A stretch of DNA of 64,000 nucleotides from Lunularia cruciata (lineage: Eukaryota; Streptophyta; Marchantiopsida; Lunulariales; Lunulariaceae): the NCBI GenBank assembly GCA_948567375.1, contig OX419756.1, positions 27,294,333-27,358,332 of the forward strand. Direction: 5' to 3'. The first letter of the stretch is position 1. Each line of letters starts with the position of its first letter. The translations under genes were made by a program, and so were the position numbers. The notes under the pieces were generated by a model. The model did not search any database. It saw nothing but the letters and a program-made list of their open reading frames with translations, and had not been told where the DNA came from. Of this stretch, positions 1 to 64,000 are shown piece by piece.

Positions 1-2160
1 ACTCCTTATCGCATGCGTAAGACGACCATGTACCATTTGAAAGAAGGGATCTTGGTGTAGAGCTGACTGAAACTCATTTTGGACCTTGGAGTCAATTGAC
101 ACCGTTGAAATTGCCGCTATGATGAGAGGAAGAGACTTCAAATCAGGTCATTGTGATAAAGCATCAGGGATGACATGGAACCAACCTGGTTTTTACTCAA
201 GTTTGATGTTATATAGTTGGAGTTGTTCCTCCCATCGATGATGTCAACTCTTCATGTGTTCCAAGTGTAAGGTCTGCAACAATGGTTGTGATCAGTTTGC
301 ATGATCACTTGTTTCCCCAAGAGGTAATGCCTCCATACCTTGGTGGCGTATACCATTGCAATTTGTTCTTGATCATGAGCAGAGTAGTTTCATTCAGCCA
401 TATTGAGTCAGCAAGACACAAAGGAAATGGGATGGAGTCCATCTGGGAATTCTTGTTGCAGCATGGCTCCAATTGCAAAGTTAGAAGCATCAAAATCAAC
501 CACATAGGGTATTTGAGAATCATATGGTTGAAGAATGAGTCTTACAAACACCATATGCTCTAACTTCTGGAATGCTTCTTCATGTTGGATGGTCCACTGG
601 AATCTTGAGTTCTTTTCCAAGAGGTCAATCAATGGTGCAGCCACATGAGCATAATAATGGATGAACCATCGGTAAAAACTGGCCAATTTATTGAATGCTT
701 GTACTTTTGTAGCATCCTTTGGGGTAGGCCAATCAATAATGGCCTTGATCTTCTCTTCTTCCATCTTGATCCCCTCTGATGAGATCTTATGACCCAAGAA
801 GGTAACCTCCTTCTGTCAAAAGGTGCACTTTGACCTCTTGCAGTAAAATTTCCATTGTCGTAGTGGTCTTAGGACTTCTTGCACATGATTCATGTGTTTT
901 GCCTCTGTCTTACTATAAATTAAGATATAATCTAAGGACACCACCATAGACCAATCCAATAGTCCATCCAACACCTAATGCATCTGATCCATGAAGACTA
1001 CTGGAGCATTAGTGAGTCCAAAGGTAGAACTTGCCACTCAAAATGCCTATACCTTGTACGAAAAGCAATCTTTTGCAAATCTTTACTATCAATAGGCATT
1101 TGCCAATAGCCGCTACAAAGATCCAACTTGGAAAAGTAGCATGCTCCACTTAGTTGATCAAGCAAGTCATAGATCCGAGGCAAGGGATATGCATTCTTCA
1201 CGATTTGCTTATTGAGCCCACGGTAATCAATACAAAAATGAAGTTCTCCATCCTTCTTTGGAACAAATAGAACCAGTGCTTCCCAAGGAAAGGTACTATG
1301 TTGTATGAAGTCCTTCTCCAACAACTCTGTAAGTGTTGTTTGCAACTCCTCTAACTCCTTTGGTGAGAGCCGATAGATCGGTCTACTCATTGGAGTACTC
1401 TTTGGCAATAACTCAATCTTGAAGAGCATACCTCGATCGGAGGGTAATCCCTTTGGTAGATCATCTGGAAACACATCCGCAAACTCCTTAACTATCCAAT
1501 CACCCATTGCTTGATGAGGCTCTTGGTCCTCCACATATTGTTCTTGTGCAATCGGCTTGATCCACACCACAAATACAGTCTTATCTTCCTCCAAAGCTTG
1601 CTCTATGGCTACTTTGCTAACAAACTTCCCTTGTAGGGACTCATCTCTCTTCCAAGCTTGGTCCATGGTTGCCTTCTTGGCAAACTTCCCATCTTGGGAC
1701 TCCACTCCCTTCAAGGTTCGCTCTATGGCTACCTTCTCGACAAACTTTCCATCTTGGGATTGACTATTCTTAGGTGTCTTACTCAGAGGTGCTAGACAAC
1801 CTAATCGGAAATTCCTATGTTGTACTTGAATTTGGCGTCGGGTCCAATCAAATTGAACCTTATGACGTTCAAGCCAAGGTAGACCTAGAATGATATCATA
1901 GTGTAGAGGTGCCACTACAAACCTCATACACTCTAAATATTCCTTCCCAATCTTGAAGGTAACAGGATGCAAGGTGCAGAAGGCAGAACCGTTTCTACCA
2001 TCCGCCATCATCAAATCTTCCAATCACTGATAGGAATACCCGATTCCTTTGCTACTTGCATAGACATGCAATTCTCTCAACATCTAGAATCAACCAAAAT
2101 CCTACAACCCCAATTAGATATCATACCTTGCAAGTGAAGCAAACTTGCATAGGTCAAGCC
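1..2160 (-). pseudogene. pol: A1 pol remnant (protease, reverse transcriptase, RNase H)
   Basis: The longest open piece (998-2023) runs from the C-terminal half of an aspartic protease (core [18 protein letters not shown]) into reverse transcriptase ([17 protein letters not shown], then the [15 protein letters not shown] palm segment). A second piece (408-797) holds the end of RT (GHKISSEGIKMEEEKIKAI) and the start of RNase H (VDFDASNFAIGAMLQQ). Between them, near 922-942, the catalytic loop reads L-D-Y where A2 has L-D-D, so a metal-binding Asp is lost. A linker in the protease-RT region (1560-1790) repeats a short SQDGKF-type unit three times. The frame is interrupted several times. The family call is firm; exact ends are approximate. 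Confidence 0.85.
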
Positions 2161-2204
2161 TTCAATCCCATTGGAACTAATCAAGCTCCCAATAGGCAGC
2201 TCAA

Positions 2205-3121
2205 AATCTCCTACTAGGATTCCTCATTTCCCTGATCATTCCGCTCCACAACCTCCACTTGGGCAACTTGTCGCGGTTGTCCATTCTTGAGTGGACATTC
2301 AGCAATGCGATGCCCTAATTGGTGACAATAAAAACAACCACCATTTTGTTGTAGTTTCTCTTTATTTGCCGTGCCAAGTGTCTTTGTTGAATGGCATCAA
2401 TCTCCATTGGTGCTGACTCCTCCACTTGTGTGTAGTGTATTGGTAGGCTCTGTGGAGGTGGAGGTGGAGGTCGAGACCAAGTTGTTATCACCAAGGAATC
2501 AAAACGTTTGGCCAACCGCATGGCTTCCTCCAAGTGTTGTAGGTCTTGCATAGTTACCTCTAATTTGGTTCTCGCCTTCAAGCTCCTGACAAATTGATCC
2601 AGAGCTTCACCTTCTAATATATCTAGAATTTGCATGATGGTGTTTTGGAATTGCGTGATGTAACTTCTTACAGAGCCAATCTATTTCAACTTTGCCAACT
2701 TATCTCGTGCAGCTCGTGTGGCATTTATGGCTTGGAACCGACTAATTATTGCATTCTTGAATTATGCCCATGTCAAGATTGGTGCAACAATTTTTCATTC
2801 AGCTTGCTCCACTCGGAATCTCCACCATAGCTTTGCAACTCCATCCAATTGACTAGAAGCCAAGAGAATTTGTTTTCGCTCATCTTGTAGATTAGTAGCT
2901 TCAAAATAACTTTCACAATCAAACACAAAATTCTCCACCGCACCCGGAAAATTCTTGCCTTCAAATACCTTGGGTTTAGGGAATCTGATCCAATCTTCTC
3001 CTTCTCAAATTGGTACTCTCTCCACCTACTCTTGTTGTCAAAGATCTTGTTCATCCAACAACCAAGTAAGGTGCTCAATCTGTTGCTGCATAGCAAGGAT
3101 AACATCGGGTATTGCCGCCAT
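2205..3121 (-). pseudogene. gag: A1 gag remnant with CCHC zinc knuckle
   Basis: The likely start is the ATG at 3121 (MAAIPDVILAMQQQIEHL), about 260 bases downstream of the primer site. The frame is soon broken. Later segments resemble plant chromovirus Gag (EGEALDQFVRSLKARTKLEV near 2570-2630) and end in a CCHC knuckle of the form CFYCHQLGHxIAEC (about 2290-2340). Gag would package the element RNA. The A2 copy retains only the part downstream of about 2560 of this copy. Confidence 0.8.
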
Positions 3122-3379
3122 GGTTGCTACTCTATCACACCACCCCCAATCTATTTAATTTATTAACACATAGAAACAACACGTCCACCGTTCTCCATAA
3201 GTTACAACCGGAAGCACCAAGGGTTCCTTAGATATGGTGATCATATACAGAAAATCTTGTCCAAAGTGCGAGGTGATGAATTGTGTGAAATGATGCTTGG
3301 GTAGTATTTGGATGTGAAAATCCGAATGGTTTAGTGGAAGTGGATTTGGTGGTCCATAAATTCTATCCATCCCATTCCT

Positions 3380-3391
3380 GCTCTGATACCA
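3380..3391 (-). promoter_or_regulatory. A1 primer-binding site (initiator Met tRNA type)
   Basis: The minus strand reads TGGTATCAGAGC, the standard 12-nt start of plant retrotransposon primer sites complementary to the 3' end of initiator tRNA-Met. It lies directly inside the LTR edge, so it orients the element and fixes the LTR boundary near 3393. Confidence 0.9.
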
Positions 3392-3393
3392 AC

Positions 3394-3818
3394 ATAAAAG
3401 ACCGAATCCGAGGAGAGAAATAAGAGAATGGAAACTCACATTGGGACACTTGAATGAGAGAAAACTCCAAATGCCTAGCATGAGCTTTGACTTTGGTATT
3501 TATAGGTATCATACAAGGCTCTTGAGAAGATTCTCAAGAAGCTTCCTCAAGCCGCTTTCTTAGAGTGCAAGCCAAGTTAACTAGGAAGCGTCTCAAGAAG
3601 CTTCCTTCTAGAAGCCGCCTACTTGGCGTGCAAGCTAAGCTAGTTGGAAGCTTCTAAAAGCTTCCTTCTAGAAGCTACTTACTTGAGGTGCAAGCTAAGC
3701 TAGCCGGGAAGCTTCCCAAGAAGCTTCCTAGATACTTCTGGAATATTCTAGGCTAATTTGTCTTATGTGCTACTTCGTAAGCCTGACTAACTTCGTCGCT
3801 AAACTTCATATTGTTATA
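3394..3818 (-). repeat. A1 5' LTR
   Basis: About 425 bp. It matches, in inverted orientation, the 3' LTR of A2 (7799-8188) over most of its length, including a TATAAATA box (minus strand, 3504-3497) and a GAAGCTTC-rich upstream segment. The outer end at 3812-3818 corresponds to the TGTAACA start of the A2 LTR with a few changes. The inner end is not a clean CA, so that edge is uncertain by a few bases. Confidence 0.8.
3524..3733 (-). promoter_or_regulatory. Heat-shock-element-like array in the A1 LTR
   Basis: Repeated GAA/TTC pentamer pairs (GAAGCTTC, GAAGATTC, TTCTAGAAG) occur upstream of the TATA box in the LTR's own orientation. The same array is in the A2 LTR. Binding by heat-shock factors is inferred from the motif only. 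Confidence 0.55.
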
Positions 3819-4172
3819 GTAACCATGCAAGAGCCATAACACTTGGAGGAAGCCATGCGGTTGGCCAAACATTTTGATTCCTTGGTGGCAACAACTTGGT
3901 CTCGACCTCGACCTCCACAGAGCCTACCAATACACTACACATAAGTGGAGGAGCTAGCACCCATGGAGATTGATGCCATTCAACAAAGACTACTTGGTAT
4001 AGCAGATAAAGAGAAATTGCGACAAAATGGTAGTTGTTTTTATTGTCACCAATTGGGGCATCACATTGCTGAATGTCTACTCAAGAATAGACAACCTCGA
4101 CAAGTTGCCCAAGTGGAAGTCATGGAGCAAAATGATCAAGCATCATTCCCTGATCATTCCAAGGAATCCTAG
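3819..4172 (+). pseudogene. gag: A2 gag C-terminal remnant
   Basis: Encodes the end of Gag, with the CCHC knuckle CFYCHQLGHHIAEC at about 4033-4074 followed by a Gln/Asp-rich tail. A stop at about 3943 divides it. The N-terminal two thirds are absent because A1 is inserted upstream. Confidence 0.8.
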
Positions 4173-7100
4173 TTGGAGATTTTGAGCCGTCTACTAGGAG
4201 CTTGATTAGTTCCAATGGGATTGAAGGCTCAACCTATGCAAGTTTGCTTCACTTGCAAGGTATGATATGTTATTAGGATTGTAGGATTTTGGTTGATTCT
4301 GGATGTTCAAAGAATTGCATGTTTATGCAAGTAGCAAAGGAATTGGGTATTCCTATCAAGCTATTGATTGGAAGTAGTTTGATGATGGTGGATGGTAGAA
4401 AGGATTCTGCATTCCGCACCTCGCATCCTGTTACCTTCAAGATTTGGAAGGAGTATTAGAGTGTATGAGGTTTGTAGTGGCACCTCTACACTACGATATC
4501 ATTCTGGGTCTACCTTGGCTTGAACATCATAAGGTTCAATTTGATTGGACACGATGCCAAATTCAAGTACAACACTAAGGTAGGAATTTCCGATTAGGTT
4601 GTCTAGCACCTCTGAGTAAGACACCTAAGAATAGTCAATCCCAAGATGGGAAGTTTGTCGAGAAGGTAGCCATAGAGTAAACCTTGGAGGAAGTGAGTTC
4701 CCAAGATGGGAAGTTTGCCAAGAAGGCAACCATGGAGCAAGCTTGGAAGAGAGATAAGTCCCTACAAGGGAAGTTTGTTAGTAAAGTAGCCATAGAGCAA
4801 GCTTTGGAGGAAGATAAGTCTATATTTGCGGTGTAGATCAAGCTGATTGCACAAGAACAATATGTGGAGGACCAAGAGCCTCATCAAGCAATGGTTGATT
4901 GGATAGTTAAGGAGTTTGCGGATGTGTTTCCGGATGATCTGCCAAAGGGATTACCCTCCGATCAAGGTATGCTCTTCAAGATTGAGTTATTGCCAAAGAG
5001 TACTCTAGTGAGTAGACCAATCTATGGGCTCTCACCAAAGGTGTTGGAGGAGTTGCAAACAACACTTACAGAGTTGTTGGAGAAGGACTTCATACAACAT
5101 AGTACCTTTCCTTGGGGAGCACCAGTACTATTTGTTCCAAAGAAGGATGGAGGACTTTGTTTCTGTGTTGATTATTGTGGGCTCAATAAGAAAACCGTCA
5201 GTAATGCATATCCCTTGCCTCAGATCAATGACTTGCTTGATCAACTAAGTGGAGCATGCTACTTTTCCAAGTTGGATCTTTGCAGTGGCTATTGGTAAAT
5301 TCCCATTGAGAGAGAGGATGTGCAAAAGATTACCTTTCGTACAAGGTATGGGCATTTTGAGTGGAGAGTTCTACTAGTGGATTCACTAATGCTCCTGTAG
5401 TCTTCATGGATCAGATGCATCGGGTGTTGGATGGACTATTGGATTGGTCTGTGGTGGTGTTCTTGGATGATATCTTAATTTATAGTAAGACAGAGGCAAA
5501 ACATGTGAATCATGTGCAAGAAGTCCTAAGACAACTACAACAATGGAAATTTTACTGCAAGAAGTCAAAGTGTGCATTTTGGCAGAAGGAGGTTACTTTC
5601 TTGGGTCATAAGATCTCATCAGAGGGTATCAAGATGGAAGAAGAGAAGATCAAGGCCATTATTGATTGGATTACCCCAAAGGATGCTACAGAAGTACGGG
5701 CATTCAATGGATTGGCCAGTTTTTATCAACGGTTCATCCATTATTATGCTCATGTGGCTGCACCATTGCTTGACCTCTTGAGAAAGAACTCAAGCTTCCA
5801 GTGGACCACCAAGCATGAAGAAGCATACCAAAAGTTAAAGCATATGGTGTCTTCAAGACCCATTCTTCAACAATATGATCCTCAACTACCCTATGGGGTT
5901 GATTTTGATACTTCTAACTTTGCAATTGGAGCCGTGTTGCAACAAGAATTCCTAAATGGACTCCATCCCATTACGTTTGTGTCTTGCCAACTCAATACGG
6001 CTGAACAAAACTACTCTGCTTGAGATCAAGAACAACTTGCAAGGGTATATGCCACCAAGGTATGGAGGCATTACTTCTTGGAGAAACAAGTGATCATGTG
6101 AACTCATCACAAACCATTGTTGCAGACCTTTCACTTGGAACACATGAAGAGTCAACATCATTGATGGGAGGAACAACTCCAACTATATGACATCAAACTT
6201 GAGTACAAACCAGGTCTGTTCCATGTCATCCTTGATCCTTTATCATGATGACCTATTTTGAAGTCTCTACCTCTCATCACAACGGCAATTTCAACGGTGT
6301 CAGTTGACTCCAAGGTCCAAAATGATTTTCAGTCAGCTCTACACCAAGATCCCTTCTTCCAAATGGTACATGGTTTCCTTACAGCATGCGATAAGGAGTA
6401 CAACACCTTCTCCATCAAGTAGAGCCTTTCATTCCATGAGGACCGGATCTATGTTCCAGCTAAAGGTGATCTTTGACTTGTGCGCCTTCAAGAACCCCAT
6501 GATTTACCCATCACGATCACATGGGTGTGGACAAGACCTTGAGTACCCTCCAATGTCAATGGTGGTGGCCCAACATGACACAAGATGTTCAAGAATTTGT
6601 CCAATCGTGTGAGAGCTACCAAAGTAACAAGGCCAACAACCAGAAGCCAAGTGGACTCCTTCAACCACTCGCCGTTCCATCCGCTCATTGGGAGCATGTG
6701 AGCTTGGATCTCATCACATCCTTGCCAAAGATAATACAAGGACACACCGCAATCGTGGTGTTTGTGGATAAGCATAGTAAGCAAATCCACTTGGCACCAA
6801 CCTGTGATACCATGGATGCTCCAACCTTAGCACAAATCTACTTCAACAATGTCTTCAAGCATCATGGGATGCCACATGTTCTCATCTCCAACCGTGATCC
6901 TTGATTTATCGGGAAGTTTTGGCAAGCACTCTTCCAGATACTCGGCACCAAGCTTGCTTTGTCCACGGCCTATCATCCTCAAACTAATGGCCAAACCAAA
7001 CGTGCAAATTGTAAATTGGAGGATATGTTGCGTGCTTTTGTCAATATCTACCATACCAATTGGGATGAATGTCTTGCAGCTGCATAATTTTCCTACAACA

Positions 7101-7790
7101 ATTCCAAACATGCAAGCACCGGATTTTCTCCTTTCTTTCTCAATTTTGGCCAAGATCCGCTTGTTCTAGATTCTCTTCTTGCTCCCCCTCCATCTCAGGT
7201 TCCTCATACTTCCACATTCTTGACCATTATATCCCAATCTCTCCAACAAGCCAAGTCTCACCTCCTTGTTGCTCAAAACCACCAAAAACAATATGCGGAC
7301 TACCATCATTGTGATCTCACCTTTGAAATTGGTGATAAAGTCATGCTATCCTCTAGTAACCTCCCTCTCCCAATTGATACCCAAGTTTGTAAACTTGCTC
7401 CTAATTAGATAGGACCCTTTGATATCACCCAAATTGTCTCTCCTGTTACTTATTGACTTGCCTTGCCTTGTCACATGCGTATCCATCCTGTCTTTCATGT
7501 TTCCAAGTTGAAACTCTTTGTTCCTAACCCCTCTTTCTTTTCCTCTTGAGTCCAACCTCCTTCTCTTCCTGTCCCTATCAATGATCATGAGGAGTATGAA
7601 GTTGATCATATCCTTGCGTGTCGCCATATTCAACAAGGCCGTCGTCAACCTATAGAGTACAAGGTCCTTTGGAAAGGGTATCCCCTTCATGATGCCACAT
7701 GGGCACCTCTTTCTCACCTCCAGAATGCACAAATGGCCATCTAGGAATTTGAAGCTTCACTGGCAACAAGGACGTCACCAACTAGCGGCA
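4173..7790 (+). pseudogene. pol: A2 pol remnant ending in a chromodomain
   Basis: A protease-like D-S-G (VDSGCSKN) lies near 4292. RT spans about 4900-5640 with an intact F-L-D-D-I catalytic loop at 5460-5474. RNase H (VDFDTSNFAIGAVLQQ) starts near 5900. Integrase covers about 6440-7330: the first Asp is in VSLDLITSLPK, the second is seen as N in ISNRDP, and the final Glu position reads K (NGQTKRAN), so the catalytic triad is broken. At about 7574-7740 a chromodomain is recognisable (EYEVDHILACRH, then YKVLWKGYP and ATWAPL). In chromoviruses this domain is thought to guide integration to marked chromatin. Many stops and frameshifts are present. Confidence 0.85.
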
Positions 7791-7889
7791 GGGGAATATG
7801 TAACAATATGGATTTTAGCGATGAAGTTAGTTGGGCTTACAAAGTAGCACATAAGACAAATTAGCCTTGAATATTCCAAAAGTATCTAG

Positions 7890-8091
7890 GAAGCTTCTAA
7901 GGAAGCTTCCCGGCTATCTTAGCTTGCACTTCAAGTAAGTAGCTTCTAGAAGGAAGCTTCTAGAAGCTTCCAACTAGCTTAGCTTGCACGCCAAGTAGGC
8001 GGCTTCTAGAAGGAAGCTTCTTGAAAAGCTTCCTAGTTAACTTGGCTTGCACTCTAAGAAAGTGGCTAGAGGAAGCTTCTTGAGAAGCTTC
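7890..8091 (+). promoter_or_regulatory. Heat-shock-element-like array in the A2 LTR
   Basis: Contains GAAGCTTC at 7890-7897, 7902-7909, 8072-8079 and 8084-8091. A four-unit perfect alternation GAAGCTTCTAGAAGCTTC lies at 7953-7970, and a three-unit run (GAAGCTTCTTGAA) at 8013-8025. All fit the nGAAnnTTCn heat-shock-factor consensus. The last one ends about 22 bp before the TATA box, a promoter-like arrangement. Confidence 0.6.
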
Positions 8092-8112
8092 TCAAGGGCC
8101 TTGTATGCTACC

Positions 8113-8120
8113 TATAAATA
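8113..8120 (+). promoter_or_regulatory. TATA box of the A2 LTR
   Basis: TATAAATA, with the matching box in the A1 LTR at 3497-3504. It is expected to start element transcription about 25-30 bp downstream. In A2 it could drive readthrough into UP1. Confidence 0.65.
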
Positions 8121-8188
8121 CCAAAGCCAAAGCTCATGCTAGGCATTCGGAATTTTTTCTCATTCAAGTGTTCCAATGTGAGTTTCTG

Positions 8189-8739
8189 TGGTGCCCACAT
8201 TTTTTGTTTTTTTTCAAAATAAAGGAGAAGAAGTTGTATAGAGAAGTCGGATTGCGCCTGTATGGCCGAAGAAAGCAAAGAAAGGAGTCTTCGGGATGAA
8301 ACCCGAAGTAAAGTGACTTCGGGTCATAAGGCAAAGTACTCAGAAATGACCTGTCAACATACAACCCAAAGTAAATTGTCTTCAGATCGGGGGGAGCTCA
8401 ACCCGAGGCGAAGACAGTCTAACAACCTTTTGTCGGGGCGAGAAATTCAAGAAGGGGCCGTTTGAAAACTGGCGGCTCATACGCACGAAGGTTGATTGAT
8501 AGTGACAGGTGCATGTTGGAGGTGTGATTTCTCGGTAGGAACTCGAAGTGACGGAAGACGAAGAAGCGCAACTCTATAAAAATCAAAACTGCAATGACAA
8601 AATGTCGAGCAATTTTCCTTCGCCGTTGAGGAGTTGTCTTGCAGGTGATCGGGGAAAGGGAAATAGAGTTGGACTCGTGTTAGTGCGCAAGGGAGAAGTT
8701 GCGAGAGTGAAATTGAGAGAAAGTGAGAAAGTAGAAGAG
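8189..8739 (+). other. Upstream region of UP1, no gene recognised
   Basis: GC-richer than its neighbours. It has overlapping inverted repeats built from ACCCGAAGT and ACTTCGGGT (8289-8324) and a TATAAAAA-like stretch near 8575. Reading frames here show no recognisable domain. By comparison with UP2, coding similarity starts only at the ATG at 8740, so this is probably a 5' leader or promoter, or the remains of another repeat. Confidence 0.4.
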
Positions 8740-9276
8740 ATGGGAGGAGGGAAGAAGAACTCCGAATTCGCAGTGAGAAATCATGCGATTCAGAGATTAG
8801 ATGTGATAGTGAGGATCGAAGTCTTGAGCCGACTTCGGATCACATTTCTGGCATGGAACTGGAACATGAGTTTTCCAGGATTCATGACAGAAATCATCAA
8901 GAGTAAGTGTCTTGATGGACCCAAGGAAGAAGGGAAGAGAGGAAATCTGGCTCGTTGGACAGAGTTGGATTGGAGACTCGTACTTGGGAAGGAGGCAGGC
9001 TTGGAATAAGGAGCCACGTTCTTGGGGAAAGGAGAGATAGCTCAGGAGACGCAGGAGGTGAGAGATGCCTTCTTGTCGAAAACAACAAAGAATGGGTACA
9101 AAGTTGAGAGTTACAAGGATCCAATGAAGAGAGGGATCGTGAGTGCTCTCATGGCAATCTTGAAGCCGGAGAGAACAACTTATGTGATGAAACACCAAGT
9201 GGTGTTCTTCCATAAGTTGTTTGCAGGAGAACCTATAAATTGGGCGAGGTGTTTTCACGGGAGAACGAGGCAGATC
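8740..9276 (+). pseudogene. UP1: 5' part of an unknown repeat-associated protein gene, cut by B1
   Basis: I do not recognise the protein. From the ATG at 8740 it aligns with UP2 (from 28096) along its length: IEVLSRLRITFLAWNWNMSFP against IEVLVRLCITFLAWNWNFSFP, then VVFFHKLFAGEPINWARCFH against VVFFHQMFAGVPVNWAKCFH. One in-frame stop (9007-9009) interrupts it, with no frameshift seen. It ends at RTRQI, where the LTR of B1 starts at 9277; the expected continuation is absent. The start was chosen because similarity to UP2 begins there, although an upstream in-frame ATG exists at 8548. It may be a host gene family or a gag-like protein of an undescribed element. Confidence 0.55.
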
Positions 9277-10407
9277 TGTAACACCCATTTGTACATGTGT
9301 GTGGTATTGTGATATTTAGCTTGGTATTACAAGTACTTAAGAGATATTATTTATATAGAGATAAAGGATGGTTCTATATTAGTCATGGTTAGCTAAAGTT
9401 AGTCATAGCTAAGATAGAGGGGACCTTACTTTAGAGGAAGTAGAAAAGATGAGCACCACTATTTTGTATTTTAGTGTGTTGACTTGGTATTATTCCTAGG
9501 TGTTTGGCTTTGAGGAAAGAGTTGAGAACTCTTAGGCCCGCAAGCCTTTTTGTTTTGGATTCTTCTTTAGTCCAAGGATAACCCATGTAAAGGAATCCTT
9601 GACTTAGTGGTTGGGTCTGTGAGCCGGCCTGTCTCTCACTCAGGATGAACCTCTGATGGCTATTATGGTAGCGCACCATGGACTAAGAAGGCAAGGAACC
9701 CCAACTCCATCATACTCCTCCAAGGCTAACACTCCAAGACTCAAGACATTGCTCACTAGAGAACTCAATGAGAGAGAGATAGTTGCAAATGAAAGGATGA
9801 TGAGTACCTCCTCACCCCTTGTTTATATACTTGTGAAATAGTTACGTACCAAAGTTACTAATTACCGTAGTAACTCAAGTTACTAGACTAAAAGTCAAGT
9901 AAAGTCAAAAAGTAGAAAGGAATATCCATTCACATGGGCATATTCCTCTAAGCATGTGGTCTTATCTTGACCAAACCACTAAAGCAAGGATTCCTTCACA
10001 TGGGCTATCCTTGGACTAAAGAAGAATCCAAAACAAAAAGGCTTGCGGGCCCAAGAGTTCTCAACTCTTTCCCCAAAGCCAAACACCTAGGAATAATACC
10101 AAGTCAACACACTAAAATCCAAAATAGTGGTGCTCATCTTTTCTACTTCCTCTAAAGTAAGGTCCCATCTATCTTAGCTATGACTAACTTTAGCTAACCA
10201 TGACTAATATAGAACCATCCTTTATCTCTATATAAATAATATCTCTTAAGTACTTGTAATACCAAGCTAAATATCACAATACCACACACATGCACAAATG
10301 GGTGTTACAGGTCAAGATAAGACCACATGCTTAGGGGAATATGCCCATGTGAATGGATATTCTTTTCTACTTTTTGACTTTACTTGACTTTTAGTCTAGT
10401 AACTTGA
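9277..10407 (+). repeat. B1 5' LTR, split by a solo LTR and 3'-truncated
   Basis: 9277-9617 carries the first half and 10314 to about 10407 continues it. Just after AGTAACTTGAG the sequence jumps into ORFb (GAAAGAGTGAGTC), so the LTR end, primer site, ORFa and leader are deleted. Both partners contain ACTTG or CTTGGAG, which suggests a short-homology deletion. Confidence 0.85.
9618..10309 (-). repeat. Solo B-family LTR inside the B1 5' LTR
   Basis: A 692-bp LTR in reverse orientation (TGTGAGCCGG...GGTGTTACA on the plus strand) with no internal sequence. It is flanked by a perfect 4-bp duplication GGTC (9614-9617 and 10310-10313). This is the expected product of recombination between the two LTRs of a complete insertion. 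Confidence 0.92.
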
Positions 10408-10734
10408 GGAAAGAGTGAGTCTAAGTGCTTTCTATGTAGAGAGAAGGGACATAAGGCAAGTTCATGTCCATTGACCTTTGAGAGCAAGAGATTGAGGGAA
10501 AGGAGAGGCTTACTTGACTTGGGTTTGCATGTTGGACCTTTTTCACCAAGATTGGGAGGGAGAAGATCTAAGACCAAGGAGTTGTGTGAGGTTTGTGGAG
10601 TTGAAGGACTTCCAAAAGGACATGAGTGTAGTGGAGTAAAAGCACTTTTGGAAACTTTGGTGAAGGATCTTGGAGAGAGTCTTAGTACAGCTACAGAAAT
10701 ACTACCACCTTCATCAGCTAGTTCTCAAGATTAG
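10408..10734 (+). pseudogene. B1 ORFb, 3' part (zinc-knuckle protein)
   Basis: Only the C-terminal part remains. It begins in the CCHC knuckle region and continues through CEVCGVEGLPKGHEC to the SSASSQD end. The upstream portion was lost with the LTR/leader deletion, so no start codon of its own remains. Intact copies are in B7 (54068-54541) and B3. Confidence 0.8.
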
Positions 10735-10974
10735 TGATGGAGATAATTTTTCAACTTATGGATAAACTATCCATGAGAGTTAGATTAATATGCATTCTAG
10801 GATTTGATGTTGCTATAGAAATCTTGGAGCAACTAGAACCTTTTGTGTTCCCTAGAGTGGATTATTCTCAGATGGTGTTAGTCATGTATATACACTATTA
10901 GTAATAGAGTGAGAGAAAAGAAAAGAGAAAAAAAATAAAAATTTGAGAGAAAAGAAAGACAGTGAGGGGTTAAG

Positions 10975-12085
10975 ATGGGAAAACTTCCGGTTTTCTTTGG
11001 CAAGGATGGAGAATATGTGGAGGCCTTTGTGAGAGACTTCAAGAGAGCTTGCATAGGAAACAATGAGAGGAGGAAGAATGAGTGGGCCTCATTATTACCA
11101 GATTTCTTTGAGGATGCAGCACTTACATGGTATGAGTCAGAATACCAAAAGAGAGAGAGGAGAGAGGGGGAAGAGGAGTCTTGGGAGACTTTGACTTCAA
11201 CACTCATTGAGAACTTTCTTCCTGATGAGAGTTATGAGAGATTGATGAGTGAGGTTACATTTCTCAAGCAAGGAGATGGAGAGAAAGTGAGAGTCTATGT
11301 GGAAAGAGTGGAAAAGTTGGAGTCCAGATTTCGCATAGTGTTGAGGAAGGGTGGGGATGATGTGGAGACTACAATGATTGGCATAGGGGCCATACTCACC
11401 AAGAATTTTGTGGGAGGATTGAGACCACAAATTAGAAGCAAGGTGAGATATGAGAAACCTTCTTCCAAGGTTGAAGCTATCAAGATCGCAATTTGTATGG
11501 AGGAGAGTTTAGAAGGGGATGAGAGTGATTTGGTGGTGAAGGAGGTTGTGCATCCTCCTCAAGGCTACAAGTATGGTGGAACTTCTGATACTTTGGTGAC
11601 AAGGGTTTCACCACAAGTAGTAGTTGCTCCAGTTCTTGCACCTCCACCAAAAGATCCACTCCAAACCATCACAGAACAACTTGCGGATCTCAAGATCATT
11701 GTGGTGCAACTATGGGAGAAGAGAGAGGTGGATCAAAATGTAGGGAGAGGGCCTAGGAGTTATGGAAACTATCCATATAGAGGAGGCCAACTAGCCAACA
11801 ATTTCAATGATAGAAATTGTTTTGGTTGTGGAGGAAGAGGCCATATCCAAAGGAATTGCCCAAATTCCACTTACCATGGAGGAAGGGGTTATGAGGGAGC
11901 CAATAGAGGGAAAGAGGGAGGTAGTGAAACCCAAGTGGCTCCTAATCCCAACAAAGGTAAGGGAATAGCATCTATAGATGTGGTTGAGAGCAAGTATGAG
12001 AAGGGAGAGTGCTCAAACTCCAAGGGTCTTAATTTGGAGCTTTTGGCACAAGAGAAGAAGAGAGCTCGTTTTGCAGAGGATGTTC
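10975..12085 (+). pseudogene. gag: B1 gag, 5' part, interrupted by B2
   Basis: Starts MGKLPVFFGKDGEYVEAF, preceded by a purine-rich leader. A Retrotrans_gag-like helical region spans residues ~5-130 and a CCHC knuckle (CFGCGGRGHIQRNC) lies at ~281-294. The frame is open until B2's LTR enters after the codons for FAEDV at 12085. It continues in register at 19886 after B2 and the duplicated GTTC. Gag forms the virus-like particle core and binds element RNA. Confidence 0.9.
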
Positions 12086-12763
12086 TGTAACACCCATTTG
12101 TGCATGTGTGTGGTATTGTGATATTTAGCTTGGTATTACAAGTACTTAAGAGATATTATTTATATAGAGATAAAGGATGGTTCTATATTAGTCATGGTTA
12201 GCTAAAGTTAGTCATAGCTAAGATAGATGGGACCTTACTTTAGAGGAAGTAGAAAAGATGAGCACCACTATTTTGGATTTTAGTGTGTTGACTTGGTATT
12301 ATTCCTAGGTGTTTGGCTTTGGGGAAAGAGTTGAGAACTCTTGGGCCCGCAAGCCTTTTTGTTTTGGATTCTTCTTTAGTCCAAGGATAGCCCATGTGAA
12401 GGAATCCTTGCTTTAGTGGTTGGGTCAAGATAAGGGGAATATGCCCATGTGAATGGATATTCCTTTCTACTTTTTGACTTTACTTGACTTTTAGTCTAGT
12501 AACTTGAGTTACTACGGTAATTAGTAACTTTGGTACTAACTATTTCACAAGTATATAAACAAGGAGTGAGGAGGTACTCATGATCCTTTCATTTGCAACT
12601 ATCTCTCTCTCATTGAGTTCTCTAGTGAGCAATGTCTTGAGTCTTGGAGTGTTAGCCTTGGAGGAGTATGATGGAGTTGGGGTTCCTTGCCTTCTTAGTC
12701 CATGGTGCGCTACCATAATAGCCATCAGAGGTTCATCCTGAGTGAGAGACAGGCCGGCTCACA
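12086..12763 (+). repeat. B2 5' LTR
   Basis: 678 bp, TGTAACACCC...CCGGCTCACA. Short LTR subtype, lacking 13 bp (ACCACATGCTTAG) present in the long subtype. TATATAAA lies at 12552-12559 with two TTGACT motifs about 60-80 bp upstream. Confidence 0.95.
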
Positions 12764-12975
12764 TTTTTGGTTCCGTTGCCGGGACCTCTCTAGAAGGCAA
12801 GATAATGTTCCGCGTCCAATTCTACATTAGGCAAAAGGAGGCTATGAGAGCTCACTTGGAAAGAACATTAGGAGAGGAGAGGGCTGAACTTATGTTAGAG
12901 AACCAAGATCCATTTGTATACCCTGTAGTTCATTATGATGTCTTTGAGGTGATTTTGTACATCTTGTACACATGA
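12742..12975 (+). CDS. B2 ORFa, short conserved ORF overlapping the LTR end and primer site
   Basis: A 77-codon frame. The first ATG lies in U5, so the first residues read through the LTR end and primer site; an internal Met at MFRVQFYIRQKEAMRAH may be a more natural start, giving about 56 residues. The later part (LERTLGEERAELMLENQ) is charged and helical-looking. The same frame is kept in B7, B8, B3 and B5. No known domain is recognised, and coding status is uncertain because similar conservation would follow from recent common descent. Confidence 0.4.
   Translation: MRDRPAHIFGSVAGTSLEGKIMFRVQFYIRQKEAMRAHLERTLGEERAELMLENQDPFVYPVVHYDVFEVILYILYT
12768..12785 (+). promoter_or_regulatory. B2 primer-binding site, tRNA-Glu type
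   Basis: TGGTTCCGTTGCCGGGAC, four bases inside the LTR. It is complementary over 18 nt to the 3' end of plant cytosolic tRNA-Glu as I recall it (acceptor strand CAACGGA plus discriminator A and CCA). It differs at two positions from the tRNA-Asp site common in Athila elements. Confidence 0.75.
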
Positions 12976-13623
12976 GAGGAATTGGAGAGATTGTGTGAGG
13001 TGGATTGCAGATTTTGGGGATTAAGGTGATTTTGGGCAAAATCTCAAGTTTGAGATCTGGACTTGAGATTTCTACACATGATAGCTTGGGTTATCTTTCA
13101 GTTAGCACACTTGAAATTATTGAGAGAGCTTCTATGCGCACTGGGCTAGAATTTTTGAAAGTTGATAGGGTAAAGTGCTCCCGCAACTGCATGCTCTCTG
13201 GAAAATTGTACAGAGTCTGCCATTTCTTCAATTTTTAGTGAATTGTCCTGAAAATTTCCAAGAAAATTCAGTGCATTGTATCCTACCTGGTTCCACAAAA
13301 ATTAGAGAGAGATCATTTTTGCACAGTGCGTTATGAGTTTTTGAAGTGAGAGGGGTGGTTTTCAGACCAAATCTGAAATATGGGTGCTGAATAGAAAGGT
13401 GTCTAGCCCAAATGGCTCGATGAAAAGATCTAAAATTTTGCAGGGAGGGACGCCCTAGAGTTGTGATCAAGTGTGGAAAATTTCAGAGGACTGTGACATA
13501 TTGTTTGGGAGATTTGAGTGACATTGTGAGGAAGGGTCAATTCTGCAGAGTGGAGATCTCATGCATGAGAAGTTTGAGATCAACAAAAAGCATGTTTGAG
13601 TGTTTAGATTCATCTTTGGGAAC

Positions 13624-14097
13624 ATGGAGGGTCATCAAGAGTGGAAATTGAGATTATGCAAGGTTCCCCAAGGGTTTGAGGTGATTGTAGGGGTGGATTT
13701 GAGGAAAAGAGAGTTTACAATAGAATTTGAAGAGAGTGTTGAGAGGATCCAAAAACCTACACCACTTGGAGGAAAGAGTGAGTCTAAGTGCTTTCTATGT
13801 GGAGAGAAGGGACATAAGGCAAGTTCATGTCCATAAACCTTTGAGAGCAAGAGATTGAGGGAAAGGAGAGGCTTACTTGACTTGGGTTTGCATGTTGGAC
13901 CTTCTTCACCAAGATTGGGAGGGAGAAGATCTAAGACCAAGGAGTTGTGTGAGGTTTGTGGAGTTGAAGGACTTCCAAAAGGACATGAGTGTAGTGGAGT
14001 AAAAGCACTTTTGGAAACTTTGGTGAAGGATCTTGGAGAGAGTCTTAGTACAGCTACAGAAATACTACCACCTTCATCAGCTAGTTCTCAAGATTAG
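13624..14097 (+). pseudogene. B2 ORFb (zinc-knuckle protein) with one nonsense codon
   Basis: Begins MEGHQEWKLRLCKVPQGFEV. The CCHC knuckle CFLCGEKGHKASSC is intact, then a TAA at 13834-13836 replaces a Leu codon seen in B7. The frame reopens to the SSASSQD end at 14097. This is an extra small protein upstream of gag, separated from gag by about 230 bp containing stops in frame. Its role is unknown; nucleic-acid binding is suggested by the knuckle. Confidence 0.75.
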
Positions 14098-14331
14098 TGA
14101 TGGAGATAATTTTTCAACTTATGGATAAACTATCCATGAGAGTTAGATTAATATGCACTCTAGGATTTGATGTTGCTATAGAAATCTTGGAGCAACCTGA
14201 ACCTTTTGTGTTCCCTAGAGTGGATTATTCTCAGATGGGGTTAGTCATGTATATACACTATTAGTAATAGAGTGAGAGAAAAGAAAAGAGAAAAAAAAAT
14301 TAAGAGAAAAGAAAGATAGTGAGGGGTTAAG

Positions 14332-17300
14332 ATGGGGAAACTTCCGGTTTTCTTTGGCAAGGATGGAGAAGATGTGGAGGCTTTTGTGAGAGACTTCAAG
14401 AGAGCTTGCATAGGAAACAATGAGAGGAGGAAGAATGAGTGGGCCTCATTATTACCAGATTTCTTTGAGGATGCAGCACTTACATGGTATGAGTCAGAAT
14501 ACCAAAAGAGAGAGAGGAGAGAGGGGGAAGAGGAGTCTTGGGAGACTTTGACTTCAGCACTCATTGAGAACTTTCTTCCTGATGAGAGTTATGAGAGATT
14601 GATGAGTGAGGTTACATTTCTCAAGCAAGGAGATGGAGAGAAAGTGAGAGTCTATGTGGAAAGAGTGGAAAAGTTGGAGTCCAGATTTCGCATAGTGTTG
14701 AGGAAGGGTGGGGATGATGTGGAGACTACAATGATTGGCATAGGGGCCATGCTCACCAAGAATTTTGTGGGAGGATTGAGACCACAAATTAGAAGCAAGG
14801 TGAGATATGAGAAACCTTCTTCCAAGGTTGAAGCTATCAAGATCGCAATTCGTATGGAGGAGAGTTTGGAAGGGGATGAGAGTGATTTGGTGGTGAAGGA
14901 GGTTGTGCATCCTCCTCAAGGCTACAAGTATGGTGGAACTTCTGATACTTTGGTGACAAGGGTTGCACCACAAGTAGTAGTTGCTCCAATTCTTGCACCT
15001 CCACCAAAAGATCCACTCCAAACCATCACAGAACAACTTGCGGATCTCAAGATCAATGTGGTGCAACTATGAGAGAAGAGAGAGGTGGATCAGAATGTAG
15101 GGAGAGGACCTAGGAGTTATGGAAACTATCCATATAGAGGAGGCCAACCAGCCAACAATTTCAATGATAGAAATTGTTTTGGTTGTGGAGGAAGAGGCCA
15201 TATCCAAAGGAATTGCCCAAATTCCACTTACCATGGAGGAAGGGGTTATGAGGGAGCCAATAGAGGGAAAGAGGGAGGTAGTGAAACCCAAGTGGCTCCT
15301 AATCCCAACAAAGGTAAGGGGATAGCATCCATAGATGTGGTTGAGAGCAAGTATGAGAAGGGAGAGTGCTCAAACTCCAAGGGTCTTAATTTGGAGCTTT
15401 TGGCACAAGAGAAGAAGAGAGCTCGTTTTGCAGAGGATGTTCACTCTTCTCAAGGATTTACTTCAAGCAAGGATACTCCTATGTCTACTAGGAGCACTCG
15501 CACCTCAACACCATCAACAACAAAGACTCCAAGGAAGAAGTTGGGGATGGAGGACTTCTTGATCTCAAAGCAACAATGGAACTACAATTTGTTGGAGGAT
15601 GTTGGTAGTCACAAGGCTAACATCACAGTGGGCCAATTAATTGCTTTGAACCCTACCTTGAGAAAGGAGCTTAGAGGTGGTTTGAGTTCTACAAGGAGCA
15701 AAAAGAAGAAGAAGGCAAAAGTTCCAGTATCAATGGGGGTGGTGGATGCCAAGCCAGCACCATGGGAGGCTTGTGAATATGCCTCCAAGATTGATGTGAG
15801 AGTGAATGGTCACAACATCAAGGATGCATTGGTTGATGGAGGATCAGCAGTGAATGCCATGTCAGAAAGGTTGATGAAGAAGTTGGGTATGATACCCTCA
15901 AGACCTTCAACATTTGTGGTGAGCATGGCAAACAAGCAACAAGTTCGACCAGTAGGGGTGATGGATAAGGTGGTAGTTTCAGTTATGGGAGTTCAAAATC
16001 TCATGACTTTCCAAGTCTTGAAGGATTCAAGCTATGACTTACTTCTTGGGAGGCCATGGTTGAGAGCAGCACGCACAACTGATCGATGGCACAAAGGGTA
16101 CTTGAGGATTGGGCCATCAAACCATAGAGTCACTGTTCCTGTGACTAACACCACCAACACTTCACATTCAGATACCCCATCTTCTAATTATTGGGAATCA
16201 GATTCTGAAGAAGGAGCTTCAGGTGTGGACACAAGCATGGAAGAGGAGACTTCCACGGAGGAAGATGAATCTGAATCTGATTCAGATGTGTATCCCTTGT
16301 GTGCTATGGATTTTGCACCTAAGCCAGAGGTTTTGAAGGACCCAGATAAATCACCATTGACACTTGAGGAGGTAGAGAGAAGGTTATCTACCCTCAAGTA
16401 TGGCCCAAATGTTACCAAGGAGGAGAAGGTGAGATTTGAGGAGATTTTCCGCAAGTTCATCCATGTGTTTGCTTTTAGTTACAAGGATTTGAAGGAAGTC
16501 ACCTTGGAGGAGCACAAGATAGAGGTGGAGTCACATGCAAGACCAATCCGCCAAAAGCAACGTCGCATTAGCCCACCAATATCTTTGGTTGTGAAGGAGG
16601 AGATTGATAAGCTCAAGGAGGCTGGATTTATCTTTGAGGTGGAGAATTCAGAATGGGTGTCTCCAATTGTCATTGTGAAGAAAAAGAATGGCAAGCTTCG
16701 GGTATGTGTGGATTACAAGAAGCTTAATGCTGTTACCAAGAAGGACTACTACCCATTGCCATTCATTGATGAGATCTTGGAGGAGGTTGCAGGTCATGAG
16801 AGGTACAGTTTTGGAGATGGTTATAGTGGATATAACCAAATAAAGATTGCACCAGAGCATCAACAACTCACCACATTCACCACACCTTGGGGAACTTACG
16901 CTTTCAAGGTCATGCCTTTTGGGCTTTGCAATGCTCCAGCCACATTCCAACGGTTCATGAACAAGGTATTTGAACCTTTCATTGGGAAATTTGTGAGAGA
17001 TTTCATTGATGACTTTTGTGTCTATGGGAGCAAGGAGGAGCACTTTGAGCACCTAATCAAAGTCTTGCAACGCTTGGATGAGGCAAATGCATCACTCAAC
17101 CCAGAGAAGTGCATTTTTGGATGTGAAGAAGGTCTACTTTTGGGGCACATCATCTCCAAGGATGGAATAGCAGTTGATCCTGAGAAGGTGAGGAAAATCT
17201 CAGACCTTCCATTCCCTTCAAGCTTGACAAAGTTACGCCAATTCTTGGGAATGGTTGGGTACTATAGGAGGTTCATCTTCTCATTTTCCAACAAGGCTTA

Positions 17301-19158
17301 TGCATTGACCATCTACATGAAGAAGGGTGTAGATTACATGGTGATTTTGGAAGACAAGGAGGCTCTCAAAGCTTTTGAGGAGCTCAAGCAATCCCTTGTT
17401 GTAGCTCCAATTCTTGCTAAACCTGATTGGAGTAAGCCTTTCATCCTCTACACTGATGCTTCTAATGTAGCTATAGGATGCACTCTTAGTCAATTAGACC
17501 AAGATGGGCATGATCATCCAATAGCTTATGCTAGTAGGCAGATGGTTTCAGCAGAGAAGAACTACTCTGTCACAGAGAGAGAAGGGTTGGCAGTGATCTT
17601 TGGTCTCAAGAAGTTTAGACACTACTTGATTGGAGGGAAAGCCACAATTGTCACGGATCACAAGGCTTTGAAGTACATCTTCAACAAGCCTAATGTTGAA
17701 GGGAGACTAGCAAGGTGGATGATACTCTTGTCTGAGTATGACTACACAATTGAGGATAGGCCAGTAAAGAAACATGCAAATGCTGATTTGTTATCTAGAG
17801 CCTATGATCATGATGGAGATGAGCCAGTAGATGATTCCTTCCCGGATGAGGAGCTCATGACAATCTCAGTCACTCAAGAGATTCCAATGGAGTACAAGGA
17901 GATTGTGGATTTTGTGACAAGAGGTAACTATCCAGAAGGGATGCATGCTAGGGAGAGGAAGGCCCTTGCAGCAAGATCTAGACCTTACACAATGGTGGAG
18001 GATATTCTTTTTCACCAAGGAGCAGATGGTCTACTTCGAAGAGCAGTGGGTAAGGAAGAGTCTATCCTACTCATAAAGGAGTTTCATGAAGGTTTAGTAT
18101 GTGGAGGACACTTTGCAGGAAAGGTGACTGCTTTCAAGATTCTAGATGCAGGTTACCATTGGAGAGGGATTTTCAAGGATTGTCTTGATTATTGCAAAAC
18201 TTGTCATGTTTGTCAAGCTTTTGCTAGAAAGTCTACATCCACTCCACCACTTAGATCAATTCCATTGCTAGGACCTTTTGAGAAGTGGGGAATTGATTTT
18301 GTAGGACCTCTCAATAGAACCCCAAGGAACAATCGGTACATTGTGGTAGTTACTGATGACCTTACCAAGTGGGTTGAGGCTAGACCATTGAGGGACAAAA
18401 ATGAAGATGAAGTGGGTAGATTTCTTTATGAACGCATTATCACTAGGTTTGGATGCCCTTCGGAGTTGGTTTCTGATAGAGGAGGAGAGTTTACAGGAAG
18501 CATTACTACAGCCATGCTACGACATTTCTCTATCACACATAGAGTAACTACATCCTATAAGCCAAATTCCAATGGCTTGGCAGAGAGAACCAATCAGACC
18601 TTGTGCATGATGTTGGCCAAAGATGCAGAAATGGAGGGGGCTAAACATCATTGGGACAAGAGGATTCATGCAGTTTTGTGGGAGTATAGGACAACCATGA
18701 AGACTTCCACTGGATATTCTCCATTCCAATTGGTGTATGGTATTGAGTCTACCTTACCTATTCACTTTGATCTTCCTACCTTCCAAAGCATTCATAGGAG
18801 ATTGAAGAAAGCACAAGGAAGTGATGCAGGGAAGTCAAGGAAGGATCAACTCATGGAGTTGGAAGAGGCAAGAGCAGTTGCTATGGTTCGAGTGGAGCAA
18901 GCCCAAAGGAAACAAAAGGAGAGCTATGACAAGAGGCAAGGCAAGAAGAAGGTGGAGCCTTTCAAAGAAGGTGATTGGGTAATGTTGTTTGATTCCATTC
19001 GATTCAAGAGAGTGCAAAAGAAGTTTTTGCCTAAGTACTTTGGACCTTTCATAGTAGAGAAGGTGTGGGGCAATTACACCTATGATCTCAAGGAGTTGGG
19101 AGGAAGACACTTTGATAGGATTAACCATGATAAGTTGAAGATGTACCATAGAAGGTAG
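14332..19158 (+). pseudogene. gag-pol: B2 gag-pol, nearly intact, single TGA after gag
   Basis: A 1608-codon frame broken only by TGA at 15070-15072, where other copies have TGG (Trp). Order: Gag (from MGKLPVFFGKDGED), CCHC knuckle (about 15174-15215), protease with ALVDGGSAVNAM near 15825, RT with FIDDFCVYG near 17002, RNase H from LYTDASNVAIG near 17450, integrase with an HHCC region (CKTCHVC near 18195), catalytic WGIDFVG, VSDRGGEF and GLAERTN, and a C-terminal GPF-type segment ending MYHRR. There is no chromodomain. The F-I-D-D-F loop and lack of chromodomain point to the Athila/Tat side of Ty3/gypsy. All catalytic residues look intact. Without readthrough of the TGA only truncated Gag would be made. 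Confidence 0.92.
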
Positions 19159-19195
19159 AGAGACCTTCACTTTGAGGACAAAGTGAAAACTTAGT

Positions 19196-19206
19196 CCGGG
19201 GGTAAA
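19196..19206 (+). promoter_or_regulatory. B2 polypurine tract
   Basis: CCGGGGGTAAA directly precedes the 3' LTR, the place where plus-strand DNA synthesis is primed. It is short and imperfect but the same in B1 and B7. Confidence 0.7.
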
Positions 19207-19885
19207 TGTAACACCCATTTGTGCATGTGTGTGGTATTGTGATATTTAGCTTGGTATTACAAGTACTTAAGAGATATTATTTATATAGAGATAAAGGATG
19301 GTTCTATATTAGTCATGGTTAGCTAAAGTTAGTCATAGCTAAGATAGATGGGACCTTACTTTAGAGGAAGTAGAAAAGATGAGCACCACTATTTTGGATT
19401 TTAGTGTGTTGACTTGGTATTATTCCTAGGTGTTTGGCTTTGGGGAAAGAGTTGAGAACTCTTGGGCCCGCAAGCCTTTTTGTTTTGGATTCTTCTTTAG
19501 TCCAAGGATAGCCCATGTGAATGAATCCTTGCTTTAGTGGTTGGGTCAAGATAAGGGGAATATGCCCATGTGAATGGATATTCCTTTCTACTTTTTGACT
19601 TTACTTGACTTTTAGTCTAGTAACTTGAGTTACTACGGTAATTAGTAACTTTGGTACGTAACTATTTCACAAGTATACAAACAAGGAGTGAGGAGGTACT
19701 CATGATCCTTTCATTTGCAACTATCTCTCTCTCATTGAGTTCTCTAGTGAGCAATGTCTTGAGTCTTGGAGTGTTAGCCTTGGAGGAGTATGATGGAGTT
19801 GAGGTTCCTTGCCTTCTTAGTCCATGGTGCGCTACCATAATAGCCATCAGAGGTTCATCCTGAGTGAGAGACAGGCCGGCTCACA
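19207..19885 (+). repeat. B2 3' LTR
   Basis: 679 bp, short subtype, nearly identical to 12086-12763. The TATA box reads TATACAAA here, one of the few differences. Confidence 0.95.
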
Positions 19886-22800
19886 GTTCACTCTTCTCAA
19901 GGATTTACTTCAAGCAAGGATACTCCTATGTCTACTAGGAGCACTCGCACCTCAACACCATCAACAACAAAGACTCCAAGGAAGAAGTTGGAGATGGAGG
20001 ACTTCTTGATCTCAAAGCAACAATGGAACTACAATGTGTTGGAGGACGTTGGTAGTCACAAGGCTAACATCACAGTGGGCCAATTAATTGCTTTGAACCC
20101 TACCTTGAGAAAGGAGCTTAGAGGTGGTTTGAGTTCTACAAGGAGCAAGAAGAAGAAGAAGGCAAAAGTTCCAGTATCAATGGGTGTGGTGGATGCCAAG
20201 CCAGCACCATGGGAGGCTTGTGAATATACCTCCAAGATTGATGTGAGAGTGAATGGTCACAACATCAAGGATGCATTGGTTGATGGAGGATCAGCAGTGA
20301 ATGCCATGTCAGAAAGGTTGATGAAGAAGTTGGGTATGATACCCTCAAGACCTTCAACATTTGTGGTGAGCATGGAAAACAAGCAACAAGTTTGACCTGT
20401 AGGGGTGATGGATAAGGTGGTAGTTTCAGTTATGAGAGTTCAAAATCTCATGACTTTCCAAGTCTTGAAGGATTCAAGCTATGACTTACTTCTTGGGAGG
20501 CCATGGTTGAGAGCAATATGCACAACTGATCGATGGCACAAAGGGTACTTGAGGATTGGGCCATCAAACCATAGAGTCACTGTTCCTATGACTAACACCA
20601 CCAACACTTCACATTCAGATACCCCATCTTCTGATTATTGGGAATCAGATTTTGAAGAAGGAGCTTCAGGTGTGGACACAAGCATGGAAGAAGAGACTTT
20701 CACGGAGGAGGATGAATCTAAATCTGATTCAAATGTGTATCCCTTGTGTGCTATGGATTTTGCACCTAAGCATGAGGTTTTGAAGGACCCAGATAAATCA
20801 CCATTGACACTTGAGGAGGTAGAGAGAAGGTTATCTACCCTCAAGTATGGCCCAAATGTTACCAAGGAGGAGAAGGTGAGATTTGAGGAGATTTTCCGCA
20901 AGTTCATCCATGTGTTTGCTTTTAGTTACAAGGATTTGAAGGAAGTCACCTTGGAGGAGCACAAGATAGAGGTGGAGTCACATGCAAGACCAATCCGCCA
21001 AAAGCAATGTCGCATTAGCCCACCAATATCTTTGGTTGTGAAGGAGGAGATTGATAAGCTCAAGGAGGCTGGATTTATCTTTGAGGTGGAGAATTCAGAA
21101 TGGGTGTCTCCAATTGTCATTGTGAAGAAAAAGAATGGCAAGCTTTGGGTATGTGTGGATTACAAGAAGCTCAATGCTGTTACCAAGAAGGACTACTACC
21201 CATTGCCATTCATTGATGAGATCTTGGAGGAGGTTGCAGGTCATGAGAGGTACAGTTTTGGAGATGGTTATAGTGGATACAACCAAATCAAGATTGCACC
21301 AGAGCATCAACAACTCACCACATTCACCACACCTTGGGGAACTTACGCTTTCAAGGTCATGCCTTTTGGGCTTTGCAATGCTCCAGCCACATTCCAACGG
21401 TTCATGAACAAGGTATTTGAACCTTTCATTGGGAAATTTGTGAGAGATTTCATTGATGACTTTTGTGTCTATGGGAGCAAGGAGGAGCACTTTGAGTACC
21501 TAATCAAAGTCTTGCAACGCTTGGATGAGGCAAATGCATCACTCAACCCAGAGAAGTGCATTTTTGGATGTGAAGAAGGTCTACTTTTGGGGCACATCAT
21601 CTCCAAGGATGGAATAGCAGTTGATCCTGAGAAGGTGAGGAAAATCTTAGACCTTCCATTCCCTTCAAGCTTGACAAAGTTATGCCAATTCTTGGGGATG
21701 GTTGGGTACTATAGGAGGTTCAACTTCTCATTTTCCAACAAGGCTTATGCATTGACCATCTACATGAAGAAGGGTGTAGATTACATGGTGATTTTGGAAG
21801 ACAAGGAGGCTCTCAAAGCTTTTGAGGAGCTCAAGCAATCCCTTGTTGTAGCTCCAATTCTTGCTAAACCTGATTGGAGTAAGCCTTTCATCCTCTACAC
21901 TGATGCTTCTAATGTAACTATAGGATGCACTCTTAGTCAATTAGACCAAGATGGGCATGATCATCCAATAGCTTATGCTAGTGGGCAGATGGTTTCAGTA
22001 GAGAAGAACTACTCTATCACGGAGGGAGAAGGGTTGGCAGTGATCTTTGGTCTCAAGAAGTTTAGACACTACTTGATTGGAGGGAAAGCCACCATTGTCA
22101 CGGATCACAAGGCTTTGAAGTACATCTTCAACAAGCCTAATGTTGAAGGGAGACTAGCAAGGTGGATGATACTCTTGTCTGAGGATAGGCCAGGAAAGAA
22201 ACATGCAAATGCTGATTTGTTATCTAGAGCCTATGATCATGATGGAGATGAGCCAGTGGATGATTCCTTCTCGGATGAGGAGCTCATGACAATCTCATTG
22301 ACTCAAGAGGTTCCAATGGAGTACAAGGAGATTGTGGATTTTGTGACAAGAGGTAACTATCCAGAAGGGATGCATGCTAGGGAGAGGAAGGCCCTTGCAG
22401 CAAGATCTAGACCTTACACAATGGTGGAGGATATTCTTTTTCACCAAGGAGCAGATGGTCTACTTCGAAGAGCAGTGGGTAAGGAAGAGTCTATCCTACT
22501 CATAAAGGAGTTTCATGAAGGTTTAGTATGTGGAGGACACTTTGCAGGAAAGGTGACTACTTTCAAGATTCTAGATGCAGGTTACCATTGGAGAGGGATT
22601 TTCAAGGATTGTCTTGATTATTGCAAAACTTGTCATATTTGTCAAGCTTTTGCTAGAAAGTCTACATCCACTCCACCACTTAGATCAATTTCATTGCTAG
22701 GACCTTTTGAGAAGTGGGGAATTGATTTTGTAGGACCTCTCAATAGAACCCCAAGGAACAATCGGTACATTGTGGTAGTTACTGATGACCTTACCAAGTG

Positions 22801-23586
22801 GGTTGAGGCTAGACCATTGAGGGACAAAAATGAAGATGAAGTGGGTAGATTTCTTTATGAACGCATTATCACTAGGTTTGGATGCCCTTTGGAGTTGGTT
22901 TTTGATAGAGGAGGAGAGTTTACAGGAAGCATTACTACAGCCATGCTACGACATTTCTCTATCACACATAGAGTAACTACATCCTATAAGCCAAATTCCA
23001 ATGGCTTGGCAGAGAGAACCAATCAGACCTTGTGCATGATGTTGGCCAAAGATGCAGAAATGGAGGGGGCTAAACATCATTGGGACAAGAGGATTCATGC
23101 AGTTTTGTGGGAGTATAGGACAACCATGAAGACTTCCACCGGATATTCTCCATTTCAATTGGTATATGGTATTGAGTCTACCTTACCTATTCACTTTGAT
23201 CTTCCTACCTTCCAAAGCATTCATAGGAGATTGAAGAAAGCACAAGGAGATGATGCAGAGAAGTCAAGGAAGGATCAACTCATGGAGTTGGAAGAGGCAA
23301 GAGCATTGCTATGGTTTGAGTGGAGCAAGCCCAAAGGAAACAAAAGGAGAGCTATGACAAGAGGCAAGGCAAGAAGAAGGTGGAGCTTTTCAAGGAAGGT
23401 GATTGGGTAATGTTGTTTGATTCCATTCAATTCAAGAGAGTGCAAAAGAAGTTTTTGCTTAAGTACTTTGGGCCTTTCATAGTGGAGAAGGCGTGGGGCA
23501 ATTACACCTATGATCTCAAGGAGTTGGGAGGAAGACACTTTGATAGGATTAACCATGATAAGTTGAAAATGTACCATAGAAGGTAG
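19886..23586 (+). pseudogene. pol: B1 pol, continuation after B2
   Basis: Resumes with the duplicated GTTC, then codons for HSSQGFTSSKD in the same frame as the gag part. The protease (ALVDGGSAVNAM near 20275) is followed by a TGA at 20393 where other copies have CGA (Arg). The frame then stays open from 20405 to 23410 through RT (FIDDFCVYG), RNase H and integrase (VFDRGGEF, GLAERTN). In RNase H an in-frame 18-nt deletion removes YDYTIE between GAG repeats near 22183. A frameshift near 23310 moves the integrase C-terminus to another frame (23320-23586, ending MYHRR). The copy is not functional. Confidence 0.9.
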
Positions 23587-23634
23587 AGAGACCTTCACTT
23601 TGAGGACAAAGTGAAAACTTAGTCCGGGGGTAAA

Positions 23635-24313
23635 TGTAACACCCATTTGTACATGTGTGTGGTATTGTGATATTTAGCTTGGTATTACAAGTACTTAAGA
23701 GATATTATTTATATAGAGATAAAGGATGGTTCTATATTAGTCATGGTTAGCTAAAGTTAGTCATAGCTAAGATAGATGGGACCTTACTTTAGAGGAAGTA
23801 GAAAAGATGAGCACCACTATTTTGTATTTTAGTGTGTTGACTTGGTATTATTCCTAGGTGTTTGGCTTTGAGGAAAGAGTTGAGAACTCTTGGGCCCGCA
23901 AGCCTTTTTGTTTTGGATTCTTCTTTAGTCCAAGGATAACCCATGTGAAGGAATCCTTGCTTTAGTGGTTGGGTCAAGATAAGGGGAATATGCCCATGTG
24001 AATGGATATTCCTTTCTACTTTTTGACTTTACTTGACTTTTAGTCTAGTAACTTGAGTTACTATGGTAATTAGTAACTTTGGTACGTAACTATTTCACAA
24101 GTATATAAACAAGGGGTGAGGAGGTACTCATCATCCTTTCATTTGCAACTATCTCTCTCTCATTGAGTTCTCTAGTGAGCAATGTCTTGAGTCTTGGAGT
24201 GTTAGCCTTGGAGGAGTATGATGGAGTTGGGGTTCCTTGCCTTCTTAGTCCATGGTGCGCTACCATAATAGCCATCAGAGGTTCATCCTGAGTGAGAGAC
24301 AGGACGGCTCACA
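23635..24313 (+). repeat. B1 3' LTR, mosaic
   Basis: 679 bp. Up to about 23945 it carries the private variants of the B1 5' LTR. Beyond that it switches to the short subtype, lacking the 13 bp (ACCACATGCTTAG) that the B1 5' LTR has at about 10321-10333. The right flank is GACC within B3. Confidence 0.85.
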
Positions 24314-25784
24314 GACCATTCACTCTCACATCAATCTTGGCGGCATATTCACAAGCCTCCCATGGTGCTGGCTTGGCATGCACCACCTCCATTGATACTG
24401 GAACTTTTGCCTTCTTCTTCTTCTTGCTCCTTGTAGAACTCAAACCACCTCTAAGCTCCTTTCTCAAGGTAGGGTTCAAAGCAATTAATTGGCCCACTGT
24501 GATGTTAGCCTTGTGACTACCAACATCCTCCACATTGTAGTTCCATTGTTGCTTTGAGATCAAGAAGTCCTCCATCCCCAACTTCTTCCTTGGAGTCTTT
24601 ATTGTTGATGGTGTTGAGGTGCGAGTGCTCCTAGTAGACGTAGGAGTATCCTTGCTTGAAGTAAATCCTTGAGAAGAGTGAACATCCTCTGCAAAACGAG
24701 CTCTCTTCTTCTCTTGTGCCAAAAGCTCCAAATTAAGACCCTTGGAGTTTGAGCACTCTCCCTTCTCATACTTGCTCTCAACCACATCTATAGATGCTAT
24801 CCCCTTACCTTTGTTGGGATTAGGAGCCACTTGGGTTTCACTACCTCCCTCTTTCCCTCTATTGGCTCTCTCATAACCCCTTCCTCCATGGTAAGTGGAA
24901 TTTGGACAATTCCTTTGGATATGGCCTCTTCCTCCACAACCAAAACAATTTCTATCATTGAAATTGTTGGCTGGTTGAACTCCTCTATATGGATAGTTTC
25001 CATAACTCTTAGGCCCTCTCCCTACATTCTGATCCACCTCTCTCTTCTCCCATAGTTGCACCACATTGATCTTGAGATCTGCAAGTTGTTCTGTGATGGT
25101 TTGGAGTGGATCTTTTGGTGGAGGTGCAAGAACTGGAGCAACTACTACTTGTGGTGCAACCCTTGTCACCAAAGTATCAGAAGTTCCATCATACTTGTAG
25201 CCTTGAGGAGGATGCACAACCTCCTTCACCACCAAATCACTCTCATCTCCTTCCAAACTCTCCTCCATACGAATTGCGATCTTGATAGCTTCAACCTTGG
25301 AAGAAGGTTTCTCATATCTCACCTTGCTTCTAATTTGTGGTCCTCCCACAAAATTCTTGGTGAGCATGGCCCCTATGCCAATCATTGTAGTCTCCACATC
25401 ATCCCCACCCTTCCTCAACACTATGCGAAATCTGGACTCCAACTTTTCCGCTCTTTCCACATAGACCCTCACTTTCTCTCCATCTCCTTGCTTGAGAAAT
25501 GTAACCTCACTCATCAATCTCTCATAACTCTCATCAGGAAGAAAGTTCTCAATGAGTGCTGAAGTCAAAGTCTCCCAAGACTCCTCTTCCCCCTCTCTCC
25601 TCTCTCTCTTTTGGTATTCTAACTCATACCATGTAAGTGCTGCATCCTCAAAGAAATCTGGTAATAATGAGGCCCACTCATTCTTCCTCCTCTCATTGTT
25701 TCCTATGCAAGCTCTCTTGAAGTCTCTCACAAAGGCCTCCACATCTTCTCCATCCTTGCCAAAGAAAACTGGAAGTTTTCCCAT
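24314..25784 (-). pseudogene. gag: B3 gag plus protease start, truncated by B1
   Basis: An open frame of about 490 codons from MGKLPVFFGKDGEDVEAF at 25784 through the CCHC knuckle (CFGCGGRGHIQRNC) to the region just before the protease active site. Two residues (LR of GGLRPQ) and one Leu (NVLEDV) present in B7 are missing as in-frame deletions. No stop interrupts it, but it ends at the B1 LTR, so Gag without Pol is all it could encode. Confidence 0.85.
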
Positions 25785-26020
25785 CTTAACCCCTCACTAT
25801 CTTTCTTTTCTCTCAAATTTTTTTTTTCTCTTTTCTTTTCTCTCACTCTACTACTAATAGAGTATATACATGACTAACACCATCTGAGAATAATCCACTC
25901 TAGGGAAAACAAAAGGTTCTGGTTGCTCCAAGATTTCTATAGCAACATCAAATCCTAGAGTGCATATTGATCTAACTCTCATGGATAGTTTATCCATAAG
26001 TTGAAAAATTATCTCCATCA

Positions 26021-26494
26021 CTAATCTTGAGAACTAGCTGATGAAGGTGGTAGTATTTCTGTAGCTGTACTAAGACTCTCTCCAAGATCCTTCACCAAAG
26101 TTTCCAAAAGTGCTTTTACTCCACTACACTCATGTCCTTTTGGAAGTCCTTCAACTCCACAAACCTCACACAACTCCTTGGTCTTAGATCTTCTCCCTCC
26201 CAATCTTGGTGAAGAAGGTCCAACATGCAAACCCAAGTCAAGTAAGCCTCTCCTTTCCCTCAATCTCTTGCTCTCAAAGGTCAATGGACATGAACTTGCC
26301 TTATGTCCCTTCTCTCCACATAGAAAGCACTTAGACTCACTCTTTCCTCCAAGTGGTGTAGGTTTTTGGATCCTCTCAATACTCTCTTCAAATTCTATTG
26401 TAAACTCTCTTTTCCTCAAATCAACCCCTACAATCACCTCAAACCCTTGGGGAACCTTGCATAATCTCAATTTCCACTCTTGATGACCCTCCAT
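26021..26494 (-). CDS. B3 ORFb, intact zinc-knuckle protein
   Basis: 157 codons from MEGHQEWKLRL at 26494 to SSASSQD. It has CCHC knuckle CFLCGEKGHKASSC (about residues 58-71) and a second Cys/His cluster CEVCGVEGLPKGHEC (about 110-124), with a basic stretch (KRLRERR) between. Near-identical proteins occur in B7 and B8. It is not the element's Gag, which has its own knuckle. Function unknown. Confidence 0.65.
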   Translation of the reverse strand: MEGHQEWKLRLCKVPQGFEVIVGVDLRKREFTIEFEESIERIQKPTPLGGKSESKCFLCGEKGHKASSCPLTFESKRLRERRGLLDLGLHVGPSSPRLGGRRSKTKELCEVCGVEGLPKGHECSGVKALLETLVKDLGESLSTATEILPPSSASSQD

Positions 26495-27141
26495 GTTCCC
26501 AAGATGAATCTAAACACTCAAACATGCTTTTTGTTGATCTCAAACTTCTCATGCATGAGATCTCCACTCTGCAGAATTGACCCTTCCTCACAATGTCACT
26601 CAAATCTCCCAAACAATATGTCACAGTCCTCTGAAATTTTGCACACTTGATAACAACTCCAGGGCGTCTCTCCCTGCAAAATTTCAGATCTTTTCATTGA
26701 GCCATTTGGCCTAGACACCTTTCTATTCAGCACCCATATTTCAGATTTGGTCTGAAAACCACCCCCCTCACTTCAAAAACTTATTTCTCCCTGCGGAAGA
26801 ACGATCTGTCTCTAATTTTTGCGGCAGCAGGCATGATACAATGCACTGATTTTTATTGAAAATTTTCAGGACAATTCACTGAAAATTGAAAAAATGGCAG
26901 ACTCTGTACAATTTTCCAGAGAGCATGTAGTTGCGGGAGCACTTTACCCTATCAACTTTCAAAAATTCTAGCCCAGTGCGCATAGAAGCTCTCACAATAA
27001 TTTCAAGTGTGCTAACTGTAAGATAACCCAAGCTATCATGTGTAGAAATCTCAAGTCCAGATCTTGAACTTGAGATTTTGCCAAAAATCACCTTAATCCC
27101 CAAAATCTACAATCCACCTCACACAATCTCTCCAATTCCTC

Positions 27142-27375
27142 TCATGTGTACAAGATGTACAAAATCACCTCAAAGACATCATAATGAACTACAGGGTATA
27201 CAAATGGATCTTGGTTCTCTAACATAACTTCAGCCCTCTCCTCTCCTAATGTTCTCTCCAAGTGAGCTCTCATAGCCTCCTTCTGCCTAATATAGAATTG
27301 GACGCGGAACATTATCTTGCCTTCTAGAGAGGTCCTGGCAACAGAACCAAAAATGTGAGCGGGCCTGTCTCTCAC
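27142..27375 (-). CDS. B3 ORFa and adjacent primer site
   Basis: The 77-codon ORFa is open here. The primer site (minus strand, 27349-27332) has two changes from the B2/B7 sequence, reading TGGTTCTGTTGCCAGGAC, both C-to-T on that strand. That is typical of decay at methylated cytosines. Confidence 0.4.
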   Translation of the reverse strand: MRDRPAHIFGSVARTSLEGKIMFRVQFYIRQKEAMRAHLERTLGEERAEVMLENQDPFVYPVVHYDVFEVILYILYT

Positions 27376-28045
27376 TCAGGATGCACCTCTGATGGCTATT
27401 ATGGTAGCCCACCATGGATTAAGAAGGCAAGGAACCCCAACTCCATCATACTCCTCCAAGGCTAACACTCCAAGACTCAAGACATTGCTCACTAGAGAAC
27501 TCAATGAGAGAGAGATAGTTGCAAATGAAAGGATGATGAGTACCTCCTCACCCCTTGTTTATATACTTGTGAAATAGTTACGTACCAAAGTTACTAATTA
27601 CCATAGTAACTCAAGTTACTAGACTAAAAGTCAAGTAAAGTCAAAAAGTAGAAAGGAATATCCATTCACATGGGCATATTCCCCTAAGCATGTGGTCTTA
27701 TCTTGACCCAACCACTAAGTCAAGGATTCCTTCACATGGGCTATCCTTGGACTAAAGAAGAATCCAAAACAAAAAGGCTTGCGGGCCCAAGAGTTCTCAA
27801 CTCTTTCCTCAAAGCCAAACACCTAGGATTAATACCAAGTCATCACACTAAAATCCAAAATAGTGGTGCTCATCTTTTCTACTTCCTCTAAAGTAAGGTC
27901 CCATCTATCTTAGCTATGACTAACTTTAGCTAACCATAAATAATATAGAACCATCCTTTATCTCTATATAAATAATATCTCTTAAGTACTTGTAATACCA
28001 AGCTAAATATCACAATACCACACACATGCACAAATGGGTGTTACA
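27354..28045 (-). repeat. B3 5' LTR
   Basis: 692 bp, long subtype. Outer flank is GTCT (28046-28049), immediately followed by the sequence upstream of UP2. The same LTR/UP junction occurs at 33811/33812. Confidence 0.92.
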
Positions 28046-28095
28046 GTCTAGGAGAGGGGCTGATCTTCCAACAGCGTAGAACAAGATAACAAATC

Positions 28096-30276
28096 ATGGC
28101 GAAGAAGGTGGCCAACGCACTGGCAGTGAGAGGTTTTGCAATTTGGAGAGTAGACGTAGTAGCTAGGATTGAAGTCTTGGTTAGACTTTGTATTACCTTT
28201 TTAGCATGGAATTGGAATTTCAGTTTCCCGAGAGTGATGGCAGAGATTGCTGCCAGTAATTGTGAGGAGGGTCCCGAAGTAGAGGGGAAGAGAGGCAATC
28301 CGGCTTGATGGACTAAGTCAGATTGGAAGTTAGTCCTGGGGAGAGAAGCAGGAGAGTCGACAGGGATCACCTTCTATTGGAAGTGTGATGCTGCAGAGGA
28401 GACGGCGGAGATTCACAATTCATTTTTTGCTCCACGAACTACGAATGGTTACAAGGTGGAATCCTATTGGGACCCAATCCAAAGAAGTATTGTGGGGCCA
28501 ATGATGGCCATGTTCAAGCCGGAGCAAACAACATACATAACCATGCAGCATGTCGTCTTCTTCCATCAGATGTTTGCAGGAGTACCAGTGAATTGGGCGA
28601 AGTGCTTCCATCACCAAACAAGGCAGATGGTGGTGAATTGGAGAATGGGCTCGCCACCGCATTATTTTGCACCGTTCGCAGCACATTTCTACTTCGGGCT
28701 GAACTTGCTCTCTGAAGACGAGTGTCATCGTATGGTCTCCCACGTGCACCCCGATTTGAGACGAGAAGCCAACGAAGAGGAGCGACAGTATATGCTTCAT
28801 TTGCGGGCGAATGACAAGTACTTTGCAAGAATGGGACAGTGGAAGATCAAAGATGTTGCCAGTCCGAAGACGAAGAAGCAAAGTAAACCCGAAGAAGCCA
28901 AATCATCGCCCATCCAACGCAAGACTCGGAGGCTGATGTTGAAGACTACTAACATCATGAGAAGGGCATCATCGGGATCAGAGTCGGGTGAAGAAACTGA
29001 GTTGCAAGAAGAGGACTCATAAGAAGAAAACCTCATGTTGAAAAGTGAGGAGTCGGGTAGTGAAAGTGAGGGAGAGCCCAAAGTCCAGCAATTGGTGGTG
29101 GTAAGTGAGGCCGGCAAGGCAATGACGGAGAACAAGCCAAAACTCAAAGCAAAGAAGGAGTATCCCGCGGGGCCGAGTTCAAGAGGCCAAGACAAAGATA
29201 GTGCCGACATGATGAAGATACAAAGATCGTGACTTCGGATGAAGGAGCCAATGACGCAAGAGAAGACTCCAGATGAAGGTGGCAATGATGAAGAAGACAA
29301 CTTCGGTAGGATAGCATATTTGACAAGGGTGGTCACACCATTGCTCGAGTTGTTGAAAGAACATCGTATGGGAATTACCCAAGATCAAAGGAAAGGGATG
29401 AATGAGCTGCAAGTGGTGAAGCATCTGTTGAAGGAAGTGCAGGAGCTACAGGAGCATCAAATCCGAAGAAGTGTGGAAATTGAAGATCTTTGGAGGTAGG
29501 AAGACTTGAGGAAGAAAATGCTGAGCGTGCTACAAAGGAGTTGCGCAAAGAAAGAGAAAGAACTGCAAAAGCAAGCCGGAGAGTTGAAGGAGCAGGCAAT
29601 GTGGCTCAGCAAGATGTAGGAGGAAGTGAGTAATGTGCGCATCGAGAATGTTCATCTGAAGGCGATGACCATTGTGATGGAGCAAGAGTTGGACAGCTTG
29701 AAGAAGAGTGTCGCAACAAAAGATCAAGCATGGCAGAGAGAATTGGCGTCCAGGCAAGAAGAAGAAGAGCGTTTATGAGAACTTGTCAAGAGTGTGGAGC
29801 AGCAGAAAATGCAGTATGTTGAGGAGAAGAAGATGCTCACTGTAAAATACAAAGACGAGTTGCAGATGTATCGGGAGGAGTTGAAGGTGGAGCGTTCTCG
29901 AGGATACGCATCGGAATCAATAGGGGACATTGCGGGGAAATTACGAGCAATCTTAAGCATGGAGGTTGAAGGAAGATTGGAAGAAGCTCGTCTGCATGAG
30001 TTGAAGTTACTTGTGCAGGAGACTCAGAAGCAAAGAGCCAAGGACGTGGATATGAATACCTTGCTAATTTGGTTGAGAGAACGCGTAGATAGAAAAATGT
30101 TGGAGGTAGAAAATAATGTTAGTCTTAGGCTAGATTTAGTCAATTCAGAGTTAGAGAAAATTTGGAATAGTGTGACAATGGAAAAGAAACCCGATGTTGT
30201 AGATGTAGAAACTCAAGTGTCATCGGACTTGAGAATTGACACATTAGAGAAGAGTAGGTCGGGAAATAGAGTGTAG
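28096..30276 (+). pseudogene. UP2: long unknown protein frame with six in-frame stops and no frameshift
   Basis: Function not recognised. From the ATG at 28096 (MAKKVANALAVRGFAIW) one frame runs 727 codons to TAG at 30274-30276. It is interrupted by stops at 28306, 29020, 29230, 29497, 29617 and 29776 only. Residues ~1-260 look globular (FLAWNWNFSFP; VVFFHQMFAGVPVNWAKCFH; PPHYFAPFAAHFYFGLN). Residues ~270-390 are Lys/Ser/Glu-rich. Residues ~400-700 are dominated by charged heptad-like segments (KEKELQKQAGELKEQ, YKDELQMYREELKVE), probably coiled coil. UP1 (8740) and UP3 (33862) are related. It could be a decayed host family or the gag-like protein of an undescribed element. Base composition is GC-richer than the flanking repeats. 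Confidence 0.6.
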
Positions 30277-30597
30277 ATGGAGTAAACCAGAGTTCAATTA
30301 CAGATTGCAGTGAAGAAGTTGTAGAATTAGTAAAGAAATTAGTAGAATCAGTCATACTCGAAGAAGGTGAAATAGTAGGAAGATCATCGGGTCTGGAAGC
30401 CGATGATGAGGTCGACATCAGATCGGGATAGAAGTCAATTCTAAGATAGGAAAGGGCAGATATGAAGAGATAGATTGTCACTTAGGATCTATAGGTAGGA
30501 AGAGATGTTAGGAAGCGGTGCTTAGGTAGGCAAATCTGCCATTTGCTTCAGTATTTAAGTAAAGCATTCACCGTACGATGTTATTCAGTATTCATAT

Positions 30598-32404
30598 TTC
30601 TGAAGATAGATAAAGCGATGTGCTATTCTCAGTACTCGTCGCTTAAGCTTAATTCGATTGTCAATTTCGTGTTTGTATTTGTGAGTGTGTGGAGAATTTT
30701 GAAGAGCAAGTCAGTGTGTCTGTGGATGTGGGAATCTACAGCTCTGATCTTCATTTTGTGTGTTTGATCCTGAGTGAAGTGCATCGGAGCAATGCCTTGA
30801 CAGGTCTGAGAGGAATTGTAGTGTTGTTAGTATTCTGCATTTGTGAGTGCAACACGAAGTTGATGTGAAGCAATTTTGATCGAGGAAGTTGTGCCTTCAA
30901 TGGAGGGGTGGAACACAATTCTAAGGTGAAATTGGTCTTCGCAATGAAGTGCCGTCTTCGGGAGAATCTGAATCATCACAATCAAGAGTTGTTTGGACAG
31001 AATTTACTATGATGTGATTATATGTGCATATTTGTGACAAGTTGTCAAGATTGTGAGCTTGTTACTCTCTTTTGGGTGTAGTTTCTACCTGAGAGATTAA
31101 AGAAGCAATCAAGAAGAACTGCAATTGTGACTTTTGACTTTGTATTTGACCAATTCTGACTTGTATCTCTGCGGGAATGAACTTTACTTACCTGATTACC
31201 GCAAAAGTGATATTTGCCGGGTTGGCACAAGTGCTCATTATCTTTAAGAATAGATAAAGCAAAGTGCTGTGAAGTAGTGCTCGTTGCTTGAGCTTGATTC
31301 CGAGTATCAACTTTGTGTCTATGTTTATAACTGTGTGGAGAAATTTGAAGTGCAAGTTAGTGTGCTTGTTGGATGTTGGATTCTGCAGCCTTGATCTTTA
31401 CTCTGTGTGTTTGATCCTGAGTGAAGTGCAATCAAAGCAATTCCTTGATAGATCTAAGAGGAATTGTAGTGTTGGTAGTATTCTGCATTTGTGAGTGCAA
31501 CACGGAGTTGATGTGAAGCAATTTTGATCAAGGAAGTTGTGCCTTCAATGGAGGGGTGGAACACGATTCTGAGGCAAAGTAGTTTTTCAGTAAAGTGCCA
31601 TTTTTGGGAGAGCTTGAATCATCATAATCAAGATTGTTTGGAAAGATTTGATGGAGTTGTGATTAAGAAGTGTCAATTTGTGAAAAGACTACAAATCAGT
31701 GCTTGTTACTTTCTTTTGGGTGTGGTTTCTACCTAAGAGACTAAAGAGGAACTCAAGAAGAACTACATTGTTACTTTGCTTTGTATTTGACCAATTCTGA
31801 CTTGTATCTTTGCGGGAACAAACTATACTTACCCAATTACCGCAAAAGTGATATTTGCCGGGTTGTCACAAAAGTTCAAAGTGCAAGTTAGTGAGTGTTG
31901 GATGTTGGATTCCATAGTATTGATTTCATTCTGTGTGTTTGATCCTGAGTGGATAAAATCAAAGCAATGCTTTCATGAATTCATGAGGAATTGTAATGTT
32001 GGTAGTATTTAACATTTATGATCACAATGATAGATTGATGCAAAGCAATTTTGATTGAGGAAGTTGGGTCTTCAATGGAGGGGTGGAACACAATTCCAAG
32101 GAAAAGTTATTTTGTGATGAAGTAGCCTTCTTTGGGAGAATTGAATCATCACAAGCAAGATTTGTTTGGAGAGAATTGAAAGAATTGTGATTATGGCTAT
32201 TGCTAATTTGTGACAAGACTGCAAATTCAATGCTTGTTACTCTCTTTTGGGTGTAGTTTCTACCTGAGAGACTAAAGAAGAACTCATAGAGAACTTATTA
32301 TGACATTTTACTTTGTATTTGACCATTCTTGACTCGTATCTATATGGGAACAAATTGTTACTAGCTGATTACCGCAAAAGTGATACTTGTTGGGTTGTCA
32401 CATA
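30598..32404 (+). repeat. Three tandem ~630 bp repeat units downstream of UP2
   Basis: Unit 1 ~30598-31240, unit 2 ~31241-31869, unit 3 ~31870-32404 (about 100 bp short at its left end). Shared landmarks are a GTGTGTTTGATCCTGAGTG block, GAGGGGTGGAACAC, CTCTTTTGGGTGTAGTTTCT (unit 2 has small changes) and an ending like TTACCGCAAAAGTGATA followed by GGGTTGTCACA or GGGTTGGCACA. Units are clearly diverged, so the array is old. Short frames in it are not convincing genes. It may be repeated 3' untranslated or LTR sequence of the UP unit. Confidence 0.75.
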
Positions 32405-33115
32405 ACACTATCAACAACTTCATACAAAATGATCAGCATTTAACTTCATCATCATAAAATATTAAGAACCATTTTGTAAATATGACAACATAGTCTTTGT
32501 ACAAAACATTTTGTATCTATATATATTTCATACATAGTAGTTAGGTTATGATACAAAGATCTTGTATTATGCCTATCACCTTACATAATAGTGATGAATA
32601 ATAAGAGGTAGAGTGTTCATGCCCTATGGACCATGCCTATTGAAGATTAGTTGTAGGGTTAGATAAGTAATAAGATGTGATTAACAGAAAGCAGTTAAGA
32701 TGTAATTAGGGGATTTCCAATACATTGTAGCTATTTGATTTATTTGGCAGCTAAGTAAGATTGTATATGGCATTTAGATCCAATGTTCATAGGCTTCATT
32801 TGATATATCTTTTCATTGCAAAAAAAAGAGAAAAGGTTTAAACCATCAAGTTTGTTAAGTTGGTGTATGTGTATTAGTCTGCACTTTGTATGATTGCATT
32901 TGGATTGAGTGGGAGTGAGGAATCTTGATGCATGAGCAGAAGCACTTGAGTGAGGAAAGTCATTTTGTGTAGAACTAGAGTGTGCAACTCTAGTGGCTTT
33001 GTAGGGGTCAATAACATACAAAGATAAGTCACCATAAACCTAGAGTATCATAAAGTAATACCAACCTATAAGATTCAACAATGTAATCAATCATTCAACT
33101 CTTGTGATGCTGTGC
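32405..33115. other. AT-rich stretch with no recognised gene
   Basis: A minus-strand frame of 93 codons (32740-33021) shows no domain that I recognise. There is a TATATATTT run near 32518 and an A-run near 32820. It ends at GTGC (33112-33115), the left flank of the next LTR. Confidence 0.5.
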
Positions 33116-33811
33116 TGTGAAATGGCCTGTCTCTCACTCAGGATGAACCTCTGATGGCTATTATGGTAGCCCACCATGGACTAAGAAGGCAAGAAACCCC
33201 AACTCCATCATACTCCTCCAAGGCTAACACTCCAAGACTCAAGACATTGCTCACTAGAGAACTCAATGAGAGAGAGATAGTTGCAAATGAAAGGATGATG
33301 AAAACCTCCTCACCCCTTGTTTATATACTTGTGAAATAGTTATGTACCAAAGTTACTAATTACCATAGTAACCCAAGTTACTAGACTAAAAGTCAAGTAA
33401 AGTCAAAAAGTAGAAAGGAATATCCATTCACATGGGCATATCTCCCTAAGCATGTGGTCTTATCTTGACCAAACCACTAAGTCAAGGATTCCTTCACATG
33501 GGCTATCCTTGGACTAAAGAAGAATCCAAAACAAAAAGGCTTGCGGGCCCAAGAGTTCTCAACTCTTTCCTCAAAGCCAAACACCTAGGAATAATACCAA
33601 GTCAACACACTAAAGTCCAAAATAGTGGTGCTCATCTTTTCTCTAAAGTTCCTCTAAAGTAAGGTCCCCTCTATCTTAGCTATGACTAACTTTAGCTAAC
33701 CATAAATAATATAGAACCATCCTTTATCTCTATATAAATAATATCTCTTAAGTACTTGTAATACCAAGCTAAATATCACAATACCACACACATGCACAAA
33801 TGGGTGTTACA
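33116..33811 (-). repeat. Solo B-family LTR with mismatched flanks
   Basis: 696 bp, long subtype, reverse orientation. No primer site or polypurine tract adjoins it, so it is solo. The left flank GTGC (33112-33115) and right flank GTCC (33812-33815) differ. The right flank continues into the same UP upstream sequence as the B3 LTR at 28046. This suggests recombination between LTRs of two different insertions. Confidence 0.85.
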
Positions 33812-34091
33812 GTCCAGGAGAGGGGCTGATCTTCCAACAGCGTAGAACAAGAGAACGAATCATGGCGAAGAAGGTGGCCAACGCACTGGCAGTGAGAGGT
33901 TTTGCAATTTGAAGAGTAGACGTAGTAGCTAGGATCGAAGTCTTGGTTAGACTTCGTATTACCTTTTTAGCATGGAATTGGAATTTCAGTTTCTCGAGAG
34001 TGATGGCAGAGATCACTGCCAGTAATTGTGAGGAGGGTCCCGAAGTAGAGGGGAAGAGAGGCAATCCGGCTTGATGGACTGAGTCAGATTG
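33812..34091 (+). pseudogene. UP3: fragment duplicating the start of UP2
   Basis: Nearly the same as 28046-28325, with its ATG at 33862. It shares the premature TGA of UP2 (at about 34072-34074) and adds another where UP2 has a Trp codon (near 33910). It ends at GATTG, where sequence switches to an antisense B-family RT fragment. The shared stop means the two copies descend from an already broken ancestor or from one another. Confidence 0.75.
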
Positions 34092-34973
34092 CCCAAGCTC
34101 CTCAAAAGCTTTGAGAGCCTCCTTGTCCTCCAAAATCACCATGTAATCGACACCCTTCTTCATGTAGATGGTCAATGCATAAGCCTTGTTGGAAAATGAG
34201 AAGATGAACCTCCTATAGTATCCAACCATCCCCCAGAATTGGCGTAAATTTGTCAAGCTTGAAGGGAATGGAAGGTCTGAGATTTTCCTCACCTTCTCAG
34301 GATCAACTGCTATTCCATCCTTAGAGATGATGTGCCCCAAAAGTAGACCTTCTTCACATCCAAAAATGCACTTCTCTGGGTTGAGTGATGCATTTGCCTC
34401 ATCCAAGCGTTGCAAGACTTTGATTAGGTGCTCAAAGTGCTCCTCCTTGCTCTCATAGACACAAAAGTCATCAATGAAGTCTCGCAAATTTCCCAATGAA
34501 AGGTTCAAATACCTTGTTCATGAACCATTGGAATGTGGCTGGAACATTGCAAAGCCCAAAAGGCATGACCTTGAAAGCGTAAGTTCCCCAAGGTGTGGTG
34601 AATGTGGTGAGTTGTTGATGCTCTGGTGCAATCTTGATTTGGTTGTATCCACTATAACCATCTCCAAAACTGTACTTCTCATGACCTGCAACCTCCTCCA
34701 AGATCTCATCAATGAATGGCAATGGGTAGTAGTCCTTCTTGGTAACAACATTGAGCTTCTTGTAATCCACACATCCCTGAAGCTTGCCATTCTTTTTCTT
34801 CACAATGACAATTGGAGACACCCATTTTGAATTCTCCACCTCAAAGATAAATCCAGCCTCCTTGAGCTTATCAATCTCCTCCTTCACAACCAAAGATATT
34901 GGAGGGCTAATGCGACATTGCTTTTGACAGATTGGTCTTGCATGTGACTCCACCTCTATCTTCTGCTCCTCCA
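34087..34973 (-). pseudogene. B4: isolated reverse transcriptase fragment of the B family
   Basis: On the minus strand it runs from EEQKIEVESHARPI through the RT palm (SFGDGYSGYNQIKIAPEHQQ) and the F-I-D-D-F loop to KAFEEL. A one-step frameshift lies near 34480-34500 (NKVFEPFIGKF then RDFIDDF in another frame). At 34087-34091 it joins UP3 through the shared GATTG. At about 34973 it joins an LTR tail. It has neither its own LTRs nor other domains. Confidence 0.85.
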
Positions 34974-35099
34974 ATAAATAATATCTCTTAAGTACTTGTA
35001 ATACCAAGCTAAATATCACAATACCACACACATGCACAAATGGGTGTTACATTTACCCCTGGACTAAGTTTTCACTTTGTCCTCAAAGTGAAGGTCTCT

Positions 35100-38000
35100 C
35101 TACCTTCTATGGTACATCTTCAACTTATCATGGTTAATCCTATCAAAGTGTCTTCCTCCCAACTCCTTGAGATCATAGGTGTAATTGCCCCACACCTTCT
35201 CCACTATGAAAGGTCCAAAGTACTTAGGCAAAAACTTAATTTGCACTCTCTTGAATCGAACGGAATCAAACAATATTACCCAATCACCTTCTTTGAAAGG
35301 CTCCACCTTCTTCTTGCCTTGCCTCTTGTCATAGCTCTCCTTTTGTTTCCTTTGGGCTTGCTCCACTCAGACCATAGAAACTGCTCTTGCCTCTTCCAAC
35401 TCCATGAGTTGTTCCTTCCTTGACTTCTTTGCATCACCTCCTTGTGCTTTCTTCAATCTCCTATGAATGCTTTGGAAGGTAGGAAGATCAAAGTGAATAG
35501 GTAAGGTAGACTCAATACCATACACCAATTGAAATGGAGAATATCTGGTGGAAGTCTTCATGGTTGTCCTATACTCCCACAAAACTGCATGAATCCTCTT
35601 GTCCCAATGATGTTTAGCCCCCTCCATTTCTGCATCTTTGGCCAACATCATGCACAAGGTCTGATTGGTTCTCTCTGCCAAGCCATTGGAATTTGGCTTA
35701 TAGGATGTAGTTACTCTATGTGTGATAGAGAAATGTCGTAGCATGGCTGTAGTAATGCTTCTTGTAAACTCTCCTCCTCTATCAGAAACCAACTCCAAAG
35801 GGCATCCAAACCTAGTGAAAATGCGTTCATAAAGAAATCTACCCACTTCATCTTCATTCTTGTCCCTCAATGGTCTAGCCTCAACCCACTTGGTAAGGTA
35901 ATTAGTAACTACCACAATGTACCGATTGTTCCTTGGGGTTCTATTGAGAGGACCTACAAAATCAATTCCCCACTTCTCAAAAGGTCCTAGCAATGGAATT
36001 GATCTAAGTGGTGGAGTGGATGTAGACTTTCTAGCAAAAGCTTGACAAACATGACAAGTTTTGCAATAATCAAGAAAATCCTTGAAAATCCCTCTCCAAT
36101 GGTAACCTGCATCTAGAATCTTGAAAGCAGTCACCTTTCCTGCAAAGTGTCCTCCACATACTAAACCTTCATGAAACTCCTTTATGAGTAGGATAGACTC
36201 TTCCTTACCCACTGCTCTTTGAAGTAGACTATCTGCTCCTTGGTGAAAAAGAATATCCTCCACCATTGTGTAAGGTCTAGATCTTGCTGCAAGGGCCTTC
36301 CTCTCCCTAGCATGCATCCCTTCTGGATAGTTACCTCTTGTCACAAAATCCACAATCTCCTTGTACTCCATTGGAATCTCTTGAGTGACTGAGATTGTCA
36401 TGAGCTCCTCATCCGGGAAGGAATCATCCACTGGCTCATCTCCATCATGATCATAGGCTCTAGATAACAAATAAGCATTTGCATGTTTTTTTCTTGGCCT
36501 ATCCTCAATTGTGTAATCATACTCAGACAAGAGTATCATCCACCTTGCTAGTCTCCCTTCAACATTAGGCTTGTTGAAGATGTACTTCAAAGCCTTGTGA
36601 TCCGTGAAAATTGTGGCTTTCCCTCCAATCAAGTAGTGTCTAAACTTCTTGAGACCAAAGATCACTGCCAACCCTTCTCTCTCCGTGACAGAGTAGTTCT
36701 TCTCTGCTGAAACCATCTGCCTACTAGCATAAGCTATTGGATGATCATGCCCATCTTGGTCTAATTGACTAAGAGTTCATCCTATAGCTACATTAGAAGC
36801 ATTAGTGTAGAGGATGAAAGGCTTACTCCAATCAGGTTTAGCAAGAATTGGAGCTACAACAAGGGATTGCTTGAGCTCCTCAAAAGCTTTGAGAGCCTCC
36901 TTGTCCTCCAAAATCACCATGTAATCTACACCCTTCTTCATGTAGATGGTCAATGCATAAGCCTTGTTGGAAAATGAGAAAATGAACCTCCTTAGTACCC
37001 GACCATTCCCAAGAATTGGCATAACTTTGTCAAGCTTGAAGGGAATGGAAGGTCTGAGATTTTCCTCACCTTCTCAGGATCAACTACTATTCCATCCTTG
37101 GAGATGATGTGCCCCAAAAGTAGACCTTCTTCACATCCAAAAATGCACTTCTCTGGGTTGAGTGATGCATTTGCCTCATCCAAGCGTTGCAAGACTTTGA
37201 TTAGGTGCTCAAAGTGCTCCTCATTGCTCTCATAGAAACAAAAGTCATCAATGAAGTCTCTCACAAATTTCCCAATGAAAGGTTCAAATACCTTGTTCAT
37301 GAACCGTTGGAATGTGGCTGGAGCATTGCAAAGCCCAAAAGGCATGACCTTGAAAGCGTAAGTTCCCCAAGGTGTGGTGAATGTGGTGAGTTGTTGATGC
37401 TCTGGTGCAATCTTGATTTGGTTGTATCCACTATAACAATCTCCAAAACTATACCTCTCATGACCTGCAACCTCCTCCAAGATCTCATCAATGAATGGCA
37501 ATGGGTAGTAGTCCTTCTTGGTAACAACATTGAGCTTCTTGTAATCCACACATACCCAAAGCTTGCCATTCTTTTTCTTCACAATGACAATTGGAGACAC
37601 CCATTCTGAATTCTCCACCTCAAAGATAAATCCAACCTCCTTGAGCTTATCAATCTCCTCCTTCACATCCAAAGATATTGGTGGGCTAATGCGATGTTGC
37701 TTTTGGCGGATTGGTCTTGCATGTGACTCCACCTCTATCTTGTGCTCCTCCAAGGTGACTTCCTTCAAATCCTTGTAATTAAAAGCAAACACATGGATGA
37801 ACTTGCGGAAAATCTCCTCAAATCTCACCTTCTCCTCCTTGGTAACATTTGGGCCATACTTGAGGGTAGCTAACCTTCTCTCTACCTCCTCAAGTGTCAA
37901 TGGTGATTTGTCTGGGTCCTTCAAAACCTCAGGCTTAGGTGCAAAATCCATAGCACACAAGGGATACACATCTGAATCAGATTCATCCTCCTCCATGGAA

Positions 38001-39211
38001 GTCTCTTCCTCCATGCTTGTGTCCACACCTCAAGCTCCTTCTTCAGAATCTGATTCCCAATAATCAGAAGATGGTGTATCTGAATGTGAAGTGTTGGTAG
38101 TGTTAGTCACAAGAACTTTGACTCTATAGTTTGATAGCCCAATCCTCAAGTACGCTTTGTGCCATCAATCAATTTTGCGTGCTGCTCTCAACCATCGCCT
38201 CCCAGGAAGTAAGTCATAGCTTGAATCCTTCAAGACTTGGAAAGTCATGAGATTTTGAACTCCCATAACTGAAACTAGCACTTTATCCATCACCCCTACT
38301 AGTCTAACTTGTTGCTTGTTTGCCATACTCACCACAAATGTTGAAGGTCTTGAGGGTATCATACCCAACTTCTTCATCAACCTTTCTGACATGGCATTTA
38401 CTGCTGGTCCTCCATCAACCAATGCATCCTTGATGTTGTGACCATTCACTCTCACGTCAATCTTGGAGGCATATTCAGAAGCCTCCCATGGTGCTGGCTT
38501 GGCATCCACCACCCCCATTGATACTGGAAATTTTGCCTCCTTCTTCCTCTTGCTCCTTGTAGAACTCAAACCACCTCTAAGCTTCTTTCTCAAGGTAGGA
38601 TTCAAAGCAATCAATTGGCCCACTATGATGTTAGCCTTGTGACTACCAACATCCTCCAACACATTGTAGTTCCATTGTTGCTTTGAGATCAAGAAGTCCT
38701 CCATCCCCAACTTCTTTCTTGGAGTCTTTTTTGTTGATGGTGTTGAGGTGCGAGTGCTCCTTGTAGACATAGGAGTATCCTTGCTTGAAGTAAATCCTTG
38801 AGAAGAGTGAACATCCTCTGCAAAACGAGCTCTCTTCTTCTCTTGTGCCAAAAGCTCCAAATTAAGACACTTGGAGTTTGAGCACTCTCCATTCTCATAC
38901 TTGCTCTCAACCATATCTATGGATGCTATCCCCTTACCTTTGTTAGGATTAGGAGCCACTTGGGTTTCACTACCACCCTCTTTCCCTCTATTGGCTCCTT
39001 CATAACCCCTTCCTCCATGGTAAGTGGAATTTGGGCAGTTCCTTTGGATATGGCTTCTTCCTCCACAACCAAAACAATTTCTATCATTGAAATTATTGGC
39101 TGGTTGGCCTCCTCTATATGGATAGTTTCCATTACTCCTAGGCCCTCTTCCTACATTCTGATCCACCCTCATGGATAGTTTATCCATAAGTTGAAAGATT
39201 ATCTCCATCAC
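35100..39211 (-). pseudogene. gag-pol: B5 gag-pol with gag largely deleted
   Basis: The leader sequence after ORFb (CCATGAG) is joined directly to VDQNVGRGPRS just before the gag zinc knuckle, removing roughly 950 bp with GAG shared at the junction. This creates a frame from MMEIIFQLMDKLSMR into the knuckle (39211-38165). Protease active site is ALVDGGPAVNAM. RT spans 38026-36992; its catalytic loop FIDDFCFYE has lost the usual VYG. A frameshift near 37010 separates the next piece, and another break near 36777 precedes RNase H and integrase (36716-35367; VSDRGGEF and GLAERTN present). The C-terminus (35366-35100) is in yet another frame. Confidence 0.88.
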
Positions 39212-39627
39212 TAATCTTGAGAACTAGCTGATGAAGGTGGTAGTATTTCTATAGCTGTACTGAGACACTCTCCAAGATCTTTCACCAAATTTTCCAAAAG
39301 TGCTTTTACTCCACTACACTCATGTCCTTTTGGAAGTCCTTCAACTCCACAAACCTCACACAACTCCTTGGTCTTAGATCTTCTCCCTCCCAATCTTGGT
39401 GAAGAAGGTCCAACATGCAAACCCAAGTCAAGTAAACCTCTCCTTTCCCTCAATCTCTTGCTCTCAAAGGTCAATGGACATGAACTTGCCTTATGTCCCT
39501 TCTCTCCACATAGAATGCACTTAGACTCACTCTTTCCTCCAAGTGGTGTAGGTTTTTGGATCCTCTCAATACTCTCTTCAAATTCTATTGTAAACTCTCT
39601 TTTCCTCAAATTCACCCCTACAATCAC
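39211..39627 (-). pseudogene. B5 ORFb, N-terminus damaged
   Basis: The frame enters at IVGVNLRKREFTIEFEE because a stop lies just upstream where other copies read VPQGFEV. The knuckle CILCGEKGHKASSC and second cluster CEVCGVEGLPKGHEC are retained. Confidence 0.7.
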
Positions 39628-40331
39628 CTCAAACCCTTAAACAACCTTGCATAATCTCAATTTCCATTCTTGATGACCCTCCATGTTCACAAGATGAATC
39701 TAAACACTCAAACATCCTTTTTGTTGATCTCAAACTCCTCATGCATGAGATCTCCACTCTGCAGAATTGAACCTTCCTCACAATGTCACTCAAATCTCCC
39801 AACCTGTATGTCACAGTCCTCTAAAAGTTTGCACACTTCATCACAAATTTAGTATATCACTCCCTGCAAAATTTCAGATCTTTTCATTGAGCCATTTGGC
39901 CTAGACACCTTCCTATTCAGCACCCATATTTCATATTTGGTCTCAAAACCACCCCCCTCACTTCAAAAACTCATAACGCCCTCCGAAAAGCTGATCTTTC
40001 TCTAATTTTTACGGAATCAGGTAGGATACAATGCACTGAATTTTCTTGAAAATTTTCAGGACAATGCACTGAAAATTGAAGATATGGCAGAATCTGTACA
40101 ATTTTCCAAAGAGCATGCAGTTGCGGGAGCACTTTACCCTATCAACTTTCAAAAATTCTAGCCCAGTGTGCATAGTAGCTCTCATAATAATTTTAAGTGT
40201 GATAATTGTAAGATAACCCAAGCTATCATGTGTAGAAATTTCAAGTCCAGATCTCAAACTTGAGATTTTGCCCAAAATCACCTTAATCCCCAAAATCTGC
40301 AATCCACCTCACACAATCTCTCCAATTCCTC

Positions 40332-40565
40332 TCATGTGTACAAGATGTACAAAATCACCTCAAAGACATCATAATGAATTACAGGGTATACAAATGGATC
40401 TTGGTTCTCTAACATAAGTTCAGCCCTCTCCTCTCCTAATGTTCCCTCCAAGTGAGCTCTCATAGCCTCCTTCTGCCTAATGTAGAATTGAACGCGGAAC
40501 ATTATCTTGCCTTCTAGAGAGGTCCTAGCAACGGAACCAAAAATGTGAGCCGGCATGTCTCTCAC
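40332..40565 (-). CDS. B5 ORFa
   Basis: The 77-codon frame is retained. Upstream stops are lost, so the open frame extends further into the LTR. Same uncertainty over coding status as in B2. Confidence 0.35.
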   Translation of the reverse strand: MRDMPAHIFGSVARTSLEGKIMFRVQFYIRQKEAMRAHLEGTLGEERAELMLENQDPFVYPVIHYDVFEVILYILYT

Positions 40566-41235
40566 TCTGGATGAACCTCTGGTGGCTATTATGGTAGCAC
40601 ACCATGGACTAAGAAGGTAAGGAACACGAACTCCATCATACTCCTCCAAGGCTAACACTCCAAGACTCAAGACATTGCTCACTAGAGAACTCAATGAGAG
40701 AGAGATAGTTGCAAATGAAATGATGATGAGTACCTCCTCACCCCTTGTTTATATACTTGTGAAATAGTTACGTACCAAAGTTACTAATTACCGCAGTAAC
40801 TCAAGTTACTAGACTAAAAGTCAAGTAAAGTCAAAAAGTAGAAAGGAATATCCATTCACATGGGCATATTCCCCTAAGCATGTGGTCTTATCTTGACCTA
40901 ACCACTAAATCAAGGATTCCTTCACAAGGGCTATCCTTGGACTAAAGAAGAATCCAAAACAAAAATGCTTGCGGGCCCAAGAGTTCTCAACTCTTTCCTC
41001 AAAGCCAAACACCTAGGAATAATACCAAGTCAACACACTAAAGTCCAAAATAGTGGTGCTCATATTTTCTATTTCCTCTAAAGTAAGGTCCCCTCTATCT
41101 TAGCTATGACTAACTTTAGCTAACCATGACTAATATAGAACCATCCTTTATCTCTATATAAATAATATCTCTTAAGTACTTGTAATACCAAGCTAAATAT
41201 CATAATACCACACACATGCACAAAGGGGTGTTATA
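40544..41235 (-). repeat. B5 5' LTR
   Basis: 692 bp, long subtype. The outer end reads GGTGTTATA instead of GGTGTTACA. Confidence 0.9.
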
Positions 41236-41756
41236 GAACACTGTTTCATAATCATAGTTGTCAAAGTGATTGGATCCTTGGGAGATCTTATTCTCTCTAA
41301 GTTTGCATGTTCTAAGATACTATTTGTGAGACATCTTAATATTGTCAATTTTGTATGACCTAAACTTTGTGATGTGAGTGCAAATTGTAGTACTTCTGGC
41401 TACTTCAATGATAGTTGTCAAGAATTCATTTGAGCAACAAGGAAGGTACAAAAATTTTGAGGTGAAGTGATCTTCATTTCAAATGAACCATCACAATCAA
41501 GAATTCTTTGAATTAAATCTGTTGTGAGTGTGATTATTGGTGATTCTCTCTTGTAATGCACTAGAGGTGGTGATGACTCTACCCTCTTTTGGGAGTTGTT
41601 TCTTCCCAAGAGGTTAAATATGCAAGAATAGACAACGTGCAACATTGTGAGACTTTATCTTCATTTCTAGTCAATTTCAATCTAAATCTCAAGGGAATGA
41701 CCTATTCTTATTGATTATGTTATTAGTACATTGACATAGGGTCATGTGCAAAAATA
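41236..41756. repeat. Diverged relative of the 30.6-32.4 kb tandem repeat
   Basis: Shares ordered landmarks with that array: CCATCACAATCAAG, then CTCTTTTGGGAGTTGTTTCT followed by AAGAGGTTAAA, with a CTCAAGGGAATGA-type segment near the end. No reading frame of note. The match is by eye and weak. Confidence 0.4.
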
Positions 41757-41889
41757 TTACCTTTTATACAAAGTATAATTATTTTTAATAGAGAGTTGTA
41801 CCTTTGGGCTCACAACTGCTCTAGCAATCTTCATGGATCAAATGCATTAAGTGTTAGATTAATTATTGGATTGATATATGGTAGTGCTC

Positions 41890-42511
41890 TATAATACAAG
41901 CAACACACATATTATCTAGAGGTGAAAATTGGCTTGGTAACATCTAGAAGGATTTTGTAGACAATAGGCTAGGTAGATCACATAGAGGTGTCACCAAAAG
42001 AGTACTTCTACTAATAGGGTAGAAGCCAAAAATAGCCTGAAAACTTTAGAGCCAATTTTGGAGGTGTAAATGGATAAATAAGGCCTTGAAAATGGAAAAA
42101 AAGACTTGCCTTCTTCCCCTATGATTTTTCTTGTTGAGAGCTTTCCAATGGTGCCTCAACCACACAATTCTGAGCTCCTAATAGGAAGATTCCCTAAAGA
42201 TTCCATTTGGTCGAACCCATTTGACCAACTAGATAGGACAAGGACTGACATGTCACCCATCCAAACAACTAATCCAAGGATGGAGCTTTCTGATAGGTCA
42301 CCAATCCATGTATCTGATCCAAGGGTGGAGCATCCTTTGAGGGGATCCCCTTTGCTATATAATAAAGAGAAGGTGCTCCTTTGGGGCACCGGAGGATTGA
42401 GTGTGAAACTTGTATTTTCTCTCTTGTATCTCTCTTGGAGAGTTCCCTTGTTCATGGAGTATTACAATTTGTATATCTCTTGGAGAGTTCTCTTGTCTTT
42501 GGATTATTATA
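41890..42511 (+). mobile_element. 622-bp insertion in C RT with 5-bp target duplication
   Basis: Flanked by TGCTC (41885-41889 and 42512-42516). Removing one copy and the insert restores the RT reading VVLLDEILIY. The ends are short inverted repeats (TATAATA at the left; TATTATA at the right). Inside are TATATAATAAAG near 42356 and two CTCTTGGAGAGTT blocks near 42431 and 42477. Class unclear: it could be a solo LTR with altered ends or a small DNA transposon. Orientation is assigned only by convention. Confidence 0.7.
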
Positions 42512-44601
42512 TGCTCTTAGATGAAATCTTAATTTACAATAAGATGGAAGTAAAACACAAGAACCATGTACAAAAGGTCATGTCATGGAAGTTCTATTGC
42601 AAGAAGTCCAAGTATGCCTTTTGGCAGAAGAAGATATCTTCTTGGACCATAAGGATTTGGTAGATAGGATCAAGATGAAAAAGAAGAAAATCAAGGCTAT
42701 TACCATGTGGGCTACTCCTAAGGATACCATGGAATTTTGGGGATTGAATGGATTTGTAAGTTTTTATTGATGGTTCATTCACTATTATGTTCATATAAGT
42801 ATACCATTGATTGATCTATTGGGGAAGACAACCAGCTTTCCGTGGACTACCAAGCAAGAAGGAGCACTCAAGAAAGTTAAAGGTATGAGATCTTCATGAA
42901 TTATCCTCCAACCACATGATCCTCAACTATCTATGTGGTTGATTTTGATGCGTCTAACTTTGCAAATAGAGTTGTGCTACAACATGAATTTTTAGGTGGA
43001 TTGCATCCCATTTCCTTTGTATCTCAAGAACTCAACATAGTAGAAAGGAATTATTCTGGCCAAGATCAAGAAAAACTTGCAATGGAATACACAACAAAGG
43101 TATGGAAATATTTCCTGTTAGGAAAACAAGTAATAATGTAAATGGATGATAAACCCTTGTTGTGGACTTTACATTTGGAGCACATGAAGAGCTTCAATGT
43201 TATTCCTGATACCTTATCATGATGACCTAATTTGAAGATTCTTCCTAAATCTTCCATGATAACAACAATCATCATGGTATAAGTAGGCTCTAAGGTACAC
43301 AAGACTAATAAAGTTCAAGATTACTTTACAACATGATCCGGTCTTTCATCTTATGCAAAGTCAACTTATAGCAAATAATAAAGAGTACAATATCTTTTCA
43401 TTCAAAGATGACCTTTTATTTTATAAGAACCAAATCTATATTCTAACTATGTGAAATGTACAACTTGTATGACTTCAGGAGTGCATGACTTACCAATCAT
43501 TGGTCTCATGAGTGTGTACAAGACCTTGAGTAGCCTCCAACATCAATGGTGGTGGCCAAACCTGACATGAGATGTTTGAGAGTTTTTTCAATCTTGTGAG
43601 AGCTGCCAATACAACAAGGCTAATAACTAGAAATTGGATGGACTTCTCCAACCACTCCCTATTCTATATACATAATAGGAACATATACATTTAGACCTCA
43701 TCACATCCTTGCCAAAGATTGATCAAGGCTATTGAACAATATGTGTGTTTGGTGATAAGCTTAGTAAGCAAATTCACTTGGCACCTACTATGGATGCTTC
43801 CCCATTGGCCTTGATATACATCAATTTGTCCTTCAAATGTCAAGGGTTCTCATTTTTGATCTTGATCCTTAATTCATTGGAAATTTTGGCAAGCAATTTG
43901 CCAACTCCTTGGTACAAAGCTTTCCTTGTATACTACCTATCATCTTCAAACTGATGGGAAAATATAAAAATATTTTATATTCCTTTGTCAACTTTCACCA
44001 CACCAATAAAGATATTTGTCTCACAATTGTTGAGTTGACCTATAATAATTCTAAGCATGGAATTATAGTCTTTTCTCCCTTTTTCCTTAATTACAAGCAA
44101 GATCCACATGTTTCAAATTATCTTCTTGCTCCTCCACTATGTCATGTCTCTCATAATTCCACCTTCTTGTCCAAGCTATCTACATCCTTATACCAAGCTA
44201 AGTCTCATCTTTGTGTTGCTAAAAATGAGCAAAAGCATACATTGGTAGCCATTGGCAAAATCTCACTTTTCAAATTGGTTATAAGGTTATACTTTCCTCT
44301 CCTTGACACCCAAGTCTTTAAACTTGCTTTCGACTGGATATATCTCTTTAATATTCTTTAAATGATTTCTCCTATTGCTGATAAACTTGCCCTTCTAGTT
44401 GCTTGAAGATCCATCATATCTTTAATGTCTCAAAGTTAAAACATTTTTTTAACACATATTCTTTTCCTAGTTGTACCCAACCTCTTCCTCCTGCAATCTT
44501 TATCCATGATCATGAAGAAAAAAAAGTTGATTGTATACTTGCATGTCATGACATCCAACATGGCTACCAATGAAAAATTGAATATAAGATCCTTTGGAAA
44601 A

Positions 44602-44839
44602 TGATAAAGGATTGGATCTATTAATGGTCAAACATATAGTGTGGTTTGTAAGCTATATACCTTAAATATTCCTTATCAACTCATTGAGAAGCTCAATTTA
44701 CACATTATTGATAATCTCACAAGATCCTAATTATCTAATATCTTCAAGATAACAAAACTGACTCATCAGCTTTACACATCTTAAAGCTAATGTTTATTCA
44801 TGCAAACATTTGAACTATCAAAATTATCTTCTACTAACA
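44602..44839 (-). repeat. D 3' LTR
   Basis: 238 bp. Plus strand starts TGATAAAGGATTGG and ends CTACTAACA. Clearly diverged from its partner at 48356-48592, so the insertion is old. Confidence 0.85.
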
Positions 44840-44841
44840 CT

Positions 44842-47800
44842 CCCAAGAAGTCAAATAAGTTGCAAATGTTCATCCATTCTTTACATAACTTGAATTTTCT
44901 TTCTAGTAGTGCCTTAGTCATAATTTCAACAATCATATTCTCAGTCCTATAGTAGTTAAGGATACTTTTCCTTGTGCCATCCACTTCCTAGCAAAATGAT
45001 AGATCATGTCAATATGCTTACACTATGCAAAGGAAATCAAAATGCTTCAACAACTTCAAAGCTCCTTGGTTGTCACACTTGATTTCCATAATATCAATCT
45101 ACATTCCCAAATCTTTAAGTAAGTTGCATACCCATGATACCTCCTTCACAATTTGTCTTTATGCCATGTATTCAACCTCAATATTGATGCAAAAATTGTA
45201 GGTTGCAATTGGCTAGACCGGCTAATAGCTCCTCCATTGAATTTGAATACATAGTGGTTGTAGATTGGCAGGATACCTAGATTTTTAGTTGGCATTATAG
45301 AAGCCTTGCAAACACATCTTGATGTTGTTGCTCTTGTAATTGATGTTGTTGTCAATTATTCCATGGATGTATCATATGATTGATTTGATTGCCTCCCAAT
45401 AAGATGTAATAAGCATAGCTATATAGTGTGCCAAAGCTCCCACAATATAAATAATGTTTGGTCAAGTGAGTACACACTAACAAGTAGTGCAAGCTTCCCA
45501 TTACTTTAATATAAGAGTAAAAGGTTGTATCTAGCTCCTTACCTTCCTCTTGATTGAGGTACTCAATGGTTTTGATTCTACATTTGGTGAGTCCATACTT
45601 GCTGACCAGATCATGTGCAAACTGCTTATGGGTCAATTTTTATGTTTGGTCTGCCCAATCTCTTGCAATCTATATGCCAAGGAAGAAAGTTGCCTCTCCA
45701 AGATCCCAAACATCAAATGTTGTCAAGATTTACTTCTTCACATACTCCATTATAGCCAAGTGCTTTGATGCAATCAAAAATTTTATCTCATTAACATAGA
45801 CCAATGTAAAGATTTTCACCTCCTCATATTGGAGGATGTAGATTCAAATATCAACCTCTAATGCTTGAAATCCTATCCTTCAAACTCTTTCTTTAGCCTT
45901 GTGTGCCATGCTCTTAACACTTGCTTAAGAGCATAGATTGCTTGGTGCAAACAATATGCAATTCTTAGGTCACCCTCCTCATAGCTCCTAGGCTTGCACA
46001 AAATAGCTCTTCCTCCAACTTTCTATTTACAAATGTTATCTTCACCTTTGATGCATGCTTTTTACTTCCACATTCATTAATAACACTCTCAAGGATGTAT
46101 TTTTGCTCATTGGAGGCAAAGATCTCATTAAAATCTACTTCTTCATGTTGATTCTATCCCTTAGCTACCAACCTTGTTTTGCATTGATTGATTTGCCATG
46201 AGCATCTCTCTTGAACACCCATTTGACTGATATAGGTTTCACTCTATCAAGCAATTCTTTTATCATCCAAGTACTATTAGCATGGAACAATTTTATCTCC
46301 TTATCCATGCATTTTTGCACTTCTCTGATTGATTTGAAGCCAATGCCTCCATGCATGTTTTCAGCTCTATATTAAATTCTATCAATTGAGTTGTTGCCAT
46401 GTACCACTCTCTTGGCGGGTAGCATTTAGATGAATGTCTTTCTTGTGAAGGATAACACCTTACTTCAATAATGACATTTGTTCGTTGATACCTTACTTCC
46501 ATAATGACATTTGTTGGTTGAGTAGCATCTGCATCATCTTCCTCTTTAGGTGAAAATATGTTATCCAACATGAACAAATATATTCTTTCTTCTAGATTAT
46601 CCTTATCTTCCTTATTTATATTATTACTCAAATTATTGCTGACTTCAAGTTCTATTTTCTTTACAATGTTGTTGTATTTCTTGAAAAACACATCCTTGTT
46701 GATGATGATTTTATGATTTGGAAAGAGCACTTGATAAGCCTTACAATGAGACTTATATTTGACAAAAATGACAAGCAGACTTTTGGGCTCTAGTTTTCTT
46801 CCTTTGTGCTTAGGTACATGCACAAAAACCATTACTCCAAAAGCACACATATGTGCTATATTTGGTTTCTTCTCAAAGAATAGATCCTATAGAGTTGCTA
46901 CTTCATGAGTCACCAGCAGTGATCTATTATGGATGTAGTTGGCAGTCATCACTGCCTCTCTGCACATGTTAGTGTTGATTTGTGCATATCCAATCATCGC
47001 TCTTTCCATTTCCATCATCATCTTGTTGAACCATTCTGTAGCTCCATTTTGCTCAAGTGTGTAGGGTGCTGTAGTCTCATGGATTATGCCCTTCTTTTCC
47101 AGAAAGTATCCTAGGTGGTGGTTTAGGTATTGCTGTCCATTATCAGCCCTAATACACTTGATTTTACACCCCATTTGAGTCTCCAATATTTCTATCACAT
47201 TCTTGACCTCTACAAGTTCTAACTTGAACTTGACACAAGCAACAACCAACAACTTGAGTAATCATCCAAGAAGGTAGCAATTTACTTGTTACCTCCCATT
47301 GAGTCCAACTCCAATGGTCCTCAAACATCTATATTCAGTAGTCCATTACCTTTGTGCTCTCATGCTTTGATTTTGGGAGCTTAAGTCTAGATTGCTTCCT
47401 CAGCACGCATGGTTTGCATACCTTCTTGTTAGTAAATTTGAAGGCTTAGGCATGAAATTCATTCCTTTTACCATGCTCTTCTCTTAAAGCTTAGCCAATT
47501 TTTGTAGCCAAGGACCCGTATTGCTCATGCCATAGTTGAGGGGTCTCTTTTGTTGCCAATAGTGCTATCTTGAAGGTTTGAATAAGGCATGATACAAAAT
47601 AATCCACCTACTCACTTGGCCATTGACACTTCCTCACTTGATTCTGATTGTTCTAAGCTTCCTATAAGCCTTGAGCTGGAAACAATTGCTTTTGATATGC
47701 CACTTCTTTTTGCAATAGAAATATCTTATTCTTCCTTCACTTGCTCTAAATGTTCAAGATTCTTCTAGGAATTGGCTTTGGCAGCAAATGCCTTGGCTTT

Positions 47801-48300
47801 TGCCTTGGATGTACTTCAATCAAGGTGCTATATTGATACAATCATCTCATACTCCTTGGGTAGACCTCCAAGAACTGCCAATGCCACTTCATTGTCAACA
47901 ATGCTCTGCCCTATTGCCAATAAATTGGTAGCAATCTCTCTTACATATGGAACATACTTGGTGATATGCTTTGCTTTGTGTAATTTCAGTCCACTCAATT
48001 CCTTTCATAGTTTCAATTGTTGTGCAATTGTCTTAGCTATGTAAATGCTTCTTTAACTCATCTCATGCATGTTTGGTAGTCTTGGTGTTAGCAAGTGTGG
48101 TTAGGTGATGATCTTTGACATTGTGCCCAATGAGTGCAATTGCCTCTTCATCCTTGGTAGAGTCCCTCTCCTTGGAAAACCCCACCTGCTTGAGCTTTTC
48201 ATTATACACTATCTTCCATAACTTCTGCTTAATTTCATATGCATGGCCATGTTGCATAATTATTGACATTCAATGCATTGATAAACTTACTTCCTCCCAT
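44842..48300 (-). pseudogene. D gag-pol remnant (copia)
   Basis: Gag start near 48300 (MGGSKFINALNVNNYATW), then a frameshift into YEIKQKLWKIVYNEKLKQVG. Integrase at 47252-46887 (IKCIRADNGQQY; NGATEWFNK at the usual NGxAE position). A further integrase C-terminal piece at 46850-46650 has KLEPKSLLVIFVKY. RT starts near 46330 (ISVKWVFKRDAHG). Its catalytic loop at 45799-45788 reads Y-V-N-E instead of Y-V-D-D. RNase H ends near 44800 (RTENMIVEIMTKALLERKF). Stops and frameshifts occur throughout. The order integrase before RT defines copia. Confidence 0.85.
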
Positions 48301-48355
48301 CCTTGAACACTTCTCCTAAAAATGCAACATCTAGGTGTCAAGCAGGTCCATAACT

Positions 48356-48592
48356 TGATGAAGGATAGAATTTATTAATAGCTGAACATATAGTGGGGTT
48401 TGTAGCATATGTACCCTAAATATTTCCTCATTGACTTATCAAGAAGCTCAACCCACACCTTATCAAGAATCCCACAAGATCCTAATAATCTAATATCTTC
48501 AAGATAACACAATTGACTCATCATCTTTACCCACTCCTAAAGCTTGTCTAATCATGCAAGCATTTGAACTATCAAAATGGTTTTTACTAACA
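48356..48592 (-). repeat. D 5' LTR
   Basis: 237 bp, TGATGAAGGATAG...TTACTAACA on the plus strand. No clear Met-tRNA primer site could be read next to it; the first internal bases on the minus strand are AGTTATGGACCTGC. Confidence 0.8.
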
Positions 48593-48718
48593 AAAAGGTA
48601 TCCACTTCACAATGTAACATAAGAGCCTATTCCTCATCTCCACCATGGATAAGTGGTTATATATGAGTTTGAAGATTCCATGGTGATCATAATATCAACT
48701 ACTAGTGGTGGGGGAATA

Positions 48719-48799
48719 TGTAATAATATTCAATCAGAAAAAGCTAATATGGAGTTAGTATGAGCTAAATATAGCTGAAAAAGGTAGAACTAGGTATTC
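48719..48799 (+). repeat. C 3' LTR fragment
   Basis: Begins TGTAATAATATT after GGTGGGGGAATA, matching the polypurine/LTR junction of A2 in form. It is cut after about 80 bp, where the antisense B6 RT sequence begins. Confidence 0.7.
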
Positions 48800-51150
48800 T
48801 TGCTATTCATTTTCTTCACAATGACAATTAGAGACATCCATTCTGAATTCTCTACCTCAAAGATAAACCCAGCCTCCTTGAGCTTATCAATCTCCTCCTT
48901 CACAACCAAAGATATTGGTGGGCTAATGCGGTGTTGCTTTTGGCGGATTGATCTTGCATGTGACTCCACCTCTATCTTGTGCTCCTCCAAGGTGACTTCC
49001 TTCAAATCCTTGTAACTAAAAGCAAACACATGGATGAACTTGAGGAAAATCTCCTCAAATCTCACCTTCTCCTCCTTGGTAACATTTGGGCCATACTTGA
49101 GGGTAGCTAACCTTCTCTCTACCTCCTCAAGTGTCAATGGTGATTTGTCAAGGTCCTTCAAAACCTCTGGCTTAGGTGCAAAATCCATAGCACACAAAGG
49201 ATACACATCTGAATCAGATTCAGATTCATCCTCCTTTGTGGAAGTCTCCTCTTCCATGCTTGTGTCCACACTTGAAGCTCCTTCTTCAGAATCTGATTCC
49301 CAATAATCAGAAGATGGTGTATCTGAATGTGAAGTGTTGGTGGTATTAGTCACAGGAACTGTGACTCTATGGTTTGATGGCCCAATCCTCAAGTACCCTT
49401 TGTGCCATCGATCAGTTGTGCGTGCTGCTCTCAACCATGGCCTCCCAAGAAGTAAGTCATAGCTTGAATCCTTCAAGACTTGGAAAGTCATGAGATTTTG
49501 AACTCCCATAACTGAAACTAGCACTTTATCCATCACCCCTATTGGTCAAACTTGTTGCTTGTTTGCCATGCTCACCACAAATGTTGAAGGTCTTGAGGGT
49601 ATCATACCCAACTTCTTCATCAACCTTTCTGACATGGCATTCACTGCTGATCCTCCATCAACCAATGCATCCTTGATGTTGTGACCATTCACTCTCACAT
49701 CAATCTTGAAAGCATATTCACAAGCCTCCCATGGTGCTGGCTTGGCATCCACCACCCCCATTGATATTGGAGCTTTTGCCTTCTTCTTCTTGTTGCTCCT
49801 TGTAGAACTCAAACCATCTCTAAGCTCCTTTCTCAAGGTAGGGTTCAAAGCGATCAATTGGCCCACTGTGATGTTAGCCTTGTGACTACCAACATCCTCC
49901 AACACATTGTAGTTCCATTGTTGCTTGGAGATCAAGAAGTCCTCCATCCCCAACTTCTTCCTTGGAGTCTTTGTTGTTGATGGTGTTGAGGTGCGAGTGC
50001 TCCTAGTAGACATAGGAGTATCTTTGCTTGGAGTGAATCCTTGAGAAGAGTGAACATCCTCTGCAAAACGAGCTCTCTTCTTCTCTTGTGCCAAAAGCTC
50101 CAAATTAAGACTCTTGGAGTTTGAGCACTCTCCCTTCTCATACTTGCTCTCCACCACATCTATGGATGCTATCCTCTTACCTTTGTTTGGATAAGGACCC
50201 ACTTGGGTTTCACTACCACCCTCTTTCCCTCTATTGGCTCCCTCATAACCCCTTCCTCCATGGTAAGTGGAATTTGGGCAATTCCTTTGGATATGGCCTC
50301 TTCCTCCACAACCAAAACAATTCCAATCATTGAAATTGTTGGCTGGTTGAACTCCTCTATATGGATAGTTTCCATAACTCCTAGGCCCTCTCCCTACATT
50401 CTGATCCACCTCTCTCTTCTCCTATAGTTGCACCACATTGATCTTGAGATCCACAAGTTGTTCTGTGATGGTTTGAAGTGGATCCTTTGGTGGAGGTGCA
50501 AGAATTGGAGCAACTACTACTTGTGGTGCAACCCTTGTCACCAAAGTATCAGAAGTTCCACCACACTTTTAGCTTTGAGGAGGATGCTCAACCTCCTTCA
50601 CCACCAAATCACTCTCATCCCCTTCTAAACTCTCCTCCATACGAATTGCGATCTTGATAGCTTCAACCTTGGAAGAAGGTTTCTCTATCTCACCTTGCTT
50701 CTAATTTGTGTTCTCAACCCTCCCACAAAATTCTTGGTGAGCATGGCCCCTATGCCAATCATTGTAGTCTCCACCCTTCCTCAACACTATGCAAAATCTG
50801 GACTCTAACTTTTCCACTCTTTCCACATAGACTCTCACTTTCTCTCCTTCTCCTTGCTTGAGAAATGTAACCTCACTCATCAATCTCTCATAACTCTCAT
50901 CAGGAAGAAAGTTCTCAATGAGTGTTGAAGTCAAAGTCTCCTAAGACTCCTCTTCCCCATCTCTCCTCTCTCTCTTTTGGTATTCTGACTCATACCATGT
51001 AAGTGTTGCATCCTCAAATAAATCTGGTAATAATGAGGCCCACTCATTCTTCCTCCTCTCATTGTTTCCTATGCAAGCTCTCTTGAAGTTTCTCACAAAG
51101 GCCTCCACATCTTCTCCATCCTTGCCAAAGAAAACTGGAAATTTCCCCAT
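48800..51150 (-). pseudogene. gag-pol: B6 gag, protease and start of RT
   Basis: Gag starts MGKFPVFFGKDGEDVEAF at 51150 and is broken by a stop near 50941, a deletion near 50790 (loss of the DDVETT region) and further lesions to about 50430. From 50409 the zinc knuckle to protease part is open (ALVDGGSAVNAM). A stop follows at 49546 (equivalent to the VRPVGV region), then a frame to 48790 reaches the start of RT (EFVENSEW-type segment) and stops at the junction. Non-functional. Confidence 0.87.
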
Positions 51151-51395
51151 CTTAACCTCTCACTATCTTTCTTTCTCTCAATTTTTTTCTCTTTTCTTTT
51201 CTCTCACTTTATTACTAATAGAGTATATACATGACTAACACCATCTGAGAATAATCCACTCTAGGGAACAAAAAAAGTTCAGGTTTCTCTAAGATTTCTA
51301 TAGCAACATCAAATCCTAGAGTGCATATTAATCCTAACTCTCATGGATAGTTTATCCATAAGTTGAAAGATTATCTCCATCACTAATCTTGAGAA

Positions 51396-51860
51396 CTAGT
51401 TGATGAAGGTGGTAGTTGTTTCAGTAGCTATACTAAGACTCTCTCCAAGATCCTTCACCAAAGTCTCCAAAAGTGATTTTACTCCACTACACTCATGTCC
51501 TTTTGGATGTCCTTTTGGAAGTCCACAAACCTCACACAGCTCCTTGGTCTTAGATCTTCTCCCTCCCAATCTTAGTGAAGAAGGTCCAACATGCAAACCC
51601 AAGTCAAGTAAGCCTCTCCTTTCCCTCAATCTCTTGCTCTCAAAGGTCAATGGACATGAACTTGCCTTATGTCCCTTCTCTCCACATAGAAAGCACTTAG
51701 ACTCACTCTTTCCTCCAAGTGGTGTAGGTTTTTGGATACTCTCAACACTTTCTTCAAATTCTGTTGTAAACTCTCTTTTCCTCAAATCCACCCCTAAAAT
51801 CACCTCAAACCCTTGGGGAACCTTGCATAATCTTAATTTCCACTCTTGATGACCCTCCAT
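51396..51860 (-). pseudogene. B6 ORFb with altered C-terminus
   Basis: Starts MEGHQEWKLRL and keeps the CCHC knuckle. The region after CEVCG is rearranged (GLPKGHPKGHEC, a local duplication). The C-terminal end differs (ATETTTTFIN) because of a small deletion. Confidence 0.7.
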
Positions 51861-52515
51861 GTTCCCAAGATGAATCTAAACACTCAAACATACTTTTTGT
51901 TGATCTCAAACTCCTCATGCATGAGATCTCCATTCTGTAGAATTGACCCTTCCTCACAATGTAACTCAAATCTCCCAACCTGTATGTAAAAGTCCTTTGA
52001 AATTTTTCACACTAGATAACAACTCTAGGTCGTTCCTCCTTGCAAAATTTCAGATCTTTTCATCAAGCCAATCGGCCTAGACACCTTTCTATTCAGCACA
52101 CATAGTTCAGATTTGGTCTCAAAACCACCCCCCTCACTTCAAAAACTCATCGCCCTGCGCAAAAATGATCTCTCTCAAATTTTTGTAGCAGCAGGTACAA
52201 TACAATGCACTGAATTTTCTTGGAAATTTTCAAGACAATTCATTGAAAATTGAAGAAATGGCACACTCTGTACAATTTTCCAAAGAGCATGCAGTTGCGG
52301 GAGCACTTTACCCTATCAACTTTCAAAAATTCTAGCCCAGTGCGCATAGTAGCTCTCATAATAATATCAAGTGTGCTAACTATAAGATATCCCAAGCTAT
52401 CATGTGTAGAAATTTCAAGTCCAGATCTCAAACTTGAGATTTTGCCCAAAATCACCTTAATCCCCAAAATCTACAATCCACCTCACACAATCTCTCCAAT
52501 TCCTCTCATGTGTAC

Positions 52516-53207
52516 TGTAACACCCATTTGTGCATGTGTGTGGTATTGTGATATTTAGCTTGGTATTACAAGTACTTAAGAGATACTATTTATATAGAGA
52601 TAAAGGATGGTTCTATATTAGTCATGGTTAGCTAAAGTTAGTCATAGCTAAGATAGATGGGACCTTACTTTAGAGGAAGTAGAAAAGATGAGCACCACTA
52701 TTTTGGATTTTAGTGTGTTGACTTGGTATTATTCCTAGGTGTTTGGCTTTGGGGAAAGAGTTGAGAACTCTTGGGCCCGCAAGCCTTTTTGTTTTGGATT
52801 CTTCTTTAGTCCAAGGATAGCCCATGTGAAGGAATCCTTGCTTTAGTGGTTTGGTCAAGATAAGACCACATGCTTAGAGGAATATGCCCATGTGAATGGA
52901 TATTCCTTTCTACTTTTTGACTTTACTTGACTTTTAGTCTAGTAACTTGAGTTACTACGGTAATTAGTAACTTTGGTACGTAACTATTTCACAAGTATAT
53001 AAACAAGGGGTGAGGAGGTACTCATCATCCTTTCATTTGCAACTATCTCTCTCTCATTGAGTTCTCTAGTGAGCAATGTCTTGAGTCTTGGAGTGTTAGC
53101 CTTGGAGGAGTATGATGTAGTTGGGCTTCCTTGCCTTCTTAGTCCATGGTGCGCTACCATAATAGCCATCAGAGGTTCATCCTGAGTGAGAGACATGCCG
53201 GCTCACA
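52516..53207 (+). repeat. B7 5' LTR
   Basis: 692 bp, long subtype with the ACCACATGCTTAG segment. Contains the promoter described separately. Confidence 0.95.
52917..53003 (+). promoter_or_regulatory. B7 LTR promoter: paired W-box-like motifs and TATA box
   Basis: TTGACT at 52917-52922 and 52927-52932, ten bases apart, then a palindromic GTAACTTGAGTTAC and TATATAAA at 52996-53003. TTGAC[C/T] is the WRKY factor core. The arrangement recurs in every B LTR here. Stress control is inferred only. Confidence 0.55.
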
Positions 53208-53419
53208 TTTTTGGTTCCGTTGCCGGGACCTCTCTAGAAGGCAAGATAATGTTCCGCGTCCAATTCTACATTAGGCAGAAGGAGGCTATGAGAGCTCACT
53301 TGGAGAGAACATTAGGAGAGGAGAGGGCTGAACTTATGTTAGAGAACCAAGATCCATTTGTATACCCTGTAGTTCATTATGATGTCTTTGAGGTGATTTT
53401 GTACATCTTGTACACATGA
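53186..53419 (+). CDS. B7 ORFa
   Basis: 77 codons in the same frame as ORFb and gag-pol (ORFb ATG is 882 nt downstream of the ORFa start; gag ATG is 708 nt further; both multiples of 3, as in B2). Stops separate them, so simple readthrough cannot join them. The content is as in B2. It may be translated, may be an upstream ORF, or may be non-coding leader. Confidence 0.4.
   Translation: MRDMPAHIFGSVAGTSLEGKIMFRVQFYIRQKEAMRAHLERTLGEERAELMLENQDPFVYPVVHYDVFEVILYILYT
53212..53229 (+). promoter_or_regulatory. B7 primer-binding site, tRNA-Glu type
   Basis: TGGTTCCGTTGCCGGGAC, identical to B2 and B8 (62659-62676). Confidence 0.75.
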
Positions 53420-54067
53420 GAGGAATTGGAGAGATTGTGTGAGGTGGATTGTAGATTTTGGGGATTAAGGTGATTTTGGGTAAAATCTCAAGTTTGAGAT
53501 CTGGACTTGAGATTTCTACACATGATAGCTTGGGTTATCTTTCAGTTAGCACACTTGAAATTATTGAGAGAGCTTCTATGCGCATTGGGCTAGAATTTTT
53601 GAAAGTTGATAGGGTAAAGTGCTCCCGCAACTGCATGCTCTCTGGAAAATTGTACAGAGTCTGCCATTTCTTCAATTTTCAGTGAATTGTCCTGAAAATT
53701 TCCAAGGAAATTGAGTGCATTGTATCCTACCTGCTGCCACAAAAATGAGAGAGAGATCGTTATTGTGCAAGGCGTTATGAGTTTTTGAAGTGAGAGGGGT
53801 GGTTTTCAGACCAAATCTAAAATATGGATGCTGAATAGAAAGGTGTCTAGGCCAAAAGGCTCAATGAAAAGATCTGAAATTTTGCAGGGAGGGACGCCCT
53901 GGAGTTGTGCTCAAGTGTGGAAAATTTCAGAGGACTGTGACATATTGGTTGGGAGATTTGAGTGACATTGTGAGGAAGGGTCAATTCTGCAGAGTGGAGA
54001 TCTCATGCATGAGAAGTTTGAGATCAACAAAAAGCATGTTTGAGTGTTTAGATTCATCTTGGGGAAC

Positions 54068-54541
54068 ATGGAGGGTCATCAAGAGTGGAAATTGAGATTA
54101 TGCAAGGTTCCCCAAGGGTTTGAGGTGATTGTAGGGGTGGATTTGAGGAAAAGAGAGTTTACAATAGAATTTGAAGAGAGTATTGAGAGGATCCAAAAAC
54201 CTACACCACTTGGAGGAAAGAGTGAGTCTAAGTGCTTTCTATGTGGAGAGAATGGACATAAGGCAAGTTCATGTCCATTGACCTTTGAGAGCAAGAGATT
54301 GAGGGAAAGGAGAGGCTTACTTGACTTGGGTTTGCATGTTGGACCTTCTTCACCAAGATTGGGAGGGAGAAGATCTAAGACCAAGGAGTTGTGTGAGGTT
54401 TGTGGAGTTGAAGGACTTCCAAAAGGACATGAGTGTAGTGGAGTAAAAGCACTTTTGGAAACTTTGGTGAAGGATCTTGGAGAGAGTCTTAGTACAGCTA
54501 CAGAAATACTACCACCTTCATCAGCTAGTTCTCAAGATTAG
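54068..54541 (+). CDS. B7 ORFb, zinc-knuckle protein upstream of gag
   Basis: About 157 codons from MEGHQEWKLRL; an upstream in-frame ATG at 54044 would add eight residues. The start was chosen because MEGHQEW is conserved in B3, B6 and B8. It has CCHC knuckle CFLCGENGHKASSC, a basic KRLRERR stretch, then Cys/His cluster CEVCGVEGLPKGHEC, and a Ser/Pro-rich end. An extra ORF before gag is known in some Tat/Ogre elements, but I do not recognise this protein as theirs. A nucleic-acid-binding or accessory role is inferred. Confidence 0.7.
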   Translation: MEGHQEWKLRLCKVPQGFEVIVGVDLRKREFTIEFEESIERIQKPTPLGGKSESKCFLCGENGHKASSCPLTFESKRLRERRGLLDLGLHVGPSSPRLGGRRSKTKELCEVCGVEGLPKGHECSGVKALLETLVKDLGESLSTATEILPPSSASSQD

Positions 54542-54710
54542 TGATGGAGATAATCTTTCAACTTATGGATAAACTATCCATGAGAGTTAGATTAATATGC
54601 ACTCTAGGATTTGATGTTGCTATAGAAATCTTGGAGCAACCTGAACCTTTTGTGTTCCCTAGAGTGGATTATTCTCAGATGGTGTTAGTCATGTATATAC
54701 TCTATTAGTA

Positions 54711-54775
54711 ATAGAGTGAGAGAAAAGAAAAGAGAAAAAAAAATTGAGAGAAAAGAAAGATAGTGAGGGGTTAAG
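54711..54775 (+). promoter_or_regulatory. Purine-rich leader in front of gag
   Basis: About 65 bases almost wholly A and G, directly before the gag ATG. Also present before gag in B1, B2, B3 and B6. It could aid internal translation start or act as a second polypurine tract; neither is shown. Confidence 0.4.
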
Positions 54776-57700
54776 ATGGGGAAACTTCCGGTTTTCTTTG
54801 GCAAGGATGGAGAAGATGTGGAGGCCTTTGTGAGAGACTTCAAGAGAGCTTGCATAGGAAACAATGAGAGGAGGAAGAATGAGTGGGCCTCATTATTACC
54901 AGATTTCTTTGAGGATGCAGCACTTACATGGTATGAGTCAGAATACCAAAAGAGAGAGAGGAGAGAGGGGGAAGAGGAGTCTTGGGAGACTTTGACTTCA
55001 ACACTCATTGAGAACTTTCTTCCTGATGAGAGTTATGAGAGATTGATGAGTGAGGTTACATTTCTCAAGCAAGGAGATGGAGAGAAAGTGAGGGTCTATG
55101 TGGAAAGAGTGGAAAAGTTGGAGTCTAGATTTCGCATAGTGTTGAGGAAGGGTGGGAATGATGTGGAGACTACAATGATTGGCATAGGGGCCATGCTCAC
55201 CAAGAATTTTGTGGGAGGATTGAGACCACAAATTAGAAGCAAGGTGAGATATGAGAAACCTTCTTCCAAGGTTGAAGCTATCAAGATCGCAATTCGTATG
55301 GAGGAGAGTTTGGAAGGGGATGAGAGTGATTTGGTGGTGAAGGAGGTTGTGCATCCTCCTCAAGGCTATAAGTATGGTGGAACTTCTGATACTTTGGTGA
55401 CAAGGGTTGCACCACAAGTAGTAGTTGCTCCAGTTCTTGCACCTCCACCAAAAGATCCACTCCAAACCATCACAGAACAACTTGCGGATCTCAAGATCAA
55501 TGTGGTGCAACTATGGGAGAAGAGAGAGGTGGATCAGAATGTAGGGAGAGGGCCTAGGAGTTATGGAAACTATCCATATAGAGGAGGCCAACCAGCCAAC
55601 AATTTCAATGATAGAAATTGTTTTGGTTGTGGAGGAAGAGGCCATATCCAAAGGAATTGCCCAAATTCCACTTACCATGGAGGAAGGAGTTATGAGGGAG
55701 CCAATAGAGGGAAAGAGGGAGGTAGTGAAACCCAAGTGGCTCCTAATCCCAACAAAGGTAAGGGGATAGCATCCATAGATGTGGTTGAGAGCAAGTATGA
55801 GAAGGGAGAGTGCTCAAACTCCAAGGGTCTTAATTTGGAGCTTTTGGCACAAGAGAAGAAGAGAGCTCGTTTTGCAGAGGATGTTCACTCTTCTCAAGGA
55901 TTTACTTCAAGCAAGGATACTCCTATGTCTACTAGGAGCACTCGCACCTCAACACCATCAACAACAAAGACTCCAAGGAAGAAGTTGGGGATGGAGGACT
56001 TCTTGATCTCAAAGCAACAATGGAACTACAATGTGTTGGAGGACGTTGGTAGTCACAAGGCTAACATCACAGTGGGCCAATTAATTGCTTTGAACCCTAC
56101 CTTGAGAAAGGAGCTTAGAGGTGGTTTGAGTTCTACAAGGAGCAAGAAGAAGAAGAAGGCAAAAGTTCCAGTATCAATGGGGGTGGTGGATGCCAAGCCA
56201 GCACCATGGGAAGCTTGTGAATATGCCTCCAAGATTGATGTGAGAGTGAATGGTCACAACATCAAGGATGCATTGGTTGATGGAGGATCAGCAGTGAATG
56301 CCATGTCAGAAAGGTTGATGAAGAAGTTGGGTATGATACCCTCAAGACCTTCAACATTTGTGGTGAGCATGGCAAACAAGCAACAAGTTCGACCAGTAGG
56401 GGTGATGGATAAGGTAGTAGTTTCAGTTATGGGAGTTCAAAATCTCATGACTTTCCAAGTCTTGAAGGATTCAAGCTATGACTTACTTCTTGGGAGGCCA
56501 TGGTTGAGAGCAGCACGCACAACTGATCGATGGCACAAAGGGTACTTGAGGATTGGGCCATCAAACCATAGAGTCACTGTTCCTGTGACTAACACCACCG
56601 ACACTTCACATTCAGATACCCCATCTTCTGATTATTGGGAATCAGATTTTGAAGGAGCTTCAGGTGTGGACACAAGCATGGAAGAGGAGACTTCCACAAA
56701 GGAGGATGAATCTGAATCTGATTCAGATGTGTATCCTTTGTGTGCTATGGATTTTGCACCTAAGCCAGAGGTTTTGAAAGACCCAGATAAATCACCATTG
56801 ACACTTGAGGAGGTAGAGAGAAGGTTATCTACCCTCAAGTATGGCCCAAATGTTACCAAGGAGGAGAAGGTGAGATTTGAGGAGATTTTCCACAAGTTCA
56901 TCCATGTGTTTGCTTTTAGTTACAAGGATTTGAAGGAAGTCACCTTGGAGGAGCACAAGATAGAGGTGGAGTCACATGCAAGACCAATCCGACAAAAGCA
57001 ACGTCGCATTAGCCCACCAATATCTTTGGTTGTGAAGGAGGAGATTGATAAGCTCAAGGAGGCTGGATTTATCTTTGAGGTGGAGAATTCAGAATGGGTG
57101 TCTCCAATTGTCATTGTGAAGAAAAAGAATGGCAAGCTTCGGGTATGTGTGGATTACAAGAAGCTCAATGCTGTTACCAAGAAGGACTACTACCCATTGC
57201 CATTCATTGATGAGATCTTGGAGGAGGTTGCAGGTCATGAGAGGTACAGTTTTGGAGATGGTTATAGTGGATATAACCAAATCAAGATTGCACCAGAGCA
57301 TCAACAACTCACCACATTCACCACACCTTGGGGAACTTACGCTTTCAAGGTCATGCCTTTTGGGCTTTGCAATGCTCCAGCCACATTCCAACGGTTCATG
57401 AACAAGGTATTTGAACCTTTCATTGGGAAATTTGTGAGAGATTTCATTGATGACTTTTGTGTCTATGGGAGCAAGGAGGAGCACTTTGAGCACCTAATCA
57501 AAGTCTTGCAACGCTTGGATGAGGCAAATGCATCACTCAACCCAGAGAAGTGCATTTTTGGATGTGAAGAAGGTCTACTTTTGGGGCATATCATCTCCAA
57601 GGATGGAATAGCAGTTGATCTTGAGAAGGTGAGGAAAATCTCAGACCTTCCATTCCCTTCAAGCTTGACAAAGTTACGCCAATTCTTGGGGATGGTTGGG

Positions 57701-59599
57701 TACTATAGGAGGTTCATCTTTTCATTTTCCAACAAGGCTTATGCATTGACCATCTACATGAAGAAGGGTGTAGATTACGTGGTGATTTTGGAAGACAAGG
57801 AGGCTCTCAAAGCTTTTGAGGAGCTCAAGCAATCCCTTGTTGTAGCTCCAATTCTTGCTAAACCTGATTGGAGTAAACCTTTCATCCTCTACACTGATGC
57901 TTCTAATGTAGCTATAGGATGCACTCTTAGTCAATTAGACCAAGATGGGCATGATCATCCAATAGCTTATGCTAGTAGGCAGATGGTTTCAGCAGAGAAG
58001 AACTACTCTGTCACGGAGAGAGAAGGGTTGGCAGTGATCTTTGGTCTCAAGAAGTTTAGACACTACTTGATTGGAGGGAAAGCCACCATTGTCACGGATC
58101 ACAAGGCTTTGAAGTACATCTTCAACAAGCCTAATGTTGAAGGGAGACTAGCAAGGTGGATGATACTTTTGTCTGAGTATGACTACACCATTGAAGATAG
58201 GCCAGGAAAGAAACATGCAAATGGTGATTTATTATCTAGAGCCTATGATCATGATGGAGATGAGCCAGTGGATGATTCCTTCCCGGATGAGGAGCTCATG
58301 ACAATCTCAGTCACTCAAGAGGTTCCAATGGAGTACAAGGAGATTGTGGATTTTGTGACAAAAGGTAACTATCCAGAAGGGATGCATGCTAGGGAGAGGA
58401 AGGCCCTTGCAGCAAGATCTAGACCTTACACAATGGTGGAGGATATTCTTTTTCACCAAGGAGCAGATGGTCTACTTCGAAGAGCAGTGGGTAAGGAAGA
58501 GTCTATCCTACTCATAAAGGAGTTTCATGAAGGTTTAGTATGTGGAGGACACTTTGCAGGAAAGGTGACTGCTTTCAAGATTCTAGATGCAGGTTACCAT
58601 TGGAGAGGGATTTTCAAGGATTGTCTTGATTATTGCAAAACTTGTCATGTTTGTCAAGCTTTTGCTAGAAAGTCTACATCCACTCCACCACTTAGATCAA
58701 TTCCATTGCTAGGACCCTTTGAGAAGTGGGGAATTGATTTTGTAGGTCCTCTCAATAGAACCCCAAGGAACAATAGGTACATTGTGGTAGTTACTGATTA
58801 CCTTACCAAGTGGGTTGAGGCTAGACCATTGAGGGACAAGAATGAAGATGAAGTGGGTAGATTTCTTTATGAACGCATTATCACTAGGTTTGGATGCCCT
58901 TTGGAGTTGGTTTCTAATAGAGGAGGAGAGTTTACAGGAAGCATTACTACAGCCATGCTACGACATTTCTCTATCACACATAGAGTAACTACATCCTATA
59001 AGCCAAATTCCAATGGCTTGGCAGAGAGAACCAATCAGACCTTGTGCATGATGTTGGCCAAAGATGCAGAAATGGAGGGGGCTAAACATCATTGGGACAA
59101 GAGGATTCATGCAGTTTTGTGGGAGTATAGGACAACCATGAAAACTTACACTGGATATTCTCCATTTCAATTGGTGTATGGTATTGAGTCTACCTTACCT
59201 ATTCACTTTGATCTTCCTACCTTCCAAAGCATTCATAAGAGATTGAAGAAAGCACAAGGAGGTGATGCAGAGAAGTCAAGGAAGGATCAACTCATGGAGT
59301 TGGAAGAGGCAAGAGCAGTTGCTATGGTTGGAGTGGAGCAAGCCCAAAGGAAACAAAAGGAGAGCTATGATAACAGGCAAGACAAGAAGAAGGTGGAGCC
59401 TTTCAAAGAAGGTGATTGGGTAATGTTGTTTGATTCCATTCGATTCAAGAGAGTGCAAAAGAAGTTTTTGCCTAAGTACTTTGGACCTTTCATAGTGGAG
59501 AAGGTGTGGGGCAATTACACCTATGATCTCAAGGAGTTGGGAGGAAGACACTTTGATAGGATTAACCATGATAAGTTGAAGATGTACCATAGAAGGTAG
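54776..59599 (+). CDS. gag-pol: B7 gag-pol polyprotein, 1607 residues, uninterrupted
   Basis: One frame encodes all structural and enzymatic functions. Gag covers ~1-300: helical Retrotrans_gag-like part ~5-130, Pro-rich linker ~215-230, CCHC knuckle CFGCGGRGHIQRNC ~281-294. The aspartic protease has ALVDGGSAVNAM (~500; D-G-G rather than D-S/T-G). RT lies at ~725-900, with VCVDYKKLN, SFGDGYSGYNQIKI and catalytic FIDDFCVYG (~890). RNase H starts at ~1040 with LYTDASNVAIG, then TDHKALKYI. Integrase has an HHCC zinc region to ~1290, first Asp in WGIDFVG (~1320), the second at ~1380 reading N in VSNRGGEF, and Glu in GLAERTN (~1415). The end has a GPF-type module and no chromodomain. The frame is fully open but the D-to-N change should block integration. 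B2 keeps Asp there. Confidence 0.95.
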   Translation: MGKLPVFFGKDGEDVEAFVRDFKRACIGNNERRKNEWASLLPDFFEDAALTWYESEYQKRERREGEEESWETLTSTLIENFLPDESYERLMSEVTFLKQGDGEKVRVYVERVEKLESRFRIVLRKGGNDVETTMIGIGAMLTKNFVGGLRPQIRSKVRYEKPSSKVEAIKIAIRMEESLEGDESDLVVKEVVHPPQGYKYGGTSDTLVTRVAPQVVVAPVLAPPPKDPLQTITEQLADLKINVVQLWEKREVDQNVGRGPRSYGNYPYRGGQPANNFNDRNCFGCGGRGHIQRNCPNSTYHGGRSYEGANRGKEGGSETQVAPNPNKGKGIASIDVVESKYEKGECSNSKGLNLELLAQEKKRARFAEDVHSSQGFTSSKDTPMSTRSTRTSTPSTTKTPRKKLGMEDFLISKQQWNYNVLEDVGSHKANITVGQLIALNPTLRKELRGGLSSTRSKKKKKAKVPVSMGVVDAKPAPWEACEYASKIDVRVNGHNIKDALVDGGSAVNAMSERLMKKLGMIPSRPSTFVVSMANKQQVRPVGVMDKVVVSVMGVQNLMTFQVLKDSSYDLLLGRPWLRAARTTDRWHKGYLRIGPSNHRVTVPVTNTTDTSHSDTPSSDYWESDFEGASGVDTSMEEETSTKEDESESDSDVYPLCAMDFAPKPEVLKDPDKSPLTLEEVERRLSTLKYGPNVTKEEKVRFEEIFHKFIHVFAFSYKDLKEVTLEEHKIEVESHARPIRQKQRRISPPISLVVKEEIDKLKEAGFIFEVENSEWVSPIVIVKKKNGKLRVCVDYKKLNAVTKKDYYPLPFIDEILEEVAGHERYSFGDGYSGYNQIKIAPEHQQLTTFTTPWGTYAFKVMPFGLCNAPATFQRFMNKVFEPFIGKFVRDFIDDFCVYGSKEEHFEHLIKVLQRLDEANASLNPEKCIFGCEEGLLLGHIISKDGIAVDLEKVRKISDLPFPSSLTKLRQFLGMVGYYRRFIFSFSNKAYALTIYMKKGVDYVVILEDKEALKAFEELKQSLVVAPILAKPDWSKPFILYTDASNVAIGCTLSQLDQDGHDHPIAYASRQMVSAEKNYSVTEREGLAVIFGLKKFRHYLIGGKATIVTDHKALKYIFNKPNVEGRLARWMILLSEYDYTIEDRPGKKHANGDLLSRAYDHDGDEPVDDSFPDEELMTISVTQEVPMEYKEIVDFVTKGNYPEGMHARERKALAARSRPYTMVEDILFHQGADGLLRRAVGKEESILLIKEFHEGLVCGGHFAGKVTAFKILDAGYHWRGIFKDCLDYCKTCHVCQAFARKSTSTPPLRSIPLLGPFEKWGIDFVGPLNRTPRNNRYIVVVTDYLTKWVEARPLRDKNEDEVGRFLYERIITRFGCPLELVSNRGGEFTGSITTAMLRHFSITHRVTTSYKPNSNGLAERTNQTLCMMLAKDAEMEGAKHHWDKRIHAVLWEYRTTMKTYTGYSPFQLVYGIESTLPIHFDLPTFQSIHKRLKKAQGGDAEKSRKDQLMELEEARAVAMVGVEQAQRKQKESYDNRQDKKKVEPFKEGDWVMLFDSIRFKRVQKKFLPKYFGPFIVEKVWGNYTYDLKELGGRHFDRINHDKLKMYHRR

Positions 59600-59636
59600 A
59601 GAGACTTTCACTTTGAGGACAAAGTGAAAACTTAGT

Positions 59637-59647
59637 CCGGGGGTAAA
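59637..59647 (+). promoter_or_regulatory. B7 polypurine tract
   Basis: CCGGGGGTAAA immediately before the 3' LTR, the same as in B1 and B2. Confidence 0.7.
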
Positions 59648-60337
59648 TGTAACACCCATTTGTGCATGTGTGTGGTATTGTGATATTTAGCTTGGTATTA
59701 CAAGTACTTAAGAGATATTATTTATATAGAGATAAAGGATGGTTCTATATTAGTCATGGTTAGCTAAAGTTAGTCATAGCTAAGATAGATGGGACCTTAC
59801 TTTAGAGGAAGTAGAAAAGATGAGCACCACTATTTTGGATTTTAGTGTGTTGACTTGGTATTATTCCTAGGTGTTTGGCTTTGGGGAAAGAGTTGAGAAC
59901 TCTTGGGCCCGCAAGCCTTTTTGTTTTGGATTCTTCTTTAGTCCAAGGATAGCCCATGTGAAGGAATCCTTGCTTTAGTGGTTGGGTCAAGATAAGACCA
60001 CATGCTTAGAGGAATATGCCCATGTGAATGGATATTCCTTTCTACTTTTTGACTTTACTTGACTTTTAGTCTAGTAACTTGAGTTACTACGGTAATTAGT
60101 AACTTTGGTACGTAACTATTTCACAAGTATATAAACAAGGGGTGAGGAGGTACTCGTCATCCTTTCATTTGCAACTATCTCTCTCTCATTGAGTTCTCTA
60201 GTGAACAATGTCTTGAGTCTTGGAGTGTTAGCCTTGGAGGAGTATGATGGAGTTCGGGTTCCTTGCCTTCTTAGTCCATGGTGCTACCATAATAGCCATC
60301 AGAGGTTCATCCTGAGTGAGAGACAGGCCGGCTCACA
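59648..60337 (+). repeat. B7 3' LTR
   Basis: 690 bp, long subtype, lacking 2 bp (GC of GTGCGCTACC) relative to the 5' LTR. Confidence 0.95.
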
Positions 60338-60565
60338 GTACAAGATGTACAAAATCACCTCAAAGACATCATAATGAACTACAGGGTATACAAATGGATC
60401 TTGGTTCTCTAACGTAAGTTCAGCCTTCTCCTCTCCTAATGTTCTCTCCAAGTGAGCTCTCATAGCCTCCTTCTGCCTAATGTAGAATTGAACGCGGAAC
60501 ATTATCTTGCCTTCTAGAGAGGTCCCGGCAATGGAACCAAAAATGTGAGCCGGCCTGTCTCTCAC
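60338..60565 (-). pseudogene. B6 ORFa and primer site, cut by B7
   Basis: Minus-strand continuation of B6 after the duplicated GTAC. Encodes GTSLEGKIMFRVQFYIRQKEA and onward to the B7 boundary. The primer site lies just inside 60544, with one change from consensus. Confidence 0.6.
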
Positions 60566-61235
60566 TCAGGATGAACCTCTGATGGCTATTATGGTAGCGC
60601 ACCATGGACTAAGAAGGCAAGGAACCCCAACTCCATCATACTCCTCCAAGGCTAACACTCCAAGACTCAAGACATTGCTCACTAGAGAACTTAATGAGAG
60701 AGAGATAGTTGCAAATGAAAGGATGTTGAGTACCTCCTCACCCCTTGTTTATATACTTGTGAAATAGTTACGTACCAAAGTTACTAATTACCGTAGTAAC
60801 TCAAGTTACTAGACTAAAAGTCAAGTAAAGTCAAAAAGTAGAAAGGAATATCCATTCACATGGGCATATTCCCCTAAGCATGTGGTCTTATCTTGACCCA
60901 ACCACTAAGTCAAGGATTCCTTCACATGGGCTATCCTTGGACTAAAGAAGAATCCAAAACAAAAAGGCTTGCGGGCCCAAGAGTTCTCAACTCTTTCCTC
61001 AAAGCCAAACACCTAGGAATAATACCAAGTCAACACACTAAAATCCAAAATAGTGGTGCTCATATTTTCTACTTCCTCTAAAGTAAGGTCCCCTTTATCT
61101 TAGCTATGACTAACTTTAGCTAACCATGACTAATATAGAACCATCCTTTATCTCTATATAAATAATATCTCTTAAGTACTTGTAATACCAAGCTAAATAT
61201 CACAATACCACACACATGCACAAATGGGTGTTACA
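60544..61235 (-). repeat. B6 5' LTR
   Basis: 692 bp, long subtype, complete. Outer flank ATCC. Confidence 0.93.
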
Positions 61236-61975
61236 ATCCACCATAGCCAGGAACTCGAAGGCTCAACATCAGAGAACTGAGCTCTCTAGAGCTCACTTCA
61301 AAACTATACCCCTTGGACTTGAGCTAGATCTGAAACCCCAACGGTCCCACTGACGGCACACTCGATGGTGCAAAGTGACGGTGGACCCCCCGTGAAGTCA
61401 GTACCCCAAACACAAAATCTGACCATCAGAAAGTAGTCTCTGATAAACTGTTGAAGTAACTCTTACTACTATCACTGGAACTCCAGTGTCCGAGCATCTA
61501 GATGCGGCACTACAAATGGCATGACAGCTGTCGTGCATATATACATCGCTACACAACATACATCGCTGTCAACATCATACACTATAGAAGCACAACTCAC
61601 ACATAAGTCATACATAGACTCTAAAGTGCCACAATCGCCCCCCTAGCTGGCGATTAGGTCCCTCTAACTCCAGATAGCCATCTACTCTAAGTATATGGTA
61701 TACCCTCTAATGGGCAAAGATCAAGAGGCCGGGTGCTATGGAGCCCCATTGTTAGTTGCTTGTCTGCAATCTATACCATATAAAGAATGAACTAGCTATA
61801 GGTCAAGTACATCTAGGACATAACCATTGTTCCTGAGGAACCACTGTGAGGAAAGGAGTCATACATGCCATATGCCATCCTCTCGAACAGCTATCACACA
61901 CAAGTAGCAGCTCCACCAGAAGAGCCACATAACATACACCTCAAGCCTGCACGTACAAGTGCCAAGCTTGGGTCC
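61236..61975. other. Unassigned 740-bp segment between B6 and B8
   Basis: No convincing long frame on either strand. GC-richer and compositionally unlike the B elements. On the minus strand near 61640-61655 a run CTAGGGGGGCGATTGTGG resembles the polypurine/LTR junction of copia elements, with a possible coding tail upstream (DGYLELEGPNRQLGG). It may be the 3' end of another retroelement. The right edge GTCC (61972-61975) is the B8 target flank. Confidence 0.4.
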
Positions 61976-62654
61976 TGTAACACCCATTTGTGCATGTGTG
62001 TGGTATTGTGATATTTAGCTTGGTATTACAAGTACTTAAGAGATATTATTTATATAGAGATAAAGAATGGTTCTATATTAGTCATGGTTAGCTAAAGTTA
62101 GTCATAGCTAAGATAGATGGGACCTTACTTTAGAGGAAGTAGAAAAGATGAGCACCACTATTTTGGATTTTAGTGTGTTGACTTGGTATTATTCCTAGGT
62201 GTTTGGCTTTGGGGAAAGAGTTGAGAACTCTTGGGCCCGCAAGCCTTTTTGTTTTGGATTCTTCTTTAGTCCAAGGATAGCCCATGTGAAGGAATCCTTG
62301 CTTTAGTGGTTGGGTCAAGATAAGGGGAATATGCCCATGTGAATGGATATTCCTTTCTACTTTTTTACTTTACTTGACTTTTAGTCTAGTAACTTGAGTT
62401 ACTACGGTAATTAGTAACTTTGGTACGTAACTATTTCACAAGTATATAAACAAGGGGTGAGGAGGTACTCATCATCCTTTCATTTGCAACTATCTCTCTC
62501 TCATTGAGTTCTCTAGTGAGCAATGTCTTGAGTCTTGGAGTGTTAGCCTTGGAGGAGTATGATGGAGTTGGGGTTCCTTGCCTTCTTAGTCCATGGTGCG
62601 CTACCATAATAGCCATCAGAGGTTCATCCTGAGTGAGAGACATGCCGGCTCACA
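61976..62654 (+). repeat. B8 5' LTR
   Basis: TGTAACACCC...CCGGCTCACA, short subtype, with TATATAAA and paired TTGACT-like motifs (one altered: TTTTTTACTTT at 62360). Confidence 0.93.
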
Positions 62655-62866
62655 TTTTTGGTTCCGTTGCCGGGACCTCTCTAGAAGGCAAGATAATGTT
62701 CCGCGTCCAATTCTACATTAGGCAGAAGGAGGCTATGAGAGCTCACTTGGAGAGAACATTAGGAGAGGAGAGGGCTGAACTTATGTTAGAGAACCAAGAT
62801 CCATTTGTATACCCTGTAGTTCATTATGATGTCTTTGAGGTGATTTTATACATCTTGTACACATGA
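62633..62866 (+). CDS. B8 ORFa
   Basis: The 77-codon frame is kept and almost identical in sequence to B7 and B2. Coding status uncertain. Confidence 0.4.
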   Translation: MRDMPAHIFGSVAGTSLEGKIMFRVQFYIRQKEAMRAHLERTLGEERAELMLENQDPFVYPVVHYDVFEVILYILYT

Positions 62867-63512
62867 GAGGAATTGGAGAGATTGTGTGAGGTGGATTGCA
62901 GATTTTGGGGATTAAGGTGATTTTGGGCAAAATCTCAAGTTTGAGATCTGGACTTGAGATTTCTACACATGATAGCTTGGGTTATCTTTCAGTTAGCACA
63001 CTTGAAATTATTGAGAGAGCTTCTATGCGCACTGGGCTAGAATTTTGAAAGTTGATAGGGTAAAGTGCTCTCGCAACTGCATGCTCTCTGGAAAATTGTA
63101 CAGAGTCTGCCATTTCTTCAATGTTTAGTGAATTGTCTTGAAAATTTCCAAGCAAATTTAGTGCATTGTATTCTACCTGCTGCCACAAAAATTAGAGAGA
63201 TATCGTTCTTGTCCAGGGAGAAATGAGTTTTTGAAGTGAGGGGGGTGGTTTTCAGACCAAATCTGAAATATGGGTGCTGAATAGAAAGGTGTTTAGGACA
63301 AATGGCTTGATGAAAAGATCTGAAATTTTGCACGGAGGGACATCTTGGAGTTATGATCAAGTGTGCGAAATTTCAGAGAACTATGACATATTGGTTGGGA
63401 GATTTGAGTGACATTGTGAGAAAGGGTCAATTCTGCAGAGTGGAGATCTCATGCATGAGAAGTTTGAGATCAACAAAAAGCATGTTTGAGTGTTTAGATT
63501 CATCTTGGGAAC

Positions 63513-63986
63513 ATGGAGGGCCATCAAGAGTGGAAATTGAGATTATGCAAGGTTCCCCAAGGGTTTGAGGTGATTGTAGGGGTGGATTTGAGGAAAAGAG
63601 AGTTTACAATAGAATTTGAAGAGAGTGTTGAGAGGATCCAAAAACCTACACCACTTGGAGGAAAGAGTGAGTCTAAGTGCTTTCTATGTGGAGAGAAGGG
63701 ACATAAGGCAAGTTCATGTCCATTAACCTTTGAGAGCAAGAGATTGAGGGAAAGGAGAGGCTTACTTGACTTGGGTTTGCATGTTGGACCTTCTTCACCA
63801 AGATTGGGAGGGAGAAGATCTAAGACCAAGGAGTTGTGTGAGGTTTGTGGAGTTGAAGGACTTCCAAAAGGACATGAGTGTAGTGGAGTAAAAGCACTTT
63901 TGGAAACTTTGGTGAAGGATCTTGGAGAGAGTCTTAGTACAGCTACAGAAATACTACCACCTTCATCAGCTAGTTCTCAAGATTAG
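63513..63986 (+). CDS. B8 ORFb, intact zinc-knuckle protein
   Basis: 157 codons, MEGHQEWKLRL to SSASSQD, with CFLCGEKGHKASSC and CEVCGVEGLPKGHEC. It differs from the B7 protein at very few residues. Confidence 0.68.
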   Translation: MEGHQEWKLRLCKVPQGFEVIVGVDLRKREFTIEFEESVERIQKPTPLGGKSESKCFLCGEKGHKASSCPLTFESKRLRERRGLLDLGLHVGPSSPRLGGRRSKTKELCEVCGVEGLPKGHECSGVKALLETLVKDLGESLSTATEILPPSSASSQD

Positions 63987-64000
63987 TGATGGAGATAATC

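What the first reader, a model, noticed from the sequence alone, without database searches (positions are those of the whole stretch)
9273..61975. B-family retrotransposon integrates with 4-bp duplications that follow a GNNC pattern
Three insertions have both flanks preserved: GTTC (12082/19886), GTAC (52512/60338) and GGTC (9614/10310). Each duplication is exactly 4 bp and reads G-N-N-C. Single flanks of other copies agree: GATC (9273), GACC (24314), GTGC (33112), GTCC (33812), GTCC (61972), GAAC (41236). GTCT (28046) and ATCC (61236) are one transition away. The G and C are not part of the element, because the internal LTR edges (AAA before TG at the 3' LTR, TTTT after CA at the 5' LTR) lack them. 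Plant Ty3/gypsy elements usually make 5-bp duplications, so both the length and the palindromic constraint are unusual and point to an integrase with its own target geometry.
Basis: seen in the sequence. Interest (0 to 1): 0.85.

Follow-up and report, generated by a model that had tools for sequence, protein, structure and literature searches.

The report
Liverwort retrotransposon inserts at GNNC
A very abundant jumping gene in what looks like a liverwort genome mostly inserts where the DNA reads G-any-any-C and copies exactly those four bases, a much sharper target choice than is usually reported for plant elements of its kind.

Summary
Uninserted paralogues at three nested insertions fit a 4-bp duplication.

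In the window's own genome (565.8 Mb) an exact 21-base LTR start occurs 7,649 times; 3,025 are internal edges. Of the other 4,624, 3,032 (66%) follow GNNC; chance from window composition is about 4%. From 140 sampled places, 73 insertions have both flanks: 48 have an exact duplication, all 4 bp, 45 of them GNNC. Another LTR family of this genome has GNNC at 0 of 14 external 5' flanks.

Weaker, symmetric preferences add T before, A after, and an excess of purine-pyrimidine centres (42%), the step retroviral integrases avoid.

The element is Ty3/gypsy without a detected chromodomain; nearest named proteins are from Marchantia and Riccia. Its integrase model matches foamy-virus and Ty3 integrases about equally.

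Four-bp duplications and palindromic targets are known. The strength and form of this preference are the new part: a new variant of a known kind.

The parts
9277..24313 (+). E1: B element, with a deletion from the LTR into the internal region, split by S1 and E2; external 4-mers GATC (9273-9276) and GACC (24314-24317)
   Evidence: the two flanks lie in different sequences, so they are counted as two junction events
9618..10309 (-). S1: solo LTR inside the 5' LTR of E1; duplication GGTC at 9614-9617 and 10310-10313
   Evidence: empty-site test with 11 paralogues, 7 of them free of other length differences
12086..19885 (+). E2: complete-length B element inside E1; duplication GTTC at 12082-12085 and 19886-19889; LTRs 99.4% identical
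   Evidence: 5 paralogues
15085..19158 (+). pol reading frame of E2: protease, reverse transcriptase, RNase H, integrase (zinc domain and core; an SH3-like end below Pfam's cut-off)
   Evidence: Pfam hits; integrase piece 18037-19158 used
24314..28045 (-). E3: 5' part of a B element; 5' flank GTCT at 28046-28049, a diverged copy of the 33812 flank
33116..33811 (-). E4: solo LTR; flanks GTGC (33112-33115) and GTCC (33812-33815)
34974..41235 (-). E5: B element with 3' LTR cut after 78 bases and an internal deletion; 5' flank GAAC at 41236-41239; LTR begins TATAAC
48799..61235 (-). E6: partial B element, split by E7; 5' flank ATCC at 61236-61239 (GGAT in element orientation), the one non-GNNC event of the ten
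52516..60337 (+). E7: complete-length B element inside E6; duplication GTAC at 52512-52515 and 60338-60341; LTRs 98.6% identical
   Evidence: 5 paralogues
61976..64000 (+). E8: B element cut by the window end; 5' flank GTCC at 61972-61975
12764..12786 (+). internal edge of the 5' LTR: TTTT spacer, then the likely primer binding site starting TGG at 12768; lacks the flanking GNNC
19198..19206 (+). internal edge of the 3' LTR: G-run and TAAA before TG; lacks the flanking GNNC

Best explanation
B is a Ty3/gypsy retrotransposon of a liverwort-centred clade without a detected chromodomain. Its integrase joins the two cDNA ends across a 4-bp stagger and reads the target base pairs at the two joining points, so that most insertions fall at 5'-G-N-N-C-3', with weaker preferences summed up as (T)|G-R-Y-C|(A). 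Shown: exact 4-bp duplications, near-invariant outer G and C supplied by the target, weaker T and A one base outside, an excess of purine-pyrimidine centres, and no GNNC at the sampled 5' flanks of another LTR family of the same genome. Inferred: that the base reading is done by the integrase itself, symmetrically, by the two catalytic protomers of an intasome. Speculative: that Gly at the position of PFV Ala188/HIV Ser119, shared by B and two near relatives while most other relatives have Thr or Ser, contributes to it.
Against: 25 of the 73 insertions with both flanks have no exact 4-bp match: 14 differ at one base, 11 at two or three; mutation and LTR recombination would explain these but were not shown, and at least four solo rows (L051, L056, L081, L085) have doubtful 3' ends. 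34% of the non-internal LTR starts in the genome do not follow GNNC; how many are decayed internal edges or mutated flanks is unknown. Ty3 integrase, tied with PFV in fold, makes 5-bp duplications (recalled), so the fold does not predict the stagger. PMC4422553 cites modelling in which Gly at the HIV Ser119 position contacts bases at -2/+6, not -1; B shows no clear preference at -2 (T 17 of 48). No biochemical test. The Gly correlation rests on one clade.
Confidence: 0.85

Rival explanations
1. The element itself carries the outer C and G (ends C-TG...CA-G) and duplicates only the two middle bases.
For: Every two-sided insertion can be written that way on paper.
Against: Uninserted paralogues hold the complete G-N-N-C once (21 paralogue alignments at three sites). 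The internal edges are TAAA|TG and CA|TTTT, without C or G.
Confidence: 0.01
2. The pattern reflects host chromatin or a tethering factor that brings the element to DNA of a certain make-up, not base reading by the integrase.
For: Retroelements do choose chromatin regions (recalled); nesting is common here.
Against: The signal sits on two single bases in register with the joins, about 2 bits each, while other positions have at most 0.36 bits. Family A in the same genome lacks GNNC at its 14 external 5' flanks. Targets include B's own LTR and internal region as well as other sequence.
Confidence: 0.06
3. The set is inflated by copies of a few sites: segmental duplication of an element with its flanks, or a repeat that serves as hot spot.
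For: Examples exist: 28046/33812; L086/L087 and L081/L085 share flanks; the S1 site inside the LTR recurs at L082.
Against: No two of the 48 exact duplications have identical 12+12-base flanks, and they show 14 different 4-mers. Bases from -6 to -4 are near background. Near-identical flanks were not clustered.
Confidence: 0.05
4. Ordinary weak palindromic preference of plant LTR elements, overstated because of a small window.
For: Weak palindromic preferences are reported for plant LTR elements (PMC6911290, passages).
Against: The preference is strong and genome-wide. PMC6317226 reports TSD sequences of plant elements as highly variable except in Phygy (NCGN). The 4-bp class in PMC6911290 is GC-rich in the centre, the reverse of this case.
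Confidence: 0.03

Closest known systems
Phygy, moss non-chromovirus Ty3/gypsy (PMC6317226; PMC6911290)
   Same: non-chromovirus of a non-seed plant, mostly 4-bp duplications, a real target motif with two-fold symmetry
   Different: motif NCGN (inner bases) against GNNC here (outer bases); no Phygy protein was compared
Marchantia polymorpha AXG93_2752s1770 (P0110) and Riccia sorocarpa R1sor_012683 (P0026)
   Same: 84% and 76% identity over reverse transcriptase-RNase H, P0026 over 62% of it; P0110 groups with B in the tree (P0026 was too short to include); Riccia also reads SDRGGE in the integrase
   Different: P0110 as annotated has no integrase hit; their insertion sites could not be read here
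Prototype foamy virus integrase / intasome (3oy9, 4e7k)
   Same: top of the fold list (tied with Ty3), 4-bp stagger, T disfavoured at the joining base
   Different: PFV site KWK|VYRB|MWM is weak and has a pyrimidine-purine centre (PMC4422553); B is strong and has a purine-pyrimidine excess
Yeast Ty3 integrase (7q5b)
   Different: 5-bp duplications at tRNA gene starts (recalled)
HIV-1 target site TDG|GTWAC|CHA (PMC4422553)
   Same: outermost duplicated bases are G and C
   Different: 5-bp duplication, weak preference, flexible centre
Drosophila gypsy and Idefix-clade elements (PMC3276498)
   Same: Ty3/gypsy, 4-bp duplication, high-information palindromic motif extending beyond it
   Different: TATA/ATAT motifs

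Membership tests
Ty3/gypsy LTR retrotransposon | LTRs ending TG...CA and pol order protease, RT, RNase H, integrase | tested here: met
Ty3/gypsy LTR retrotransposon | tRNA primer binding site next to the 5' LTR | tested here: inconclusive
   TGG starts 4 bases after the LTR; likeness to tRNA-Asp is recalled, no tRNA was compared
plant non-chromovirus | no chromodomain | tested here: met
   no chromodomain hit at E 0.001 in the pol ORF
plant non-chromovirus | RT groups apart from chromoviruses | tested here: met
   22-row clade, support 100/100, apart from the three chromodomain rows, whose branches are long; 6 of 34 chosen proteins were dropped as too short
Tat (Ogre/Retand) | second, archaeal-type RNase H | tested here: not met
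   no PF13456 or PF00075 hit in pol
Athila | phylogenetic place with Athila | tested here: inconclusive
   the two PF20167 rows in the tree (a domain I recall as going with Athila) sit in another supported clade; the B clade joins an unresolved fork
Phygy | preference for NCGN duplications | tested here: not met
   no CG centre among the 48 exact duplications
Phygy | RT/INT phylogeny | not tested
   no protein named as Physcomitrium appeared among the hits listed (one search lists 120 of 6,083)
retroviral-type (DDE) integrase | fold and catalytic core | tested here: met
retroviral 4-bp target rule | T disfavoured at the joining base | tested here: met
   0 of 48
retroviral 4-bp target rule | central YR favoured, RY avoided | tested here: not met
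   RY 22, YR 11 of 48; GRYC 1,263 of 3,032; listed rows RY 44, YR 20 of 100

The most novel reading that the evidence does not exclude
B's integrase uses a target geometry of its own. It does not unstack a flexible pyrimidine-purine step in the middle of the 4-bp site as foamy virus does; it reads and deforms the TpG and CpA steps that straddle the two joining points, tolerating or preferring a stiff purine-pyrimidine centre. A one-residue change in the target-contacting helix (Gly at the PFV Ala188 position) in the liverwort clade may be part of this shift.
Probability: 0.25. Interest if true: 0.7.

Novelty: new variant of a known kind. Interest (0 to 1): 0.55.

Why it matters
A retroviral-type integrase with a strong two-base target rule would be a natural model for how base specificity can be built into an enzyme class known for weak preferences. 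The very high copy number gives thousands of natural integration events, so the specificity can be dissected statistically. In genome annotation, a 4-bp GNNC rule also gives a sharp criterion for calling true ends and solo LTRs of this family.

Tried and rejected
Two-bp duplication with C and G carried by the element: rejected by the empty sites. Five-bp duplication: rejected. The flank pair 28046/33812 as independent events: rejected. Viral contig scan with the LTR start: 0 matches. tRNA scan of the window: none. Looking for 3' ends of family A: the end motif I used turned out to lie inside its LTR, so its duplication length stays unknown and only its 5' flanks serve as control. One search was a faulty version of that control, because loci on the minus strand were not turned; one search replaces it. 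The first end-finder for B LTRs misplaced ends where CA has become TA; one search replaces it. Paper searches that could have shown this motif (0, 13, 19, 4, 57, 93 and 87 papers, of which 0, 13, 15, 4, 12, 12 and 12 were listed) showed nothing on GNNC in the titles and abstract starts listed; the library lacks most subscription journals. The host name is not established. Lunularia cruciata is only a guess, from the Ty3/gypsy bursts described in PMC9985172 (passages). Counts of GYRC before the LTR and of the 3' LTR ends genome-wide were asked for but did not complete.
Full report
What was claimed.

The window. Most of the B material is nested. BLAST of the LTR and internal region against the window gives: E1 9277-24313 (+), holding a solo LTR S1 9618-10309 (-) and E2 12086-19885 (+); E3 24314-28045 (-); solo LTR E4 33116-33811 (-); E5 34974-41235 (-, rearranged); E6 48799-61235 (-), holding E7 52516-60337 (+); and E8 61976-64000 (+). 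Complete LTRs are 678 to 696 bases. All 14 flanks named in the finding are there.

Duplication length. For the three insertions with both flanks intact and nested in other B copies, the target can be read in uninserted paralogues. Joined flanks align to 5 (E2), 5 (E7) and 11 (S1) paralogues without a gap at the junction if 4 bases are dropped. If 3, 5 or 6 are dropped a gap appears in 17 of the 21; the other 4, at S1, carry a separate 13-base length difference that blurs the 5- and 6-base cases. The paralogues hold GTTC, GTAC and GGTC once. So the duplication is 4 bp, and G and C come from the target. The internal LTR edges read TAAA|TG and CA|TTTT.

Statistics in the window. In element orientation the independent junction events read GATC, GACC, GTTC, GACC, GGAC, GCAC, GTTC, GGAT, GTAC, GTCC: 9 of 10 GNNC. 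The background of G..C at that spacing in the window is 3.8%, binomial chance 1.5e-12; joining doubtful ends gives 7 of 8, 8e-10. Other frames give 0 or 1 of 8. The E3 flank was left out as a copy of the E4 flank (96.4% over 280 bp); as it stands it reads AGAC, not GNNC.

Genome-wide test. G000 has 565.8 Mb in 74 contigs. The LTR start with up to 3 mismatches in 28 bases occurs 13,892 times, and the reversed-pattern control 0 times. The exact 21-base LTR start occurs 7,649 times. It is preceded by TAAA, taken as the internal edge, 3,025 times, and by GNNC 3,032 times. That is 3,032 of 4,624, 65.6%, where about 4% is expected from window composition. T stands before the G in 1,623 of these 3,032, 53.5% against 29%. 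The centre is purine-pyrimidine (GRYC) in 1,263 of 3,032, 41.7% against about 25%.

Sampled insertions. I fetched all 100 places listed (L009-L108) and two short edge stretches for 40 consecutive places of the 100 listed (L109-L188). The samples come from the first 24.2 Mb of contig C1 only. In sample 1, 43 of 62 external 5' flanks and 48 of 69 external 3' flanks are GNNC; several of the 69 have doubtful ends. Of the 40 elements in sample 2, 26 had both ends found and 14 did not; 29 of 38 readable 3' flanks are GNNC. Together 73 insertions have both flanks (31 solo LTRs and 16 pairs from sample 1, 26 pairs from sample 2): 48 exact duplications, all 4 bp, none 5 or 6; 14 with one mismatch in the 4-mer; 11 with two or three. 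At least four solo rows among these (L051, L056, L081, L085) have a poor match to the LTR end. Of the 48, 45 are GNNC (the others AAAC, GACT, GAAG), with 14 different 4-mers and no two with identical 12+12 flanking bases. Relative information is 2.1 and 2.0 bits at the outer bases, 0.36 at -1 and at most 0.28 elsewhere; the 99.9% point of a random control is 0.27. The smaller signals are symmetric too: T at -1 29 of 48 and A at +4 24 of 48; C rare at the second base (4 of 48) and G at the third (1 of 48); A rare at -3 (3 of 48) and T rare at +6 (4 of 48). Central steps: RY 22, RR 10, YR 11, YY 5 of 48. Of the 100 rows listed: RY 44, YR 20, YY 20, RR 16.

Control. Family A, another LTR family of this window with 5,836 LTR starts at up to 3 mismatches, has GNNC at 0 of 14 external 5' flanks; the other 16 of the 30 loci fetched (the best matches) are internal edges. 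Its duplication length could not be read. A copia-like element (by eye) at 44602-48592 has AAAA on both sides.

What the element is. The pol frame has protease, RT, RNase H, zinc domain and integrase core, and an SH3-like end below the cut-off; no chromodomain and no second RNase H were hit. By identity, the nearest RT-RNase H proteins among the 120 listed of 6,083 are P0110 of Marchantia polymorpha (84%), P0001 of unnamed source (77%) and P0026 of Riccia sorocarpa (76% over 62% of the query). In an RT tree of 29 rows B, P0110 and P0001 form one clade (100/100), inside a 22-row clade (100/100) apart from the chromodomain rows; 6 of the 34 proteins chosen, P0026 among them, were dropped as too short. 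So this looks like a liverwort-centred non-chromovirus clade and the host is probably a thalloid liverwort; its name was not established.

Comparison with print. Neumann et al. 2019 (PMC6317226; passages and section 9): 93.4% of plant elements have 5-bp and 6.2% 4-bp duplications, the length is typical of most lineages, and sequences are highly variable except Phygy (NCGN). Jedlicka et al. 2019 (PMC6911290, passages): 4 bp is commonest in Galadriel, Phygy and Bryco; the 4-bp class is GC-rich in the centre; weak palindromes are general. Linheiro and Bergman 2012 (PMC3276498, passages): most fly Ty3/gypsy families make 4-bp duplications with palindromic TATA or ATAT motifs. Serrao et al.: 4-bp retroviruses disfavour T at the joining base, strongly prefer a YR centre and avoid RY. 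B shares the 4-bp stagger, the symmetry and the avoidance of T at the join. It differs in strength and in its RY-rich centre. My paper searches listed no report of a GNNC rule; the listings are capped and the library is partial.

Mechanism. Shown: length, motif, source of the bases, contrast with one other family. Inferred: symmetric reading by the two catalytic protomers during strand transfer. Speculative: the Gly, and deformation at the TpG and CpA steps that straddle the cuts. Verdict: a true and strong feature, a new variant of a known kind.

Noticed in passing
L009, L028, L035, L084, L093, L118, L156, L158, L160, L180; window 41230-41239: In these ten loci the terminal CA of the LTR reads TA, in most with the 4-bp duplication kept; E5 shows the mirror change at its start (TATAAC). 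Insertion at GNNC puts CTG and CAG (CHG context) at both element ends, so methylation and C-to-T decay at the ends would be expected; this is inference.
   Followed up: partly
window 9614-10313 and L082: Two solo LTRs sit at the same site inside a B LTR with the same GACC duplication: a recurrent target or a duplicated locus.
   Followed up: no
window 28046-33115 and 33812-34090: A non-B sequence (C) of 5 kb whose start is repeated behind a B LTR; it holds a roughly 0.6-kb unit in three tandem copies at about 30606-32405. A diverged C piece (67%) also flanks E1 at 8770-9275.
   Followed up: partly
window 34087-35051: The 3' LTR of E5 breaks after 78 bases into an internal B fragment that joins a C fragment at about 34086: a rearranged or chimeric junction.
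   Followed up: no
window 1-8186: Two copies of another LTR family with reverse transcriptase (A, 5,836 LTR starts in the genome) in inverted orientation.
   Followed up: partly
window 44602-48592: Copia-like element (by eye) with roughly 240-bp LTRs inside an A copy, flanked by AAAA on both sides; the empty site is visible at about 7673.
   Followed up: partly
L086/L087 and L081/L085: Pairs of B LTR loci sharing the same or nearly the same flank: local duplications or LTR recombination.
   Followed up: no
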